From NCBI GenBank assembly GCA_036924855.1, contig JBAGRP010000001.1, forward strand, positions 5,816,001 through 5,880,000: DNA of 64,000 nt, given 5' to 3'. The stretch is from Nitrobacteraceae bacterium AZCC 2146 (GTDB lineage Bacteria > Pseudomonadota > Alphaproteobacteria > Rhizobiales > Xanthobacteraceae). The notes beneath the pieces were generated by a model that was given only the letters and a program-made list of their open reading frames with translations, was not told where the DNA came from and ran no database searches. This document shows positions 1-64,000 of this stretch, one piece after another (within the stretch, counting starts at the first letter, position 1; every line of letters begins with the position of its first letter). The position numbers and the translations under genes were made by a program.

Positions 1-656
1 CTGTTCGAGAGGTAATGATATGCGAGCGCCGATATTGAAATGTACAGCTCGATCGGATCGACGCCTCGACGAAAGTCACCTGTCTGCACGCCAGCTTTCA
101 ACAGTTTGGCAATATTCCCAAGAAGATTGACATAGCCAGCCTTCGAAATCTTCGACTTGCGAAGATGGCGCCCCTTGTGAAAATTTTCCGAATTCAGAAG
201 GCCTATAAATTCAGGAGACTCGCGCCAGTACGCAAAGGTCGATCGTATAAGCATCCGGATCCCTTCGACGGGCGTTTTGGAATCAAGGGGCCATTTCTCC
301 TGATTCTGGTGCATCCCTTTGTAAGCTTCTTCGAGGACAGCGATGAAAAGCTTCTCCTTGCTGTCAAAGTAGTGATAGATGAGATTCTTGCTCACCTTGC
401 TCAGGCGCATGATGTCGTCGATGCGTGCGCCGTCGAATCCCTTCGCTGAAAACTCCTGTGTTGCCACTCTCAGGATGCGGTCTCTAGTGCTGACCGAATC
501 CTTTCCAGTTGCGCGCGGGTTGTCTACGCTCGCGGAAGAGCCGTTGGAACGAGACGATACCTTCCGACTCGCGCCCGTCTTCGCGGAATCACGCAGTTTT
601 TTCACTGCCGGCTTGGGCACTTTTCCGCGGATAGGAGCGGATTTTCCTTCAGTCAT
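1..656 (-). CDS. TetR/AcrR family transcriptional regulator (3' end outside window)
   Basis: The reverse strand is open from the ATG at 656 to the window edge (218 residues visible). A basic, Lys/Ser-rich leader of about 60 residues precedes a typical TetR N-terminal helix-turn-helix: ILRVATQEFSAKGFDGARID, then SKVSKNLIYHYFDSKEKLF. The C-terminal ligand-binding half (EFIGLLNSENFHKGRHLRKS) is of the TetR_C type. TetR proteins normally repress nearby catabolic or transport genes and are released by a small ligand. It lies beside the cupin/aldehyde dehydrogenase genes. I infer that it controls the palindrome-like sites repeated in the promoter gaps up to 20 kb. The family call is secure; the target assignment is inference. 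Confidence 0.85.
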   Translation of the reverse strand, partial: MTEGKSAPIRGKVPKPAVKKLRDSAKTGASRKVSSRSNGSSASVDNPRATGKDSVSTRDRILRVATQEFSAKGFDGARIDDIMRLSKVSKNLIYHYFDSKEKLFIAVLEEAYKGMHQNQEKWPLDSKTPVEGIRMLIRSTFAYWRESPEFIGLLNSENFHKGRHLRKSKISKAGYVNLLGNIAKLLKAGVQTGDFRRGVDPIELYISISALAYHYLSN

Positions 657-797
657 GATCTAAGGCCTTCGAAAAAAAGGGGTCGAGGATGGCGAAAGTC
701 GCTCAACCCGGGTCGATTCGCCGAGTTTAGACCGTTCCGCCTTCCGCAACCCACAGTTTTCTGTCCCTCGACCCGAGGCGAGCGGTATTTTCGCTCC

Positions 798-1331
798 TCA
801 GCTAACCTCGCGCAGATGATGGTCCCGCTTCTGGTATAGACTGTCGTCAGCATAGCCCATGGTATCGGGCTTGGCGCGGCCGAGCATCACTTGAAAATAG
901 ACCGGTTCGAGGCTGTCATTGACATAGCCGTGAATGACGCCAGGAGGGCACGAAAGGCATTCCCAAGGCCCCAACCTTTTTGTCAATCGCTTGCCCTGTT
1001 CGTCCTCAACAAATACGTCGAGATGGCCCTGGAGGACGAAGAAAAGTTCCTCGACCTCGTGCGTGTGAGCGGCGTTGCCCTGACCGGGCTCAACATACAT
1101 TATTGACAACGTGAAATTGCGAGCCGGGATTACCGACGGATCGTTATGCTTTCCCGAACCGCCCGCTCCGATAAAGCGGTGTTGGGCTCGCTTGAACCCC
1201 TCAATCTTTGCATCCTCAAATGCCGCCCAGTCCGGCCGTTTTTCGCTGAAACGACCGACATGGCTCGCCATCACTTCTTCAAGCGATTTCCCGATGAGAT
1301 CTTGCGGCAGTGGGTGTCGAGCAACGCTCAT
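798..1331 (-). CDS. Cupin-domain protein
   Basis: 177-residue single-domain cupin. Cupin motif 1 is visible as HTHEVEELFFVLQG and motif 2 as PPGVIHGYVND, so a metal-binding beta barrel is likely. The start was set at 1331 because GGAG sits 7 bases upstream; an ATG six bases earlier overlaps that ribosome site. The gene follows the aldehyde dehydrogenase reading frame by 18 bases on the same strand, so the two are probably cotranscribed. Small cupins in catabolic clusters may be dioxygenases, isomerases or decarboxylases; the sequence does not say which. Specific function unknown. Confidence 0.8.
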   Translation of the reverse strand: MSVARHPLPQDLIGKSLEEVMASHVGRFSEKRPDWAAFEDAKIEGFKRAQHRFIGAGGSGKHNDPSVIPARNFTLSIMYVEPGQGNAAHTHEVEELFFVLQGHLDVFVEDEQGKRLTKRLGPWECLSCPPGVIHGYVNDSLEPVYFQVMLGRAKPDTMGYADDSLYQKRDHHLREVS

Positions 1332-1349
1332 TGTCATTCTCCTTCAGTG

Positions 1350-2796
1350 CTAGTGGGTTGATCTGATACCGATGAACTTTATCTGCGAAAGCTCTTCCAT
1401 AGCGTAGTGCACGCCCTCGCGGCCTATGCCGCTTTGTTTCACGCCGCCGAATGGATACATGTCGAGGCGAAACCGGCTTGCCTCGTTTATCCAAAGCGAG
1501 CCGACCTCCATTTCCTCGGCAAAATACATCGCGTGCTCGAGACTGTTGGTGAAAACCGCACCCTGTAAGCCGTAGTCCGAGTCATTAGCGAGATGGATGG
1601 CCTCAGCGACTGTGTCAAAGGCGGCTACGACGACGATCGGGCCGAATACCTCCTCGTTCCAGATTTTCGCGTCGCGCGGAACGTTGAGGAGAATGCCCGG
1701 CGATATCATCGCGCCGGTACGCTCGGGCGTGAGTGCGAAAGTAGCGCCGTGCGCGACCGCGTCCTCTACGAGCGCCATCACCCGCATTGCGGATGCCATA
1801 TGGACCATGGGGCCAACGTCGGTACTCGAGTCGCTCGCCGCCCCAACCTTCAAGGCCTTCGCCGCGCTCACGAACCGGGACAAGAAATCCTCGAAAACGG
1901 GTCGCGCGACCAAAATCCGCTGCGCCGAAATGCACTGTTGCCCGCTTGCTTCGAAACCCGCGGATGCAATCCGCGAAGCAGCGAAGTCCAAATCTGCGTC
2001 CGCGAGAACGATATTTGCGGCATTGGAGCCAAGTTCCGCCACGAACTTGCGGGCGCCGGCGGCACGTACCAGATCGTGTCCCGCCGCCGTGCCGCCTGTA
2101 AATGATATCGCCGAGACGTCGGGATGGGAGGCAAGAGCGATCGCAGTAGCACGGTCGCCGGTCACAACGTTGAACAGACCTTCCGGCAGACCGCTGCTAA
2201 CAAAAAGCTTCGCCAAGAAGAGTGCGACGCGTGTACCCGGAAGAGACGGTTTCACAACGATCGAGTTTCCGACGGCCAACGCAGGTCCTACTTTCTGGAC
2301 AAGAAGATTTACTGGTGCGTTGAATGGAGTGATACCGGCGATCACGCCGTAGGGGATGCGTCGCGTCATTCCAACAAGGCCGGCACCTGCTGCAGCAGCA
2401 TCAAGCGGCAGAACTTCGCCTTTCATCTGCGGAGCGGCGGCCGCGCAAGCTTCAATAAACTCGGCGCCGCGCGCCGCCCTCGAATTTCGCCATGCGGATT
2501 GGCTTTCCGACATCCTCACAAATGAGGTCGGCCAACTCTGCAGTAGACTGTCGGAGCGCGTCGGCGGCCTGCTTCAGCCAACCAACACGGTCATGAAGCG
2601 ACGATTTTCGGTTCGTCCGGAAAGCGTTCTTCGCAGAAGCCACCGCTGTATCTACGCCCTTCGCACCTGATTCGACTATGCGGCCAATTAGGGCTCCGTC
2701 CTGCGGACGCGCAAAATCCAAAAATGACGCGTCCGATACGGTTGCCTGGGGAATAAATGGGACAGCTATGAACATCGTCTGCTTCTGAAAAATCAT
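1350..2796 (-). pseudogene. NAD(P)-dependent aldehyde dehydrogenase, frameshifted
   Basis: Two overlapping frames together make one aldehyde dehydrogenase of about 480 residues. The N-terminal frame (from 2796) ends just after DVGKPIRMAKFE. The second frame resumes at RGAEFIEACAAAAPQMKGE and runs to the normal C-terminus. The catalytic region is intact in the second frame: ISFTGG, the Glu in VAELGSNAA, the Cys in EASGQQCISAQ and the Glu in WNEEVFGPI. Removing one base from the CCC at 2477-2479 restores a continuous protein, so this is either a recent mutation or a sequencing error in a short homopolymer. Such enzymes oxidise semialdehydes to acids, fitting a ring-degradation locus. It is followed by the cupin and preceded by an operator-like palindrome. 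Confidence 0.85.
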
Positions 2797-2829
2797 GCGC
2801 CAAGGCGCGAGGGTATGCGATCACGTTAT

Positions 2830-2846
2830 ACTAACCGTTTAGTCTA
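2830..2846. promoter_or_regulatory. Operator-like palindrome, site A
   Basis: ACTAACCGTTTAGTCTA, an imperfect dyad (ACTAA-N4-TTAGT), lies 34 bases upstream of the aldehyde dehydrogenase start and after the end of the permease gene. The identical 17-mer occurs at 20001-20017 before the second ABC transporter. The position suits a repressor site for the aldehyde dehydrogenase/cupin unit. Confidence 0.65.
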
Positions 2847-2923
2847 TCGGTATGCAAGCTATAAGTCTCTAAATCGAAGACACTGCTTGACCCGGCCGGA
2901 CCGCGGGACCGCGGGCGGGAAGG

Positions 2924-3790
2924 CTACATTGTCCCTGCGCTCGCCCCGTCTGCTCGCTCCTGATGAGGAATCGCCAGGCGTTCAAGGAATTCGATAGCGG
3001 CGAAGAAAACCAAGCCGAGAACAGTTAGCGCCAACACGCCGGCGAAAAGGAGAGGCGTATTCAGGCTACCGTTTGCAATCATGAGTTGGTAACCGAGGCC
3101 GGCATCGCCGCCGACGAATTCACCAACGACTGCGCCTACGACGGCCAACGTGATCGAGATCTTCAAACCAGCGAAGATCGAAGGCAGCGCGTTAGGCAGA
3201 CGGATCAATCGGAACGTGCCAAAGCGCGACAATCCCATCGATCGCGCTAAGTATATTTTCTCGCGTTCCATCGACGTAAGTCCCATGACCGTGTTGATTA
3301 CGATTGGAAAAAACGCGATCAGAAACGCAATGAGGATCTTCGGAAGAAAACCGAAGCCGAACCAAACCACGAACAAAGGGGCGATCGCGACCTTCGGCAT
3401 CGCCTGCGTTGATATAAGCAGCGGATAGACCGTCCTAGCGAATATCGGCCACTGGAAAATTCCAAAAGCAAGAGGAATTCCCACTGCAATGCTGAGAAGA
3501 TATCCCAGTGTAATTTCGATAGTCGTAACCCAAGATTCGCGTAGCAAAAGCGGGCCGTTGTCGATGCAAGCCTTGATGATGGAACTGGGCGCAGGGAAAA
3601 GGTAAGTTGGAATTTTGAAGAAATCTACGCCGACTTCCCATGCGAGAATCATCCCTGCCACAGCGAGAACCGGCAAGACGATCTCCGCAATCCTATCTCG
3701 CGACTTCTGCGCTTTCTTCTCATGCTGAACGCGCTGCTCAACCTGCTCGATAGATGATGCTTCTACTTTTTCGATTGCTGCTATCGTCAT
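2924..3790 (-). CDS. ABC transporter permease, NitT/TauT (SsuC/TauC) type
   Basis: 288 residues with a cytoplasmic N-terminus and about six membrane segments. The EAA-loop region (YLARSMGLSRFGTFRLIRLPNALPSIFAGLKIS) is typical of the permeases of nitrate, sulfonate, taurine and thiamine-precursor importers. The start is the ATG at 3790, preceded by GGAG at 9 bases; the longer TTG frame includes that ribosome site and is unlikely. It follows the ATPase gene by 15 bases and belongs to the substrate-binding/ATPase/permease operon. Substrate unknown. It forms the inner-membrane channel of the importer. Confidence 0.9.
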   Translation of the reverse strand: MTIAAIEKVEASSIEQVEQRVQHEKKAQKSRDRIAEIVLPVLAVAGMILAWEVGVDFFKIPTYLFPAPSSIIKACIDNGPLLLRESWVTTIEITLGYLLSIAVGIPLAFGIFQWPIFARTVYPLLISTQAMPKVAIAPLFVVWFGFGFLPKILIAFLIAFFPIVINTVMGLTSMEREKIYLARSMGLSRFGTFRLIRLPNALPSIFAGLKISITLAVVGAVVGEFVGGDAGLGYQLMIANGSLNTPLLFAGVLALTVLGLVFFAAIEFLERLAIPHQERADGASAGTM

Positions 3791-3805
3791 TACGGATATC
3801 TCCAA

Positions 3806-4624
3806 TCAATGTTCGCGAATGATTCCGCGCTCGAGAAAAATATCGAGGATCTGACGGCTGTAGTCCGCAAACTGCGGCGTGTCTCGCATTGCCAGCTTGC
3901 GGGGACGGGGAAGGTCGATGTCTATGATCTTGTCAACCTTTCCCGGTCGCGGGGTCATGACAATAACTCGATCCGAGAGGAAGACGGCCTCCGCGATGCT
4001 GTGGGTTACGAAAAGGATCGAGATGTTACGCTCCCCACAGATCTTCTGGAGATCGAGAACGAGCTGGTCACGGGTGAGGGCATCGAGCGCACCAAAGGGC
4101 TCGTCCATCAGCAAGTGTGAGGGATCGTGTATAAGCGCGCGGCAAATCGACACGCGCTGGCGCATGCCGCCCGACAACGACTTCGGATATTTGTTCTCAA
4201 ATCCGCTCAGGCCGACGGCTGCCAACAAGCCGCGCGCACGTTTCTCGGCGACCTGCATATCCATTTTCCGCGCTTCGGCCTGAAGCATGACGTTCTCAAG
4301 AGCCGTTCTCCAATCGAGCAATACATGGTTTTGAAATACAATACCGATGTCGGTGCGAGGGCCGTTGATAGCCTTGTTTTCAATCAAGACCCGCCCATGG
4401 GAGGAAGATGTGAGACCGGCGGCTATCATCATCAGCGTGCTTTTGCCGCATCCGCTCGGACCGACAATCGAGACAAACTCTCCTTTGCGCTGGCTGATCG
4501 ATACCCTATCGAGCGCGCGTACGGGGCCGTCGTCGGTCGCGTAAACCTTGCTGAGCGACTCGATCTGAAGATAATCGGCGACAGCTATTGCTGCAGCGGA
4601 AGCAGGCGTACTGGCTTGCATCAT
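3806..4624 (-). CDS. ABC transporter ATPase, NitT/TauT (SsuB/TauB) type
   Basis: 272 residues from the ATG at 4624, which has AAGGA 8 bases upstream; about 94 residues of open frame upstream look non-coding. Walker A GPSGCGKST is at residues 55-63, the signature is SLSGGMRQR, Walker B is LLMDEPFGALD and the H-loop is FVTHSIAEA. It energises import through the permease encoded next to it. The order substrate-binding protein, ATPase, permease on one strand is the normal arrangement for this family. Confidence 0.92.
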   Translation of the reverse strand: MMQASTPASAAAIAVADYLQIESLSKVYATDDGPVRALDRVSISQRKGEFVSIVGPSGCGKSTLMMIAAGLTSSSHGRVLIENKAINGPRTDIGIVFQNHVLLDWRTALENVMLQAEARKMDMQVAEKRARGLLAAVGLSGFENKYPKSLSGGMRQRVSICRALIHDPSHLLMDEPFGALDALTRDQLVLDLQKICGERNISILFVTHSIAEAVFLSDRVIVMTPRPGKVDKIIDIDLPRPRKLAMRDTPQFADYSRQILDIFLERGIIREH

Positions 4625-4761
4625 GCACTTTATCCTTTTCGATCCAGCGGATTCAAAATTGATGTCCGCTCGCAATGAACTAGAAACGTGCGTCGCCATT
4701 GAATTCTGCCAGGCGACGCGGATTATGAACGGAACGGCGCGCCTAGCGCCGTGGCGCCTCC

Positions 4762-5802
4762 TCAGGCACTCTGCGGCGGCACAAACTCGATTTCCTTCGG
4801 CACGAAGTCGTTCGTGTAGAGATCCGAGGCCACAAGCGGAACAGTCACGCCGCCGTATGTCTTGAGCGCATCGACGGTGGCCTGCCAATCGGATTCGGCC
4901 ATCCAACCGAGCGGCTTGTTCCGGGTGGCTTCGGTTACCCAGGTGCTCCAGGAAAGCTGGGCTTCGCGAAGGGTAATCGCGACATCGCTGGCTTCCTGAT
5001 GCTTCTTTACGATCCCAGCCATCTCCTCGGCGTTTGCCCGGCCGTAGAGGAACCCCTTCATGCTTGCCCGCACGACGCCGCTAATGAGATCGGTTTCCTT
5101 CATCATGTCTTCATGCAGGATGATGCCATCGCTGACGGCGGTTACTCCGTAATCGGCGTACCAGAAGACTCGAGCCTTCTTATTGCCTCGGATCTCAATG
5201 GCAGGCACCCATCCCTGGGCGAAGCCGGCGATGGCATCGACCTGGCCGTTGATCAGAGCAGGTGCAGCGCCCGCGGGATCGACGTTGATGATTCTGACCT
5301 TGGCAGCGTCAAGTCCGGCGCCCTTTGCAAAGGCGGGCCACTGCTGAAATTGAGCCGAGCCCGTCGGGATGCCTATCGTCTTGCCCTCAAGATCCTTCGG
5401 AGTCTTGATTCCCGATGTGTCAAGCACGATGACGGCTGCCGGATTCTTCCTATAGACCGCAGCCACCATCTTCAGCTTCATCCCTTTGGAGACGCTGTTC
5501 CCAAGCACATATCCGTCGGCGAACCCGAACTGCGAGGCCTTTGAAGCGACGACTTGAGCCGTGCTTCCGGATCCCTTGCCCTGATTGATGGTCACGTCGA
5601 GGCCCGCCTCCGTGAAAAACCCCTTCTCCTTGGCAACGATGAAGCCGGCGTTCGGACCTTGATGCACCCAATCCGTCAGCAGGCTGACGGGGCGCAGGGG
5701 CTTGAGCGATTGTGCACGAACGATCGATGGCATCGAGAGCGCCATCACGCCAGTTGCAGTCGCCTTGATGAGCGTGCGTCGCGAAATCGATCGTTCAGAC
5801 AT
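4762..5802 (-). CDS. ABC transporter substrate-binding protein, NMT1/THI5-like (SsuA type)
   Basis: 346 residues with a Tat-like export signal (SRRTLIKATATG, cleavage near VRAQ). The mature protein begins LKPLRPVSLLTDWVHQGPNAGFIVAKEKGFF, which is the NMT1/THI5-like periplasmic binding fold of importers for sulfonates, nitrate, HMP-type pyrimidines and aromatic acids. GGAG precedes the ATG at 5802 by 6 bases. It is the first gene of the importer operon, 208 bases from a divergently transcribed SDR gene with an operator-like site between them. A paralogue lies at 21708-22712; both end in a YTNDFVP motif, suggesting similar ligands. Confidence 0.9.
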   Translation of the reverse strand: MSERSISRRTLIKATATGVMALSMPSIVRAQSLKPLRPVSLLTDWVHQGPNAGFIVAKEKGFFTEAGLDVTINQGKGSGSTAQVVASKASQFGFADGYVLGNSVSKGMKLKMVAAVYRKNPAAVIVLDTSGIKTPKDLEGKTIGIPTGSAQFQQWPAFAKGAGLDAAKVRIINVDPAGAAPALINGQVDAIAGFAQGWVPAIEIRGNKKARVFWYADYGVTAVSDGIILHEDMMKETDLISGVVRASMKGFLYGRANAEEMAGIVKKHQEASDVAITLREAQLSWSTWVTEATRNKPLGWMAESDWQATVDALKTYGGVTVPLVASDLYTNDFVPKEIEFVPPQSA

Positions 5803-5868
5803 GACCAGCTCCAAAATTAGTTGCAATAATTTCGCAATTATCTCTTGAAAGCGTCTCAAAAGTCAATG

Positions 5869-5882
5869 CTAACTAACTAGTC
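5869..5882. promoter_or_regulatory. Operator-like site B in divergent promoter gap
   Basis: CTAACTAACTAGTC; its reverse complement GACTAGTTAGTTAG is identical to site E at 15535-15548. It lies between the divergent ABC-importer operon and the SDR gene, where one bound repressor could control both directions. Confidence 0.6.
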
Positions 5883-6010
5883 TGTACTATCAGCCAAATC
5901 AGGCTTTTTGCCCAATCTTGAAGCCATGATGCCCGCGATTGATGCACTCAGCTCCGTTCCGGAGGGCATAAGCGAACATCCCCAACAGCACGCAAACAGA
6001 GAGATACAAA

Positions 6011-6814
6011 ATGTCCTTTCAACTCAAAAATCGTGTTGCGCTGGTCACCGGCTCGGGCCGCGGAATCGGTGCGGCGATCGCAACCCGATTGTCCGAAGCC
6101 GGAGCAACCGTTTACCTTGCGGACCTCCATGAGAAAGGTGCTCAAGATGTGGCCGCTTCGATCTGCGCTTCAAACGGGCGGGCCAGGGTCTTGAGCTTTG
6201 ATGTGACCGACGGGCACGGCTGGGAGACCGCGATTGAAGTAATCAAAAAGGAGTCCGGCAGGCTCGATGCCCTTGTAAACAACGTCGGTATCACGATCTC
6301 CAAATCCGTCGAGGAAACAACCACGGAAGATTGGCGTCTAATGATGAAGGTGAATCTCGAGGCGCCTTTCATCGGGGTGAAGGCAGCGCTGCCGCTGATG
6401 AAGGAGAGCGCCAAGTCGACGCCCTTCGGCGGGAGCATTGTCAACATGAGTTCGGTGTCCGGAATCGTCGGGACGCCGAACCTCTCATGCTATACCGCAT
6501 CAAAGGGCGGCCTTCGATTTTTCAGCAAAAGCGCCGCCATTGAGTTCGCAAGAGCAGGGTACCGAATAAGGGTGAACACTGTTCATCCGGGTCTCACAGA
6601 GGGGGATTCGGCAACGGTCCTGTTTCAATCTGCTGTCGATTCTGGTCGTTCGAAGACTATCGCAGAGGCGCAAGAGCTGTGGACGGCGCGGTACCCAATG
6701 AACAGGATGGCGCGCCAAGAAGATATTGCCGAAGGTGTACTTTTTCTTGTCTGCGATGAGTCCAATTACATGACCGGGACGGAGTTGATCATGGATGGCG
6801 GGCTTTCGGCCTGA
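6011..6814 (+). CDS. Short-chain dehydrogenase/reductase (SDR)
   Basis: 267 residues, classical SDR. The Rossmann motif is GSGRGIG near residues 15-21, followed by NNVGI, the catalytic Ser in MSSVSGIVG and YTASKGG (Tyr-x-x-x-Lys). The C-terminus MTGTELIMDGG is typical. An acidic residue ends beta-strand 2 (YLADLHE), which usually means NAD rather than NADP. It would oxidise or reduce an alcohol/ketone intermediate. It is divergent from the ABC importer and shares a candidate operator with it. Confidence 0.9.
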   Translation: MSFQLKNRVALVTGSGRGIGAAIATRLSEAGATVYLADLHEKGAQDVAASICASNGRARVLSFDVTDGHGWETAIEVIKKESGRLDALVNNVGITISKSVEETTTEDWRLMMKVNLEAPFIGVKAALPLMKESAKSTPFGGSIVNMSSVSGIVGTPNLSCYTASKGGLRFFSKSAAIEFARAGYRIRVNTVHPGLTEGDSATVLFQSAVDSGRSKTIAEAQELWTARYPMNRMARQEDIAEGVLFLVCDESNYMTGTELIMDGGLSA

Positions 6815-6858
6815 CCAGCCAGAAAGTAGAGATCACTGCTGGACCCGCGGTTCGGGAC

Positions 6859-9177
6859 CTATCGGAGAAATGAGCCTGATCCCGCTACTGCGTCAGGCAT
6901 CGTGGTGGCTTCCTGAATCATCCGCCAAATCCGATCGGGAGACAGCGGTAGTTCGGTGAGCTTTAGGTCGAAATCTACGAGCGCGGCTGCAATTGCATTC
7001 GCCATTAGGCCGCCGACCGGAATTGTACCGCCCTCACCCGCACCCTTTGCCCCTAGCGGGTGATTGGGCGATGGCCGGAGTTCAATGGATGTCGACCTGA
7101 TATTCGGATAATCGGTCGCAAGCGGCACCAGGTAATCAGCGAGAGAGCCCGACAGCATCTGACCGTTCTCGTCGTAGACAAAATTCTCGAGAAACGTGCC
7201 GCCAAGTCCTTGTACAATCGATCCCACCGCCTGACCGTGGAGTGTCAGAGGGTTGATGATGCGTCCGGCATCTTCAATGGCGACATAGTCGACGATATCG
7301 ACGTGGCCGGTTTCGGCATCGACGGTCACGTGCGCGGCATGAGATCCATACGTGTAGGTGTGTTTACTATTTGAAAATGTGGCTTCATAGGAGAGCTTTC
7401 GTTCCCCCAGGCTGGCAAGTTGGACTGAGCCGCCGTGAACCGATACGACGGCGCCGCGTTCGTACCGCACGTCGTTGATTTGACATTGCAGAATCTCAGC
7501 GCCGGCGGACAGGATTTGCTGTTTCAATTCGGCCGCTGCCAGCAGAATCGCATTGCCTCCCATTACCGTAGAACGTGAATGGTAGGAGCCCCACCCCTCT
7601 TTGACGTATGTCGTCGAGCCATGAAAAACGCGGACGTTCTCCATATCTAAATCCATGGCATCCGCGGCGATTTGCATCAGGATAGTCTGAACTCCTTGGC
7701 CGACCGCTGACGATCCGACGTAGACCGATACCGATCCGTCTTTCTCGAGCACTAGCTTTGCGTTTTCCCTCGGGCCCGCAGCGCCTCCCTCAACAAAGCA
7801 GCCGACAGCGAGGCCATGATAGCGGCCATCTATGAGCGCTCCCTGCAAAGTCTGCTTCTGCTCCCAGTCCACTTTTTTCAGGCACAGGTCGAGGACCCGT
7901 TCGTAAGCTCCGCTGTCGAGCTCCGTAAGGACGGGATCCGGTTCGATTGCGGGGAGCGCGTATGGGAATTGGTCTTCCGTAACAAGATTCCGGCGCCGAA
8001 ATTCAACCTTGTCGATACCGAGGTCCGCGGCGGCTAGGTCAAACATTCGCTCGCGGAAGAAATCGGCCTCGAAGCGGCCCGGCCCCCTATAGGTGCCTGA
8101 CGGAGATTTGTTGGATACGATGACCGCCACGGTGCCTGTATAGTTCGGAACTCGATAAGGTCCCGGTATGAACTGTCCGACGTTTCGCGGAGAAATCGGG
8201 GTCGACGTTCGAAAATAGGCACCCACATTCGAGTAGAGTGTGGCTCGCAAGCCCAAAACATGACCGTCCTTGTCGCAAGCGATATCGAGGTCGCATGCCA
8301 CATCCCGGGCATGCGTGATGGCAAGCAGATGCTCCCTGCGGTCCTCAATCCACTTGACGGGCCGATTCAAAAGCCGCGCAGCAAACGGAACGAGAAAGTC
8401 TTCGGGAAAAAATTCTCCCCGTACACCGAAGCTGCCACCGGCATCGCCCTCAATCATCTCGACCGAGGTTTCCGGAAGTTGCATCAGCATGGCGAGTATC
8501 TTACGGTTCGCGAACGGCACCTTGCTGGCGCCCCAGGATGTCAGCTTCTGTTCGCGATCGTCCCATTCGGAAAGTACTCCCCGCGTTTCCATTGTAATGC
8601 CGGTATGGCGATGGACGTACAGCCTCTCGCTTCGGGTATAATGGGCCGCCTCGAACACGCCGTCCAGGTCGCCGCGTTTGATACGGTATTCGAACGCGCG
8701 ATTTGAGCCATGATCCTCGAAAAGCATCGAGTCCTCATTGCGCTCAGCTTGCACCGATGAAACCGCGGGAAGGGCATCGATTTCGGCATAGATCAATTCG
8801 AGAGCATCTTCGGCGATGGCCGGCGACTCTGCGATGACTATTGCGAGGGGCTCGCCGACAAACCGAACCTTGTCGTAGGCAAGCACCGGTTGCCAAAACT
8901 TCTCCATCGCCGGGTTGGGAAATAGCCGGACGGGCACGAAAGGGACCGGCAATCCGAGATCGGAGGCCTTAAGGACGGCGTGCACCCCCTTAAGCGCCTT
9001 GGCCTCATCGACATCTATCTTACGAATGGTTCCGTGGGCAACAGAACTGCGAAAGATGGCTGCATGGAGCAAGCCGTCTCGCTCCAGATCATCGACGAAG
9101 CGCCCCTTTCCGCGCAGCAATCGCAGGTCTTCGATGCGCTCAATCGGTCTGCCAACCAAGGGCTTCCGTTCACTCAT
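6859..9177 (-). CDS. Molybdenum hydroxylase, large molybdopterin-binding subunit (xanthine dehydrogenase family)
   Basis: 772 residues from the ATG at 9177, which overlaps the stop of the iron-sulfur subunit (ATGA). Aldehyde oxidase/xanthine dehydrogenase domains are clear: N-terminal VGRPIERIEDLRLLRGKG, the molybdopterin-binding GGSFGVRG, and the C-terminal GAKGAGEGG, which carries the catalytic Glu that activates water. The active-site loop reads TYRGPGRFEA, not the AYRCSFR of carbon monoxide dehydrogenase, so this is a hydroxylase for an organic, probably heteroaromatic or aldehyde, substrate. It is the last gene of a four-gene operon with all junctions overlapping. Confidence 0.93.
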   Translation of the reverse strand: MSERKPLVGRPIERIEDLRLLRGKGRFVDDLERDGLLHAAIFRSSVAHGTIRKIDVDEAKALKGVHAVLKASDLGLPVPFVPVRLFPNPAMEKFWQPVLAYDKVRFVGEPLAIVIAESPAIAEDALELIYAEIDALPAVSSVQAERNEDSMLFEDHGSNRAFEYRIKRGDLDGVFEAAHYTRSERLYVHRHTGITMETRGVLSEWDDREQKLTSWGASKVPFANRKILAMLMQLPETSVEMIEGDAGGSFGVRGEFFPEDFLVPFAARLLNRPVKWIEDRREHLLAITHARDVACDLDIACDKDGHVLGLRATLYSNVGAYFRTSTPISPRNVGQFIPGPYRVPNYTGTVAVIVSNKSPSGTYRGPGRFEADFFRERMFDLAAADLGIDKVEFRRRNLVTEDQFPYALPAIEPDPVLTELDSGAYERVLDLCLKKVDWEQKQTLQGALIDGRYHGLAVGCFVEGGAAGPRENAKLVLEKDGSVSVYVGSSAVGQGVQTILMQIAADAMDLDMENVRVFHGSTTYVKEGWGSYHSRSTVMGGNAILLAAAELKQQILSAGAEILQCQINDVRYERGAVVSVHGGSVQLASLGERKLSYEATFSNSKHTYTYGSHAAHVTVDAETGHVDIVDYVAIEDAGRIINPLTLHGQAVGSIVQGLGGTFLENFVYDENGQMLSGSLADYLVPLATDYPNIRSTSIELRPSPNHPLGAKGAGEGGTIPVGGLMANAIAAALVDFDLKLTELPLSPDRIWRMIQEATTMPDAVAGSGSFLR

Positions 9178-9665
9178 GATTCCACCGCCTGTTCCGTGGA
9201 CCGATAAGCGTCCCTTGCGTCCAATACTGCCCTCACGATCGACAGATAGCCGGTGCAGCGGCACACGTTGCCAGACAGGACTTCCCGTATCCGCTCCTCG
9301 TCGGCCTCAGGCTCTCTACTGAGAAGCGCATGTGCTGTCGTGATGATTCCGGGTGTACAAAACCCACATTGAAGTCCGTGATGCTTTCTAAAGGAACGTT
9401 GCAGGGGAGACAGCTCCTCGTCGTTGGAAAGTCCTTCGACAGTTATGATTTTTGCGCCTTGGGCCTGCACAGCAAGTATGAGGCATGAACGTGATGCTTC
9501 TCCGTTCACGATGACGGTGCACGCTCCGCACACCCCGTGCTCGCAACCGATATGGGTTCCGGTCCTGTGCAACTCGTGTCGGATGCAATCCCCGAGAGTC
9601 ATGCGTGGCTCAACGTTGACGCTGACATTCTCACCATTCAGTTCAAAATTAATGTCCAGTCTCAT
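9174..9665 (-). CDS. Molybdenum hydroxylase, (2Fe-2S) small subunit
   Basis: 163 residues. The plant-type ferredoxin domain holds CEHGVCGACTV and a further Cys (SRSCL). The C-terminal helical domain holds CGFCTPG and CRCTGY for the second cluster. It passes electrons from the molybdenum site to FAD. The ATG at 9665 (MRLDINFELNG) has a purine-rich site just upstream; the longer open frame overlaps the FAD-subunit gene and is not coding. The gene overlaps both neighbours. Confidence 0.93.
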   Translation of the reverse strand: MRLDINFELNGENVSVNVEPRMTLGDCIRHELHRTGTHIGCEHGVCGACTVIVNGEASRSCLILAVQAQGAKIITVEGLSNDEELSPLQRSFRKHHGLQCGFCTPGIITTAHALLSREPEADEERIREVLSGNVCRCTGYLSIVRAVLDARDAYRSTEQAVES

Positions 9666-10533
9666 TCGCCCCCCGGCGTGTTGATATCGCCTCGCGAAGA
9701 GTCCGCCCGGCGAGAGTACCGACCAGGGATCTTCTGTATTCAGCGCTTGCATGGATATCCGATCCCGGGTCAGCACATTCGGCTGCCCGGATCTTTACTT
9801 TCCCGATCAACTCTTCGGTCACATGATTCCCTTCAAGGAGCGCCTCTACATCGGTGAGACGCATAGGAACGCTGCCTCCACCGATGACGCCGACGTGGGC
9901 ATTAAGAACACGTCCCTCGTCGTCCTGATCGAAGAAAACGGCAACACCAGCGATTGCAAAATCGCCCCGACGGCGGGCGAATTCCTGGAAGGCCCAGCGC
10001 CTGGCCTTGGGCCAAGGTGGGAAGCGCACTTCAGTTATTATTTCGTCCGCCTCGAGCACTGTCTCAAGCGCTCCAGAAAAGAAATCACCAGCCCCGATGA
10101 GCCGGCGGCCGCCCGCTCCCGTTACGGCAATCTCACAATCACAAACGACCGCAACGCCAGGCATTTCCGCGGCCGGATCTGCGTGGGCGAGGCTCCCGCC
10201 GACCGTCCCGCGAGTCCGGATTTGATAATGCGCTACGTGGGAGATCATACCCTGAAAAAGGGGATGACTGGCGCGAAGGCGTGCATCTCTTTCGATGTCG
10301 CACCATCGAACGCGAGAACCGACCCTCAATCCATCTGCAGTAATTTTGATTTCACCGAGCCCCTCTATCCGCTTGATATCGACGAGCAAGGACGGATATG
10401 CCAATCGGAACGCGAGAATCGGAAGCAGACTCTGTCCGCCAGATAGGATCTTTGCTCCTTCATTCGATGCGAGAAGCCGTACAGCCTCGTCCACCGAAGC
10501 CGGGCAAGCGTAGTCGAACTGCGGCATCTTCAT
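9649..10533 (-). CDS. Molybdenum hydroxylase, FAD-binding medium subunit (CoxM-like)
   Basis: 294 residues. The FAD-binding motifs LSGGQSLLP and TRGTVGGSLAHADPAAEMP are both present, followed by the CO-dehydrogenase flavoprotein C-terminal domain. It accepts electrons from the 2Fe-2S subunit and delivers them to an acceptor. The start codon overlaps the stop of the CocE-like hydrolase gene (ATGA at 10530-10533), and the 3' end overlaps the next gene by 17 bases, so translation is probably coupled. Confidence 0.92.
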   Translation of the reverse strand: MKMPQFDYACPASVDEAVRLLASNEGAKILSGGQSLLPILAFRLAYPSLLVDIKRIEGLGEIKITADGLRVGSRVRWCDIERDARLRASHPLFQGMISHVAHYQIRTRGTVGGSLAHADPAAEMPGVAVVCDCEIAVTGAGGRRLIGAGDFFSGALETVLEADEIITEVRFPPWPKARRWAFQEFARRRGDFAIAGVAVFFDQDDEGRVLNAHVGVIGGGSVPMRLTDVEALLEGNHVTEELIGKVKIRAAECADPGSDIHASAEYRRSLVGTLAGRTLREAISTRRGANETGH

Positions 10534-12212
10534 CGCGGTTGATCCAAGCGCTGAGGAATGAACGGCAGTAGCAGATAGGATTCGCTGCTAGGGCCGCTCA
10601 GAATAGTGTTGCGTACGTTGAATTCAAAAGGAGGGCGGTCCTGCGGATGGCTATGCTGCAAACGACCGGCTCCGCCGGATACTTCGTAGTCGCACCCTTG
10701 AATGGTCAAGGCCATCCGATATCCGATCGGAAAGACAATACTGGTCGGCCATATTTCAACATTGAGGGGATAGGGCTTTCCTGGCTCTAAATGTTGAACT
10801 TCGTTGTGCGCATGATATGGACGATAAGGAAGTGACATGGTCTCGTCGATCTTGCGATGAGAGGCTCTCAGCCAGCCGCGGGCGACTGGTTCGATATCGC
10901 TGGCTCCGACAAACGCTACTTCGGAGCCGTCCGGGGAAATCATCCGCAACGTGGCAAAGACGTCCAGATCGTTGGTGAACGATTTAATCCACAGGCGAGC
11001 CATCAACGGGCCTGTAAATTCCGTACGATCTTCGAAAGGTTCGGAAAGAAAGGTAACACCTTCTCCAATCGGTGTGTAACCGAATTGGGCGTGAGTGACG
11101 GCAGGCTTCAACGAGAGTGTTCGGCCTTCGCAATTGAGGTAATATTTCTGCCACTGCGTGCGCGCTAACGGCCATTCCTCCTCATTTCTTGACTCGGCCG
11201 ATGCAGGGCCGCGAACCTCAAGACGGACTTTTGGCTCATCGAGCCATCCGTTGTTGTCGCCCTTGAGAAAGTGACCAAAAAATCGCTTCTGTCGTTCGAC
11301 ATATGCGGGGAGGTAAAAGCTTTCAAAGTGCGTCCCTACGTGGATCTCGAGCCACTTCTTTTTCGAAGCTGAACGAACGTAGCCCTCAATATTTCCTCGT
11401 AGATGCAATCCAGCCCCGCCCCAATTGCCGGACGAAAATAGAGGCACTTCAATAAGGGATAGGTCGGGCGTGCGCTCACGATACCACTCATCGTCCAGGG
11501 AATGCCGCAGTAGGTCGTTGGGATGATCAGCGCGATTAGTCGCCAGCATCGAAGCGTTCAGCGGAACGCCTGTTGTTGGCTCTCCGGTCTCGCGGTCGCG
11601 GTGATGCGTTTCGCTATTCCCGTTCTGATTGACGAGGACCTGTCTAGGCCACCAGGCGGTGGGGAAATGGTTACTGAATATGCCGCCGTGGTGGCTCCAG
11701 TCTCGGTATAGGTCGCAACCGCCTTCCCAGGGACAGATTGCAGTCAAATGCGGCGGTCGCAGAGCCGCAACCTGCCATTGTTTAATAGAGAGATAGGAAA
11801 TTCCTATCAGCCCGATCTTTCCGGTCGACCAGGGCATTCGGGCCGCCCATTCGATGGCGTCATAAAAGTCCTGGGTCTCGCGCGGCGAAAAGGGGTCAAG
11901 ATATCCCGGCGACTTTCCGCTGCCGCGGGAATCCACGTGGACCACAACGTACCCATCAGGAACCCATCTGTCTGGATCAATCATTTCCCAACGGAGAAAC
12001 TTGCCCGAAGACCCTTCGTCGCAAATCCCAGGGTTCAACTGCTGAAGCTTTTCCCACTGCGGCTTATATCCGTCTGCAAAGTGGACGTCCTTTCCGTAGA
12101 TTCCCATGGCCATGAGGACAGGAAAAGGCCCGTCTCCATTGGGACGGTAAACATTCGCCCTAAGTTGACAGCCGTCATTTGCAGGAATGAGGACATCTTG
12201 TTCGGCGATCAT
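10530..12212 (-). CDS. CocE/NonD family hydrolase (X-Pro dipeptidyl-peptidase S15-like)
   Basis: About 560 residues. The alpha/beta hydrolase core shows DSRGSGKSPG (oxyanion region) and the nucleophile elbow GLIGISYLS. The C-terminal jelly-roll domain is that of CocE-type esterases and acylamidases. The ATG at 12212 was chosen (MIAEQDVLIPANDG); the upstream frame is open but atypical and no strong ribosome site decides it. It is the first gene of the operon leading into the three molybdenum hydroxylase subunits. An ester or amide cleavage feeding the hydroxylase is therefore a reasonable inference. Tandem operator-like sites lie just upstream. Confidence 0.88.
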   Translation of the reverse strand: MIAEQDVLIPANDGCQLRANVYRPNGDGPFPVLMAMGIYGKDVHFADGYKPQWEKLQQLNPGICDEGSSGKFLRWEMIDPDRWVPDGYVVVHVDSRGSGKSPGYLDPFSPRETQDFYDAIEWAARMPWSTGKIGLIGISYLSIKQWQVAALRPPHLTAICPWEGGCDLYRDWSHHGGIFSNHFPTAWWPRQVLVNQNGNSETHHRDRETGEPTTGVPLNASMLATNRADHPNDLLRHSLDDEWYRERTPDLSLIEVPLFSSGNWGGAGLHLRGNIEGYVRSASKKKWLEIHVGTHFESFYLPAYVERQKRFFGHFLKGDNNGWLDEPKVRLEVRGPASAESRNEEEWPLARTQWQKYYLNCEGRTLSLKPAVTHAQFGYTPIGEGVTFLSEPFEDRTEFTGPLMARLWIKSFTNDLDVFATLRMISPDGSEVAFVGASDIEPVARGWLRASHRKIDETMSLPYRPYHAHNEVQHLEPGKPYPLNVEIWPTSIVFPIGYRMALTIQGCDYEVSGGAGRLQHSHPQDRPPFEFNVRNTILSGPSSESYLLLPFIPQRLDQPR

Positions 12213-12291
12213 GCGTAGAGATCTTTCTTTCCAAGCGAACCGCTCCCGCAACTCGCGCGTCCAAATAATGTTACCTTAATCTAGTTAAGGG

Positions 12292-12342
12292 CTAACTGTC
12301 TAGTTAGTCTTTCTGGTTGACGATTAACTGTCTAGTTAGTCT
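12292..12342. promoter_or_regulatory. Tandem operator-like sites C1 and C2 in divergent promoter gap
   Basis: C1 (12292-12307) is a perfect palindrome CTAACTGTCTAGTTAG. C2 (12324-12342) is TTAACTGTCTAGTTAGTCT. The starts are 32 bases apart, about three helical turns, so two repressor dimers could sit on the same face. A weaker related sequence, TTAATCTAGTTAAG, precedes C1. The gap separates the hydrolase/molybdenum hydroxylase operon from the divergent esterase gene. Confidence 0.7.
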
Positions 12343-12421
12343 AATGAACTAGGTGCGCCAGCCAGCATCAGAAACGAGCAGTTGCCGGCGTATTCATCTT
12401 CAGGGCATGCGAGGAAAGTGA

Positions 12422-13342
12422 ATGATGGACCCAGAGACCACGTTGCCGGAAATTCCCGCGGAACTAAGAGCGCTCATGGCCGAAGTCGGACCACGATGGA
12501 AAGACGACATTGGCGGTAATGTCGGCCTTATGATCAAACATTTCTCCGCCGTCCTCAAGAGCGCGCCCGAGGGCGGTGCAGCCGTGCATAATAATATCAA
12601 GTATGGCGCGCACGAACGCCAAGCGATTGATGTTTTCGTGCCTCAGGGTGCGGCGACTCCGACTCCGGTCGTCCTATTTGTACACGGCGGTGCTTTTGTC
12701 ACCGGAGATCGTAATCGAACGGATCAAATTTATTCGAATGTCCTACAGTATTTTGCCCGGTACGGTATTGCCGGAGCAAATGTTGGATACCGATTGGCAA
12801 ACGATGCAACTTATCCTGAAGCCACTCTGGATATTGCTACTGCCGCGCGTTGGGTGCGCGATCACGCCTCCGAGTTCGGCATGGATCCCGCGCGCATGTT
12901 CCTGATGGCGCACTCTGCCGGTGCCGCACACGCTGGTAGCCTTGCCTATGACGATCGTTTTCGGTCAGTTGGCGCTCCCGAGCTTGCCGGAATGATCGTG
13001 GTAAGCGGCCGTGTCCGCGCAGACAATCTTCCCGAGAACCCCAACGCCGCGAAGGTCGAAGCCTATTACGGCACGGACTCTTCGAAATTCGATGAGTATT
13101 CGCCGGTCACTCACATAAACAGCAGGAGCATACCGACGTTCGTAGCGTGGGCTGAATTCGAGAACCCCCTCGTGGATGTGTACTGCGCCGAGCTGGCCTA
13201 CCGGCTTGCAGTCGCAAAGCGGAAGTCGCCGCCGATGCTCTGGCTTCGCGGACACAACCACACTTCCTCCATTGCCCACATCAATACCGCGGATGAGGCA
13301 TTGGGGCGCGCGATCGTAAATTTTGTCCACAAGCCGACCTGA
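12422..13342 (+). CDS. Alpha/beta hydrolase (HSL/carboxylesterase-like)
   Basis: 306 residues, preceded by GAGGAAAG. The oxyanion motif HGGAFVTGD and the nucleophile elbow AHSAGAAHAG (catalytic Ser) are clear, with a late His in RGHNHTSSIAH. It resembles small-molecule carboxylesterases and arylformamidases of the hormone-sensitive lipase group. It is divergent from the CocE-like gene, with tandem operator-like sites between them, and convergent with the amidohydrolase gene. A second ester- or amide-cleaving enzyme in one locus suggests a substrate with a blocked acid or amine. Confidence 0.88.
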   Translation: MMDPETTLPEIPAELRALMAEVGPRWKDDIGGNVGLMIKHFSAVLKSAPEGGAAVHNNIKYGAHERQAIDVFVPQGAATPTPVVLFVHGGAFVTGDRNRTDQIYSNVLQYFARYGIAGANVGYRLANDATYPEATLDIATAARWVRDHASEFGMDPARMFLMAHSAGAAHAGSLAYDDRFRSVGAPELAGMIVVSGRVRADNLPENPNAAKVEAYYGTDSSKFDEYSPVTHINSRSIPTFVAWAEFENPLVDVYCAELAYRLAVAKRKSPPMLWLRGHNHTSSIAHINTADEALGRAIVNFVHKPT

Positions 13343-13368
13343 CCTACAACGCGCATTGCGCCGCTTCG

Positions 13369-14316
13369 TCACAGTCGCAATAATCGGGCGGCGTTTCCCG
13401 AGAGGATGGACGTCCGGTGCTTATCGCTGAGGGGTACGCTGCGCATCCATGTCACGCCGCGGTTGTTCGATGCGTACGGCCAATCCACGGAGAACATGAT
13501 TCGCTCGAGGCCAATCTCATCGATGCAGCAACGAAGGGCTGCATCGGAAAAAAAGCCGCTCGTCGTAACGTAGAAATTCCGGCGGAAAATCTCGCGAAAG
13601 TTCTTCATCGGCGTGTCGCGGGAGAGCGCTTCGTCCACCCGGCTGATCACATAAGGAATCGTCTCCCCGAGGTGTCCAAGAATGATCGTGAGGCCGGGAA
13701 TTTCGTCGAATAGCCCACTAAGCACCAGCCGCATGGCCTGGGTTCCCGCTTCGAAAGTGAAGCCCCAGGCAGCCCTGATGAACATCGGATGGGTATCAAC
13801 GTATCCTTCGTAGTAGGCCTTCACGACCGCTGGATTTTGATCGGCTGGATGAATATAAATTGGGACACCCAACGCGGAGGCTCTTCGGAAGATCGGCCAA
13901 AACTTCCTTTCATCCAGAAAAGGCCCCTCGGGGAGACTATGAAGCATCGCGCCCTTGAAGCCGAGCTCGCGAACCGCACGTTCCAGCTCGTCAGCCGCTG
14001 CTTCAGGTTCAACGCTCGGCAAGGAAGCGAAGGCGGCGAGGCGCGTCGGATGAGCCTTGATCGCCATGCATAAGCGATCGTTGGCAGCCTTGGTCCAAGC
14101 AACCGCTATGTCCTTTCGAAGTCCCTGAGAGCCGGGAGAAGCGTGGGACACAACTTGGATGTCGATACCGGCGTCGTCCATCTCTTTTATGCGCGCCTCA
14201 GCTAGACTTTCCATGCGCTGCAACAAGGGGGAGTTTGGACGTGCCGAATGGAGCGCCGGGTCGAAAGCGCTATTCCATTCCGGATCGAAGTAATGCTCTT
14301 CCAATGCTATTATCAA
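13369..14316 (-). CDS. Amidohydrolase family 2 (ACMSD-like decarboxylase/hydrolase)
   Basis: 315 residues. The N-terminal strand IALEEHY replaces the usual HxH metal motif with E-E-H. Later metal-ligand segments are visible: YIHPADQNP, LGHLGETIPY and FSVDWPYAS. These match the ACMSD/gamma-resorcylate decarboxylase branch of amidohydrolases, which often decarboxylates aromatic or muconate-type acids through a single metal. It lies downstream of the DHODH-like gene on the same strand with a 73-base gap, probably in one operon. The exact reaction is not shown by the sequence. Confidence 0.87.
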   Translation of the reverse strand: MIIALEEHYFDPEWNSAFDPALHSARPNSPLLQRMESLAEARIKEMDDAGIDIQVVSHASPGSQGLRKDIAVAWTKAANDRLCMAIKAHPTRLAAFASLPSVEPEAAADELERAVRELGFKGAMLHSLPEGPFLDERKFWPIFRRASALGVPIYIHPADQNPAVVKAYYEGYVDTHPMFIRAAWGFTFEAGTQAMRLVLSGLFDEIPGLTIILGHLGETIPYVISRVDEALSRDTPMKNFREIFRRNFYVTTSGFFSDAALRCCIDEIGLERIMFSVDWPYASNNRGVTWMRSVPLSDKHRTSILSGNAARLLRL

Positions 14317-14389
14317 TACGCCACCTATTCTTCCTATCAGGATAATCCAGAAATTCGCAGAGAAGGAATGCGGTAGTCGGTAGCCACTA

Positions 14390-15409
14390 TCACGCCGGTC
14401 GACGTTGCGCGCTTTGACCGGAATCCATTAATTTTAGTAGGTCCCGGTTTATATCCCGCGCTACGGTCCAACCTTGAAAGATGAAGGCTGAATAGATATC
14501 TACGCAGACGGCGCCGGCCCGCCGCATAGCGAGAACATCATCGGCCGTGCTTATGCCGCCGTTCCCCTTGATGGGGACCCGTCCTCTTGCGAACCTCGCG
14601 CCTCGTTCAACGTTGGCAAGGGCCGCTTCGAATACCGCTCGGCCATGCAATGTGCCCCGACCCGTGCCGAGCCCAGTTTCGTTTACCGGTCGACCTCCAC
14701 CAATCTTAAGGCCGCCAATATTTGCTGCCGCACAGGTTTCCACCAACTCGGCTAATCTGTCATCCGCCGCGGCCGTGTCATTGGGAACGCGCACTATAAG
14801 TGATGGAGCGCGGTCGCCAATGCGATCTAGGACGCCGCGCAGCATACCCAACTCATCAAACCTCTCGTTCTTCTTGAGAACGTTCGGGCACATCAGACTG
14901 ATCTCAACCGCATCTACGTGCGGAAGAATTTCAACTACTCCTTCGGCAATCGCTTGAGATGAAAAGCCTCCGACATTTGCGAATATGGGCGGCATCGGCG
15001 ACCTGTGCCGCCGCAGATGCGCCAGCGCGCGCGCGCGGCCTCTACTCGGAACGCCCATGGAGTCGGCCACCGACTCCCGTTCTATGTACCTTACAAGGCG
15101 AGGAAACGGATTGCCAAAGCGGGGCTCAGGCATGATGGATCCGACGCAGATGAACCCGAAGCCGAAGTACGACAAGGATCCCAGGAGTTCAGCATCCTTG
15201 TCGAATCCCGCAGCAAGTCCGACTGGATTCGGCAATTCGACGCCGGCGAAAGTTGTTTTGAGGCGATCGTCCGAAACACGCAGATCAAGAGCGCCGGAAA
15301 GTGCGCGCCAAGGGAGAGCCCACCGCAGCAGCGCGTGGGATACAGAATGGCTTTGATCTGGTGTCAAGGTGAAGAGAGCTGGCCGAAGTACGTTGCGGTA
15401 AATTTGCAT
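14390..15409 (-). CDS. Dihydroorotate dehydrogenase-like flavoprotein (divergent class 2)
   Basis: 339 residues from ATG 15409 (MQIYRNVLRPALF). The N-terminal helical extension and GLAAGFDKD are those of membrane-associated class 2 PyrD, and the FMN barrel is complete (KGNGGI near the end). Two active-site segments differ from true PyrD. The orotate-binding MGFNN loop reads SMGVPSRG (Asn residues lost), and the catalytic Ser of the SSPN motif is Cys174 in SLMCPNV, as in class 1 enzymes and dihydropyrimidine dehydrogenase. With its catabolic setting, this argues for oxidation or reduction of a different substrate rather than pyrimidine synthesis. Candidate operators lie just upstream. Confidence 0.85.
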   Translation of the reverse strand: MQIYRNVLRPALFTLTPDQSHSVSHALLRWALPWRALSGALDLRVSDDRLKTTFAGVELPNPVGLAAGFDKDAELLGSLSYFGFGFICVGSIMPEPRFGNPFPRLVRYIERESVADSMGVPSRGRARALAHLRRHRSPMPPIFANVGGFSSQAIAEGVVEILPHVDAVEISLMCPNVLKKNERFDELGMLRGVLDRIGDRAPSLIVRVPNDTAAADDRLAELVETCAAANIGGLKIGGGRPVNETGLGTGRGTLHGRAVFEAALANVERGARFARGRVPIKGNGGISTADDVLAMRRAGAVCVDIYSAFIFQGWTVARDINRDLLKLMDSGQSAQRRPA

Positions 15410-15440
15410 AACAATCGCCCAAGGAAGCGGACATTCGTGC

Positions 15441-15460
15441 ATAACGGACTAGTTAGTCTA
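15441..15460. promoter_or_regulatory. Operator-like site D
   Basis: ATAACGGACTAGTTAGTCTA lies 32 bases upstream of the DHODH-like start. It shares GACTAGTTAGTC with the other sites; its left half is degenerate. Confidence 0.6.
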
Positions 15461-15534
15461 TGTCCGGTGACCGCCTGCGTCAATCAGGGACTATGCGCGG
15501 GAAATGTCGTCGTCATCAAGAGTATCGATTGATT

Positions 15535-15548
15535 GACTAGTTAGTTAG
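15535..15548. promoter_or_regulatory. Operator-like site E
   Basis: GACTAGTTAGTTAG lies 48 bases before the DapA-family start. It is the exact inverse of site B. With site D it brackets the divergent promoter gap of about 190 bases. Confidence 0.6.
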
Positions 15549-15595
15549 GCGTGGATATAGACAAGTTTAACGTCTATCGTTGCCTGGAGAGGCCT

Positions 15596-16513
15596 ATGAC
15601 AGATTTCCGCGGAGTGTTCCCGTATCTCGTGACTCCGATCGATGCCTCCGGCGAGGTCCGGACGAACGTGCTCGCGTTGCTTTGCGAAAATCTAATCGGT
15701 GCGGGCGTCCATGGGCTCGCACCGCTCGGATCTACAGGTGAATTTGCATACCTCAGTGCCGAGCAAAGAAGAAAAGTCGTGGCTGTTACGGTTGAGGCGG
15801 CACGCGGGCGGGTGCCTGTCGTAGCAGGGGTCGCTGCCACAAATACAGCATCCGCAATTAAGCAAGCTCAGGAGTACGAGCGGCTCGGTGCGGACGGGAT
15901 ATTGGCCGTTCTCGAAGCATACTTCCCGTTGTCCGAGGTGCAGGTTGAGAGCTATTTCAGGGCAATTGCGGATTCGGTAGATATACCGATCGTCATCTAC
16001 ACCAATCCGCAATTCCAGCGCATCGACCTGTCAATCGATACAATCTCTCGGCTCGCAACGCATCCGCGAATTCGGTACATCAAGGATGCCACGACCAACA
16101 CCGGGCGCCTGATGTCGATCATGTCCCGGTGCGGCGAGAGCCTCCGCGTATTTGCAGCATCCTCCCACATCCCGGCTGCCGTCATGCTGATCGGGGGGAG
16201 CGGTTGGATGGCCGGTCCGGCGTGCCTGGTGCCCCGTCAGAGTGTTGCTCTCTATGAGCTCTGCGTGGAGGGACGTTGGGACGAGGCGACGACACTTCAA
16301 CGACGCCTTTGGCAGATCAATGAAGTGTTCGCCAGTTTTAACCTCGCGGCTTGTATCAAGGCCGGCCTTTCCTTGCAGGGGTACGACGTCGGCGATCCAA
16401 TCGCACCACAGTCGGCGCTAACATCCAACCAGCGCGACGCTATAGCCGGCATTCTGAACGATATCGTGGACCCTTCGTTCGGAAGCTATCTGAAGGTGCC
16501 TCCGTCCGCGTAG
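15596..16513 (+). CDS. DapA/DHDPS family aldolase-lyase
   Basis: 305 residues from ATG 15596, with GGAG at about 6 bases; the longer frame lacks a site. The fold signature is complete: GSTGE at 45-49, the active-site Tyr135 in IVIYTNP, and the Schiff-base Lys163 in RYIKDAT. The family includes dihydrodipicolinate synthase, N-acetylneuraminate lyase and catabolic hydratase-aldolases. In this locus a pyruvate-releasing retro-aldol step on a ring-cleavage product is more likely than lysine synthesis. Followed by the CoxG-like gene after 55 bases. Confidence 0.88.
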
Positions 16514-16568
16514 GCATAGCAGTATAATTATAGGCGAAACGGCGGCTCGCCGCAGTGGAGGATCTAAG

Positions 16569-17030
16569 ATGGCGATGATCATGGACGGAAACGTAAGGCT
16601 TGATGCACCCCGGAGCCACGTATGGGCCGAACTCAATAATCCAGAGGTCCTTAAGGCATGCGTTCCAGGCTGTGAGGACCTGCAGAAGATATCGGAGAAC
16701 GAATTTCGAGCAACGGCGAAGCTGAAAGTCGGCCCCGTTTCAGCTCGCTTCAAAGGGCGTGTCATCCTTAGCGATTTTGACCCGCCTCAATCCTACAAGA
16801 TCTCCGGGGAAGGTGAGGGCGGTATAGCGGGTTTTGCAAAGGGGAATGCAACAGTCAGATTGGAGGAAGACGGCGCCTCTACCCTTCTTTTCTACCGGGT
16901 GGATGCGCAGATCGGTGGAAAGGTGGCTCAACTCGGGCAGCGGCTGATTGATGGTGCAGCAAAGAAGGTGGCCGAAGAATTCTTCGCAAAATTTGCCCGC
17001 ATCGTCCAATCGGAGTCTACATCCGTCTGA
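16569..17030 (+). CDS. CoxG-like SRPBCC domain protein
   Basis: 153 residues with GGAGGATCTAAG directly upstream. The sequence (MDGNVRLDAPRSHVWAELNN, then LKACVPGCEDLQ and PPQSYKISGEGEGG) is the carbon-monoxide-dehydrogenase subunit G family with an SRPBCC ligand-binding fold. CoxG-type proteins accompany molybdenum hydroxylases and are linked to their membrane attachment or maturation. Its presence supports a functional tie to the hydroxylase genes at 6.9-10.5 kb, although it sits in a separate operon with the DapA-family gene. Confidence 0.87.
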   Translation: MAMIMDGNVRLDAPRSHVWAELNNPEVLKACVPGCEDLQKISENEFRATAKLKVGPVSARFKGRVILSDFDPPQSYKISGEGEGGIAGFAKGNATVRLEEDGASTLLFYRVDAQIGGKVAQLGQRLIDGAAKKVAEEFFAKFARIVQSESTSV

Positions 17031-17080
17031 TGGAGACCGCAGTTTTCCGAATGAAAATCTCCGGTTGAAACATTAGAACT

Positions 17081-17098
17081 GGGTTCGGCGTCGAACCC
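17081..17098 (+). terminator. Possible terminator hairpin after the CoxG-like gene
   Basis: GGGTTCG-GCGT-CGAACCC forms a 7-bp stem with a 4-base loop, 50 bases after the stop codon. The following T-tract is weak, so this is tentative. It lies between convergent genes. Confidence 0.35.
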
Positions 17099-17200
17099 GG
17101 ACTTTCTAAAGTTTGCGTCATAGGTCCGTTGCTGCCGAATAATGAGGATAACGGGACCTAAAGCACGTTAGTGGAAGTGGTCAACGCTCCGCTCCGCCAA

Positions 17201-18063
17201 CTAGGCTGGTCGCAGAAGATCTGCCAAAACCTGGTCGATTGTATGCTTGCCGACCTTGTGCTCGCTTGTGCCTCCTGCAAACGACAACCACCCTTCATTG
17301 AAGCCGTCGAGCATCTGCGCGCGCGGCGCTGGGTTCTTCATGCCGTGCGATGCAAATGCCGATTCCCAATGTTCACGTGGCACGGGCTCGGCCCGAACCT
17401 GTCGTCCGAGCAGTTTGGAGAAGGCAGCAGCGGCGAGATCAGGACTAACAAGATGAGGGCCCTGAAGCTCAATAACTCTCTGTCCGATCCAAAATTCCTG
17501 AAGGAGATCCGCCGCGACCCGTCCAATGTCCGCGGTGGCAACCATCGGAATGGTCTTATCGAGCGGTTGCAGAAAACTATGGATGATCCCTTCGTCTCGA
17601 GCGGATGCCACATCGTATGCAAAATTCTCCATGAACCATGCCGCGCGTAGGAAGCTTATCGGCATCGTCAATTCGCCGAACGTCTCTTCCATAATTCCAA
17701 GCTGATTTAGCAGGTTTGGCCGAGAGGCTTGGGCACCAATTGTCGAAAGGCAAACTATCTTCGGAGGATGCGCGGCGAGCAACGCCGATTTGATGGCTGC
17801 GAATGTCGCGCGGGCTTCTGGGAAGCCGGGACTCGGATCGAACATCGGCGGGATAAGGACAAAGACGCCGTCCGTTCCAGAGAAGGCCTCCGTCAATGCG
17901 GCGGCATCGGTAACGTCTGCCAACGCAATTTCGCAACGGAGCTTGGCCCACACCTAGCTTTCTCACCGTCGCGTGCCACGGCGCGGACATGGAAACCTGC
18001 GTCGAGAAGCGCACGCCCGACCGCGCCGCCGACCTTGCCTGTGATGCCGGTGATTGCGTACAT
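17201..18063 (-). pseudogene. NmrA-like NAD(P)-binding oxidoreductase, frameshifted
   Basis: The N-terminal frame starts at ATG 18063 (MYAITGITGKVGGAVGRALL, a Rossmann GxTGxxG motif; GAGGG upstream) and goes out of frame near 17955-17965. The rest (EIALADVTDAAALTEAFSG to the C-terminus) continues in another frame to 17201. The joined protein would be about 285 residues, an NmrA/quinone-reductase type NAD(P)H sensor or reductase. A one-base loss or two-base gain explains the break. Nothing else in the frame is damaged, so the mutation is recent or an error. Confidence 0.8.
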
Positions 18064-18717
18064 TCTGAAGGCCCTCTTGTCAGATACGTTTGAAATGAAG
18101 ATCACGCGGCCGACTTCGGCGGCGCCGTCCACGGAGGAGAAGGCGGCGTTCGCGATCTACAGAGCTGCTCCAGCATTATCGTCTGGCGGATGGCCACGTC
18201 AGTGCCATTAGGTCATTTCACTCGTGCGGCATAATCAAGAATGGCCGCTCTTGATAGACGGAAATGAAGCTCGTAGGGCCTACACGAATCCTTGAGAGAA
18301 ACCACTCGCTGGTTGTTGCCGCTGAAATAGGGAGCTTCGATCCGAGTATAGGGCGTGAGCCCGCGGCGCAGCGGTCGCATGGCCGCTCGCTGCGCTGGTG
18401 CAGCAGATCGGCTTTCTGTATCCGGACGGTTACGCGGGTCGCGTCCGCTGCGGGACGGATGGCGCGCGGTCGGCTATCGCGGTGCCGAGTGGGTGACATT
18501 CGTGTCGCGATCATCCGAAGGCGATCCGGCGCGACTTGCATCGCTGGCCGGCGTGGCTTGAACTGATGAAGGAGGACATCCCCGCGCTGTCAAGCGTCAT
18601 GGTGCTTATGGACACCGCTTCCAGTTCCTTGCAATTGGACGCGGTGAAAGCGGCTGGCCCGTTGCTGAATGTCAGGATTGAGGTGCAAACTGGGCCGGCG
18701 AAGCATGCGGTGTGGAC
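18064..18717. other. No recognisable intact gene
   Basis: Short frames on both strands, none with a recognised domain. A plus-strand stretch around 18560-18718 (MKEDIPALSSVMVLMDTASS) is open and protein-like, but I could not assign it. Probably decayed DNA next to the insertion-sequence relic. Confidence 0.4.
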
Positions 18718-18721
18718 TTAG

Positions 18722-18900
18722 GACCACGAATGGGACGCCATCAACCCGATGCTCGAGAACAAGCTGCACGGTATGCCCCATGTAGACGACCGGCGCGTAC
18801 TAAATGGCATCTCTTGGTCTCGTGGCGATCCGACACGACAAACTCCCGGCCAACTATCCGCTCTTCATCAAACTCGCATCAATCAGAATTTGGCTGCGCT
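18722..18900 (+). mobile_element. IS5-family transposase remnant (N-terminal part)
   Basis: The frame reads DHEWDAINPMLENKLHG then VDDRRVLNGI, matching the start of IS5-group transposases. It then shifts frame and continues as DKLPANYPLF, where an intact element has WRDLPANYGPF. No terminal repeats or catalytic core were found, so this is a short relic. Confidence 0.65.
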
Positions 18901-18917
18901 CTCCCTTGGTCCACGCC

Positions 18918-19560
18918 CTAGACGGGATATTTCCCACGGTAGGCGCTGGAAATCTCCGCCGATCCCACGGAGCGACCCGCATCGATCTCCTTTTCCATCT
19001 GGTGCATGAGCATTTCAACCCTGTCTGCCGTGGCTGGATCGCTCCGGAGGAGAACGCGCGTCGTATCGAGCAAATGAGCCTGCATGAGCGACACGGCCAA
19101 TGCTGCTTCGCGGCGGATGACCGCGTTCATAAGTGCCTCATGCTCACCGTCGACGTCTCGGTTGCCTAATTCATCGTGAGCGGACAAACGGCGGTAGCGG
19201 TCAACGTAATCGTAAAGCAACGCCCGGTACGACAAGAGCCTGGGCGCGCCACAAGCGGCGACCAATGAACCATGAAAAGCTTGGTGATTGCGCTCCCAAG
19301 TGTCCTCGAAAAACCGCGCCGCCGACTGACCCTGAGGGGCCATCCCCAAGCGGTGGCCCGCCGCGAGAATATTCGCTTCCCAGTCGCGGTCGCCTTGCGC
19401 AATCGCCGACTGCAGCGCGGTTCCTTCGATCCAAACCATCGTCTTCATAACGTCGATCAGATCGGCAGCGGAAACCTTGGCGACATGGAAACCGCGTTGT
19501 CCCTCCGCGGTAACCAACCCTAACGAGGTCAACCGAGACAAGGCCTCGCGCAGTGGGCTT
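18918..19560 (-). pseudogene. GntR-family (FCD domain) regulator, 5' truncated
   Basis: From the recognition helix onward (SPLREALSRLTSLGLVTAEG) the protein is a normal FadR/FCD-type GntR regulator to its C-terminus. The effector domain includes MVWIEGTALQSAIAQGD and HEALMNAVIRRE. The first 35 or so residues, including the start of the winged helix, are missing. The frame runs on into sequence that on the other strand encodes a LivH fragment, so the two were joined by a rearrangement near 19555-19565. The open frame extends to 19643 but that extension is not GntR-like. Probably inactive. Confidence 0.8.
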
Positions 19561-19775
19561 TGGCGCTTGGGGGGCTGCTGTTTCTGCTGTCTTCGGGATT
19601 CTCGCTGATCTTCGGTTTGATAAGAATCCCGAACCTCGCGCATGGGGCCCTCTTCATGCTCGGAGCATACTTTGGCGCGACTCTCGTTTCCTGGCAGGTG
19701 AATTTCTGGGTAGCGGCTATCCTGAGCGGCCCTCTTGGAATGATCTCAAGAATACCGCTTGTGACGCACCTCTGA
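19558..19775 (+). pseudogene. Branched-chain amino acid ABC permease (LivH) fragment
   Basis: About 60 residues (LALGGLLFLLSSGFSLIFGL, then NLAHGALFMLGAYFGA) match the first membrane segments of LivH permeases. The true N-terminus is missing at the junction with the GntR relic, and the fragment ends after GPLGMISRI. It is a rearrangement remnant and not a functional gene. Confidence 0.75.
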
Positions 19776-20000
19776 CGGAATGTGATCGGCTGCCGCGTGA
19801 ACGCTCCAACCAATTCCAAAGCCAGGCTTGCTACTGAATAAAGAGAAGCGGGCTAATTAAAGTTTCGGAGATTCGCTATGTTTCCGGTTACCAGCCTTCA
19901 TCTTGCAAGGAAGCCAGTTTTGATCTTCCGCGCCGGGGGGGTGCCGATCGCCCCGAGAACGAAGACTTTACTCCATACCGATGCCATTGGACGGGTTAGG

Positions 20001-20017
20001 ACTAACCGTTTAGTCTA
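20001..20017. promoter_or_regulatory. Operator-like palindrome, site F
   Basis: ACTAACCGTTTAGTCTA, identical to site A, lies 83 bases upstream of the second ABC ATPase start. This links the second importer to the regulon on the left. Confidence 0.65.
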
Positions 20018-20099
20018 TTACAATTGACTCTGCAGATGTGATCTGTATCAATTGCACCTGCCGTGACAGAGCAGGACTTCAAATAGTAAGGCCGATGCC

Positions 20100-20879
20100 A
20101 TGAACGCCGACTATCTCGAGATTATTGGGGTGGACAAAGTCTACGGCGGCTCGGGAAAGCAAACCTTCGCGCTTGAGCGGATTAACCTTTCGATAAAGCA
20201 ATCCGAATTCCTTAGTATCGTTGGGCCGAGCGGCTGTGGAAAAAGTACTCTGCTTAGATGCGTAGCCGGTCTCGAGCGAGTGACAAATGGCACCATAACC
20301 CTGAACGGAGATGCGATTCTAAAACCGCCTGCGCATTTAGGCGTCGTGTTCCAGGGCGACACGCTTGCCGATTGGCGAACGATCCTGAGGAATGTGCTTC
20401 TGGTCGCCGAGTTTAAGGGGTTAGACACTGGTCCGTTGGAAGAGCGGGCTCTCGACCTTCTAAAAATGTTCGGCTTGGATCACGTTGCGGATAAGCATCC
20501 ATGGGAGCTTTCCGGGGGAATGCGACAGCGCGCTGCAATCTGCAGGGCGCTGCTGGACGATCCTCAGCTTTTACTCATGGACGAGCCTTTCGGAGCTCTT
20601 GACGCCATGACGAGAGAGCAGCTCAATGTCGAATTGCAACGCATCTGGTTAGCATCGCGCAAGACCGTTTTGTTCATCACGCACAGTATCGCGGAAGCCG
20701 TATTCCTTTCGGACCGCGTTGCGGTTATGTCGCATAACCCTGGCCGGCTGGTCGACGTCATCGAGATTGATTTGCCGCGCCCGCGACATCTCTCGATTAG
20801 GGAAACCTCCGAATTCGGCGTCTATGTTGGAAAGATAAGGAAGATATTTCTATCTCTAGGGATACTGAAGGATAATTGA
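20100..20879 (+). CDS. ABC transporter ATPase, NitT/TauT type (second importer)
   Basis: 259 residues. Walker A GPSGCGKST is near residue 44, the signature is LSGGMRQR, Walker B is LLMDEPFGALD and the H-loop is FITHSIAEAVFLSDRV. It is closely related to the ATPase at 3806-4624. First gene of an ATPase/permease/binding-protein operon; its stop codon overlaps the permease start (TGATG). Confidence 0.92.
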   Translation: MNADYLEIIGVDKVYGGSGKQTFALERINLSIKQSEFLSIVGPSGCGKSTLLRCVAGLERVTNGTITLNGDAILKPPAHLGVVFQGDTLADWRTILRNVLLVAEFKGLDTGPLEERALDLLKMFGLDHVADKHPWELSGGMRQRAAICRALLDDPQLLLMDEPFGALDAMTREQLNVELQRIWLASRKTVLFITHSIAEAVFLSDRVAVMSHNPGRLVDVIEIDLPRPRHLSIRETSEFGVYVGKIRKIFLSLGILKDN

Positions 20880-21658
20880 TGAGCATCTTGCACAATCGAG
20901 CTGCTCTCACCGTCGTAGTCCTGGCGGCGTCCGTCGTCGTCTGGGAAACAGCGTGCCGTTATTATCAGCCGCCCGCGTTCGTTTTGCCGGCCCCCAGCCA
21001 GATTGCAGCTGAGTTCGCGACGACGCCCGTTTATTTCTTGCGAGAGGCTTTAGTCACTTTAGCTGAGACAGTCGCTGGCTTCGTGCTTGCGATTGCATTC
21101 GGCTTGGCACTGGCTTTGGCGATCAACTCGTCGCGTTTTCTTGAAGCGACGCTCTACACATTGTTGGTTGCGTTGAACAGCGTTCCCAAGGTCGCTCTTG
21201 CGCCTGTGTTCATCATTTGGATGGGGACGGGGGTAGCGCCGAAAGTTACGATCGCCTTGGCGATCGCGATATTTCCCGTCGTCATCGACTTCGTGCTCGG
21301 TCTACGATCTTCTGATCCACAACTGGTCGATCTGGCTCATACAGCAAGATCCTCATGGCTGAAGATACTGTTGAAGGTGCGGCTGCCCAGCGCGCTTCCG
21401 AGCATGTTCGCCGGCATGAAGGTGGCCATCTCACTGGCTTTGGTCGGCGCGATCGTCGGAGAATTCGTTGCCGGCGAGACGGGATTGGGGCAGGTAATCC
21501 TCCTCGCCCAAGGTCAGTTTCAAACAGCGCGCATGTTCGTCGCCATTGTAATCTTGGGGCTGCTCGGAGCCGCGCTTTTCTATCTTTTGGATTTTTCCGA
21601 GCGAATGCTGATTCCTTGGCACATCTCGCAACGAGCGCCAAGAAGCGGCAGGCCCTGA
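20879..21658 (+). CDS. ABC transporter permease, NitT/TauT type (second importer)
   Basis: 259 residues with about six membrane segments. The SsuC/TauC-type loop is HTARSSWLKILLKVRLPSAL followed by PSMFAGMKVAIS. The ATG at 20879 overlaps the ATPase stop; a TTG one codon earlier is also open. Same transporter class as 2924-3790. Confidence 0.9.
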   Translation: MSILHNRAALTVVVLAASVVVWETACRYYQPPAFVLPAPSQIAAEFATTPVYFLREALVTLAETVAGFVLAIAFGLALALAINSSRFLEATLYTLLVALNSVPKVALAPVFIIWMGTGVAPKVTIALAIAIFPVVIDFVLGLRSSDPQLVDLAHTARSSWLKILLKVRLPSALPSMFAGMKVAISLALVGAIVGEFVAGETGLGQVILLAQGQFQTARMFVAIVILGLLGAALFYLLDFSERMLIPWHISQRAPRSGRP

Positions 21659-21707
21659 TCGGTAAGAGGGATCAGTGTTTTCTCCTATGGACCGCAGGAG
21701 GTTTGTT

Positions 21708-22712
21708 ATGAAATCCCAACGTTTTTTGAAGTTCTCCGTTCTAGCATTTGCGGCTCAATTCCTCCTTTCGCTTTCGCTCACCCCGCTCTTTGCCGCTGAC
21801 AAGGTCATAATTAGGATGGATTGGGCACCGTCAGGAGTCCATGCGCCTTTCCATCTAGCTCTGGCGAAGGGCTGGTTCCGGGATGCCGGAATCGACGTCG
21901 AACTCCAAGATGGCAAGGGAAGCATCAACACGCTGCAGCTTTTGGCGACAGGAGAGGCGGACATCGGCGAAGTAACAACGGGCATCGTTCCTATCGCCAG
22001 AGAATCTGGAATGAGGGTCAAAGCAGTCCTCGGTTTGGCGAGACGCAGCGCGCTATCGGTTCTTGTGCCCCAAGGGTCATCGATGAGGGCAGCCGAGGAT
22101 CTCCGAGGCAAAAGGATTGTGCTTTTCGCGGCGAGCCCTTGGACTCCGTTCGTCGACACGTTCCTGAAATCGGCTGGAATGAAGCGGAGCGACGTCCAGA
22201 TGGTCATGGTCGATCCCGCTGCGTTGCTTCCGACTTACAGCTCTAAGCAGGTCGATGCATTCATGACACTCGGGCCGGGCGCAGCGCATGTTCTTAAATC
22301 GAGGCCGTCACGTGCTATCGATGCGGACCAGTATGGTGTCATTTTCCCGGACCATGGATTGGTCGTAAATGAAGATTTCATTAAAAGCCGGGGACCGGTG
22401 TTGAAGAAGGTGCTCGAGATTGCCGTCAAGGCGTGGAAGTACGTTCTCGACGGTCATGAGGACGAAGCAATGGAAGCGATCCTCGCAAACCGTCCCAATC
22501 ATAATCTTGATAGAGACGTTCTTCGGGCCCATTGGGACCTGTATAAGGCTTATCTTGACACGCCTAATACAACGGGAAAGCCGTTTGGCTGGCAGTCGGA
22601 CAAGGACTGGGAAGCCGCGAATAAGACGTTGGTTGGCGCTGGCGTGATCAAGTCCGGAAAACAGATAAGCGATTTCTACACGAACGACTTTGTTCCTGAT
22701 GCTTCATATTGA
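21708..22712 (+). CDS. ABC transporter substrate-binding protein, NMT1/THI5-like (second importer)
   Basis: 334 residues with AGGAGG shortly upstream and a Sec signal peptide (hydrophobic LKFSVLAFAAQFLLSLSL, cleavage near LFAAD). The mature protein (IIRMDWAPSGVHAPFHLALAKGWF) is an NMT1/THI5-like periplasmic binder. Both this and the paralogue at 4762-5802 end in a YTNDFVP segment. The ligand is unknown but probably relates to the pathway encoded beside it. Confidence 0.9.
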   Translation: MKSQRFLKFSVLAFAAQFLLSLSLTPLFAADKVIIRMDWAPSGVHAPFHLALAKGWFRDAGIDVELQDGKGSINTLQLLATGEADIGEVTTGIVPIARESGMRVKAVLGLARRSALSVLVPQGSSMRAAEDLRGKRIVLFAASPWTPFVDTFLKSAGMKRSDVQMVMVDPAALLPTYSSKQVDAFMTLGPGAAHVLKSRPSRAIDADQYGVIFPDHGLVVNEDFIKSRGPVLKKVLEIAVKAWKYVLDGHEDEAMEAILANRPNHNLDRDVLRAHWDLYKAYLDTPNTTGKPFGWQSDKDWEAANKTLVGAGVIKSGKQISDFYTNDFVPDASY

Positions 22713-22735
22713 GCTTCACGCAGAGAGTTTATCAC

Positions 22736-23548
22736 ATGCAGAATTCTATTCGCGATTTGTTTGATCTTAGTGGCAAGACGGCCATCATCACCGGGGCGGG
22801 CAGCGGTCTCGGGCGCTGTTTTGCGGCGGCACTGGCTTCATTCGGTTCCGCAGTCATTTGTGCCGACCGCGACCTCGCAGGGGCGAACGAGACTTGCGAG
22901 TCCATCCGCTCCTCAGGAGGAATATCTGAAGCAGTCGGTGTGGATGTTACAGATGCGGAATCCGTGAGGCTAATGTTCGAGAAGGCAACATCCGCAGGGC
23001 GTCGCATTGATGTGCTCGTCAACAATGCCGGTATAGCGACCCCTCCCAAGAGAATTCATGAGCTATCACTGGACGATTGGGACAGGCTGATGGCAGTGAA
23101 CCTTCGCGCGGTTTTCGTGTGTAGCCGGCTAGTCATTCCAAATATGCTGTCCGCAGATGGTGGCTGTATCATTAACATTTCGTCCATTCAGGGGCTCAGC
23201 GGTTTCTATCCCGGCTTCGCGGCGGCCACGGGAAGCTACGCCGCATCGAAAGCAGGGGTAATCGGATTAACAAAACAGATGGCCGTGGAGTACGCCGCCG
23301 ACAAAATCCGGGTTAACGCAATAGCGCCAGGCTACCATCGCGATACTAACCTCGGGAGAGAGAGAAAGGCGCTGGCTACAGACGAGATCATCTCGTCTTT
23401 CGACGACGCGGTGATGCGCCGGACCCCGATGGGACGTAAAGGAGATCCAACCGAAATGGATGGACTGGTCGTGTACCTCGCAAGCACCGCTTCGAGCTTC
23501 GTGACGGGGCAAGTCTTTGTGCACGACGGCGGATGGATTGCTGGTTAG
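22736..23548 (+). CDS. Short-chain dehydrogenase/reductase (SDR)
   Basis: 270 residues. Cofactor motif TGAGSGLG, then NNAGIATP, the catalytic Ser in ISSIQGLSG and the YAASKAG Tyr-x-x-x-Lys. The C-terminus SFVTGQVFVHDGG is standard. An Asp at the end of beta-strand 2 (ICADRD) suggests NAD use. It follows the second importer by 23 bases and is probably cotranscribed; a second dehydrogenase for the same pathway is a fair inference. Confidence 0.88.
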   Translation: MQNSIRDLFDLSGKTAIITGAGSGLGRCFAAALASFGSAVICADRDLAGANETCESIRSSGGISEAVGVDVTDAESVRLMFEKATSAGRRIDVLVNNAGIATPPKRIHELSLDDWDRLMAVNLRAVFVCSRLVIPNMLSADGGCIINISSIQGLSGFYPGFAAATGSYAASKAGVIGLTKQMAVEYAADKIRVNAIAPGYHRDTNLGRERKALATDEIISSFDDAVMRRTPMGRKGDPTEMDGLVVYLASTASSFVTGQVFVHDGGWIAG

Positions 23549-24200
23549 CTCACGATTTCATCTCATGCGAGTTCGCTTCACCCTCGACCAGATGTTCAGA
23601 TCGGCCGGATCCACCGGGATCAGCCTCTCACTTAACAAGCGCCTCTCTACCGGGAGGACCCGGCAAATCACGGGCTGGTCGCCGATCCGCACCGACATCC
23701 TTCATGAAGTGGAGTTTGGCTCTTATGCCTCCTAAAACCAAAACGCCCTCAGAAGCCGACACGGCGAGAAGCTGCCATCCTTGGCATGCTGCTGACCTTA
23801 CCTTGCAGGTTGACGCTGCCCAATCGCCTAGTGAAGGCCACGATGTCCGAACTACTGGCGAACACGCGCAACCGCGTGTGATGACTCCAAAGTCGCAATC
23901 CGCACATCGCTCTTGGTATAACGCAAATTTTACTTGGGAGATTTTCTTCCCGCCCCGTGCGGCCGAGCAGTTCTTGGTCATCGTGTGGAGCTAAATTTGC
24001 AATTCTCGTCGCGAGATCTGGCGAAGCTCGGGCAGCGAGTTGCCGCGAGCAAAATTTTAGCTTGGGGGAGCGAAATTTTCGCCCTCAATGCAAAAAAGTG
24101 AGAGACCGCGCATGGCTTAAACAAAAATCGCAATTCTCATAGCTTTTGCTCGACTAGGCCCGCTGCGGTTAGAGTAGTTCCAGGAATTAAGCGGAGGAGC
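23549..24200. other. Intergenic, no recognised gene
   Basis: A 153-codon plus-strand frame and a 117-codon minus-strand frame overlap here, but neither shows a domain, a ribosome site or a plausible composition. The last 200 bases are AT-richer than the flanks (tracts such as AAAATTTTAG), consistent with a promoter region for the PAS protein gene. Confidence 0.5.
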
Positions 24201-25223
24201 TTGATATTGAGTTACTTCGAGGGCCATCGTGGCGCGGCTGATACGTTACGGTTTAATGAAGAGAAACTTGGCATCGGAAGTTGGCGCTGTGATGCAGCAA
24301 CCGGACAGATGCACTGGTCCCGCGGCTTCTATGAATTGTTTGGACTATGTCCCAGCAAGGTGGTTCCATCATACGCAGAAATTGAGCAGCGAATTCATCC
24401 CGACGATCGCCGTCCGAGGCGCGATTTTAGCGAATTGCTGCTCGACCGATCACTGCTTGAGGGTGAATTCCGCGTCATCAGGCCGAACGGAACGTTGCGT
24501 TGGATTTATAACCAGGCCGAGATATTGCTGGATATGGCTGGCGAGCGGGTGTGTGTCGTGGGCGTCGCGATCGACATCACTAGGCAGCGCGAATCGGTGC
24601 AGCCGCTCAGGGCCGCCGCCGAGCGCTACAATGCGCTGGTCCAGGTGGTGGAAGGGCTGTTGTGGATAGCCAGCTCCGATGGCCGTATCACGGCGCTGGC
24701 TAACTTGAAAGCGACAAAGCAAGACGCGCCGGATCTGTTCTATGGCAGGGGTTGGGTGGATCTGCTGCATGAAGAGGATCGGGATGCCGCGCTGGAAAGC
24801 TGGTCGGTCTCGGCCCAGACCGGGCGGCCTTATAAGGTCGAGCATCGCCTGAGGCAGCCCGACGGCACGTACCGGTGGTTCAGGTGCATTGCCGTGCCTG
24901 TCCTGAATGCGGATGGCAGCGCACAGGAATGGATTGGCATTTCCACCGATGTGCACCACGAGAAATTCGTGAGCCTCCCTACGCCGTCGTCCAGGCTCAC
25001 GGGCGCGCAAATGCGCGCCGCGCGCGGTATTTTGAACTGGTCGGTGAAACAACTGGCCGAGCGAACGAAGATTTCTCCGAGTGCGATCCGAAGGTTTGAG
25101 GAATATGATAGCACGCCGCCGATGCACGACGAATCGGTGGAGATCCTTCAGAATACGTTTTCGGATGCGGGGATAGAGTTTTTCTTCCCGCAGGTCGGCA
25201 AGCCAGGTCTTCGGCCGCGATAG
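24201..25223 (+). CDS. PAS-PAS sensor with C-terminal XRE-type helix-turn-helix
   Basis: 340 residues. The first PAS/PAC (LGIGSWRCDAATGQMHWSRG to VAIDITRQRES) and the second PAS/PAC (LVQVVEGLLWIASSDGRI to GISTDVHHEK) are of the PAS_3 type. The C-terminal 65 residues (LTGAQMRAARGILNWSVKQL, AERTKISPSAIRRFE) form a Cro/C1-type helix-turn-helix. No kinase domain follows, so it is likely a one-component sensor-regulator in which a ligand or redox cue on the PAS domains controls DNA binding. The start is TTG (24201 or 24207) behind a strong GGAGGAGC; no ATG fits. Confidence 0.82.
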   Translation: MILSYFEGHRGAADTLRFNEEKLGIGSWRCDAATGQMHWSRGFYELFGLCPSKVVPSYAEIEQRIHPDDRRPRRDFSELLLDRSLLEGEFRVIRPNGTLRWIYNQAEILLDMAGERVCVVGVAIDITRQRESVQPLRAAAERYNALVQVVEGLLWIASSDGRITALANLKATKQDAPDLFYGRGWVDLLHEEDRDAALESWSVSAQTGRPYKVEHRLRQPDGTYRWFRCIAVPVLNADGSAQEWIGISTDVHHEKFVSLPTPSSRLTGAQMRAARGILNWSVKQLAERTKISPSAIRRFEEYDSTPPMHDESVEILQNTFSDAGIEFFFPQVGKPGLRPR

Positions 25224-25564
25224 TAGCAGGCGGGCATTAGCTCCTAATAAAATTGCAAAGCGTCGATTTATTTTTTGGGTTTATGTACGGCCCAGGGTTT
25301 GTTCCGGCGCATATTTTCTGTCGAGCGCGAGGAAGGGGACATAAAATTTGTGTGGAATTTGAGAGCTGCTCGATCTAGCGCAATTTTTAGCTTCGCTTGC
25401 AGCGCAAGGGCACAATTTTTAGAGCGCGCCCCACACTTTGGATAAATTTTTCTTAACATTGTTCTAAATATTTTTCCTTAATTATACGTCTTGCACGCAC
25501 ACGTAGGGGAGAAGGACATGCAGCAGGCGGCGGCACCGATGGCAGGGCTCAGACGGGCGCTTCC
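25224..25564. other. AT-rich intergenic region
   Basis: No coding frame is supported. The sequence has several AATTTTT/AAATATTT tracts (25370-25490), unusual for this GC-rich window, and probably holds the promoter of the following small gene. Confidence 0.5.
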
Positions 25565-25903
25565 ATGAAGCAACCTGCAAGCGAAACTCCGAGTGAAATC
25601 GTTTCAGTTTTGTACCAGGCGGCCATTCCTAAACTTATCGTCCTGATTGAGCATAACCGCAGCGTGATCAAGCTAATTCAATTGAACGAACCGGCGCAGG
25701 GGGACGTGCGTGGAAACAGCATCGTTCTCGACGACGTGGCTCCGTGGCAGACATTGAGAAACACGTTGCCTGATGAATTTGATCTCCGGCTGCGCGAGGC
25801 GCTGCAATTCCTTCTGGAAGCCATGAAATACGAAATCTGGGTCGCGGATAGCAGCTGCTCAGGGAAGCGCCGTTCGCTGTCTGTCGAAACGGGGGACATC
25901 TAG
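25565..25903 (+). CDS. Hypothetical protein, 112 residues
   Basis: Unrecognised. The predicted protein is soluble and mixed alpha/beta, with a hydrophobic strand (IPKLIVLIEHN) and a central acidic segment (DDVAPWQTLRNTLPDEFD). It begins at ATG 25565 with only a weak ribosome site. It lies 117 bases upstream of the chemoreceptor gene on the same strand and could be cotranscribed with it. Codon use resembles the neighbours, so it is probably real. Confidence 0.5.
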   Translation: MKQPASETPSEIVSVLYQAAIPKLIVLIEHNRSVIKLIQLNEPAQGDVRGNSIVLDDVAPWQTLRNTLPDEFDLRLREALQFLLEAMKYEIWVADSSCSGKRRSLSVETGDI

Positions 25904-26020
25904 GCCGGTCCTGACATGCTGGCTTTCGTTCGTAAATCATCATCCGCCGTCTCGCGCCGACGCGCGCGCCTCATGCCGATCCATCTTTCAACTGGTTAGA
26001 GCAACCCGAGGAGTCTTGCC

Positions 26021-27703
26021 ATGCTCTCCAAACGTTCCATTCGCGCCAAATTGATTGTCGTTATTTCATTCCTGCTGATCGCACTGGCTGGCACCGGTCT
26101 GCTGGCCGTCACCAGGATGCAGACGCTCAACGCCCATACCGTCGATATCGCGACGAACTGGCTGCCGAGCGTGCGGATGCTCGGCGAGTTGCGGGCCGAA
26201 ATCATCCGCTACCGGCTCAATTTGTGGCAATTCGCGGGCGAAGCTGATCCGCTGCGGAAGACCGCCGCGGAAAAGACGATGGAGAGCACCGCGCAAGAGA
26301 TAGACGGGCTGTTCAAGGTCTACGAGCCACTCGTGACCTCGCCGGAAGAGCGCGTCCTGGCCGATGAGCTCAGACAATCGTGGAAGGAATATGCGCCTCG
26401 CGCCCGCGAGATCCTGGATATTAACCGCAAGGACAATGACATCATCAGGGCACGCGAGCTCATCGCGAACCTCACGCCGCTCGGGCTGAAGATCAATGGG
26501 ATTCTGAAAAAGGACATCGACCTGAACAACAAGGGCGCCCACGACGTCACGCAGACCGCTGCAGACAGCTACGCACTGGCCTTCGGGGTGATCGTCAGTA
26601 TTCTCGCTGGCTCCATGATCCTGGGCGTCGGTGCAGGCCTCTATCTGGTGCGGGACATTGTCCGCGGCATCGGCTCGATCATTACCCCGATGCGGGCGCT
26701 CGGCGAGGGAGACCTGACCGCAATCGTGCCGCATCAGGGAGAGAAGACCGAGATCGGTCAGATGGCTGACACGCTGCAAGTCTTCAAGGATGCGCTGATC
26801 GCAAAAAAAGCGGCCGACGAAGCTGCATCGGCGGAAGCGGATGCCAAGATCGCCCGCGCCCAGCGCGTCGATACCATCACGCGCCAGTTCGAATCGATGA
26901 TCGGCGAGCTGGTGGGCTCGCTATCGTCGTCATCGACCGAGCTGGAAGCCTCGGCCGGTACCCTGTCCAAGACCGCCGAGAATGCCCAGGAGCTTTCGAC
27001 TATGGTCGCCGCCGCGTCCGAAGAAGCCTCCACCAATGTTCAATCGGTCGCCTCGGCGACCGAAGAAATGGCGTCATCCGTCAACGAGATCAGCCGCCAG
27101 GTGCAGGAAGCCGCCTCGATCGCCAGAGAGGCTGTCGGGCAAGCAGAGAAGACCAACACCAGCATCACGGGGCTTTCGCAAGCCGCCGCCCGCATTGGCG
27201 ATGTCGTTGAACTGATCAACACCATTGCCGGACAGACCAATCTGCTGGCTCTGAACGCCACCATAGAAGCAGCGCGGGCCGGAGAAGCTGGTCGCGGCTT
27301 TGCGGTGGTGGCTTCCGAGGTCAAGGCGCTCGCTGAGCAAACTGCGAAAGCGACCGGCGAGATCAGTCACCAGATTGCAGGCATCCAGACGGCGACGCAG
27401 GACTCGGTGGTAGCGATCAGGGAGATCAGCGGAACGATCGGCCGGATCTCGGAAATCTCATCGACGATTGCATCCGCGGTCGAGGAGCAAGGCGCAGCGA
27501 CGCAGGAGATCTCCCGTAACGTCCAGCAGGCAGCGCAAGGTACGGCGCAGGTCAGTTCGAATATTTCCGATGTGCAGCGTGGTGCGAGCGAAACCGGATC
27601 TGCCTCCTCGCATGTTCTGTCGTCGGCGCAAATGCTGTCAAGCGATAGCGCAAAACTCAAGATGGAGGTCGAGAAATTCCTGACGGCGGTCCGCGCAGCC
27701 TGA
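26021..27703 (+). CDS. Methyl-accepting chemotaxis protein
   Basis: 560 residues with GAGGAG upstream. Membrane segment 1 covers about residues 9-30 ([20 protein letters not shown]). A roughly 150-residue periplasmic helical-bundle domain follows (INWLPS-type 4HB start: [20 protein letters not shown]). Membrane segment 2 is near 185-210 ([20 protein letters not shown]), then HAMP ([20 protein letters not shown]), then the cytoplasmic signalling helices with the conserved hairpin tip [20 protein letters not shown]. It would signal through CheA/CheW, which are not in this window. Ligand unknown. Confidence 0.93.
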
Positions 27704-27778
27704 CGGCGACAATGGCTGGCGTCTGCTCCGGGGCCGGCTGCCTGGTACATTTTCCGAATAGAGATGAGAGGCAAGACG

Positions 27779-28123
27779 ATGGCGACCATAATCGAACTGT
27801 TGCAAAGTTCAACCAAGGCCCCTCACACATCTGCCCACGCCAATCAAGTCGACATTGTTCAAATGGCTCCAGGAAAAACCAGGGATCAAATCGTGGCGAC
27901 CACAAGCATGTGCGAGGTATTGAGTGACAGCATCGATACGCTGCAGAAAAGTATCAAGAGGCTTAACGGCATAGTTAGCATGATCGACGACGATGCCACT
28001 CGTGAAAGCCTTGAGCATCAAATAGCAAAAATGCATGTGTCACTGTCGCTGGAATCGGCAAGACTATCTGGAATAATGCGCAGAATACAGCCGGCACTTC
28101 ATTGTGCATACCGGCCGGTGTGA
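27779..28123 (+). CDS. Hypothetical helical protein
   Basis: About 114 residues from ATG 27779 (MATIIELLQ), with GAGG 8 bases upstream. The sequence is mainly helical with heptad-like spacing (LSDSIDTLQKSIKRLNGIVSM) and no Cys cluster, signal peptide or membrane segment. It follows the chemoreceptor by 75 bases on the same strand, so a linked expression or accessory role is possible but not shown. The last residues run into the relic of the convergent MBL gene. Family not recognised. Confidence 0.5.
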   Translation: MATIIELLQSSTKAPHTSAHANQVDIVQMAPGKTRDQIVATTSMCEVLSDSIDTLQKSIKRLNGIVSMIDDDATRESLEHQIAKMHVSLSLESARLSGIMRRIQPALHCAYRPV

Positions 28124-28773
28124 CGCGAATGCCGCCAAGGCGTTGTGTGCGAAGACTGTGGTGGTCACGCCCGGCGCCACCGCCGCGCCGGCCTTGATCA
28201 GACGCAGCCGGGGCTTGGCCAATTTCAGATGCACCTGGGTAACCAGCGGCTTCAGCGCAGGGGGCACTTTGCCGGACAATTCGGGCCACTCCAGAAGCCC
28301 ACCTCAGTCTCGCTGGCGACGAATTCGGCCGAGGGGAACAGCAGCGATTCGTTCTTAGCGTCGCTGATGCCCCACAGGTGGTCGGGGTGGGCGTGAGCGA
28401 ACAGGATCATGTCGATATCGCCCAGCGCGTAGCTCGCGGCGGCGAGATTGCCAAGCAGCCCGCCGGCGGTTTTCTGGAACTTGCCGCCGACTGCGTCGAT
28501 CAACACCAGCTCGTCGCCGGTGTTGACAAGGATGGTGTTGAGTTACAGCCCCGCCGGGCTAAACGGCTGGAACGTGGATGTGAGCAGGCCTGTTGCGTCC
28601 TCGGCTCGGTCGTCCCACAGCGCTTCGGCCGGGAACGCGAGCGCGCCGTCGCTGACGACGGTGATCTCGATGCTGACGAGCTTAAAGCGGTAGAAGCCAG
28701 GCTGCGCCTGCTTGCCCTCTTGGGGCGCGCGGGGGTGAGGGCCGCGCGCCGGTGATAGTAGCGGAGCGGGCAC
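28095..28773 (-). pseudogene. MBL-fold metallo-hydrolase relic
   Basis: The N-terminal piece (FYRFKLVSIEITVVSDGALA) runs to an in-frame TAA at about 28543. The same frame then continues as LNTILVNTGDELVLIDAVGG and the metal motif AHAHPDHLWGI. A frameshift near 28280 moves the remainder (SGKVPPALKPLVTQV) to another frame, and the C-terminal third is degenerate. At least two lesions make this a true pseudogene, not an error. The original was a metallo-beta-lactamase-fold hydrolase of about 300 residues. Confidence 0.75.
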
Positions 28774-28918
28774 GTAGGAGCGTCCGGCGATCGCGCATGA
28801 GCATGTCTGTTCTCCATTGCAATTGCTTCAGTCACTCTCAACCCAAGTGAGCTGGTCGCCTTGAGGGTCCGATCAGGCTGTCAGCCGATCTGATCAAGCA
28901 CCTAGGAGGCAGCGAGCG

Positions 28919-29002
28919 GCCGATCAGCCGAAAGTCGTCAAGGCCGCGGTGGACGATTTCATGGAAGCGTTGTGGGAGGCGATAGGCATCGTGCTCGCCG
29001 TA
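28919..29002 (+). pseudogene. RND efflux pump inner-membrane subunit fragment
   Basis: A 28-residue stretch (KVVKAAVDDFMEALWEAIGI, then VLAV) matches the segment before the fourth membrane helix region of AcrB/MexB-type pumps. Nothing of the rest of the gene remains on either side. Confidence 0.5.
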
Positions 29003-29180
29003 CTAATATTAGGCGATTGGTCGATAGGTATTGGCAGAGCCCGCGGGGTGACTTACGCTTCGGGTCTGATGCGCGGGACGTTAGCTTCTGACAATTGTTA
29101 TCTTTCCGATGGCTCACTATCGTTGGCTTTGAGATCCAAGCCTTTTTAATTCAAAGCCAATTCGGCAGCGAGTATGCCAT

Positions 29181-29298
29181 ATGAGCACAGATCGGTATCA
29201 AGAAATCGTTGCCTTTGTCCAAATTGCGCGAAGCGGAAGCTTTTCTGCAGCGGGTAAGCCACTCTACACTTTCAAAAAGGATACTGCGCCAGGCGAGA
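29181..29298 (+). pseudogene. LysR-family regulator N-terminal fragment
   Basis: ATG 29181 opens MSTDRYQEIVAFVQIARSGS then FSAAG, and after a frameshift near 29250 the recognition helix VSHSTLSKRI follows. This is the LysR helix-turn-helix; the effector domain is absent. Confidence 0.6.
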
Positions 29299-29623
29299 CC
29301 AACGGCGATGGTTTCCTCAATGGCGCATGGCATATGGCGAAGCCATGATCCGCTGAGCATAGCGCTGAGCCGGGGTTTTCTCTCACCGCTCAGGCCGCGT
29401 CGGCGGCCCTGATGTGCCGATCTTGCCGGACGCCGCGGTCGCCGGAGCACATGATCAGGCTGACCGAGATACGGAAATCGGCCCTTACGTTTGGGTGCGT
29501 CCGGACGATGATCGATCAACGTCGGCTCACCGTCAGTTTACCGCGAATGCTCTTCGATTGCCGAATAATCCCGCTGCGAAAGTGTTCTATCCTTGGGAGC
29601 GACATCGTCCCAAGGAAGGAAGC

Positions 29624-30037
29624 ATGATGCGGAAGACGATTATAGCCTTGTTCGCACTGGCAGCCGTCGGCTTAGTTCAGCCAACTGTGGCATCAGCTCG
29701 CGGAGGTGGCGGCGGCGGCCACGGAGGCGGTTTTGGCGGCGGCGGCGGTTTCCACGGCGGTGGCGGAGGTGGCTTCCACGGTGGTGGCTTTGGCGGAGGC
29801 GGCTTTCACGGCGGTGGCTTTCATGGAGGCTTCGCTGGGAATGGATTCCGCGGTGGAAGATTTCACGGGGGATTTCACAGGCGGGCGTTTGTAGGACTTG
29901 GCTTTGGCTCCTACTACGACGGATACTACCCGTACGCGTACAACGACTACTACGACGATGACGGCTGCTACGTCGTCCGTCGCCGCGTGCATACCAGCTA
30001 CGGTTGGCGGGTTCGCCCGGTCCGAGTCTGCGGATGA
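29624..30037 (+). CDS. Glycine-rich secreted protein
   Basis: 137 residues from ATG 29624 (AAGGAAGC upstream), with a signal peptide (TIIALFALAAVGLVQPTVAS, then ARG). Residues 26-80 are a low-complexity tract of Gly with regularly spaced His and Phe (FHGGG, GGGFHGGG). The tail is aromatic and acidic (YYDGYYPYAYNDYYDDDG) and ends in a Cys-containing basic segment. Such proteins are common in Bradyrhizobium and are presumed to be periplasmic or outer-surface proteins; His spacing could bind metal, but that is only a guess. A strong terminator follows at once, supporting a single-gene transcript. Confidence 0.75.
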   Translation: MMRKTIIALFALAAVGLVQPTVASARGGGGGGHGGGFGGGGGFHGGGGGGFHGGGFGGGGFHGGGFHGGFAGNGFRGGRFHGGFHRRAFVGLGFGSYYDGYYPYAYNDYYDDDGCYVVRRRVHTSYGWRVRPVRVCG

Positions 30038-30050
30038 TCATCAATGTTTA

Positions 30051-30084
30051 AAAAAACCCGCCGGCCAGCCGGCGGGTTTTTCTT
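30051..30084 (+). terminator. Rho-independent terminator
   Basis: An inverted repeat built on AACCCGCCGGC / GCCGGCGGGTT with a two-base loop, followed by TTTTTCTT, starts 13 bases after the glycine-rich protein gene. An A-tract on the left side makes it usable in both directions. Confidence 0.9.
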
Positions 30085-30427
30085 GCGATGGGAGCGGGTC
30101 GAAGGATTTACGCCATCTGGTCGCGTTCAAATACTGGTAGCAAACCCAGCTCATTAATCGACGTGGTTTTCGGACGCGGTTCCGGATTTGCTCCGAACTG
30201 GAAGTGGCCTCCGACAACCCGGAAAGAGGGCGAGCACTGCGACCTCGAGCATGAGCGCCGCGCCGATCATGAATAATCGACCCGAAAGAAATCCGGCTTT
30301 TCCTTCCGAAGGACAGCCTCCACAATCTTGTTTAACCAAGATATCTCCACCCGAAGCCCGAAAAGCTACCATCCGATTTCCAGAAAGAGACGGGAATCGC
30401 AGCTAGGGCGCCGCGGGCACGATCCTG
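30085..30427. other. Intergenic, no gene seen
   Basis: Short overlapping frames only; no domain, ribosome site or repeat recognised. Confidence 0.5.
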
Positions 30428-30682
30428 ATGTCGCGCATTTCGCCATGTAGGGCTTTGGAAGCGTCGTGTTTGATCGTGGCGGCCAATGGCGTGCGGCTGC
30501 TCGCGAGCGCGGTCGGGGCACTGATCGGCATTTATTGGTTCGATCTCGCTGCAATCGGATTTTTTGTCGCCATCGCGATTGGATTTTGTGCGTCCGCAGC
30601 AATGGCCGTGAACATCATGCTGAGGATGAACGAGTCTGCTCCGAGGTCGCTGCGAACGATCGATCAGACCGGCGTAAGCTAA
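30428..30682 (+). CDS. Small hypothetical membrane protein
   Basis: 84 residues with two likely membrane helices (LIVAANGVRLLASAVGALIG and FVAIAIGFCASAAMAVNIM). No clear ribosome site. It could be the C-terminal fragment of a larger transporter rather than a real gene, as the surroundings are rich in relics. Ends overlapping the cytochrome relic on the other strand. Confidence 0.35.
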   Translation: MSRISPCRALEASCLIVAANGVRLLASAVGALIGIYWFDLAAIGFFVAIAIGFCASAAMAVNIMLRMNESAPRSLRTIDQTGVS

Positions 30683-31283
30683 AGGTGCGCGAGATAATGG
30701 GCGAGCGCCGCGATCTCATCGTCGCTAAGAGAGTACGCGATAGACGCCATAGCGGCGACGCCGCTGCCCGATCTTGCGCCGGATTTGTAGTCATGTAGCG
30801 CTTTGACAAGATAGTCCTCGCGCTGCCCAGCGATGCGGGCCGTCCCCTTCGTTCCGGCAAATGTATCGGTGTGGCATGACGCACAGCTGCGTCCCGCCAC
30901 GATTTTTGCGCCTGCCTCCGCTTGAGACGATTCCACTAGCTTTGTCGCAGCAGCTGGCGGCAGCGAGGCGAAATAGGCACCGAGATTACGGATGTCCTCA
31001 TTGCTGAGTTGTTCGGCGATCGGCTGCATCGCCTCATTTTTCCGGGAGCCGCTGCGGAAGAAGACTAATTGCCACTGCAGGAAGAGATCCGGTTACCCCG
31101 CCAACGATGGGGTGTGTTCGGTTTGGGATACACCTCCCTCACCGTGACAAGACGCGCAGAGAGACGCCTTTTCCTTGACTGAATCTCCGCCGCGTCGGCC
31201 AGTCCTGCTGACAGCACAAGTACAGCGGCAGCCGACAATAACGCGCAAGCGCGCATCTCAGTGATCCAACAAATTCTTTTCAT
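30679..31283 (-). pseudogene. Di-haem class I cytochrome c, inactivated
   Basis: A signal peptide (CALLSAAAVLVLSAGLADAA) opens at 31283. A frameshift near 31185 then moves the mature part to another frame, where the first haem site CASCH appears. A TAA at 31093-31095 stops that frame, after which PDLFLQWQLVFF continues to the second haem domain (GRSCASCHTD) ending at 30679. The parent was a cytochrome c4-like protein of about 200 residues. Two independent lesions indicate decay. The last 116 residues remain open as a mono-haem domain without a signal peptide. Confidence 0.75.
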
Positions 31284-31605
31284 GGTTGACCTTCATGCGG
31301 TATCGCAACGCACCTGATTTGCTCTCAAGAAGAACTTCTGGAGCAAAGCCGAGCGTCATAAATCGTCCCGATTGTGACGGTTCCGAAGTGCTCAAACAAA
31401 ATTCGCGGAAGGTGCCCAATTTGATCCGCACGAAATTGTGATGCTCCCCTCAATCGCCTTTTGACCTTTGCGTTTCTGTTCCTATTGCTTTTGCGAGGGG
31501 GCCAAACTAATAAACCCGCAGGGGAAAATGCGGTCTCCCCTTGAGACTTCGGTCCAAGAACTGCGCAGCACTCGCTTCGTCGAGGAGATATGCGCATGGA
31601 TCAAA
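31284..31605. other. Intergenic, no gene seen
   Basis: Only short overlapping frames with no domain, repeat or terminator recognised. Confidence 0.45.
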
Positions 31606-32061
31606 GTAAAGCTCCATCTCCCCAGATGCCCTTTATGCACGGCTCGGCTTCGAAGCGGCGCCGATCATGGTCGACGTGCGGCGCGACGCTGATTTTGTCG
31701 GCGCCGATACGCTCGTCGCTGATGCGTTTCATTGCTCTCCCAGACAATGTCGAGCGGTGGCGGAGCGATTGGCCGAGCGGACGCCAAGTCGTCACCTACT
31801 GCGTCTGCGGACGTCAGGCCAGCCAAAGGATAGCGGCCGCATTACGCCTCATGGGAGTCGAGGCGAACTTCCTGGAAGGCGGCATTGCCGGCTGGACCGA
31901 CGGTTCGCGCCAAAGACAACGAATTCGTCGTCTCGCTCGACGGGATTTGGGTATTCACGGGGTTCGATAAGACACTATCCCAGGCAGGCCGCATCGCACT
32001 TTGGACCAGAGGCAACAGCGTCACTCGCTTCGACCAGATCGAGATCGAACCGTTGCCATAG
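31606..32061 (+). pseudogene. Rhodanese-domain fragment joined to a 3-keto-disaccharide hydrolase-type C-terminus
   Basis: Frame one reads SPDALYARLGFEAAPIMVDV then RRDADFVGADTLVADAF, the start of a rhodanese domain. After a frameshift near 31742 it continues as VVTYCVCGRQASQRIAAAL and FLEGGIAGW, with the active-loop Cys in place. Near 31900 the sequence changes to NEFVVSLDGIWVFTGFDKTL then AGRIALWTRGNSVTRFD, the C-terminus of DUF1080 (GH16-like, laminin-G fold) proteins, ending at TAG 32059. Two unrelated relics have been fused by deletion. Confidence 0.6.
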
Positions 32062-32127
32062 GTCTGCAATGAACCAGCCATCTACCGCGCGCTCCTTTCG
32101 GGGGCTGTCAGCACAAAGGAGATTCCC

Positions 32128-32853
32128 ATGGCCGTCATAACCGAACGCCGAAGCTTCATTCAGGGAGCGGGACTCCTTGCTGCCGCCGCATCAACAGCAA
32201 CGCTGGCGGTGAGCCCTGCATTCGCCCAAAACAACCAGCCGAACGGAGCCAGAATGATGCCGTATCAAGCAAAACCCCTGTCACTCGACCCGAAGGCGAT
32301 CAAGGGTATCTCGGAAAAGGTTCTCGTGAGCCATTATGAAAATAACTACGTTGGCGCCGTAAAGCGCCTCAACGCGATCGGCGAGCAGCTGGCCGAGCTC
32401 GATTTCGCTAAAGCGCCGAATTTCATGATCAACGGCTTGAAGCGTGAAGAGTTGATCGCTGCGAACTCGATGATTCTGCACGAGATATATTTCGACGGGC
32501 TCGGTGGGGGTGCCAGTGCGAGCGGCGCGCTGGCGGGGGCTATCGCCCGCGATTTCGGCAGCCTCGAGCGCTGGCGCACGGAATTTGTCGCGATGGGCAA
32601 GGCAGAAGGCGGCGGCTCCGGCTGGGTGATCCTGTCCTACTCGCCGCGCGACAAACGCCTAGTCAATCAATGGGCGGCGGACCACACCACGACACTAGCA
32701 GGCGGCCGGCCAGTGCTGGTGCTCGACATGTACGAGCACGCCTATCATATGGACTATGGTGCGGCGGCCGCGCGCTATGTCGACATCTATATGGAGGCAA
32801 TCCGCTGGGACAACGCTGCGAAGCTGTACGATCAGTACGGCCGCGAAAGCTAG
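32128..32853 (+). CDS. sodB: Superoxide dismutase (Fe/Mn), Tat-exported
   Basis: 241 residues with AAGGAGATTCCC before the ATG. The N-terminus is a Tat signal (ERRSFIQGAGLLAAAAS, cleavage near AFAQ). The mature enzyme carries the metal ligands His69 (VSHYENNY), His118 (ILHEIYF), Asp200 and His204 (DMYEHAYHMDYG), the Fe/Mn superoxide dismutase set. It converts superoxide to hydrogen peroxide and oxygen, here in the periplasm. Tat export fits folding with metal in the cytoplasm. Iron versus manganese cannot be settled from the sequence alone. It is intact although its neighbours are relics. Confidence 0.9.
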   Translation: MAVITERRSFIQGAGLLAAAASTATLAVSPAFAQNNQPNGARMMPYQAKPLSLDPKAIKGISEKVLVSHYENNYVGAVKRLNAIGEQLAELDFAKAPNFMINGLKREELIAANSMILHEIYFDGLGGGASASGALAGAIARDFGSLERWRTEFVAMGKAEGGGSGWVILSYSPRDKRLVNQWAADHTTTLAGGRPVLVLDMYEHAYHMDYGAAAARYVDIYMEAIRWDNAAKLYDQYGRES

Positions 32854-32883
32854 TGGCTGCCGCGCGCGATCGCCCGCAGCTCG

Positions 32884-33155
32884 ACACGGCGAGGGCCTTC
32901 GGCCCGAAATTATCTCAGCCTAACGGCTTCAAGACTTTCATCGTGTCGGGCGGCGGCGTCGAATTCATGCGCGCCTTCGCCGAATGCGTCTACGGCATCG
33001 CGCCGTACGACGCGGACTTAGCTGCCATTGAGCAACATCGGCATGAAGCAGTGCGCATGCTCGAGGACGTGATCGGGCAATGCGCCGAGGGCGCCCTGCC
33101 CGCATGTCGCTTGATGGAAACGCTGTTCGAGAGACTGCGTAACGGTCACGGATGA
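32884..33155 (+). pseudogene. Chimeric relic: HAD-type phosphatase piece joined to an unknown helical C-terminus
   Basis: The first part (NGFKTFIVSGGGVEFMRAFA, then ECVYGIAP) is motif II of HAD-like phosphatases. It switches near 33010 to an unrelated helical tail (IEQHRHEAVRMLEDVIGQCA). The open frame begins far upstream inside the superoxide dismutase gene and has no start of its own. Confidence 0.5.
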
Positions 33156-33420
33156 GAGTATTGATCTGCCCCCTTTGAAGTTCTCTAATCGCGCTCGTCA
33201 ATAGCTTTTCTTCCATGACTGGGCGTTCTCGCCGGGCTCAGAGTTCTCTCCGCGGTCGATGGTCTGCATCGCCGCATGTTGGCGTCGGATGGTGGAAGTG
33301 GTCCACGTGGTCATCATGGAAGGTGCGGTGATGCCACACTCAAAGGGACGGCCTGATCCGCGCCATGCGTCCCGGCGGGGACGCGCCGTTGGAAGCGTTG
33401 TCAGGGCAGCATGGATCTGA

Positions 33421-34328
33421 TCATGCGGCCACAGCGCTCCAACGGAACGGAGTGTTTGTCTTCCACATTGCGTGAAGAATGACGGCGAGCTTCCGTGCCA
33501 CAGCGACGCGCGCTTTCTTGAAGCCAGCAACCTTAGCGAGCTTGAGGCCCCAGGCCTTGAGGGTCGAGAAGGCCTTGGTTCTCGTGAGTAACGTCGTGGC
33601 GGCCTCATAGAGATGCTTACGCGTCATCTGGTTTCCGTGTTTGGAGATCCGCCCATTCCGGCTGACTTCGCCTGACTCGTAGCGCCGCGGCGTCAATCCG
33701 AGATAAGCGCCTGCGCTCGACGATCGCTTTAAGCGCTCGGCATCATCGAAGACCGACGCAACCGAGAGAGCCGTGATCGCGCCGACGCCCGGAGCTGTCA
33801 TAAACAAGCGTGCTGCCCGCGACGATCTCTTCGGCCCGCAAGGCAAAGCCCCCGCTGGCTTTGCCAAACAGCACACCGAAGGTGCGCAAGAGCCCCCGGA
33901 TTTCGTTCTCCAGCTTGACGCGGGTCCGAACGAGAACCTCACGAGCGGCCAACAACGATCGAACCTCGTAGCTATCTCGGGACTTGATCCGGACGTGCTT
34001 GAACCAGCCTGTGCGAACGATCTGGGCGAGCCCAGCGGCATCATTCCGGTCGGTCTTGTTCGGCCGCATCTTCAAGGCAGCATGGGCGTGCCGAGCATCC
34101 ATGCAGACGATTGGGATGCCTCGATCGTGCAATTCATTTTATAGCTATACAGCCAGCGGACATCTCCATCCCGACACGAACCAGATCGGGCGCGTTCTTC
34201 GACAACCAAGAACTGATTGTCTCTGGGCAGGTCGCGATCTTCTTCTCGGCCGTGATCCGTCCCGTCTCATCGACGACGCAGACAGCTGTTACTTCCTGCG
34301 AGACATCAAGTGCGGCATACTTCGTCAT
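33421..34328 (-). mobile_element. IS110-family transposase, frameshifted
   Basis: The N-terminal frame (MTKYAALDVSQEVTAVCVVD, from 34328) holds the first Asp and the Glu (VGMEMSAG) of the DEDD catalytic set. A +1 shift near 34130 moves to the frame with NKTDRNDAAGLAQIV (the two later Asp residues). A second shift near 33805 leads to the Tnp_20 domain (APGVGAITALSVASVFDD, GLTPRRYESGE), ending at 33421. Restored, it would be about 300 residues. IS110 elements lack long inverted repeats; the exact ends were not resolved. Inactive as it stands. Confidence 0.8.
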
Positions 34329-34475
34329 GGCAGCTCCCCTTCATTTGCGGTGCAAAGACCGATCCTTCGATACGATCAGTCTGGGGAGCTGCCGCTCAAA
34401 CGTCGAGTGCGCCACCCGCGATTACGCTAAGTGGTCCTCCCTGAAGTATGGTTTTGACCATGGAGGAGACGATCA

Positions 34476-34643
34476 ATGGCGAGGAAGAGGCATACAGCGG
34501 AAGAGATCGTTGCGAAGCTGCGACAGGTTGATGTGCTGATCGCGCAGGGCCGGCAGGTTGGCGACGCGGTCCGCTCGATAGGCGTAACGGAAGTTACATA
34601 TTATCGGTGGCGGAATGAGTACGGCGGGTTGAAGGGAGATTGA
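34476..34643 (+). mobile_element. IS3-family OrfA fragment, cut by another IS end
   Basis: A 55-residue frame (MARKRHTAEEIVAKLRQVDV to YYRWRNEYGGLKGD) is the helix-turn-helix protein OrfA of IS3-type elements, preceded by GGAGGAG. Intact OrfA continues after YGGLK for about 35 residues. Here it stops at the sequence TGACCGGCCCC, which looks like the terminal end of a second element. Confidence 0.7.
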
Positions 34644-34674
34644 CCGGCCCCCACGAAGTGGTCCGTTTGGAATG

Positions 34675-34992
34675 TTAGTTTAGAGCCGGCGTCTGCGCCA
34701 CCAGTTTTGGGGTCGGCCAGACGAGCGCTTCTGGCGCTGGCGGTCGATATCCCAGCGATGGGTGCGGACGCACCGTATTGTAGTGGCGTCGCCAATTTTA
34801 GATCACGATCTGTGCCTCCTTTACGGTGTAGAAGATTTCGCTGTTGAGCAGTTCGTCGCGCAGCTTGCCATTGAAGCTTTCGCAATAGCCGTTCTCCCAC
34901 GGGCTTCCAGGTTCGATATAGGCGGTCTTGGCGCCGACGGCAGTGATCCAATCCCGGAGAGCCTTAGCGACAAACTCGGGGCCATAGCACAT
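34675..34992 (-). mobile_element. IS3-family OrfB (integrase) C-terminal remnant
   Basis: The C-terminal third of an IS3 Orf[14 protein letters not shown], then [19 protein letters not shown] with the final catalytic Glu, and [19 protein letters not shown] at 34798-34800 replaces an expected Glu codon, and the frame continues WRRHYNTVRPHPSLGYRPP to 34675. The N-terminal two thirds are missing. Confidence 0.75.
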
Positions 34993-35117
34993 TGGGAAGC
35001 GGCGCGGCGAAGCTTATCCAAGTTGCGCAGCCGCGCCGCCTGGGGTGGCCATGGCCGGTCAACAGATCTCTAAATTAGAGGTGTTCGACGCCTCATTTGG
35101 AGGGAGAGAGACCGACC

Positions 35118-35552
35118 ATGACCAAGCATCAGATTATGCCATCCGACGCCGTGCTGGTAGCGATTGATATCGCCAAGGCCCGCAACGAAGTACTGATCGA
35201 AGCTGTGGGCAGTGCCAGACACCCGCGCCTGTCGGTGATGAACACTCGAACCGAGCACGATCGTCTGATCGAGCTGCTGTTGGACTATGGCAAGAAGGTA
35301 GTCTGTGGGTTCGAAGCAACTGGCAATTATCATAGACCGATTGCCTGGAGGCTTTTGCAGGCTGGCTTCGACGTCCGGCTGGTCTCGTCGATTGCGTTGG
35401 CTCGCACGCGCGAGGCGCTGCACAATGGGTGGGACAAGAACGATCCAAAAGATGCGCAGGTAATGCATATGCTTAGGATCGGTGCCTCGCAGCATTATCA
35501 CGATCCGCTGCTTCGAGGCCGAGTGCGTAAATGGCTAAAAAACCGATTCTGA
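35118..35552 (+). mobile_element. IS110-family transposase (second type), C-terminally truncated
   Basis: Starts at ATG 35118 with GGAGGGAGAGAG upstream. The catalytic residues of the N-terminal DEDD domain are visible: VAIDIAKARNE, CGFEATGNY and NDPKDAQVMHM. The frame diverges after QHYHDPLLRG, where full-length copies continue for about 200 residues, and ends at a junction with an autotransporter fragment. A different subgroup from the element at 33.4 kb. Confidence 0.75.
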
Positions 35553-35564
35553 GCGCCGATCTGG

Positions 35565-35750
35565 CGGCTATTTTCCACGATGAACTTGGTGCCATTCAGC
35601 GTGCCCGCGGTGAAGATCGTGTAGGTGGTGCGCTGCGTCAGCCGCGCTAGCGGCTCGACCACGACGCGGCCTGCGATGTCAGCGGTGCCGGTGACGATGG
35701 CCTTGTCGCTGATGGCGCCCTGTATCTGCACGAGATAGGTCTGCGAGAGC
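35565..35750 (-). pseudogene. Autotransporter passenger fragment
   Basis: About 60 residues (QTYLVQIQGAISDKAIVTGT, then VVVEPLARLTQRTTYTIFTA) match the beta-helix to barrel linker of large autotransporter proteins. No start or barrel remains; it lies between the IS110 end and the VOC gene. Confidence 0.55.
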
Positions 35751-35771
35751 TGGGAAGCCACAGCACTCGGC

Positions 35772-36665
35772 TCATTTCGACGCCGCATGCAATTCGGCGA
35801 CATGGCCGCCCGGGAACTGCACCAGTGCGATATCACGGTGGTCCGAATTGAAGGCGTCGACCAGGACGGTGAGGCCAGCGGCCTTTGCCTTGCCGAGCGT
35901 TTCGAAGAGGTTGGGCACCTCATACCCGGTCATCTCGCGGCCATAAGGGTAGGGAAGATGCCCGTCGGTCACCAGCACGGTCATCTTACCGAACACAGAT
36001 TCGATCCGGATGCGACGATAGGCGTCGCCGGCACGGCCGATCTCCACGCCGGGGGCGCGCCCGTTATCAGATACGATTTTTCCTTGCGAGAAGCGCACAA
36101 AGCTCCTGACGAAGGCGTCCGCCCGGTCGGGCGAAACATAGACGCGGTTTTCCGGCACGGTCTGGAACGCGGCGTAGTTGGGTTTGGTCGTATGCCAGTA
36201 AAGCTGCATGTTGACGCCGCCCGGCCACTGGATCACGGCATCGCGACCGATCGGGTCGGGGAATGGTGCGACGATGATGTTGGCTCCCGCCGCGCGAGCA
36301 GCTTTGATGGCGGCGTCCATGTCGGCGACGAGGTATCCCGTCCGTTCCGCGCCGAACGGATAGGGGATCGGGGTTTTGAAGCCGAATAGGGAGACGGTGC
36401 CGACCGGCGTCTGGATCAGTTGCGAGGTCGTGCTGCTTGGTGTCGGAGTCACCGTCGCGACCACCTGTTTGGTGCTTTGGCCACCGAACGTTGCCGTGAA
36501 ACTTGCAGCGAATTTATCGACATCGTCGGGCGCGACGTAGACATGCGTCGTGTCGTATTGCGAGCCGACGCCAACCAGGGGCGCGGCGTCGCGCGCGCCG
36601 GCGACGGAATTGGCGGCCAGGGTGGCTATGGCAACGGCAGCGATGAGTGAGCGGAGGCGGACCAT
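35772..36665 (-). CDS. Secreted glyoxalase/VOC superfamily protein
   Basis: 297 residues from ATG 36665 with AAGGAGCCCGC upstream. Signal peptide: SLIAAVAIATLAANSVAGAR. Two related VOC-like repeats follow (THVYVAPDDVDKFAASFTAT and NRVYVSPDRADAFVRSFVRF), each ending in a QWPGG or QFPGG strand with a late Leu/Glu (MQLYWH, VAELHA). The arrangement is that of glyoxalase/dioxygenase folds, but export to the periplasm is unusual for them. It is the last gene of the minus-strand operon. Substrate unknown. Confidence 0.78.
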   Translation of the reverse strand: MVRLRSLIAAVAIATLAANSVAGARDAAPLVGVGSQYDTTHVYVAPDDVDKFAASFTATFGGQSTKQVVATVTPTPSSTTSQLIQTPVGTVSLFGFKTPIPYPFGAERTGYLVADMDAAIKAARAAGANIIVAPFPDPIGRDAVIQWPGGVNMQLYWHTTKPNYAAFQTVPENRVYVSPDRADAFVRSFVRFSQGKIVSDNGRAPGVEIGRAGDAYRRIRIESVFGKMTVLVTDGHLPYPYGREMTGYEVPNLFETLGKAKAAGLTVLVDAFNSDHRDIALVQFPGGHVAELHAASK

Positions 36666-36717
36666 TTGCGGGCTCCTTAACGGTGGCGACAAACAAGCGG
36701 TGAGGAGGTGGGCTCGA

Positions 36718-37143
36718 TCATGTGCGTTCGCCCTCAGCCGCGTGGATCGAGACGATGACGAGGCCGGCTATGAGCCCGAGGTGCTCAAAGAACGCGTTCA
36801 ACGCCATGAAACGGTCGTGCCCGGTCAGGTGCCAGAAGTCATTTGCGGTCAGCATAGCGACGGCAGTTAGGACGCCCAGGCCTCCGGCCCCGAGCCAGAC
36901 CAGCCGCCCGAGCATCACGAGGGCCGAACCGCCTAGTTCGATGATGATCGCGAGCGCCGCCCAGAGCCAGCCTGGGTGCAGTCCGAAATGCTCCTGTTCA
37001 GCGATGGCCGCGCTGAAGTCGGAGAGCTTCGTCAGGCCACCGATCAAGAAAGCCGAAACCAGAGCCAACCGCGCGGCAGGCCATATCAAGGGCGCCCCCA
37101 GGATCGCGCGTACCCAGCGCGGCGTTTTCGCAGCACGGCCCAT
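36718..37143 (-). CDS. DoxX-family membrane protein
   Basis: 141 residues, four membrane helices (WPAARLALVSAFLIGGLTKL, LWAALAIIIELGGSALVML, GGLGVLTAVAMLTANDF, LGLIAGLVIVSIHAAEG). The pattern GGLTKL...ELGGSALVMLGR is the DoxX/YphA signature. DoxX proteins are linked to quinone or thiol redox at the membrane in some bacteria. The ATG at 37143 lies 1 base past the upstream gene's stop codon, so translation is probably coupled. Confidence 0.85.
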   Translation of the reverse strand: MGRAAKTPRWVRAILGAPLIWPAARLALVSAFLIGGLTKLSDFSAAIAEQEHFGLHPGWLWAALAIIIELGGSALVMLGRLVWLGAGGLGVLTAVAMLTANDFWHLTGHDRFMALNAFFEHLGLIAGLVIVSIHAAEGERT

Positions 37144-37144
37144 C

Positions 37145-39022
37145 TCACACCGCCCAGCAGGCGCAACCAAGGGCGCCCCAGAAGCTTTTCAGGTCAGAAA
37201 TCGGGAGCTTCGCCGACCAGGCGCTCGCGTGGTCGTGGCCGTGGACCCCGCAGCGATTGGTGCAACTGCAATGTGCCGCGGCCTGCATGCGCATCGCGGC
37301 AACCGGTTCGGCCTTGGCGCCCCATGCGGCGTACCCGCCGTAGCTGCGGACCGGCGACCAGTCGGGCATGGCGGGGGGCGGGGGCGGGGCGTCAAGGGAT
37401 TTGAATTCACCCTTGGCGTAGACGATCTTGCCGCCGACCACCGTCAGATCGGACGTCGTGTCCGAAATGTCCGCCTCCGGACAGGAAAAGAAATCTCGGT
37501 CCGGAACGACGAGATCGGCGAACTGTCCCACTTCGATGCGGCCCTTCTTGCCTTCTTCGTTGGAGAACCAAGTGACGTTCTCCGTCCACATCCGGAGCGC
37601 TGTCTCTCGGTCGAGGCAGTTGCGTTGCGGGGTGATGCGCAAACCCCCGACGGTCTGCCCCGTGACCAGCCAGGAAAGCGACACCCAGGGATTATACGAA
37701 GCAACGCGCGTCGCGTCGGTCCCGGCCGAAGTCTTCACGCCCTTGGCCAGCATCTTGGCGACCGGCGGCGTCGCCTCCGCCGCGCCAAACCCGTAGCGTT
37801 CGACGAAATATTCGCCCTGATAGGCCATGCGGTGCTGTACGGCGATGCCGCCGCCGAGCGCCGCGATGCGATCAATCGACTGATCGGAAATCGTTTCGGC
37901 GTGATCGAAGAACCAGTGCAGGCCTTGGAGTGGCATGTCTTGGTTGACTTTCTCGAACACGTCGAGCGCCCGTGAAATGGTTTCGTCATAGGTAGCGTGG
38001 AGGCGCCACGGCCATTTGTTCTGGACCAGGATCCGGACGACCTCTTCCAGTTCGCCTTCCATCTCATGAGGCATGTCCGGACGCGGCACCCGGAAATCTT
38101 CGAAATCAGCGGCCGAGAACACCAACATCTCGCCGGCGCCGTTGTGGCGGAAGTAGTCGGTGCCCTGCTTGTACTTGGATGTCCTGGTCCAGTTCAGGAA
38201 GTCGTCCTTTTCACCCTTGGGCTTCTGGGTGAAGAGGTTGTAGGCGAGACGGATCGTAAGTTGTCCTTCATCGCTGAGCTTCTGGATGACCGCATAGTCG
38301 TCCGGATAATTCTGGAAGCCGCCGCCGGCGTCGATCGCGCCGGTGACGCCGAGACGGTTCAACTCGCGCATGAAGTGCCGCGTCGAGTTGACCTGATACT
38401 CAAACGGCAGCTTTGGCCCCTTGGCGAGCGTCGCGTAAAGGATATTTGCGTTCGGCTTGGCCAGCAAGAGTCCAGTTGGGTTGCCGCTGGCGTTGCGGGA
38501 GACCTCGCCGCCCGGGGGTTCCGGTGTGTTTTTGGTGTAGCCGACCGCACGCAACGCCGCGCCATTGAGGATAGCGCGGTCATAGAGGTGGAGCAGGAAG
38601 ACCGGGGTGTCCGGCGCGACGGCGTTGAGCTCGTCGATAGTCGGCAGGCGTTTCTCGGCGAACTGATGTTCAGTGAAGCCGCCGACCACGCGGACCCATT
38701 GTGGCGCCGGCGTGATCTCGACCTGCCGCCTCAGCATGCTCATGGCATCGGCAAGGGACCTGACACCGTCCCAGCGCAGTTCGAGATTGAAGTTGAGTCC
38801 GCCGCGGATGATGTGAAGATGGTTGTCGATCAGCCCAGGCAGCACGCGCTTGCCCTTGAGGTCGATCACCCTGGTCGAGGACCCGGCGAGCTTCATCACC
38901 TCGCTGTCGTGGCCGACGGTGACAAACACGCCGTCCTTGATTGCGACCGCGCTGGCGGTCGGGTTGCCGCGGTCGAGCGTGGTGAACAGGCCACGGTGCA
39001 GAATGAGATCGGGCGTGCTCAT
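37145..39022 (-). CDS. Amidohydrolase family protein (YtcJ-like)
   Basis: 625 residues with GAGGAG upstream; the ATG overlaps the XapX stop (ATGA). The composite beta domain and metal motif are clear: KRVLPGLIDNHLHIIRGG (HxH), WRLHATYDET, FDHAE and SAGTDATR near the end of the barrel. It belongs to the YtcJ/exoenzyme-regulatory amidohydrolases, whose substrates are mostly unknown amides or imines. The C-terminal 90 residues include a Cys-rich AAAHCSCTNRCGVHGH segment, which is unusual and may bind metal. Central gene of the operon. Confidence 0.88.
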   Translation of the reverse strand: MSTPDLILHRGLFTTLDRGNPTASAVAIKDGVFVTVGHDSEVMKLAGSSTRVIDLKGKRVLPGLIDNHLHIIRGGLNFNLELRWDGVRSLADAMSMLRRQVEITPAPQWVRVVGGFTEHQFAEKRLPTIDELNAVAPDTPVFLLHLYDRAILNGAALRAVGYTKNTPEPPGGEVSRNASGNPTGLLLAKPNANILYATLAKGPKLPFEYQVNSTRHFMRELNRLGVTGAIDAGGGFQNYPDDYAVIQKLSDEGQLTIRLAYNLFTQKPKGEKDDFLNWTRTSKYKQGTDYFRHNGAGEMLVFSAADFEDFRVPRPDMPHEMEGELEEVVRILVQNKWPWRLHATYDETISRALDVFEKVNQDMPLQGLHWFFDHAETISDQSIDRIAALGGGIAVQHRMAYQGEYFVERYGFGAAEATPPVAKMLAKGVKTSAGTDATRVASYNPWVSLSWLVTGQTVGGLRITPQRNCLDRETALRMWTENVTWFSNEEGKKGRIEVGQFADLVVPDRDFFSCPEADISDTTSDLTVVGGKIVYAKGEFKSLDAPPPPPAMPDWSPVRSYGGYAAWGAKAEPVAAMRMQAAAHCSCTNRCGVHGHDHASAWSAKLPISDLKSFWGALGCACWAV

Positions 39023-39306
39023 GAACGTTTCTCCTCAATGGCATTGGGCGCCATCGCGGCGGTGTCCGCCTGGCGGCCAGGCAAAAGGCCAAAGATATGA
39101 GGGGCGCACTGTGCCTGCCGCCACGCGGCGGCGAGGCCGTTACCGGAAAGAAGTTGCTTGCCGACCGGAATAACCTGCTCGCCGATCAGGATGCCGAGCA
39201 GGCCGACCAGGGCCACCAGCGGGGGCGCCGGCGACCGAACGTTTAGGAGGCTGTAGATGACGCCGACCAGAATCCCGGCGCCGGCCGATAGCAGATAGAT
39301 TTTCAT
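39019..39306 (-). CDS. XapX domain membrane protein
   Basis: 95 residues from ATG 39306 (GGGAG upstream). The XapX motif is present: MKIYLLSAGAGILVGVIYSL, then APPLVALVGLLGILIGEQVI, giving two membrane helices. The soluble tail is longer than usual (HIFGLLPGRQADTAAMAP). XapX proteins often sit beside isochorismatase-like and amidohydrolase genes. Function unknown; a role in uptake is often assumed. Confidence 0.85.
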   Translation of the reverse strand: MKIYLLSAGAGILVGVIYSLLNVRSPAPPLVALVGLLGILIGEQVIPVGKQLLSGNGLAAAWRQAQCAPHIFGLLPGRQADTAAMAPNAIEEKRS

Positions 39307-39338
39307 CGCCGATCTCCCGGTTGCGAAGACAACGAGGG

Positions 39339-39992
39339 CTATTCGGCCACCTTGGCTCCGCCTTCGGACGCGTGTTCGCCCAGCGCCCACTTCGAGAAGC
39401 GCACCTGAATGCCGTAGGGCGAATGCCCGCGCAGGATGTTCATCACGCCTTCGTAGGTTTCCGAGCGCGCCCAATCCTGCTGCAGCTCGAACACGTATTG
39501 GCAAGACGTGATCGGGATCGCACCGGCCTGCACCGCGCGATCCATCGAGCGGTTGTGTGCTTCGAGCGAAAGATCACCGCAGGCGTCGGCAGGGATATAG
39601 ATTTCGTAGCCTTCCCTCAGCATGTCGATCGTCGGAAACATCACGCAGGCTTCAGTCCAAAGCCCGGCGATGACGAACTTCTTGCGTCCGGTCGCTGCGA
39701 CCGCCTTGCGGAAACCGGCATCAAGCCAGGAGTTCATGGAGGTGCGGTCGATGATGTCGTGGTTCGGGAACAGATCCGTCACCTCGGGCATAAAGGGACC
39801 GGAAAAGGAATCCTTAGCAACGGTGGTCAGCACCGTCGGTATCTTGAAGAGCTTCGCCGCCTTTGCGAGGATCTGGATGTTGTTGAAGACAACAATCCGG
39901 TCGTGCGACTGCACGCCCTGATACATCGCGGGCTGATAGTCGATCAGGGCGATGGCGCTATTTTGCGGGGTCAGCATTTCGAGCTTGGACAT
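39339..39992 (-). CDS. Isochorismatase-like cysteine hydrolase (YcaC type)
   Basis: 217 residues with CAGGAG upstream. The nucleophile is Cys116 in AGLWTEACVMFPTID and the general-base Asp18 is in ALIDYQPAMY. The segment DRTSMNSWLDAGFRKAV is typical of the YcaC subgroup. These enzymes hydrolyse small amides or related C-N bonds, but the YcaC substrate is not established. First gene of a five-gene minus-strand operon, with the XapX gene 32 bases downstream. Confidence 0.88.
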   Translation of the reverse strand: MSKLEMLTPQNSAIALIDYQPAMYQGVQSHDRIVVFNNIQILAKAAKLFKIPTVLTTVAKDSFSGPFMPEVTDLFPNHDIIDRTSMNSWLDAGFRKAVAATGRKKFVIAGLWTEACVMFPTIDMLREGYEIYIPADACGDLSLEAHNRSMDRAVQAGAIPITSCQYVFELQQDWARSETYEGVMNILRGHSPYGIQVRFSKWALGEHASEGGAKVAE

Positions 39993-40189
39993 TTGTGATC
40001 TCCTGGCCGGATGGCGCTATTTCGAGCCCAATGCGTCTCGTCCTTGTGCGGATGCGAGCGCGGTCTGTCATTAACATCTGTACGGCTAACCGTGAGATCC
40101 GGTCTTTGCTGTAAATCTCTCAGTTTGGACAAAATTGCTATTGCGTAAATTCGCAGGACCTCACCACGACGCGTCACCCTGGTTGCGTT

Positions 40190-40445
40190 GGCTAGGCGTC
40201 CGTTTTCGATGCTTCGTCATCGCCGTGCATCACCAGCACCGGCACGAAATCTTCTTCAGGTCCCCGACGGAATCGGTCTGCGAGAAGGCAACGATGCCGT
40301 CGTAATGCGCTTTCGCGCCGCCCATCATGTCTTGGTGCTGCCAAGTTTGGATCACGGCCTCGGACGGATTGGCGCCCGGCCGGTTGCGGAAAAATCGTTG
40401 CCGATTTGACTAGACGCATCGGAGCCAGCGTCGTCACCGAGTAAG
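40190..40445 (-). pseudogene. Alpha/beta hydrolase (chloroperoxidase-like) remnant
   Basis: Across two frames the reverse strand reads MMGGAKAHYDGIVAFSQTD, then DLKKI, and PVLVMHGDDEA, a segment of the esterase/non-haem chloroperoxidase family just before the catalytic Asp. Both ends are missing and the frames differ. Confidence 0.55.
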
Positions 40446-41231
40446 GCCCGGACGGAACGACTGTAACGGTGGTCGTGCCTCACTGTCCATAACGCCAATT
40501 ACTAAGCCGATTCACGGAATGAGTGGACATGGAAGGGTGGCCTCTGACGCAAAGCGGGCACTCGTTGCAAGCAATCAAGAACGCGTCACGAATGGCACGA
40601 TCGCGAAAAGTTCAGCTCGCCGCTCGATCAAAAGAAAAAGGCCGGCGGGCATTACGCCGCCGACCTTGTCTTGCAACTGCCGGCTCGCGGGTCCGGTTCC
40701 GTTGCTTTGCATTCCGTCTTGCTGGACCGATTTGATTGGTAGCGCCGAGAGCCGGCTGACGCCATTGCACGTAGGTATGGTTAGGCCGTACCGAGGTAGG
40801 CTCCCACTACGCAACTGGAATGGAGCCGGCTATCCGTTGGTTTAGGGGGCGCGTACTCGTGCGATCGTACTCTTCAGCCCGCAATTACTGTGACCGTGCA
40901 TTCAACTAGCGGGCTTTTCGTTGACCTGATGGCCCCGATCGCGTTCAACATGTTGCCCGCCCACTATTAAGTGCACTGTCACCCCAATTTCCGGCAGAGC
41001 CGACTCGCTGATACGGTGTCCCCGGATTGCCTTGAGATTAGTATCTGGCGGGCTTCGCGCGAGGCCGTTGACTCCATCCGGGCGACGAAGTACCGCCCCC
41101 AGATGGCGCTACCAATATTCGCATTGTGGTTGAGTATGGAATGATTGCTCCTGGCGGCGAAGCGGACATTCGATGAAGCGGTGAGGTCCGAAAAGCGCCG
41201 CCAATAAGCGACATCGATCACGGATGGCGGT
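40446..41231. other. Long intergenic region with one terminator
   Basis: No convincing gene. A minus-strand frame at 40979-41230 continues from a shadow of the kinase gene but has no domain. The only clear signal is the terminator at 40632-40672. Confidence 0.5.
40632..40672 (-). terminator. Rho-independent terminator, minus-strand transcript
   Basis: Read on the minus strand: AAGGTCGGCGG, a short loop, CCGCCGGCCTT, then TTTTCTTTT. It would end a transcript coming from the histidine kinase relic, about 560 bases upstream. Confidence 0.7.
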
Positions 41232-42486
41232 TCAGTCAGCGGGGATCGTAAACTGAAAGAGAGCACCCCGCGGCTCGCACCGGGTCGCCCACAGCCGCCC
41301 ACCATGGGCTTCGATAATCGAGCGGCAGATCGAGAGGCCCATGCCCATGCCGTCGGGCTTCGTCGTGTAGAAGGGTTCAAAGAGACGCGGCAGGCTCTCC
41401 GGGCGCAGTCCATGGCCGGTATCCCGCACCGAGACGCACATGCCCTCCGGCTCGATGCTCACGGTGCTGATTTGTAATTCGCGGTTGCCGTCCTCAACGC
41501 CACTCATCGACTGGATGGCGTTGAGGATTAAGTTCAACATCACTTGTTGCAGTTGCACCCGATCACATTGGATGGGTGGCAATTCGCCCGCCAGTTGCGT
41601 GCCCATCGTGACGCCGGTTTTGACCGCTTCGCTGCGGGTTAGGGCGGTCACCTCCAGGATCGCATCATTGAGATCGACGACCTCCTTTCGGGGTGGCACT
41701 TTTTTGATGAGAGACCCGATCCGGTCGACGACGTCGTTGGTTCGATCGGTTTCGTTCACAATGTAGGTGAGCGCCTCCCTCGCCTCCGTCACATCGGGTG
41801 GACTTTTGTCTAAAAACCGCAGTGCAGCAGCGGCGTATGTGCGTGCCGCCGTAATGGGCTGCTTGATTTCATGCACAATCGAGGCGGTGAGTTGGCCCAT
41901 GGTAGCGACGCGGTTGGCATGCGCCAGCTCGCTCTGCATCTCGCGATATTGCCGCTCGCGACGGGTGCTCTCCAAGGCAATTGTGGCTTGCGCAGCGAAG
42001 TCCGTGAATAAGCAAATCTGTTTGTCGGTGAATGGCTGTACCCGTGTGCGGCCCAGACTAATTACCCCGACTATCTCATTGTCTTTGAGCAACGGCAGAA
42101 ACAGGGCCGTTCGATAACGAGCCTTCGCCGCCGTAACCCAAAGATCATCCCGATGATCGCCTTCAAGTGCTGTCAAGTCTGGGATGTGGGCGGGTAACCT
42201 GCTTGTGGCTAATCGACCCAGAAAACTCTCCTTGTCGAGCACTGGGAAGGATGACCACACCTGACTAACCAAAATGGGGTCCCCTCGCACCGCCACGAGA
42301 CGAAGGCCGCTTTCTTCGAAGAGACGCAAGCTGCCCATGTCTGCTCGACAGAGACGTTTGGCGCTGTCGAGGATGGCGTCGAATGGCGCGCAGCACTTCC
42401 GAGATGGCCGTCTGTTGCTCGATGAGTTCGGTCACCCAATCTTGCAGCTCAGAAGCGGTCCCTTCTGCGTGGATGCTCTCGTTCAT
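41232..42486 (-). pseudogene. GAF-domain sensor histidine kinase with frameshifting deletion
   Basis: The N-terminus (MNESIHAEGTASELQDWVTE, LIEQQTAISEVLRAI) starts at 42486. The frame is lost near 42375, where roughly 15-20 expected residues before DAILDSAKRLCRAD are deleted. From MGSLRLFEESGLRLVAVRGD (42338) the frame is intact through the GAF domain, the HisKA phospho-acceptor IVHEIKQPITAA, and the ATPase N, G1 and G2 boxes (NLILNAIQSM, VRDTGHGL, GMGMGLSICR). The catalytic half could still be made from the ATG at 42338, but a full sensor cannot. No cognate regulator is adjacent. Confidence 0.8.
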
Positions 42487-42997
42487 GCGGAGTAGCCTCG
42501 GCTTAAACGGTGATGGCAGCATAACAGCTCCAGCCGCAGTTCGCGATAGCTCTCAGGGCCGTCCAAACCGAAGGGGCGGCCGAACATCCAATGTCGCTGT
42601 GGGTCATACGCGTCGTTGTAGGGATGTCCGGTATTGGCGAGGTCCGGAAATTGTCATTGACCATGATATGTGGCAGACTTCAGCGATAGCATGTCTTTCC
42701 AGCGCGACGGCTCTCTCGCCATCCGACGCGCTCGGGCGATGTCGACTGACGGCTGGTAATTCTCAGGCGATGCAGTAAGATTTGCGGGGCGGACAGCGGC
42801 CGCGGTGCGTGGCGCACGCAAGGCCTTGTCTGCCGAAATTGACAGATGGTGCCGCATTCGATGAATGGCGCGTACTCGGACCGCGGCTCTCACGAATTTT
42901 TGCGATAAGATTGCCTGACGCAACTATCCAGAGCGAAAGAGTTAGCCATAGGGGCCGCTACGGCGCTCGGTCGCTGCACAAAACCCGCAGGCGGAAG
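42487..42997. other. Intergenic gap between divergent kinase genes
   Basis: Short frames only. Presumed to hold the promoters of both kinase genes; no specific site recognised. The open frame running into the plus-strand kinase from 42782 has no domain before residue 73. Confidence 0.5.
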
Positions 42998-44605
42998 ATG
43001 ACTGTCGATGTCGATGCAGGCAAGAAGGCCGAAGACCAGCCCAGATACGTGGCACAGTTACAAGCCACTCTAAATGTGATTCCCGCGCATACCTGGTACG
43101 CGTCTCCGTCCGGCGGGCTCACCTTCGTGAACAAACGAACTGCGGACTACCTTGGTCTTCCGAAAGATCATCCTCTGCGTTTCGGCATCGACGTTGGCAC
43201 ACAGTGGGAAACCCATCTTCCCTTCGTGCATCCGGACGACCGCGCAGAAACACAAGAAAATTGGTCGACCCGTCTGCGCACGGGCGAGGGCGGTGAGGGG
43301 AGTTTTCGAGTTCGTAACGCTCAAGGAGGCTATCGCTGGTTCCTCAGTCGCGCCGAACCGCTCCGGGCGAGCGATGGAACCATACTGCAGTGGGTCGGAG
43401 TGAATCTGGTTGAAGAGCGCAAGTGCGCCGAGCAAGCCCTGCGGGAAAGCGAATACAAGCTCCTTCAAATCATCGAAACGGTACCAGGCCTCCTCTGGTC
43501 AACGGACCCTGACGGCGAACTGACACATGTCAATCAGCGCTTTTTGGACTATAGCGGCATGCGATTTGAGGATTTCAAACATGGTGGTTGGGAGGTATTG
43601 CTGCACCCGGACGACTATGCAGAAATTGCAAGAACTTTCTATCACGCAATTCAGACTGGAACTTCGTACCAGGGTGTGATGCGTCTGCGCCGGGCGGACG
43701 GCGAGTTTCGTTGGTACCAGGTTCGTGGTGAGCCTCTGCGCGATCGGCAGGGACGCATCATCCAGTGGTACGGCCTGTCTGTTGATATCGATGAAGCCAA
43801 GAAGGCCGAAGACCGGCTACGCAGCAGTGAATCCCATCTGGCGGAGGCGCAGCTGGAGCTCGCGCACGCCAACCGCGTAGCGACGATGGGCCAATTGACG
43901 GCGTCGATCACCCATGAAGTGAACCAGCCGATTACAGCGGCAGTCACATACGCGTTAGCCGCACGGCGTTTCCTAAGCGCTGAGCCACCGAATTTTCGTG
44001 AGGTGGATGACGCGCTCTCTCTTATTGTCAAGGAGGGGAATCGCGCAGGCGAGGTCGTCGGGCGAGTCCGCGCACTCATTATGAAGGTGCCCGCCCGAAA
44101 AGACGCCGTAGAGATCAACGATGCCATCCTCGAGGTTATTGCTCTCACCCGTAGGGAGGCCGCAAACAATGGCATCTCGGTGCGGATGCAGTTAGCGGAG
44201 GGCTTGCCGTGTGTCCAGGGAGATCGGGTCCAGCTGCAACAGGTACTACTTAACTTGATCATCAATGCCATCGAAGCGATGCGCGACATTGGAGAAGAGG
44301 AGCGGGAATTGCTCATCAGTACCCGTAACGAACCCGATGGCGTGTCAGTCGAGGTGCGAGATACGGGTCCAGGCTTCGCGCCGGAGACTCTCGAGCACGT
44401 TTTCGAGGCGTTCTACACCACGAAACCGGGCGGTTTGGGGCTTGGGCTGTCGATCTGCCGGTCGATTATCGAAGCGCATAACGGACGATTGTGGGCGAGC
44501 CCTAACGTGCCACGTGGCGCTATCTTTCGCTTCACTGCGCCTGCTCATTCAGCCGCCGCATCGGGAGTGGAATACCGCTTCGAATCGACGACGCGGCAGA
44601 CGTGA
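42998..44605 (+). CDS. PAS-PAS sensor histidine kinase
   Basis: 535 residues from ATG 42998 (AGGCGGAAG upstream). PAS 1 is about residues 17-140 (LNVIPAHTWYASPSGGLTFV). PAS 2 is about 150-270 (ETVPGLLWSTDPDGELTHVN to LSVDIDEAKKAED). HisKA has the phospho-acceptor His in SITHEVNQPITAAV. HATPase_c has NLIINAIEAM, VRDTGPGFAP and GLGLGLSICR. It has no membrane segment, so it senses a cytoplasmic cue. It is convergent with the FixJ-like regulator gene, its likely partner. Its last 250 codons plus the downstream DNA are duplicated at 53.3-54.2 kb. Confidence 0.9.
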   Translation: MTVDVDAGKKAEDQPRYVAQLQATLNVIPAHTWYASPSGGLTFVNKRTADYLGLPKDHPLRFGIDVGTQWETHLPFVHPDDRAETQENWSTRLRTGEGGEGSFRVRNAQGGYRWFLSRAEPLRASDGTILQWVGVNLVEERKCAEQALRESEYKLLQIIETVPGLLWSTDPDGELTHVNQRFLDYSGMRFEDFKHGGWEVLLHPDDYAEIARTFYHAIQTGTSYQGVMRLRRADGEFRWYQVRGEPLRDRQGRIIQWYGLSVDIDEAKKAEDRLRSSESHLAEAQLELAHANRVATMGQLTASITHEVNQPITAAVTYALAARRFLSAEPPNFREVDDALSLIVKEGNRAGEVVGRVRALIMKVPARKDAVEINDAILEVIALTRREAANNGISVRMQLAEGLPCVQGDRVQLQQVLLNLIINAIEAMRDIGEEERELLISTRNEPDGVSVEVRDTGPGFAPETLEHVFEAFYTTKPGGLGLGLSICRSIIEAHNGRLWASPNVPRGAIFRFTAPAHSAAASGVEYRFESTTRQT

Positions 44606-44735
44606 AGTCTAGCAGGCACCCTGATCACCCGTGGTGAGACGCAATGGGGCCATTCCGCGAGATGCAGGCTTAAGCGTCTGCGCTAGGCAACGCGACCTGG
44701 GTTATGCGGCTTTGTCGGCGTCAGTTGCAATTGGT
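43855..44735 (+). repeat. Duplicated kinase-end segment, copy 1
   Basis: This segment and 53316-54172 are nearly the same over about 860 bases, by eye about nine bases in ten identical. It covers the HisKA/HATPase coding end, the stop codon, 80 bases of spacer (for example AAGTCTAGCAGGCACCCTGA in both) and the last codons of the convergent regulator gene. Confidence 0.85.
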
Positions 44736-45330
44736 CGGCCATGCGCGCCAGATCAGGCAAGGACGATGCCCGCATCTTGCGCATTACTTGGCCACGATGA
44801 ACTTTTACTGTGATTTCGCTTACGCCGAGGTCGGCTGCGATCTGCTTGTTTAAACGCCCGGTCGCCACGAACGCCATGACCTCGCGCTCCCGCGGTGTCA
44901 AGGTTTCGAAACGAATTTTCAGCTCTGCCATGGCTCGTTCCTGCTCAAGCCGCGCTCGATCACGGGCATGACCGAGCTGAATCGCTTCAAGCAAATCCTG
45001 CTCTCGGAATGGCTTTGTCAGGAATTCGATCGCACCCCCCTTCATCGCCTGCACCGACATTGGAATGTCACCATGTCCGGTAATGAAGATGATCGGCAGC
45101 TGTCTTTTGGCACCTGCCAGTTCGCGCTGCAGTTCGAGTCCGCTCTGGCCGGGAAGCCGCACGTCAAGCACCAGGCAAGTGGGTCCTTCCGGCCGATCCG
45201 CCTCGAGAAATTCGCTCACCGAACCAAGCAGGCTGACCCGAAAGCCCGCCGACCGAAGCAGCTTGCCTAGGGAATCCCGCACTCCCGGATCATCGTCGAT
45301 GACCATCACTGTTGGCGGTTGCTCTACCAC
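44683..45330 (-). CDS. FixJ/NarL-type response regulator
   Basis: 215 residues. The receiver domain has the acidic pocket VIDDDPG, phospho-acceptor Asp56 (LVLDVRLPG), FITGHGD and the Lys in FLTKPF. The C-terminal LuxR helix-turn-helix (LTPREREVMAFVATGRLNKQ, ITVKVHRGQVMRKM) binds DNA. The start is GTG at 45330 with GAGG 6 bases upstream; the nearby ATG codons are out of frame. Its 3' end faces the 3' end of the PAS kinase, 77 bases apart, so the two probably form a two-component pair of the FixL/FixJ kind. Confidence 0.9.
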   Translation of the reverse strand: MVEQPPTVMVIDDDPGVRDSLGKLLRSAGFRVSLLGSVSEFLEADRPEGPTCLVLDVRLPGQSGLELQRELAGAKRQLPIIFITGHGDIPMSVQAMKGGAIEFLTKPFREQDLLEAIQLGHARDRARLEQERAMAELKIRFETLTPREREVMAFVATGRLNKQIAADLGVSEITVKVHRGQVMRKMRASSLPDLARMADQLQLTPTKPHNPGRVA

Positions 45331-45631
45331 ATGTTCCTCGTTGACATGCGCATCAGCTTTTCTAGTCCGCCACCGAGCATAGCGAGATTATCGCGTGGGC
45401 GATAGGGGGGACCATCAGTGCTCCCACGGATTGGAGTCATCGGTGAACTGGCCTGTTGAAGTCGGCCCGGTGTTTTGCGTCAGGCAGCCAACTGCCCACC
45501 AAGGTCGAACCGACTAGCGCTGGCAGCGCGCAACCTTCGTATAGTGCCCACATACCCATTGGTACTCGATCTTTCCGCTAGTTCAATAGTGAGCACCAGT
45601 GCGTGCCATTATGGTGAAGTTGTCCTCCACC

Positions 45632-45691
45632 GAGGCCGATCACTCCCTTCGGCCTCCCCTTGCCCCTCCAGCCCGGTCCAGGCTGGAGGGG
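45632..45691 (+). ncRNA. Tandem strong hairpins in a divergent gap, possible small RNA 3' end
   Basis: Hairpin 1: GAGGCCGA (45632-45639) pairs with TCGGCCTC (45649-45656). Hairpin 2: CCCCTCCAGCC (45663-45673) pairs with GGCTGGAGGGG (45681-45691), an 11-bp perfect stem followed by a short T-containing stretch. The flanking genes point away from this gap, so the hairpins do not end either of them. An independent small transcript is possible. Confidence 0.35.
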
Positions 45692-45822
45692 ATCTTGTGA
45701 GCTAACAGGGGCCAGAAAAAATTGATGCCTGTGACGCGGTGTGCTCCATGGACCACAAAGTTTCCGGTCGAGTTACTATACGATTGTATAATCGAAGCAC
45801 GTAGCGGTTGCGCCTAGGTTGT

Positions 45823-46284
45823 ATGGCAAAAGTGTCGCGGACGACATCCGTTTCTCCAAACGCTGCTGGCGGTTACCGGTCGTGCCAAGTGCCAAATACC
45901 AGACCAATAGTTGCCATCGTCGATGACGACAACGCGGTTGGAAACGCAATCGAAGTTTTAATGCGTTCGGTAGGGTTGGTCGCCAAGGCATTTTCGTCCG
46001 GAGAGGAGTTCTTGCGGTCACCCGAACTAAGCCGCACCGGCTGCTTGGTTGTCGACTTCGACATGCCCAAGATGAGTGGCCTCGATTTGCACAACAATTT
46101 GTCTCGCTTGGGCAATGAGATTCCCACCGTACTGATAACTGCCTATCCGAGCGATGATATTCGTGCCCGGGCACTTCAGGCTGGGGTCATCGGCTATCTG
46201 CCCAAGCCGTTCGATGAGGGCGACCTTCTGAATTGTATTCAGGCTGCCCTGGATCGCGCAAAGGGAAATAGAGGCGCGCCTTAG
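45823..46284 (+). CDS. Single-domain response regulator (FixJ-like receiver)
   Basis: About 153 residues from ATG 45823. Receiver motifs: VAIVDDDNAVG, phospho-acceptor Asp78 (CLVVDFDMPKMSGLDL), LITAYPSDD and the Lys in YLPKPFDEGDL. No output domain follows, so it acts by protein contact or as a phosphate sink, probably with one of the nearby orphan kinases. The 25-residue leader before the receiver is not conserved-looking and the ribosome site is weak, so the true start is uncertain. Confidence 0.85.
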   Translation: MAKVSRTTSVSPNAAGGYRSCQVPNTRPIVAIVDDDNAVGNAIEVLMRSVGLVAKAFSSGEEFLRSPELSRTGCLVVDFDMPKMSGLDLHNNLSRLGNEIPTVLITAYPSDDIRARALQAGVIGYLPKPFDEGDLLNCIQAALDRAKGNRGAP

Positions 46285-46547
46285 CTTGCCTACATTGTAT
46301 CAATGACCACTAGGCACGCAACAGGTCGCCTCCGCGGGCCATCGGCGATGCAACTCAATTCACATCGGCATCGCAGCGGGCGCGAACTAGACCTGTCCAT
46401 TATCTGACTGATCTCGGTGCAACACGCTTCAGAGACTAGCGCGGCGCAGGACAGTCGTGCCGGCGCACACTGTCCTGCCCGTCATTGTGGTCGCAGCGAC
46501 GCGGGGGTTCGGCTCAACTCCGCGTTGAGGGTGATTGAGTTATACCA

Positions 46548-48155
46548 ATGTGTAGTTCGTACTTTCCAAAGGTGAGGGAAAGACTACGAGCTTCGTTGGG
46601 GCCAACTTTACGCGCGCACAATTGCGGCGTGTGCCGACCAACGGTACGCATGCTGGGCCGGGGGTCCAACATTTGGCTGACACACATGCATGGCACCGTA
46701 GCTCACAGGAAGCTGAGGTTCGGCCCTTTCGAACTTTCGATTGGCGAGAGGGTGCTCCGGCGCGACGATCAGGCGCTCCCCCTCGGGAGTCGGGCGCTGG
46801 ATATTTTGAGCTATCTCGTCGAGCGTCCGGGTGAGGTCATCGCGAAGCAGGAGCTGATCGATCACGTCTGGTCCGACGTAACCGTTGAGGAGGGGAGCCT
46901 CCGGGTCCACGTGGCCGCAATCCGCAAGGCGCTTGGTGACGGCCAATTTGGCAATCGATACATCGCAAACATCAAGGGACGGGGCTATTCGTTCGTCGGC
47001 GCCGTCGTCCCGCTCGCTGGTGGCACGGAAAGCAGGAACGCTAAGTTCCGGCACCCAGGCAGGCTCCCCGTGCGACCGATCACGATGATTGGGCGCCAAA
47101 CCGTGATCAGCGAGGTTAGCGACAAGCTTCGAGATGAGCGGTTCGTAACACTGCTCGGCCCGGGCGGCATTGGCAAGACGACCATTGCCTTGGCCGTTGC
47201 CCGCGCCGTTGCCGAGGAGTTTGCCGGGAAAGTCCATTTTGTTGACTTGGAAAGCCTCACCGATCCACGGCATGTTGCGGGGGCCGTCGCGATATCTTTG
47301 GGACTTGCACTCAAATCGAAAGATCCCGGCCTGGAACTGCTCGACTTCGTTCGCTCGCAGAAGCTTCTTATCATTCTCGATAGCTGTGAGCACGTGATCG
47401 AGACGGTCGCGTTGCTTGCCGAGCAACTCTACCAGGAATCGGAGCAGGTCTATCTTCTGGCCACGAGTCGCGAATTGCTGAAAGTAGGGGGCGAGCATTG
47501 TTGCCGGGTTCTTCCCCTTGATTTTCCACCAGATGGCTCGGAGCAAACGGCAAATGTCGTGCTTCGATATCCGTCAGTGCAGTTGCTCGTACAACGCGTG
47601 GCGGCGAGGGCCGGAAGCGTCGTTCTCACCGACGAGGAGGCGCCGTTTGTCGCGGAAATGTGCCGAAAGCTGGATGGCATACCCTTGGCAATTGAGCTGG
47701 CTGCGGGTCAGGTGGCCGCCCTCGGTCTCAAGAACACCGTTGCTCGGCTGGAGTTGCTGAAATTGGCCCATCGATCGGCTGTTGCCAGACATCAGACGCT
47801 GAAGGCGACATTGGATTGGAGCTACAATCTGCTGTCTGACGGAGAGAGGATTGTTCTTCGACGCATAGCCCCTTTCGTTGGCCAATTCACCCTTGAGGGC
47901 GCGCGGTATGTAGCAGGCGAAATCGGCATAGGAACCGGAGAAATTTTTGACGCGATCGCCGGCCTGGTCGAGAAATCATTGATAGGAACTCGAGTCGACG
48001 AAACGCAGGCACGCTATCGATTGCTGGACACTACGCGGGCATATGCGCTCGAAAAATTGGAGGAGCATGCCGAAGTCGACGTAGTCCTCCGCCGGCATGC
48101 GGAATTCGTCGCCGGCTACCTCGAAACTGCGCTGTTGTCCCTGGCAAAGGGCTAA
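46548..48155 (+). CDS. Winged-helix/NB-ARC type ATPase regulator, C-terminally short
   Basis: 535 residues as drawn. The true start may be ATG 46686, just before the first conserved segment. An OmpR-type winged helix comes first (LRFGPFELSIGERVLRRDDQ, RALDILSYLVERPGEVI, IRKALGDG, NIKGRGYSFVG). An NB-ARC/STAND ATPase follows, with P-loop GPGGIGKTTIA, Walker B KLLIILDSCEHV and LLATSRE. The family usually continues with 300-400 residues of TPR-like repeats for ligand sensing. Here the protein ends at SLAKG, so the sensor part is missing or lost. Confidence 0.8.
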   Translation: MCSSYFPKVRERLRASLGPTLRAHNCGVCRPTVRMLGRGSNIWLTHMHGTVAHRKLRFGPFELSIGERVLRRDDQALPLGSRALDILSYLVERPGEVIAKQELIDHVWSDVTVEEGSLRVHVAAIRKALGDGQFGNRYIANIKGRGYSFVGAVVPLAGGTESRNAKFRHPGRLPVRPITMIGRQTVISEVSDKLRDERFVTLLGPGGIGKTTIALAVARAVAEEFAGKVHFVDLESLTDPRHVAGAVAISLGLALKSKDPGLELLDFVRSQKLLIILDSCEHVIETVALLAEQLYQESEQVYLLATSRELLKVGGEHCCRVLPLDFPPDGSEQTANVVLRYPSVQLLVQRVAARAGSVVLTDEEAPFVAEMCRKLDGIPLAIELAAGQVAALGLKNTVARLELLKLAHRSAVARHQTLKATLDWSYNLLSDGERIVLRRIAPFVGQFTLEGARYVAGEIGIGTGEIFDAIAGLVEKSLIGTRVDETQARYRLLDTTRAYALEKLEEHAEVDVVLRRHAEFVAGYLETALLSLAKG

Positions 48156-48339
48156 AGTGTTAATCGGCGTGGGCCCGACGCCGACTGGCGAGCTTAGCTT
48201 TTGATCTTTCAAGTGATGGAGGGGCAATCTTTGACGCCTATTTCAATTGAATGTGCAGGAGCCGACAAGTCGGCGCACGTTCCTCCAAGCGGTGAAACAT
48301 TTACGCGTCTAAGCTGGTACGAATGCCCGCGGCGGGCAA

Positions 48340-48550
48340 GAATGGGCAGTCAACAAAGGAGGCACTTTCCAGTAGGTGCAAGTCCCACCCGGCAAACGCT
48401 CCTGCCGGAAGCAACCGGAGCAGTCGTGGAGGTAACGAAATCGCTGAAGCTCTGGTGAGCGTGCCACGAATTGTTGACTGCGCGAGTGTGCAGGCCGTAA
48501 CGCGAGTGATCGCCTAGCAAGCCTCCTCAAGCACTTCCATCAGGAGGCCT
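48340..48550 (+). promoter_or_regulatory. Structured leader upstream of the giant kinase; sequestered ribosome site
   Basis: Several nested pairings are visible. GGTG/CACC at 48375-48378 and 48386-48389 enclose CAAGTCC. CCGGC/GCCGG lie at 48389-48393 and 48404-48408. GCAGTC/GACTGC at 48420-48425 and 48476-48481 have GTGG/CCAC inside. GCCTCCT (48521-48527) pairs with AGGAGGC (48542-48548), the ribosome site of the ATG at 48553. The GTGCAAGTCCCACCCGG stretch resembles domain I of bacterial group II introns, so this may be an intron 5' relic reused as a leader. Identity is uncertain. Confidence 0.45.
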
Positions 48551-48552
48551 TC

Positions 48553-49029
48553 ATGAACGAGCTCTCAGGCTACGTATTCTCGTCGCTGCGGGAGGGCGAC
48601 ATCGCTCTATACCGGGGCTCTGGCAACGGCTTGACGCCGATCCTGCTGGTTGTCGCAGAAGAAACCTCGCCCGGTTGCGTCGAGCGACTTGAACACGAAT
48701 ATGCGCTCAAGTCCGAACTTGACGCCGACTGGGCGGCGCGACCCGTCGCGCTTACGCACGATAACGGCCGTATGACGCTGGTGCTTGAGGATCCCGGCGG
48801 TACGCCGCTCGATCGACTGCTTGGCCGGCCACTGGACGTATCGCATTTCCTGGGCATCGCGATCCCGCTCGCGGGCGCGCTCCGCCATGTGCATGAGCGT
48901 GGCCTCATCCATAAGGACATCAAGCCGGCAAATATTCTGGTGGAATCGGCAAGCAGCGGCGTGTGGCTGACGGGGTTGCGGCATCGCTTCGCGTCTGCCG
49001 CGCGAGCGCCAGACGCTAGAGCCGCCTGA
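48553..49029 (+). pseudogene. Giant hybrid kinase, N-terminal Ser/Thr kinase part (separated by frameshift)
   Basis: 158 codons from ATG 48553 behind AGGAGG. The N-lobe is degenerate (YALKSELDADWAARPVALTH). The catalytic loop is present as HERGLIHKDIKPANILVE. The next conserved motif begins VWLTG and then the frame is lost near 48978. Removing one base there gives LTGFGIASRLPRERQ and joins this frame directly to the ORF starting at 49055. Even when repaired, the metal-binding Asp of DFG is Gly, so phosphotransfer by this domain is doubtful. It should be read as one gene with the next entry. Confidence 0.8.
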
Positions 49030-49054
49030 GACTATCAGCGGTACACTCGCCTAC

Positions 49055-52000
49055 ATGGCGCCGGAGCAGACAGGCCGGATGAACCGCTCGGTGGACTCCC
49101 GTAGCGACCTCTATGCTCTGGGTGTCACCTTTTACGAGCTCTTGACCGGCGCGTTGCCCTTCACCGCCGCTGACCCGATCGAGTTGATCCACTGTCACAT
49201 CGCGCGAGAGCCTGTCCCGCTGGACGAGTTTGCAAGGGCGGTGCCGGCTCCGCTCTCGATGATGGTCATGAAGCTTCTCGCGAAGACCGCCGAGGAGCGC
49301 TACCAGACCGCAGCAGGAGTCGAGGCGGATCTGCGCAAGTGCCTGACTGCCTGGGAGTCGTTCGGGCGGATCGAGCCGTTCCCGCTTGGTCTGCAGGACG
49401 CGTCGGACCGGCTGATGATCCCGGAGAAGCTGTACGGACGCGAGGGCGAGATCGCCACCCTGCTCGCTGCCTTCGATCGTGTCGTGAAGCATGGCGGTTC
49501 GGAGCTCGTTCTGGTCTCTGGCTACTCGGGCATCGGCAAGTCGTCGGTCGTCAACGAACTGCACAAGGTCATCGTGCTGCCTCGCGGCATCTTCATTTCG
49601 GGAAAATTCGACCAGCGGCTCCGCGATACCCCCCATGCGACCCTGGCTCAGGCGTTTCAGGGACTGATTCAACAGTTGCTGAACGGCCACGCGGACGACA
49701 TCGCCCGCTGGCGAGGCGCGATCAAGGAAGCTGTCGGCAATCAGGGCCGTCTGCTGACCGACCTCATTCCCAACCTGGGTCGACTGATCGGCCCACAGCC
49801 CACCGTAGCGGTCCTCTCGCCCGTCGACGCCCAACTGCGGTTTCAGACCGTGTTCCAGCGGTTCGTCGGCGTGTTTGCGAGGGCGGAACACCCGCTCGTC
49901 ATTTTCGTTGATGACCTGCAATGGCTCGATCCGGCCACGCTGACGCTCATCGAATATCTTCTCCTCCATCCCGACACGCGTCACCTGTTGCTCATCGGCG
50001 CATATCGCGACAACGAGGTCGACCCGGCACATCCGCTGATGCTCAAGCTGGAGGATCTGCGCCAAGCCGGCGCGAAAGTCGATCAGATCGTCCTCGGCCC
50101 GCTCTCGGTCGACGACATCAGCCAACTGCTGTGCGACACGTTGCGGCGTGCGCCCGACGAAATGCGGCGGTTCGCTGAGCTGGTGCACAGGAGAAGCGGC
50201 GGCGGCAATCCCTTTTTCGCCGGACAGTTCCTCGCCAGCCTCGCCGAAGAACGGCTGATCGAGTTCAGTCCGTTCTCGCGGTCGTGGACGTGGCATTTGG
50301 ACGCTATCGTCGACAACAAGAGATTCAGCGACAATCCGGTGGACCTGATGATCGGCAGGTTGCGGCGTCTTGCTCCAGAGGCGCAGGAAGCGTTGAAGCT
50401 GCTCGCCTGCCTGGGAAATCACGCGGACTTTGCGACCTTGGCAAAGCTGCGCACCGAATCCGGCGAAGCGATGCATGCAAGTTTTCGCGACGCGGTCCGC
50501 GCCGGCGCCGCTGTCCCCCGCGAGGGAAGCTACCGGTTCTTCCATGATCGGGTTCAGGAGGCCGCCTATGCGCTGATTCCGGCGGAAGGTCGTGCCGAAC
50601 TCCATCTGAAGATCGCACGGCTCCTTGTCGCGGAGACCGCGCAGGAGAGGGTCGCGGAGAAGATCTACGACCTCGTCAACCAGTTGAACCTTGGCTCGGC
50701 TCTCATTTCCGAGTGGCCCGAGAAGGTGCGCGCGGCCGAACTCAATTTTGTTGCAGGCCGGAAGGCGAAAGCCTCGACCGCCTATGCTGCGGCCTCCACC
50801 TACCTTGCAGCAGGTATCGCCGTTCTGTCGGACGAAGGGTGGCAGAGATCCTATGACTTGGCATTGGGCCTGTTCCTGGAACGGGCGGAATGCGAGATCC
50901 TCAACTCGAATTTGGAGCAGGCCGCAGGACTCGTCGAGGCGTTGCTGATCAAGGCGCGATCGAAGATCGATCATGCCGAGATCTGTCGTCTGCGCATCAT
51001 GCTTCAATTGAGGCAAGGCGACTACGCCCCGGCGGTCCGCACGGCGCTCGAATGCCTGCGCACGTTCGGTGTCGATCTGCCGGACTCGCCGACGCCGGAA
51101 CAGATGCGGGCAGAATACGAGGAGATGCGCCGGGCGGTCGGCGATCGCCCGATCGAGAGCCTGGTTGACCTGCCGATGATGGACGACCTGGAGATGCGGG
51201 CGGTCATGAAGCTCTTCAGCGGATTGGGCAATTTGGCCTATCACGCTGACCTTGACCTGTACCACATGATCTCCTGCTGGATGGTCAAGCTGAGCTGTCG
51301 TCATGGCACGAGCGAGTACTCCACGATCGGCTATGGTGCGGTCGCCATAGTCCTTGGTCCGGCATTCCATCGCTTCGCAGACGGGGAGGCATTTGCACGG
51401 TTGGCGGTCGCGGTTGCCGAACGATACGGGTTCACCGCACAAAAGGCGGGCGCACATTTCCTCATGCAAATGGCGGTCCTGTGGACGCGTCCAATCGAAG
51501 ATGCCCTGACCTGCCTTGAGGCCGCGATCCGATCTGTCGCGGAAACCGGCGAGATGGTCTACGCCTGCTGGAACCGGCAACATCGCCTCTCCGATCTGAT
51601 GGCGCGCGGCGATCCTCTCGACCAGGTGTGGCTCGAGTCGGCAAGCGCCCTGGATTTCGTCCGCAAATACAAATTCGGTCAGTTAGTCATCTTGAGCATC
51701 CAGGGTTTCGTCCAAAGCCTTCGCGGCGGAGCGGGCAGCAGCGCGCCCCTCGACGAGACGGCGCTCGAAGCACGAGTACTCCGGGGCGGCGTTCCTCTCG
51801 TCGCCTGCTTTCACTGGATCCTGCAATTGCAGCGGCACGTTTTGCTGGGCAACGCGGAGAGAGCCCTTGAATTTGCCGCCAAGGCGAAGCCGATTCTCTG
51901 GTCGGCGCGTCTCAATCTTCAGTCGATGGATTACTGCTTTTATCATTCTCTTGCCATTGCCGCAGTCTTTCAAGCGTCCTCGCCGGAGAGACGGGCAGAG

Positions 52001-54049
52001 CTTCGCGAGGACCTCATTGCACACCTGGGGTCGTTTCAGCGATGGGCGGCGAGCTGCCCGGCGACATTCGCGCACAAACACGCGTTGATCTCGGCGGAAT
52101 TGGGGCGCCTGGAAGGACGGGACATCGAGGCCATGCCGCTGTACGAGCAGGCGATCCGCTTGGCGGCGGAGCGCGGCTTCCTCCAGGACCAGGCGCTCGC
52201 CAGCGAATTGGCAGCTCGATTCTACCGCCTTCGCGGTCTCGAAAAGGTGGCAGGTACTTTTTTGGACGAGGCCCGCGACTGCTACGTCCGCTGGGGCGCC
52301 TGGGCTAAGGTCGCTCAGCTCGACAAGAGCCACCCCCGGATCCGACAACAGGCATCATTGGCCGCAAAGCCCACCATTGAGACGTCTGTCGAGCGGTTGG
52401 ATCTGACCACGGTCATCAAGATGTCGGAAGCCGTGGCCGGCGAAATCGTCCTCGAGAGGTTAATCGAGACGCTGATGACTATTGCGGTCGAGCATGCCGG
52501 GGCCGACCGCGGCCTCCTGATTCTCCCTCACGGCGGCGAAAACCGGATCGAGGCGGTCGCGAGGAGCGGTCGCGATCGTGTCAGGGTCCATCTTCTCGGA
52601 ACACCGGTGACGCCGTCGGAATTGCCCGTGTTGGTCCTTGAGCAAGTCATCCGCACTCAGAGCCAAGTGATTCTGGATGACGCCCGCAGGGAGAACGCGT
52701 TTGCCGAAGATGAATACATAGGCCGCAAACAGGCGCGGTCGCTTCTTTGCTTGCCGTTGCTGAAACAGGCCGAGCTGATCGGCGTAATGTATCTTGAAAA
52801 CAGCCTGGCGTCACATGTGTTCACGCCGGCGCGGATTGCGGTGCTGAAGCTGCTCGCCTCACAGGCGGCTATCGCGCTCGAGAACGCCCGGCTGTACAGT
52901 GACGTCGCAGAACGTGAGGCGAAAATCCAGCGCCTGGTCGACGCTAACATCATCGGGATTTTCATCTCGAGTCGGAAGGGTGAAATCATTGAAGCCAACG
53001 ACGCGTTCTTCAAGATGGTGGGATACGATCGGGAGGATCTCGCCGCGGGCAATATGCGCTTGACCGACTTGACCCCGCCGGAATGGCGCGCCAGCACCGC
53101 CCGCCCCCTAGAGGGAATAGACACGATTGGGGCGGTCCAACCTTATGAAAAGGAGTACTTGCGCAAGGACGGCAGCCGCGTGCCTGTGCTGATGGGATCG
53201 GCCGCGTTCGACGAACAGCGAGACCAAGGTGTTGCCTTTGTGCTTGATCTGACCGAGCGCAAGCGCGCGGAGGCAGAGGCGCGCGAAAGCGAGCGGCGAT
53301 ATCGCGAGACGCTAATGGAACTCGCGCATGCCAACCGCGTAGCGACGACAGGACAGCTGACGTCATCAATCGCGCATGAAGTGAACCAGCCGATCACAGC
53401 GGCAGTCACGTACGCGCTAGCCGCACGGCGTTTCTTAAGCGCTGAGCCACCGAATTTTCGCGAGGTGGATGACGCGCTCGCTCTTATTGTCAAGGAGGGG
53501 AATCGCGCAGGCGAGGTCGTTGGGCGAATCCGCGCACTCATTAAGAAAGCGCCCGCACGAAAAGACGCCGTAGAGATCAACGATGCCATCCTCGAGGTTA
53601 TTGCTCTCACCCGTACAGAAGCCGCACACAATAGCGTCTCGGTGCGGACGCAGTTGGCGGAGGGCTTGCCGCGTGTCCAGGGTGATCGGGTCCAGTTGCA
53701 ACAGGTACTAGTTAATTTGATCATCAATGCCATCGAAGCGATGCGCGACATTGGCGAAAAGGAGCGGGAATTGCTCATCAGCAGCCGTAACGAACCGGAT
53801 GGCGTGTCAGTCGAGGTGCGAGATTCGGGTCCAGGCTTCGCGCCAGCGGATCTTGATCGCGTGTTCGAGGCGTTCTACACCACGAAACCGGACGGTTTGG
53901 GGCTTGGGCTGTCGATCTGTCGGTCGATCATTGAAGCGCATAACGGACGATTGTGGGCGAGCGCGAACCTGCCCCGTGGCGCTATCTTTCGCTTCACTGC
54001 GCCTGCTCATCCGGCCGCCGTGGAATGCCGCTTCGGATTCGCGACGTAG
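49055..54049 (+). CDS. Giant hybrid kinase: Ser/Thr kinase C-lobe, AAA ATPase, TPR-like, GAF, PAS, histidine kinase
   Basis: 1,664 codons, open throughout. In order: kinase C-lobe (MAPEQTGRMNRSVDSRSDLY, about 1-95); AAA ATPase with Walker A SGYSGIGKSSV and Walker B VIFVDDLQWLD (about 125-400); long helical TPR-like region (about 450-1090); GAF (LDLTTVIKMSEAVAGEIVLE, about 1110-1280); PAS (DANIIGIFISSRKGEIIEAN); HisKA with the phospho-acceptor in SIAHEVNQPITAA; HATPase_c (NLIINAIEAM, GLGLGLSICR). With the upstream 158 codons this is the trifunctional Ser/Thr kinase/ATPase/histidine kinase family of about 1,830 residues. The histidine kinase end duplicates that of the PAS kinase at 43-44.6 kb. 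Whether it is made depends on the frameshift at 48978. Confidence 0.85.
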   Translation: MAPEQTGRMNRSVDSRSDLYALGVTFYELLTGALPFTAADPIELIHCHIAREPVPLDEFARAVPAPLSMMVMKLLAKTAEERYQTAAGVEADLRKCLTAWESFGRIEPFPLGLQDASDRLMIPEKLYGREGEIATLLAAFDRVVKHGGSELVLVSGYSGIGKSSVVNELHKVIVLPRGIFISGKFDQRLRDTPHATLAQAFQGLIQQLLNGHADDIARWRGAIKEAVGNQGRLLTDLIPNLGRLIGPQPTVAVLSPVDAQLRFQTVFQRFVGVFARAEHPLVIFVDDLQWLDPATLTLIEYLLLHPDTRHLLLIGAYRDNEVDPAHPLMLKLEDLRQAGAKVDQIVLGPLSVDDISQLLCDTLRRAPDEMRRFAELVHRRSGGGNPFFAGQFLASLAEERLIEFSPFSRSWTWHLDAIVDNKRFSDNPVDLMIGRLRRLAPEAQEALKLLACLGNHADFATLAKLRTESGEAMHASFRDAVRAGAAVPREGSYRFFHDRVQEAAYALIPAEGRAELHLKIARLLVAETAQERVAEKIYDLVNQLNLGSALISEWPEKVRAAELNFVAGRKAKASTAYAAASTYLAAGIAVLSDEGWQRSYDLALGLFLERAECEILNSNLEQAAGLVEALLIKARSKIDHAEICRLRIMLQLRQGDYAPAVRTALECLRTFGVDLPDSPTPEQMRAEYEEMRRAVGDRPIESLVDLPMMDDLEMRAVMKLFSGLGNLAYHADLDLYHMISCWMVKLSCRHGTSEYSTIGYGAVAIVLGPAFHRFADGEAFARLAVAVAERYGFTAQKAGAHFLMQMAVLWTRPIEDALTCLEAAIRSVAETGEMVYACWNRQHRLSDLMARGDPLDQVWLESASALDFVRKYKFGQLVILSIQGFVQSLRGGAGSSAPLDETALEARVLRGGVPLVACFHWILQLQRHVLLGNAERALEFAAKAKPILWSARLNLQSMDYCFYHSLAIAAVFQASSPERRAELREDLIAHLGSFQRWAASCPATFAHKHALISAELGRLEGRDIEAMPLYEQAIRLAAERGFLQDQALASELAARFYRLRGLEKVAGTFLDEARDCYVRWGAWAKVAQLDKSHPRIRQQASLAAKPTIETSVERLDLTTVIKMSEAVAGEIVLERLIETLMTIAVEHAGADRGLLILPHGGENRIEAVARSGRDRVRVHLLGTPVTPSELPVLVLEQVIRTQSQVILDDARRENAFAEDEYIGRKQARSLLCLPLLKQAELIGVMYLENSLASHVFTPARIAVLKLLASQAAIALENARLYSDVAEREAKIQRLVDANIIGIFISSRKGEIIEANDAFFKMVGYDREDLAAGNMRLTDLTPPEWRASTARPLEGIDTIGAVQPYEKEYLRKDGSRVPVLMGSAAFDEQRDQGVAFVLDLTERKRAEAEARESERRYRETLMELAHANRVATTGQLTSSIAHEVNQPITAAVTYALAARRFLSAEPPNFREVDDALALIVKEGNRAGEVVGRIRALIKKAPARKDAVEINDAILEVIALTRTEAAHNSVSVRTQLAEGLPRVQGDRVQLQQVLVNLIINAIEAMRDIGEKERELLISSRNEPDGVSVEVRDSGPGFAPADLDRVFEAFYTTKPDGLGLGLSICRSIIEAHNGRLWASANLPRGAIFRFTAPAHPAAVECRFGFAT

Positions 54050-54172
54050 CAGACGTGAAGTCTAGCAGGCACCCTGATCACCCGTGGTGAGACGCAGTGG
54101 GACCGTTCCGCGAGATGCAGGTTTAAGCGCCTGCGCTAGGCAACGCGAGGGCTACGCGGCTTTGTCAGCGTC
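53316..54172 (+). repeat. Duplicated kinase-end segment, copy 2
   Basis: Partner of 43855-44735. After the stop codon the similarity continues about 120 bases and, on the minus strand, ends in a relic of the FixJ-like regulator C-terminus (ADADKAA then stop). The copied unit therefore came from a locus that had a kinase and regulator end to end. Confidence 0.85.
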
Positions 54173-54513
54173 AGCGAGCGCCACAAGCTGCCTCAACGAA
54201 CCGCAATAGCAGCTGCGCGCGAACACCGTTATCAATTCGACGGCACGGGGCACGACAAAACCGCGGAGAAAACGTCATGAATGCTCCCTACACGATTTTG
54301 CATCGCTGTCTATTCACACGGTCTTGGTCGCCGCGCTGAGGCGAAGCTGCTTCCGAGTCCGCAGCAATAGCCAAGTCGCAGCAAACGTCTCCAAGCGGCG
54401 GGACGAATTCTAGGGCTTAATGAACAAGTTCGATCCAACAGCTGTTCCCATAGGAACGTTGAAGGTGGCGAGAGGAGCAACCAAGACATGTCGGTGGAAA
54501 GCGGAGGCAATTC
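54173..54513. other. Intergenic, no gene seen
   Basis: Short frames only. Must contain the promoter of the flavodoxin/oxidoreductase operon; no clear site recognised. Confidence 0.5.
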
Positions 54514-55038
54514 GTGAACAACACCGCCAATGCCGCCGAGGCCGTCCCGCACTTCATTCAGCGTCGAGTCCTCCAGATCGTCTTTGCTTCGACTAGCGGT
54601 CACACGGAGTACGTGGTGGAGACGCTGATCGATTCTTTGAAGAGCATTACCCCAGGCTGGGAGATCGAGGAAACGATGGCCGAGAAAGCGCAGCCACAGG
54701 ATTTGCTAAGCGGAGATGTGCTCCTGCTCGCCTCCTCGACCTGGAATACCGGGAGCATCGAGGGACAATTGAACCGACACATGTGGGTGCTGCTCCATGA
54801 CAAGGCGAAGACTTTGGACTTAGCCGGCAAACCGTGTGCGTGCATCGGGCTCGGGGACCATCGATACTTCTACACGGCGCGAGCGGCGGATCATTTGCAG
54901 CACTACGTTAAGGCCCATCATGGCCGGCTGATTGTTCCAACGCTTAAAATCATAGACGAACCCTACGGCCAGGAGGAGGCAGTAAGAGTTTGGGGCAAGC
55001 AATTGGTGGATGCTTCGAAGCAAGCAGATTGGTGTTAG
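54514..55038 (+). CDS. Flavodoxin-domain protein
   Basis: 174 residues from GTG 54514 with GGAGG 6 bases upstream. The FMN phosphate loop is FASTSGHTEYV near residues 24-34, followed by LLLASSTWNTGSIEGQLN and IGLGDHRYFYTARAADHLQ, the two isoalloxazine-contacting loops of flavodoxins. A 15-residue N-terminal extension precedes the first strand. The gene ends 3 bases before the 2-oxoacid oxidoreductase genes, so it is probably the dedicated electron carrier for that enzyme in place of a ferredoxin. Confidence 0.85.
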   Translation: MNNTANAAEAVPHFIQRRVLQIVFASTSGHTEYVVETLIDSLKSITPGWEIEETMAEKAQPQDLLSGDVLLLASSTWNTGSIEGQLNRHMWVLLHDKAKTLDLAGKPCACIGLGDHRYFYTARAADHLQHYVKAHHGRLIVPTLKIIDEPYGQEEAVRVWGKQLVDASKQADWC

Positions 55039-55041
55039 GCG

Positions 55042-56889
55042 ATGCCCCGCATCTCTCTCAAAATCGTCGGCGCTTCCGGACAGGGAATAAACTCCATTGG
55101 CGCGATTATCGCCAAAGGTCTCAAGAGATCTGGATACTGCGTGTTCGGCTACCGCGAGTATCCCTCTCTCATAAAAGGCGGGCACGCGAGCTATCAACTG
55201 GACGTCTCGAATGAGCGCATTTGCAGCACCGAAACGAAGGTGAACGTGCTTGTCGCGCTCAACCATCACGGTCTCGAGCTGAACATGGAGGAACTGAAAG
55301 AGGGAGGGATCGTGCTGCACGTGACGCCCGGGTGGCAGTTTCCGGAGCATCATCGGAAGCTGATCTCGGAGCGAAGCCTTCGCGTCATCTATTTCCCGGT
55401 TGATGACATTCTCAATCGCCTCGGCGCGAGGGCAATTCTGTCGAACGTGCTGCTGACCGCCTTTGTCTGGTCCATGCTTGACCAGGATATCGATGCCCTC
55501 AAGTCTCTCGTCGGAGAGACGTTCGCAAAGAAGAAAGCCCTGCTCGAACTCAACATGCGATGCCTCGATGAGGGATATTCCTTTGTCGATCCCGAGCAGG
55601 GGACGATCTCCGTCGCGTTGCCGCCGCCTGACAAAGGCTTCGCCAGCCACCTTTTGATTACCGGCAGTCAAGCGATGGGACTCGGCGCGGTTCATGCGGG
55701 GGTGCGGCTCTATGCCGCCTACCCGATGACGCCCTCCAGCCCGCTGCTGTCATTCATTGCCGAACTCGAAAACAAGACTCATATGGTGGTCAAGCAGGCG
55801 GAAGACGAAATCACCGCCGCGCAGATCGTGAGCGGGGCTATGTACATGGGAACCCGCGCGCTCACCGCCACCTCCGGTGTCGGATTTGATCTTATGAGCG
55901 AGACACTATCTCTGAATGCCATGATCGAGAACCCGACGGTGTTTGTGCTGGCGCAGCGCCCCGGTCCGGCGACCGGCCTGCCGACCTGGACGGCTCAAGG
56001 CGGTCTCTTGCAGGCCGCGAACTGCTCTGCCGGCGAATTCACGCGCTGCGTGATCTCGGTCAGCAATAGCCAGGATGCGTTCGATTTGATGCCGGTCGCA
56101 TTCAACTTGGCAGAGCAGTATCAAATCAGTGTCATTGTCCTGACCGACAAGCAGATCGCCGAGGCGCTCTACACGCAACACCCTTACGATCTGGAGAAGG
56201 CCGATATCGATCGTGGCCGGCTCGTCGTCGATCACGAGAAGCTGAAAGCGCTGAAACCTTCCGATCGATTTGACCCGCACGCCAAGGGCGGCGTTTCGTT
56301 GCGATGGCTTCCCGGCAGCGACGCGGCGACCTATTGCGCCCAGGCCGATGAACACGATGCCATGGGCGCCGTAGATGAGGCCTGCCTCAATACCAAGTTG
56401 CAAATGGAGAAGCGGTTGCGGAAGTTCCACGGATTGAAGGCGGGGCTTCCCGCGCCTCATTTGAGTGTCGGCGGTTGCAGCGCAAAGACGGCCGACTGGA
56501 TGGATGCAGGCGACGAAATCGAGTTGCTCGCGATCGGCTGGGGAAGCACCGGTGACGTGTTTCAAGACGTCATGTGCAGCGATGAACTGCGAGGGCGGAG
56601 GATTGCGTATTTGCACTACACATATCTCTGGCCGCTCCGCACCCAGGAGCTTCAGAGATTGGCAAATCGGTCGAAACGCATTGTCCTGGTGGAGCAGAAC
56701 TATCAGGGGCAGTTGGGCATGCTCATCAGGATGGACTGCGGCTTGGATATCCCGGATAAAATTCTGAAGTACGACGGTCGACCATTTTTCTACGATGAGC
56801 TTCTTTCGTTGGTGATGGAGAGATGCGCGAGCACCTCGGAAAACGAAAAGTGTGTTCCCGATTCTGAATTTGCAGGCGCCTCATCATGA
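55042..56889 (+). CDS. 2-oxoacid:acceptor oxidoreductase, fused gamma-alpha subunit
   Basis: 615 residues. The gamma domain spans about 1-190 (LKIVGASGQGINSIGAIIAK, YREYPSLIKGGHASYQLDVS). The alpha pyrimidine-binding region follows (HAGVRLYAAYPMTPSSPLLS, QAEDEITAAQIVSGAMYMGT, RALTATSGVGFDLMSE), then the domain II segment (LAIGWGSTGDVFQD, LVEQNYQGQLG). This is the KorA/PorA type that, with the beta subunit, oxidises a 2-oxoacid with CoA to acyl-CoA and CO2. The start follows the flavodoxin stop at once; the stop overlaps the beta start (ATGA). Confidence 0.92.
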   Translation: MPRISLKIVGASGQGINSIGAIIAKGLKRSGYCVFGYREYPSLIKGGHASYQLDVSNERICSTETKVNVLVALNHHGLELNMEELKEGGIVLHVTPGWQFPEHHRKLISERSLRVIYFPVDDILNRLGARAILSNVLLTAFVWSMLDQDIDALKSLVGETFAKKKALLELNMRCLDEGYSFVDPEQGTISVALPPPDKGFASHLLITGSQAMGLGAVHAGVRLYAAYPMTPSSPLLSFIAELENKTHMVVKQAEDEITAAQIVSGAMYMGTRALTATSGVGFDLMSETLSLNAMIENPTVFVLAQRPGPATGLPTWTAQGGLLQAANCSAGEFTRCVISVSNSQDAFDLMPVAFNLAEQYQISVIVLTDKQIAEALYTQHPYDLEKADIDRGRLVVDHEKLKALKPSDRFDPHAKGGVSLRWLPGSDAATYCAQADEHDAMGAVDEACLNTKLQMEKRLRKFHGLKAGLPAPHLSVGGCSAKTADWMDAGDEIELLAIGWGSTGDVFQDVMCSDELRGRRIAYLHYTYLWPLRTQELQRLANRSKRIVLVEQNYQGQLGMLIRMDCGLDIPDKILKYDGRPFFYDELLSLVMERCASTSENEKCVPDSEFAGASS

Positions 56890-57773
56890 ATATCGCTCCG
56901 CAGACCCGCCCGCCCGCTCTTTCCGAGTACTATTCGGAAACTAAATGCATCTGGTGTGACGGTTGCGGCAACTACGGCATTTGGACAGCCGTGAAGCATG
57001 CGTTGGTAGAACTGAATTTGCATCCGTGGCAGGTTTGCCTTTGCTACGATGTCGGTTGTCACGGCAACGGCTCGGACAAAATGGAGGGCTACCGCTTCCA
57101 CGGGCTCCATGGTCGAGTCATCCCGTTCGCGGCGGGCGCGAAGCTTGCAAATATGAATGTTCCGGTGATCGCCTTCGGCGGGGATGGCGCGACTTTCTCG
57201 GAGGGTATCGGGCATTTGATCCATGGCGTGAGGAGCAATTATCCCATCACGTTCGTCCTGCACAACAATGCAAACTACGGGCTAACGACCGGGCAGGCGA
57301 GTTCGCTCACGCCACAGGGCCAACCAATGAACACAAGCCCCAACGGGGTCCCCGAGCATACGTTGGCGAGCATGGACCTGATCTTCTCGCTCAATCCCAC
57401 CTTCGTTGCCCGAGGCTTTAGCGGTGACATTAAACTAATGACTCGCATTCTCAAAGCCGCCATCCAGCACCGTGGCTTTGCCTTTGTCGACATGCTGCAG
57501 GCGTGTCCGACATACAATCACTTCGCGACGCACGAATATCTGTTGGACAGGTACTTCGATGCAGATGCCGATGGTCACGACTCAAGCAATTTGCAGCAGG
57601 CGAAGGCGCTTGCTACGCAGGTTCAGGATCGCATCGCCTGCGGCATTCTCTATCAACGCGAAGACATTCCGCACTTCTACAATCGGCTAATTCCGCGGCA
57701 AGGGCTCGCGACGACCTGCGTGGAGGAGGTGCGGAGGTATGACGTGAGCGAGTATTGGAAGGAACTGGTGTAA
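56886..57773 (+). CDS. 2-oxoacid:acceptor oxidoreductase, beta (TPP-binding) subunit
   Basis: 295 residues. The N-terminal CIWCDGCGNYGIW and a later Cys (VGCHGNG region) are placed to bind the single 4Fe-4S cluster. Thiamine diphosphate and magnesium are bound by FGGDGATFSEG...NNANYGLTTGQ. The TPQGQPMNTSPNGVPEHTL segment is typical of KorB-type subunits. No separate ferredoxin-like delta subunit is encoded nearby, so electrons probably pass straight to the flavodoxin-like protein. The 2-oxoacid preference (2-oxoglutarate, pyruvate or branched-chain) cannot be fixed by eye. Confidence 0.92.
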   Translation: MNIAPQTRPPALSEYYSETKCIWCDGCGNYGIWTAVKHALVELNLHPWQVCLCYDVGCHGNGSDKMEGYRFHGLHGRVIPFAAGAKLANMNVPVIAFGGDGATFSEGIGHLIHGVRSNYPITFVLHNNANYGLTTGQASSLTPQGQPMNTSPNGVPEHTLASMDLIFSLNPTFVARGFSGDIKLMTRILKAAIQHRGFAFVDMLQACPTYNHFATHEYLLDRYFDADADGHDSSNLQQAKALATQVQDRIACGILYQREDIPHFYNRLIPRQGLATTCVEEVRRYDVSEYWKELV

Positions 57774-58165
57774 GAAAATTTCACCGTTGGGAACGCGGAT
57801 TCGCGTTGGTGCCGATACCAGCCAGGATGTGGTGATAGCATCTTAATGTTCCACGAATTACCACCGAAGGCACCAGGCGTCGCTTTTGCGGGCCGTGGAC
57901 GACACTGCAGACATTTCTGTGCCTCCCGTCGGCCCGAGAAATTCGGGCGTCGGTCAGCGACTGTTCCGCTTTCCGCTACAGAGATGCGACGAAAATGAGG
58001 CTATCGAATTGTTTCGTAGGACGGAACCCACTTCCATCATTTGCCAAGGAGACAGTCATCACCGTCGCATGGCCGCTTGCCGAGTGGATAAGGGCCGTCC
58101 TTATCGAAGCGAGGCGATATTGCGCGTAACGAGCCCGGGACGGGCTCACCATCAAGGAGACAAAC
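57774..58165. other. Intergenic, no gene seen
   Basis: A small hairpin AACGCG-GATT-CGCGTT at 57792-57807 follows the beta-subunit gene but lacks a T-tract. The 140-codon frame through this region runs into the next gene in another frame and is not supported. Confidence 0.45.
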
Positions 58166-59116
58166 ATGTCAGGCATCCATCACGTGACAGCAATCGCAGG
58201 CGATCCTCTCAAGAATCTCGACTTCTACACGCGCGATCTCGGTCTGCGGTTCGTCAAGAAGACGGTCAACTTCGACGATCCGTCGACTTATCACTTCTAC
58301 TACGGTGACGAGACCGGTAGTCCGGGCACCATTCTTACCTTCTTCCCTTGGACAACAGCCCTGGCAGGCCGGCGCGGTGTCGGCGAAACGCGCCAGACCG
58401 CCTTCCGCGTCCCGCTGCGCTCAATGGGCTATTGGACCCAGCGCTTCATTGAGAAGGGAATTCCCCACCAGGCGCTGGAGAAGCGCTTCGGTGAGCCTGT
58501 CCTGCCTTTCACGGATTCGGATGGTATGGCGCTCGCGCTCGTCGGAGTCGCCGGCGCCGAGAATGAGCCAGGCTCGAGCAACGGGGAGATCCCCTCCGAA
58601 CATTCGATCCTCGGTTTCCACGGCGTGACGTTGCTTCTCGACAGCGCGGAGAAGACCGCGGCGATCCTGACTGATGTGTTCGGCTTCCGCGAGGTCGCCC
58701 GGGAAGGATCGGTGATCCGTTTCGTGGCAGCCGGCGACGCGAACGGTAGCGTGGTCGACATCTACGAAACCAAGGAGTTATTGCGGGGACATCAGGGACG
58801 CGGTTCGGTGCATCACATCGCCTTCCGCGCGGCGGATGACGCGCAGCAGGCGCAGATGGCCGAGAAACTGATCCGGGCGCACGGAAGGCACCCGACCGAA
58901 CAGAAGGACCGCAACTATTTCCGCTCGATCTACTTCCGCGAGCCCGGCGGCGTTTTGTTCGAGATCGCGACCGATATTCCCGGATTCTCGGTCGACGAAC
59001 CGGTCGAGACCCTTGGTCGGGACCTGAAACTGCCGAAGTTCCTCGAGGCGCGCCGCAAGGAGATCGAGGGGGTGCTGCCCGTTTTGGAAGAGGCACCGTC
59101 ATTGCGAGGAGCGTAG
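58166..59116 (+). CDS. Ring-cleaving dioxygenase, VOC superfamily (MhqO-like)
   Basis: 316 residues with AAGGAGACAAAC upstream. Two VOC modules: the first opens GIHHVTAIAGDPLKNLDFYT (metal His), the second GFHGVTLLLDSAEKTAAILT. Later ligands are in HHIAFRAADD and the Glu of GGVLFEIATD. This matches the MhqO/LinE-like hydroquinone extradiol dioxygenases, which open dihydroxylated rings or act on quinone adducts. It is a single-gene unit. Its last five codons lie inside an 83-bp dispersed repeat, which supplies the stop codon. Confidence 0.85.
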   Translation: MSGIHHVTAIAGDPLKNLDFYTRDLGLRFVKKTVNFDDPSTYHFYYGDETGSPGTILTFFPWTTALAGRRGVGETRQTAFRVPLRSMGYWTQRFIEKGIPHQALEKRFGEPVLPFTDSDGMALALVGVAGAENEPGSSNGEIPSEHSILGFHGVTLLLDSAEKTAAILTDVFGFREVAREGSVIRFVAAGDANGSVVDIYETKELLRGHQGRGSVHHIAFRAADDAQQAQMAEKLIRAHGRHPTEQKDRNYFRSIYFREPGGVLFEIATDIPGFSVDEPVETLGRDLKLPKFLEARRKEIEGVLPVLEEAPSLRGA

Positions 59117-59179
59117 CGATGAACAATCCGTGCCTCCGCAAGCGGCGAGATGGATTGCTTCGCTTCGCTCGCAATGACG
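59097..59179. repeat. 83-bp dispersed palindromic element (Bradyrhizobium REP-like)
   Basis: Perfect 12-bp terminal inverted repeats CGTCATTGCGAG (59097-59108) and CTCGCAATGACG (59168-59179), with inner parts GGAGCGTAGCGATGAACAAT and GATTGCTTCGCTTCG. I recognise this as an element common between bradyrhizobial genes. Antisense frames through it give SLRAKRSNP, a common false ORF. Confidence 0.85.
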
Positions 59180-59227
59180 GCGGCGGATGTGAGTCGGACT
59201 GTGAATCAATAACGAAAACCACAGCAC

Positions 59228-59365
59228 ATGAGCGAGAGCCATATCGTCCTGCAAAGTCGGGATAAAGGCCCGCTCACCATCACCGTGAACCGCCCGGCGC
59301 GGCGCAATGCGCTGAACCCGGACATAGCGCGCGGCCTGGTGAAGGCGGCGCGGAGGACTGCGTAG
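59228..59365 (+). pseudogene. Enoyl-CoA hydratase/isomerase N-terminal fragment
   Basis: 45 codons from ATG 59228 (GPLTITVNRPARRNALNPDI), the first strand pair of a crotonase, ending at a TAG where the active-site region should follow. The remaining 200 residues are absent. Left by a deletion next to the following relic. Confidence 0.65.
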
Positions 59366-59405
59366 CTGAGGCTGCGCGCTCTATTCATCGCGGCCGCGCG
59401 CTGAC

Positions 59406-59729
59406 ATGGTTTCGCTCGGAACGAGGTTCATTGTCACCGAAGAGAGCATGGCGCCTCGCGCGCAAAAGGAGATGATCATCTCCTCATCCATCGAGGACCT
59501 CGTCTTTACGGACGAGATCTCGGGACTGGGGGCGAGCTTTCTCAAGCAAACCATCACGAAATTCCGGCGGCCTGCACAGGGCCCCGTACAATTCAACGTG
59601 GCCCAGGAAATCGGCCCGAAGGTCTGGGAGGACTATTGGTCGCCGAGCCATCTGGCCAGCAGCCACCTGCACGGGCGGCGGTCTGCATATGACCGCTTCT
59701 TGCGGGACGATCTATTACCGATGCGTTAG
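59406..59729 (+). pseudogene. Nitronate monooxygenase/dioxygenase C-terminal fragment
   Basis: 107 codons beginning SLGTRFIVTEESMAPRAQKE, then DEISGLGASFLKQTI. This is the C-terminal third of 2-nitropropane dioxygenase-like FMN enzymes, whose FMN-binding glycine loop would lie just upstream but is missing. The tail diverges. Not expected to fold. Confidence 0.65.
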
Positions 59730-59914
59730 CGTCGGTTTGGCGCGCTGAGGTGCGCTCTCCGAGGAAACCGGAAGCGCCTTATCCGGGTGCCACTTTGGCT
59801 TTTGACCCCATGCAGAAGTGAGCCACAGCGGCTCGCGCATCGCCGGTCGGACGAGACTTAGAACAAGACCGCCTGCCGAATTTGGTCTGTCGAAAGCTGC
59901 CGCCCAGGCACCTC

Positions 59915-61069
59915 TCAACCTGACGCTGCGACAATAGGCTTAATCTTCGTCGGTGCTTTGTCAGCGTTCTTCGACCAAAACCGGTAGTACGCCAGCGCGG
60001 TCATCATCAAGATACCGACAATGCTCACTACGATCTGCATCCAGATGGCGCCGGAAACCTCGACCAACGCGAAATGTGCAGCAAAGGATAGGAATATGCC
60101 GGCGCAAAACACTTCGAGCGACTGCTGACCGCATTTGATTGCGGGCCGAAAGATCCACCATTCTAACCCCGGCCAATCGCGTGGCAGCAGACGAACGACA
60201 AAGAAAGCGAACGCAATAAAGTGTAGCAAGCGATAGGGCGCGAGGTTGGTTTTGTCGTTCGGATTGAAGGCGCCGTAGATCTCCGGCGGGATCAGTGACC
60301 GCAGTTCATCAAACCGGGCCGCCAATGTCATCATCAGAGCGAATATAAGATAAGCGGTGCCAAGCACCAACGCGGTACGCGATCGAATGAATGGCATCGC
60401 CTGTGCCGATCCACCAAGTGCAAACCACGCCCCGAACGTGAACAGAAACTGCCACGCGAATGGATTGAAATACCAGACGCCACTTGGATAGGCCGGAACG
60501 TTCCAGCCGAAGTGCCTGGCCATCAAATAGAGCAACGCCGAAGCGGCCAGGGTCATATTGGGTCTGCGCAGCATCAGCCATAGTATCGGCGGGAAAACCC
60601 CCATCAGCACGATGTAAAGCGGCAGCACATCCATGTTCACCGGCTTGAAGCGAAGTATCAGTCCCTCGAACAAGAACTGCGCCGGATTTGCCAGGAAACC
60701 CCGTATGTTGAATTCATCGGTGAAACTGGAGTTGCCATACCTCTGCGCGAGATATCCGATTTCGGCGAGGTAAAGCACGAAAAGGAAGACATGGGCGACA
60801 TAGATCTGCCAGACGCGCTTCAGAAGCCTCGACGCGCCGATGATAAACCCATGTTCGAGCATCATCCGTGCAAAGACAAAGGCGACAGTGTAGCCGGAAA
60901 TGAAGATGAAGAGATCCGCCGCATCGCTGAAGCCGTAGTTCCGCGTTGTCACCCAGTTCACGATGTTGTTGGGGATATGGTCCAGGAAGATTCCCCAATT
61001 TGCCACACCTCGGAATAGGTCGAGTCGGAGATCTCTGCCTTTCACCGGGAGCGTCGCGAGAATCTTCAT
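59915..61069 (-). CDS. OpgC-like membrane protein
   Basis: 384 residues with about ten membrane helices. The start GRDLRLDLFRGVANWGIFLD followed by HIPNNIVNW is the OpgC signature (acyltransferase-3 relative), as is DAADLFIFISGYTVAFVF. OpgC in enterobacteria succinylates periplasmic glucans; many rhizobial homologues are of unknown role. The ATG at 61069 has only a weak ribosome site. No other glucan genes are nearby. Confidence 0.85.
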   Translation of the reverse strand: MKILATLPVKGRDLRLDLFRGVANWGIFLDHIPNNIVNWVTTRNYGFSDAADLFIFISGYTVAFVFARMMLEHGFIIGASRLLKRVWQIYVAHVFLFVLYLAEIGYLAQRYGNSSFTDEFNIRGFLANPAQFLFEGLILRFKPVNMDVLPLYIVLMGVFPPILWLMLRRPNMTLAASALLYLMARHFGWNVPAYPSGVWYFNPFAWQFLFTFGAWFALGGSAQAMPFIRSRTALVLGTAYLIFALMMTLAARFDELRSLIPPEIYGAFNPNDKTNLAPYRLLHFIAFAFFVVRLLPRDWPGLEWWIFRPAIKCGQQSLEVFCAGIFLSFAAHFALVEVSGAIWMQIVVSIVGILMMTALAYYRFWSKNADKAPTKIKPIVAASG

Positions 61070-61595
61070 CGTTAATGCACCGAAGTTGTAACATGCGGTA
61101 TCTCTTCCGCCGACTGCTTGCCTGCGCAGCGCACCCTTCGTTTACGGCGTCTAGAGCCTGCCCCCAGCATTTCGACGTGGTCGCTCTGAGCATAGTTGCC
61201 GATAACTACTCGTATTGTACAATTGTGCGCATTCTGGATTGGGCTTTCATTCAGCCTGCAATATCCGCTCCTTAGGCCGAGGGATCGGCGTCTAAAATTG
61301 ACGCCCTACCAATCCCTTATCCAGTCAGGCCTCCCTTTCAGAGATTCCAGTTTCAACCGACTGATAGGAGAGGGTGCGCGCCTCCAGCGCAACGCAAGCA
61401 CTTGGCGGCAACGCCGAACGCCGCGACTAGCGGAGCGCGCATTGGACGGCGCAAGAAATCGTCTCCTCGCCCAGATGCTCCATTTAGAAGCCCCCTATGG
61501 TGGCAAAGGCAGAACCGAGCTACTTGCCGTGATGCGAAGCACGATCGAACGCTCCGTTGGGGAGCCCTTGGAAAGGTGCGACAACTCGGCGAGAC
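61070..61595. other. Intergenic, no supported gene
   Basis: A long plus-strand frame from 61196 runs through, but its first 130 codons show no domain; only the last part (from about 61640) is recognisable as a kinase relic. Confidence 0.45.
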
Positions 61596-61639
61596 GTATC
61601 CGGATTTCAGACAGGAAGACTCACTTCCCGGCCCGACGA

Positions 61640-61992
61640 GCACCATTGGTGCGCCGTTTTGAACACCTCGACCTCGCGACGGTGATCAAGGTTTCGCAAG
61701 CCGTCTCAAGTGAGATCGTGCTCGAAAATCTGACCGATACGCTCATGCACACTGCAATGGAGCAGGTAGGCGCCGAGCGAGCGCTGTTGATTATGTGGTG
61801 CGGCCTCGTATCGAGGCAGTAGCTACGACCAGCGGCGATACGGTGACCGAACGTCTGGTCGACGAGGCTGTGACCGAGGGCGTGCTGCCCGAGTCGGTGC
61901 TGCACTACGTCCTGCGCACCCGCGAGAGTGTTGTTCTAGACGATGCCGCGGCCCAGTCCCCGTATGGCGTAGATTCGTATAGCCGAGTCTGA
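61640..61992 (+). pseudogene. GAF-region relic of a giant hybrid kinase
   Basis: The frame reads FEHLDLATVIKVSQAVSSEI then VLENLTDTLMHTAMEQVGAE and, after a shift near 61795, PRIEAVATTSGD ... VLRTRESVVLDDA. This aligns residue by residue with the GAF start of the 49-54 kb kinase (VERLDLTTVIKMSEAVAGEI, VIRTQSQVILDDA). The bases are clearly more different than in the 850-bp duplication, so this is an older paralogue that decayed. Confidence 0.65.
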
Positions 61993-62211
61993 CCTGTTGC
62001 GGAAGCGGTTGGCTTTAAGGGCGAGCGCTATGCACCTTCGTATCGTTCCGTGACCCCCTTTGGATACCCGACGATTACCTACGTTCAATTGAGCCACTGA
62101 TCGCAATCGTCTTAGGCTGGATGCGTCGCAAAAGCGCACAGGCCCATGAAGTGCGACGGTAAAAAAAGGATGATCGACGAATAGCCACGATATTACCAAG
62201 GGGAGGCTGCA

Positions 62212-62433
62212 ATGCTGAACTGCTCCGAAAGTCCTAGATCTGGCAGAGTCGCGCGATGCGCAGTTTGCGATGGCAAGTTTGGTCTCGTCCGGCACTACTC
62301 GTGGCGAACCCCGCTTTGTTCCAAGAAGTGCGTCGATCGCTTCAGAGCTCGCCGGGCAAGTGACCGCAATTGGTTGGCCTGGCTCCAAATCGCCTTTAAC
62401 CGGGAGCCAGAAAACCGCGCGAGGGCTCTATGA
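62212..62433 (+). CDS. Small zinc-ribbon-like protein
   Basis: 73 residues with GGGGAGGCTGCA upstream. Two Cys pairs, CAVCDGKFG and CSKKCVDRF, are spaced like a small treble-clef/zinc ribbon, in a basic protein. The context HYSWRTPLCSKKCVDRFRAR resembles small bradyrhizobial proteins of unknown role. Its stop overlaps the next start (ATGA at 62430), so the two are translationally coupled. Function not known. Confidence 0.65.
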   Translation: MLNCSESPRSGRVARCAVCDGKFGLVRHYSWRTPLCSKKCVDRFRARRASDRNWLAWLQIAFNREPENRARAL

Positions 62434-62651
62434 CATTTCGGCAGATCTCACAACGAGGCAAACAATACTTAAAAGCAGCACAGACTATGCTCCACGCTGC
62501 CCAAACCATGACCGACCGAGCGATTGCGGGTCAGCTTAAGGCCCTTGCCGACGACTGCCAGCGGCGAGCTGAGAAAGCTTCTCATGTTGATGCGGCCAAA
62601 GCATCCGCTCGATCGGCTGCTAACGCTAGAGGCGAGTGGTACATCACCTGA
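62430..62651 (+). CDS. Small helical protein
   Basis: 73 residues, almost wholly helical and Ala-rich (YLKAAQTMLHAAQTMTDRAI, LADDCQRRAEKA). Similar short proteins are common in Bradyrhizobium but uncharacterised. Coupled by ATGA overlap to the zinc-ribbon-like gene upstream, so the two may be partners. Confidence 0.6.
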   Translation: MTFRQISQRGKQYLKAAQTMLHAAQTMTDRAIAGQLKALADDCQRRAEKASHVDAAKASARSAANARGEWYIT

Positions 62652-62884
62652 TGGGCAGCTTCACAGCCCAACCTGCGGGTTAAATGCCTGTGACGTTGGG
62701 ATGCCCGGCGCGCGGCCCAGTAACGAGCTTTTTATTCCTTCGTTACCGTCTGCAGAGCTTCAAGTTGGGGCTGATATCCTATCAGAATAAAATGATTTTC
62801 GTTCTTGGATATCTGTTCTGACCGGACGTCGAACGTGGCTATGGGCGGGATTTCACGGGAGCCGGACAGTATCGACCAAGTTCA

Positions 62885-63365
62885 GACGGCATTGGTCACC
62901 AGAACAAATTGCTGGCTGGCTCAAGCGCACATATCAAGGGGAACTGCAGAAGCAGGTGTCGCACGAGACGATCTATCGCAGCTTGTTCATTCAAGCGCGA
63001 GGCGTTCTGAAAAAAGAGCTGCTCGAGCACCTGAGAGCGAAACGCGCCATCCGCCGCTCCAGGCATGCCAGCCTTAAACGGAACGGGCTCGGGCAGATCA
63101 AGAACGCTGTGTCCATCAGCGAAAGGCCGGCATCCGCTGAAGGTCGCGCCGTGCCGGGCCATTGGGAGGGGGACCTGATCGGCGGGTTCCGGAACAGCTA
63201 GGTCGCAACGCTTGTCGAGCGTGGTTCGCGCTACGTGTGCTAGGCAAGGTTGCGAACAAAGATACTGAAAGCGTCGTCTCGGCGCTGATCAAACAATCGC
63301 AGAGATTGCCCACTGAACTTTACCGATCGCTAACATTGGGCAGAGGTAAAGAGCTGGTCGTCCGT
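62885..63365 (+). mobile_element. IS30-family transposase relic
   Basis: Begins mid-protein (HWSPEQIAGWLKR in one frame, then VSHETIYRSLFIQARGVLKK and GRAVPGHWEGDLIGG with the first catalytic Asp). A TAG at 63199 and further shifts follow; VATLVERGSRYV and NKDTESVVSALIKQSQRLP appear in different frames. The end is cut by the next element. Confidence 0.75.
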
Positions 63366-63388
63366 GAAGTTTCCCGCAACGCGCTGGT

Positions 63389-64000
63389 TCAAGCGTATTG
63401 CGGCTGGCGGATGATGCACCGGAGCCTCTGCATCAGGGCCCGCAAAAGCCGTTCGAACCAGCGCAGCAGCAGGTGGAAGTTGAAGCCGGCGACGGCAAGG
63501 ACGGGGTTGATTCGGTCGCCGGCGCGGCCCTTGAGGTGGTTGCGGCCCTTGCGGTGTTCGGCCTTGAGGTGACCGATCACCGGCTCGACCGCGGCGCGGT
63601 GCTTCATCTCGCGGCGGATGGTCTTGGTGACGCGGCGGACCTGGCCGGAGATCCAGACCCTGAAGCGGTTTGGATAGCTGTGGCCGCGATAGCCTTTATC
63701 GACATGGATGCGCTGGACGTCGACGCCGGTCAGCTTCTGCAGATCGGTGATGACCGGCCCCAGCGTGTGGCCGTCATACGGATTGCCGTGCAGCGCCTTG
63801 GCGTGCAGCACGAACTGGCCACCTTTCGGCGCGGTGACCGGGGTGACCACGGAGACCTTGCAGCCGAACTCATAGGGTGCGCGCGCCTTGCCCTTGCCGA
63901 TGCATTCGACTTCCGGGGCGTGCAGCGAATAGACCTTTGGGCCGCGCTGACGGTGATCCTGTTGCCGCACGCGGCTGGCGAGAACGAGCAGCGGCGCGAA
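63389..64000 (-). mobile_element. IS5-family transposase (5' end outside window)
   Basis: The reverse frame is open from the window edge to 63389. The DDE-domain motifs seen are HVDKGYRGHSYPNRF (second Asp) and HRAAVEPVIGHLKAEHR (catalytic Glu), with GNPYDGHTLGPVI before them. It is intact as far as visible, about 204 residues. It lies within the 3' part of the IS30 relic, so it is probably the younger insertion. Confidence 0.8.

Follow-up and report, generated by a model that had tools for sequence, protein, structure and literature searches.

Which protein binds the short palindromes that recur in the promoter gaps of a catabolic island in Nitrobacteraceae bacterium AZCC 2146, and how does it act on the genes behind them? 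The window (the whole stretch of 64,000 nucleotides analysed here) begins within a gene for a TetR family protein, the left-edge TetR, followed by the island (Table 1). In the reading that we favour, with a probability of about 0.83, a single RutR-type TetR family regulator uses all seven sites as its operators: the left-edge TetR binds them as a dimer and represses the genes behind them. A catabolic cluster about which little is known thereby gains a proposed operator, a proposed regulator and a proposed regulon that spans two islands. Judged by title, no relevant literature match on the pathway was found, and NCBIfam names were assigned above cut-off to two of ten proteins tried (CocE/NonD and an NtaA/DmoA-type monooxygenase).

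Seven sites with a common architecture

All seven sites of the original prediction are present in the sequence as it wrote them. As it had claimed, A and F are identical (ACTAACCGTTTAGTCTA, exact at 2830-2846 and 20001-20017) and B and E are identical inverses (GACTAGTTAGTTAG, exact at 5869-5882 on the minus strand and 15535-15548 on the plus strand). Exact copies of CTAGTTAG occur five times in the window, all at these sites, where 0.33 are expected, and none of 100 shuffles reached five. The location in gaps holds for all seven, which precede genes for aldehyde dehydrogenase (ALDH; A), importer and short-chain dehydrogenase (SDR; B), S15 hydrolase and alpha/beta hydrolase (C1 and C2), a DHODH-like enzyme (D), a DapA-like lyase (E) and the second importer (F). 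D and E touch or overlap the starts of the longest open reading frames (ORFs), and likelier starts sit further in. The two half-site spacings that had been proposed did not survive: a single 2-bp spacer aligns A and F with the other sites, and A and F share GACTAAACGGT with the rutA-rutR site of Escherichia coli. One architecture, YTRACYRNNTRGTYWR (degenerate TTGACYA-NN-TRGTCAA), fits all seven sites, D with two mismatches. A first guess at the motif, CTAACTAGTTAG, also a palindrome, had no match in the genome even when one mismatch was allowed.

Table 1. Predicted operators and genes of the island (positions in the window; scores from the other-genome matrix)
Feature	Position	Strand	Remarks
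TetR_N + TetR_C_29 regulator, likely binder	3..656	-	N-terminal 218 of 268 aa in window; rest lies to the left
Cupin_2 protein	798..1337	-	Probably co-transcribed with TetR; 72% identical to locus 2 cupin
Aldehyde dehydrogenase	1350..2775	-	Reading frame broken near 2478
Site A, RutR-type operator (TAGACTAAACGGTTAG on -)	2831..2846	-	Upstream of ALDH-cupin-TetR; score 13.6; exact YTRACYRNNTRGTYWR match
NMT1-type importer operon (SBP start ATG 5802, ATPase, permease)	2924..5802	-	
Site B, operator CTAACTAACTAGTCTG	5869..5884	+	Importer (SBP)/SDR gap; abuts predicted SBP -35; score 15.7
Short-chain dehydrogenase	6011..6814	+	Divergent from importer; 64% identical to an ORF in L038
CoxL/M/S-like molybdenum hydroxylase genes	6859..10533	-	
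CocE/NonD (S15) hydrolase	10530..12251	-	
Site C1, operator CTAACTGTCTAGTTAG	12292..12307	+	Score 12.0; second register +4 (8.1)
Site C2, operator TTAACTGTCTAGTTAG	12324..12339	+	Score 14.2; second register +4 (11.7)
Alpha/beta hydrolase	12422..13342	+	68% identical to locus 2 gene
Amidohydro_2 + DHODH-like enzymes	13369..15409	-	DHODH start probably ATG 15409
Site D, operator (TAGACTAACTAGTCCG on -)	15445..15460	-	Overlaps predicted -10 (TAGACT) of DHODH-like gene; score 14.8
Site E, operator TTGACTAGTTAGTTAG	15533..15548	+	Score 19.4, best of 80 kb; second register -4 (12.3)
DapA-like lyase + CoxG-like protein	15596..17030	+	Probable DapA start ATG 15596
Site F, operator CTAACCGTTTAGTCTA	20002..20017	+	Score 13.6; upstream of predicted -35 of second importer operon
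Second NMT1-type importer operon + SDR	20100..23548	+	

A symmetric matrix, with letters from other genomes only, was built from sites beside TetR_C_29 genes in eight other genomes. Its training sites were chosen for their likeness (at least 12 of 14) to a consensus that was itself drawn up once the sites were known; of 33 such sites, five were left out because a crude gene caller placed them within ORFs (some, such as L128:10974 and L130:8070, are probably real) and the remaining 28 gave 23 distinct sequences. With this matrix the nine best positions in 80 kb are the seven sites and the second registers of E and C2, and ten positions in the window score at least 10 (0.62 expected from a Markov null). 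The only other position in the 80 kb to reach 10, at 38388, falls within long ORFs, and the claim that the rest of the window has no such sites stands. Taken one by one, only E and B exceed 14.9, the 95% point of the whole-window null maximum, and A and F, C1, C2 and D lie below it. The seven sites were also the top seven with a matrix from Rhodopseudomonas and genome G135 (14 distinct sites) and with one from locus 2 (described below) only (five distinct sites), these clade-specific sets being hand-picked and including some of the left-out ORF sites.

A paralogous island and related clusters

The motif is not scattered at random through the genome. A YTRACYRNNTRGTYWR pattern, written with all sites known, occurs at 13 distinct places in 7.64 Mb: six here, seven in locus 2 (a paralogous island at a distance of 1.2 Mb on the same chromosome) and none elsewhere. 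Site D is missing from these places because of its two mismatches to the pattern. The seven further places do not agree with the original confinement to one island. The 16-mer of site B recurs at chromosome position 7000649, and the 14-mer of A and F, with up to two mismatches, is found at three places outside both islands too. Locus 2 encodes three further TetR_C_29 regulators (TetRa, 7005007; TetRb, 7010461; TetRc, 7015327), one of which is 65 to 67% identical to the left-edge TetR and has nearly the same recognition helix. Since operator and recognition helix are so nearly shared, the two islands are probably induced together, as a single regulon. With its sister regulators and one operator on two related islands, this genome offers a natural test of how paralogous repressors share or separate their targets.

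Relatives of the left-edge TetR (64 to 71% identity) adjoin equivalent sites that precede orthologous genes for importers, cupins and enzymes, and orthologues stand beside equivalent sites in Rhodopseudomonas and in two metagenome-assembled genomes; locus 2 and these relatives were themselves found starting from the motif of the window, which makes the comparison partly circular. The TetR_C_29 (PF17938) clusters of Rhodopseudomonas and Tardiphaga resemble the island in their 64 to 71% identical TetR, equivalent operators and orthologous importer, cupin, DHODH and molybdenum hydroxylase genes. In contrast to them, the island, a second copy that has diverged, includes DapA and CoxG genes of its own; ALDH has a promoter to itself (site A), site F precedes a second importer, and the sites are more degenerate. 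Among the literature matches listed for Tardiphaga with TetR, none was relevant by title.

The word TTGACYANNTAGTCAA is present in 10 of 296 genomes of the family at 16 distinct places, 14 of them within 9 kb of a PF17938 gene. Only this location is evidence, because the word itself gave 22 strand matches in the 296 genomes and its reversed control 20. It is absent from G135, which has a 67% identical TetR relative. In the 296 genomes no TetR is closer than 67% to the left-edge TetR, and the site set of the island was not found in the other 17 genomes of the genus; sites A, C and F are therefore not directly footprintable. A single exact GWCTAGTTAGTY match in another genome (G222) falls in the 3' end of an ORF for an ABC ATPase and was taken as chance.

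Candidate regulators and the likeness to RutR

The left-edge TetR is complete in the genome (268 aa), and its domains score well above the Pfam cut-offs (PF00440, TetR_N, 50.5 bits against 24; PF17938, TetR_C_29, 116.9 bits against 26.2). It is 31% identical to E. coli RutR over 177 aa, with a common VSK...YF.SKE recognition segment. The RutR consensus is TTGACCANNTGGTCAA; in the literature searched it was not found written out. The matrix from the eight other genomes picks one strong site in each of two E. coli promoters: TGGACTAAACGGTCAA in the rutA-rutR gap (15.3; runner-up 1.4) and TTGACCATTTGGTCCA before carA (16.5; runner-up -1.7). RutR is reported to bind at the rutA-rutR and carAB promoters (PMC10891134, PMC6245113). 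As one matrix finds both these and the window sites, the latter can be classed as RutR-type boxes: 16-bp palindromes with the same half-sites and 2-bp spacer as the E. coli boxes found here by the matrix. The seven sites are thus copies of a DNA switch that closely resembles the one governing pyrimidine use in E. coli.

The protein itself is a different matter. Unlike RutR, the left-edge TetR carries TetR_C_29, reaches 57.6 bits where the RutR equivalog (TIGR03613) has a cut-off of 368, and has its sites before importer, DHODH-like, DapA-like, hydrolase and ALDH genes rather than rutABCDEFG. No protein in 11 genomes passed the equivalog cut-off. A bona fide RutR elsewhere in the AZCC 2146 genome was sought and rejected (best match 67.6 bits). 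The island genes scanned include no rutABCDEFG operon, and locus 2 holds distant RutB-like (102.9 of 377.95) and RutA-like (63 of 498.3) relatives, far below cut-offs. This indicates that a RutR-type box is used by TetR_C_29 proteins other than RutR. Through such boxes a TetR family repressor probably controls both clusters.

The original prediction of one repressor, probably the left-edge TetR, stands on sequence comparison as far as a single type of regulator, the TetR family and the best candidate are concerned. That protein may not act alone, since the regulon spans locus 2 with its three sisters. The main binder could conceivably be TetRa, TetRb or TetRc, with the left-edge TetR redundant or diverged, but this seems unlikely. 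The TetRa recognition segment shows one change in 25 residues from that of the left-edge TetR, the sites around TetRa fit the same pattern, and TetRb-clade genes adjoin such sites in genomes lacking a left-edge TetR relative of at least 64% (G112, G182, G071). However, the left-edge TetR is intact and sits behind site A, and the recognition segment of TetRc differs. The window sites also fit a TetRb-only matrix poorly: with nine sites from TetRb-type genomes, E ranks first and the others 4, 7, 8 and 12 to 14.

Other binders are less plausible still. A and F have a CTAA-N4-TTAG arrangement and a central CG absent from B to E, and might be a palindrome of LacI or some other type (GACTAAACGGTTAGTC, with 4 bp more between the halves), leaving B to E to another protein. 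That is doubtful: in the 2-bp register A and F score about as C and D do, the word in common with E. coli speaks for the RutR type, and the locus 2 site at 7000532 is intermediate between the two forms. The LacI reading was rejected on this register and on the lack of a LacI match among 20 island proteins scanned. An FCD/GntR gene (18918-19567) lies in the island between sites E and F, and it is very improbable that it is or was their regulator. Its N-terminal DNA-binding part is mostly missing (profile positions 39 to 64 of 64 matched, short of an intact winged helix), its frame runs at about 19570 into part of a LivH-like permease gene on the opposite strand, and the 60 kb around locus 2, with the same sites, have no match to this gene at E ≤ 1e-15. 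Short words are involved, and repeats in two copies are nothing unusual, yet chance repetition of an AT-rich word has a negligible probability given the shuffle counts, the other-genome matrix and the restriction of the pattern to a pair of related islands.

Mode of action and a second register

For the left-edge TetR we infer binding, repression, induction and cross-talk as follows. The protein, encoded by the last gene of a probable ALDH-cupin-TetR unit behind site A, would bind the sites as a dimer and, by covering or crowding core promoters, repress the genes for importers and catabolic enzymes. A pathway compound would release it, as uracil or another pyrimidine does in RutR-type regulation, and through site A the regulator would act back negatively on its own expression. 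At locus 2 control would run through the same operator and a regulator whose recognition helix is almost identical. The compound that induces these genes could point to the substrate.

Repression is the most likely mode because C2, D and E overlap predicted core promoters (-35/-10), although promoter-like matches in the region are no more frequent than in shuffles. C2 fills the spacer from TTGACG (12317) to TCTAAT (12340) in the predicted promoter of the hydrolase gene, D covers a -10, and the left half of E is the predicted -35 of the DapA-like gene. Activation at these sites, rather improbable given such occluding positions, would suit B and F, which abut predicted -35 elements from upstream. 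By eye, the equivalents of B before four related SBP genes also lie just upstream of -35, and RutR is described as an activator at carAB P1 (PMC6245113).

The least expected observation was a second register 4 bp from the first. Six of 15 sites in the AZCC 2146 genome have one that scores at least 5 at exactly this offset (1.1 expected), and no other offset within 8 bp does so. In relatives the count is two of 30 (1.0 expected), which is not like for like, as their set comprises strong sites only and the set from AZCC 2146 includes weak ones (8.9, 9.6); both sets were picked by hand, with some of the left-out ORF sites. TetR proteins such as QacR and CprB bind one operator as two dimers (PMC4150764); here, by contrast, there is only the exact 4-bp offset in sequence. 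It is conceivable, though rather improbable, that a RutR-type operator is evolving in this genome into an overlapping double operator, at which TetRa-clade regulators (or two paralogues together) might bind as staggered dimer pairs and integrate signals from both of the duplicated islands and from as many as four sister regulators.

The seven candidate operators and their form

All seven candidate RutR-type operators (sites A, B, C1, C2, D, E and F) were recovered by exact word searches of the window as first written, and the gene map of the window places each of them between genes, as had been noted. Five copies of the word CTAGTTAG are present in 64 kb against 0.33 expected, a count reached by 0 of 100 shuffles, and ACTAACCGTTTAGTCTA and GACTAGTTAGTTAG each have two exact copies in the window. 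The longest-ORF starts of the DapA-like (window 15551) and DHODH-like (15442) genes touch operators; ATG 15596 and ATG 15409, respectively, are likelier starts.

Candidate operators of the window, with matrix scores and best predicted promoter matches
Site	Location	Score	Relation to best predicted promoter match
A	In front of aldehyde dehydrogenase (ALDH) gene	13.6	No good match
B	Gap between NMT1-type importer and SDR	15.7	Directly upstream of TTGACT
C1	Gap between CocE/NonD hydrolase and alpha/beta hydrolase	12.0	
C2	Gap between CocE/NonD hydrolase and alpha/beta hydrolase	14.2	Occupies 17-bp spacer of TTGACG/TCTAAT
D	In front of DHODH-like gene	14.8	Overlies -10 of TTGACG-17-TAGACT
E	In front of DapA-like gene	19.4	Left half is -35 of TTGACT-17-TATAGA, before ATG 15596
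F	In front of second importer	13.6	Directly upstream of TTGACT

A symmetric matrix, built from 23 distinct non-genic sites (≥ 12/14 matches) in eight other genomes, was scanned across the window and 16 kb leftward. The nine best positions were the seven sites and second registers at 15529 (12.3) and 12328 (11.7), while the tenth (38388, 11.0) lies within long ORFs. Ten positions scored ≥ 10, compared with 0.62 per 64 kb under a Markov null (200 runs). As the 95% point of the null maximum was 14.9, sites A, C1, C2, D and F reach significance together but not singly.

The RutR target is described in PMC10891134 as a ~16-bp palindrome, and boxes are located there at rutR/rutAG and carAB. The matrix from eight other genomes, which contains no E. 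coli site, gave a single strong position in the 5 kb around E. coli rutA-rutR, TGGACTAAACGGTCAA, inside the gap (15.3, runner-up 1.4), and a single one in 1.5 kb around the start of carA, TTGACCATTTGGTCCA, upstream of the gene (16.5, runner-up -1.7). The window operators thus resemble sites in RutR-bound promoters, the comparison being with matrix matches rather than published box letters. The minus strand of site A reads TAGACTAAACGGTTAG, and GACTAAACGGT is common to A and the rutA-rutR gap site. A and F are thereby aligned with the other sites in a single operator form, and the two half-site spacings of the original prediction are abandoned.

Regulons of RutR with taxon-specific motif changes across Proteobacteria are covered in PMC5343134, so this kind of regulation is already known. 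Uracil releases RutR, which activates at carAB P1 (PMC6245113). A literature search confined to article listings, with few subscription journals among them, found no paper on the present cluster.

Occurrence in the genome and the family

In the chromosome (a single contig of 7,640,769 bases; the window is C1:5816001-5880000), YTRACYRNNTRGTYWR, which was composed after the sites were known and whose reversed control gives 12 strand matches, had 17 strand matches at 13 distinct places. These are A, B, C1, C2, E, F and seven places in locus 2, a paralogous island 1.2 Mb away, with none elsewhere in the chromosome; site D has two mismatches. The pattern is confined to two related islands rather than to the one first proposed. 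Allowing two mismatches, the A/F 14-mer occurs at six places in the genome (A, F, 7000535 and three others). With ≤ 1 mismatch, GWCTAGTTAGTY has 16 genome matches, six exact (five in the window, one at 7000651) and ten with one mismatch (three at 6995940-7020098, seven elsewhere). Its reversed control has 197, which makes GWCTAGTTAGTY by far the rarer word and suggests a depletion of CTAG-type words beyond the islands. Among 18 genus genomes, exact GWCTAGTTAGTY occurs six times in the own genome and once each in G237, as the equivalent of 7000651, and G222, where it is taken as chance.

Locus 2 carries isochorismatase, DHODH, Amidohydro_2, importer-ALDH-TetR, cupin and CoxMSL-like genes, two further TetR_C_29 regulators and two additional importers. 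Proteins of the two islands are 68% (DHODH), 70% (Amidohydro_2), 70% (SBP), 83% (ATPase), 77% (permease), 72% (cupin) and 68% (alpha/beta hydrolase) identical. DapA, CoxG and CocE had no match at E ≤ 1e-15 in the 60 kb of locus 2. The ALDHs share 80% identity over residues 100-471 and 62% over residues 1-99, and these two segments of the locus 2 ortholog match the window gene in two frames, with the shift near 2478 (region 2400-2775, minus strand), which reflects either damage to the gene itself or a sequencing error. In 4-kb steps, G+C is 55-58% in window 1-24000 and 62-65% in locus 2 (L024-L026), a contrast that hints at a separate, horizontal origin.

Zero-mismatch copies of TTGACYANNTAGTCAA were found in 10 of 296 family genomes, at 16 distinct places. 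The raw count does not exceed its control (22 strand matches versus 20 reversed), so location alone counts as evidence. Fourteen of the 16 places lie < 9 kb from a PF17938 (TetR_C_29) gene (P = 3e-18 for at least 14, assuming, by our estimate, that such neighbourhoods make up 4% of the genome). The exceptions are G151, whose nearest over-cut-off PF17938 match is 0.85 Mb off (a weak below-cut-off one is at 0.33 Mb), and G200, with no PF17938 match. PF17938 matches in the own genome number eight over the cut-off and two under it, and three such regulators lie together in locus 2, in a stretch of about 11 kb (L025:5007-16121; chromosome 7005007-7016121).

The putative regulator

The TetR gene at the left edge of the window, originally proposed as the probable repressor, is intact in the genome (268 aa, TetR_N + TetR_C_29). 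It is not RutR itself, scoring 57.6 bits against a cut-off of 368, above which the profile search found no own-genome protein. It is 65-67% identical to TetRa of locus 2. The best four of 60 loci returned (65-71% identity) come from R. palustris, R. infernalis, a Tardiphaga MAG and a Hyphomicrobiales MAG. In the 296-genome set, relatives at 64-67% occur in five genomes besides the own, the next best reaching 46%. Loci L037, L038 and L040 (contigs of G067, G156 and G135) and L039 (contig 191 of G237) were each counted once; L039 is 98-100% identical to locus 2, and G237 belongs to the genus of the window. TTGACYANNTAGTCAA is present in five of the six genomes (own included) that carry a TetR at ≥ 64%, and the sixth, G135, has near variants in its place. 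Near-TTGACYANNTRGTCAA sites adjoin the regulators of these relatives and precede orthologous importer, cupin and isochorismatase genes, and Mo-hydroxylase genes too in locus 2.

Regulators with sites belong to one of two clades, the first holding the left-edge TetR and TetRa and the second TetRb, and share the recognition segment SKN(L/M)...Y...SKE. TetRc, which adjoins a weak site (7016220), falls outside both clades and has a different segment. A matrix from Rhodopseudomonas and G135 (14 distinct sites) and one from locus 2 (five distinct sites) each placed the seven window sites at ranks 1-7. A TetRb-type matrix (nine sites from three genomes with TetRb-type and without close TetRa-type regulators) ranked E first and the others 4, 7, 8 and 12-14. 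Since it failed to put the seven in ranks 1-7, sequence comparison favours the TetRa clade, including the left-edge TetR, as the putative reader of the window sites.

In 6 of 15 own sites, against 1.1 expected with random flanks, a second register of score ≥ 5 lies precisely 4 bp to one side (+4 or -4); no other offset up to 8 bp gave one. Among relatives the figure is 2 of 30 (1.0 expected), a contrast that is only indicative as the own list includes weaker sites. Staggered dimers are conceivable on these operators, since TetR proteins such as QacR and CprB sit as two dimers on one operator (PMC4150764).

Predicted promoters, possible pathway and other features

Inspection by eye showed the arrangement at B again in front of SBP genes in locus 2 and in three relatives. 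Promoter-like matches are no commoner in the region than in shuffles (7 versus 9.1), so the overlaps of operators with promoters are suggestive only. Repression would act by occlusion of promoters, site A may provide negative feedback, and a compound of the pathway would release the regulator. The importers, Mo-hydroxylase, DHODH-like, Amidohydro_2, isochorismatase-like, CocE hydrolase and DapA-like enzymes hint at a pathway that would degrade an N-heterocycle or amide.

At window 18918-19775, a truncated FCD/GntR gene (minus strand) adjoins, at about 19570, a permease fragment (plus strand), which we take to be LivH-like; the junction is a rearrangement scar within the island. The gene at 24201-25223 encodes PAS domains and a C-terminal helix-turn-helix (weak match). 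An OmpR-type DNA-binding domain is fused to a STAND/NB-ARC-like ATPase at 46548-48155 (plus strand), and 49055-54049 (plus strand) encodes a 1664-aa protein with AAA_16, GAF, PAS and histidine-kinase-type ATPase domains and a weak, below-cut-off protein-kinase match.
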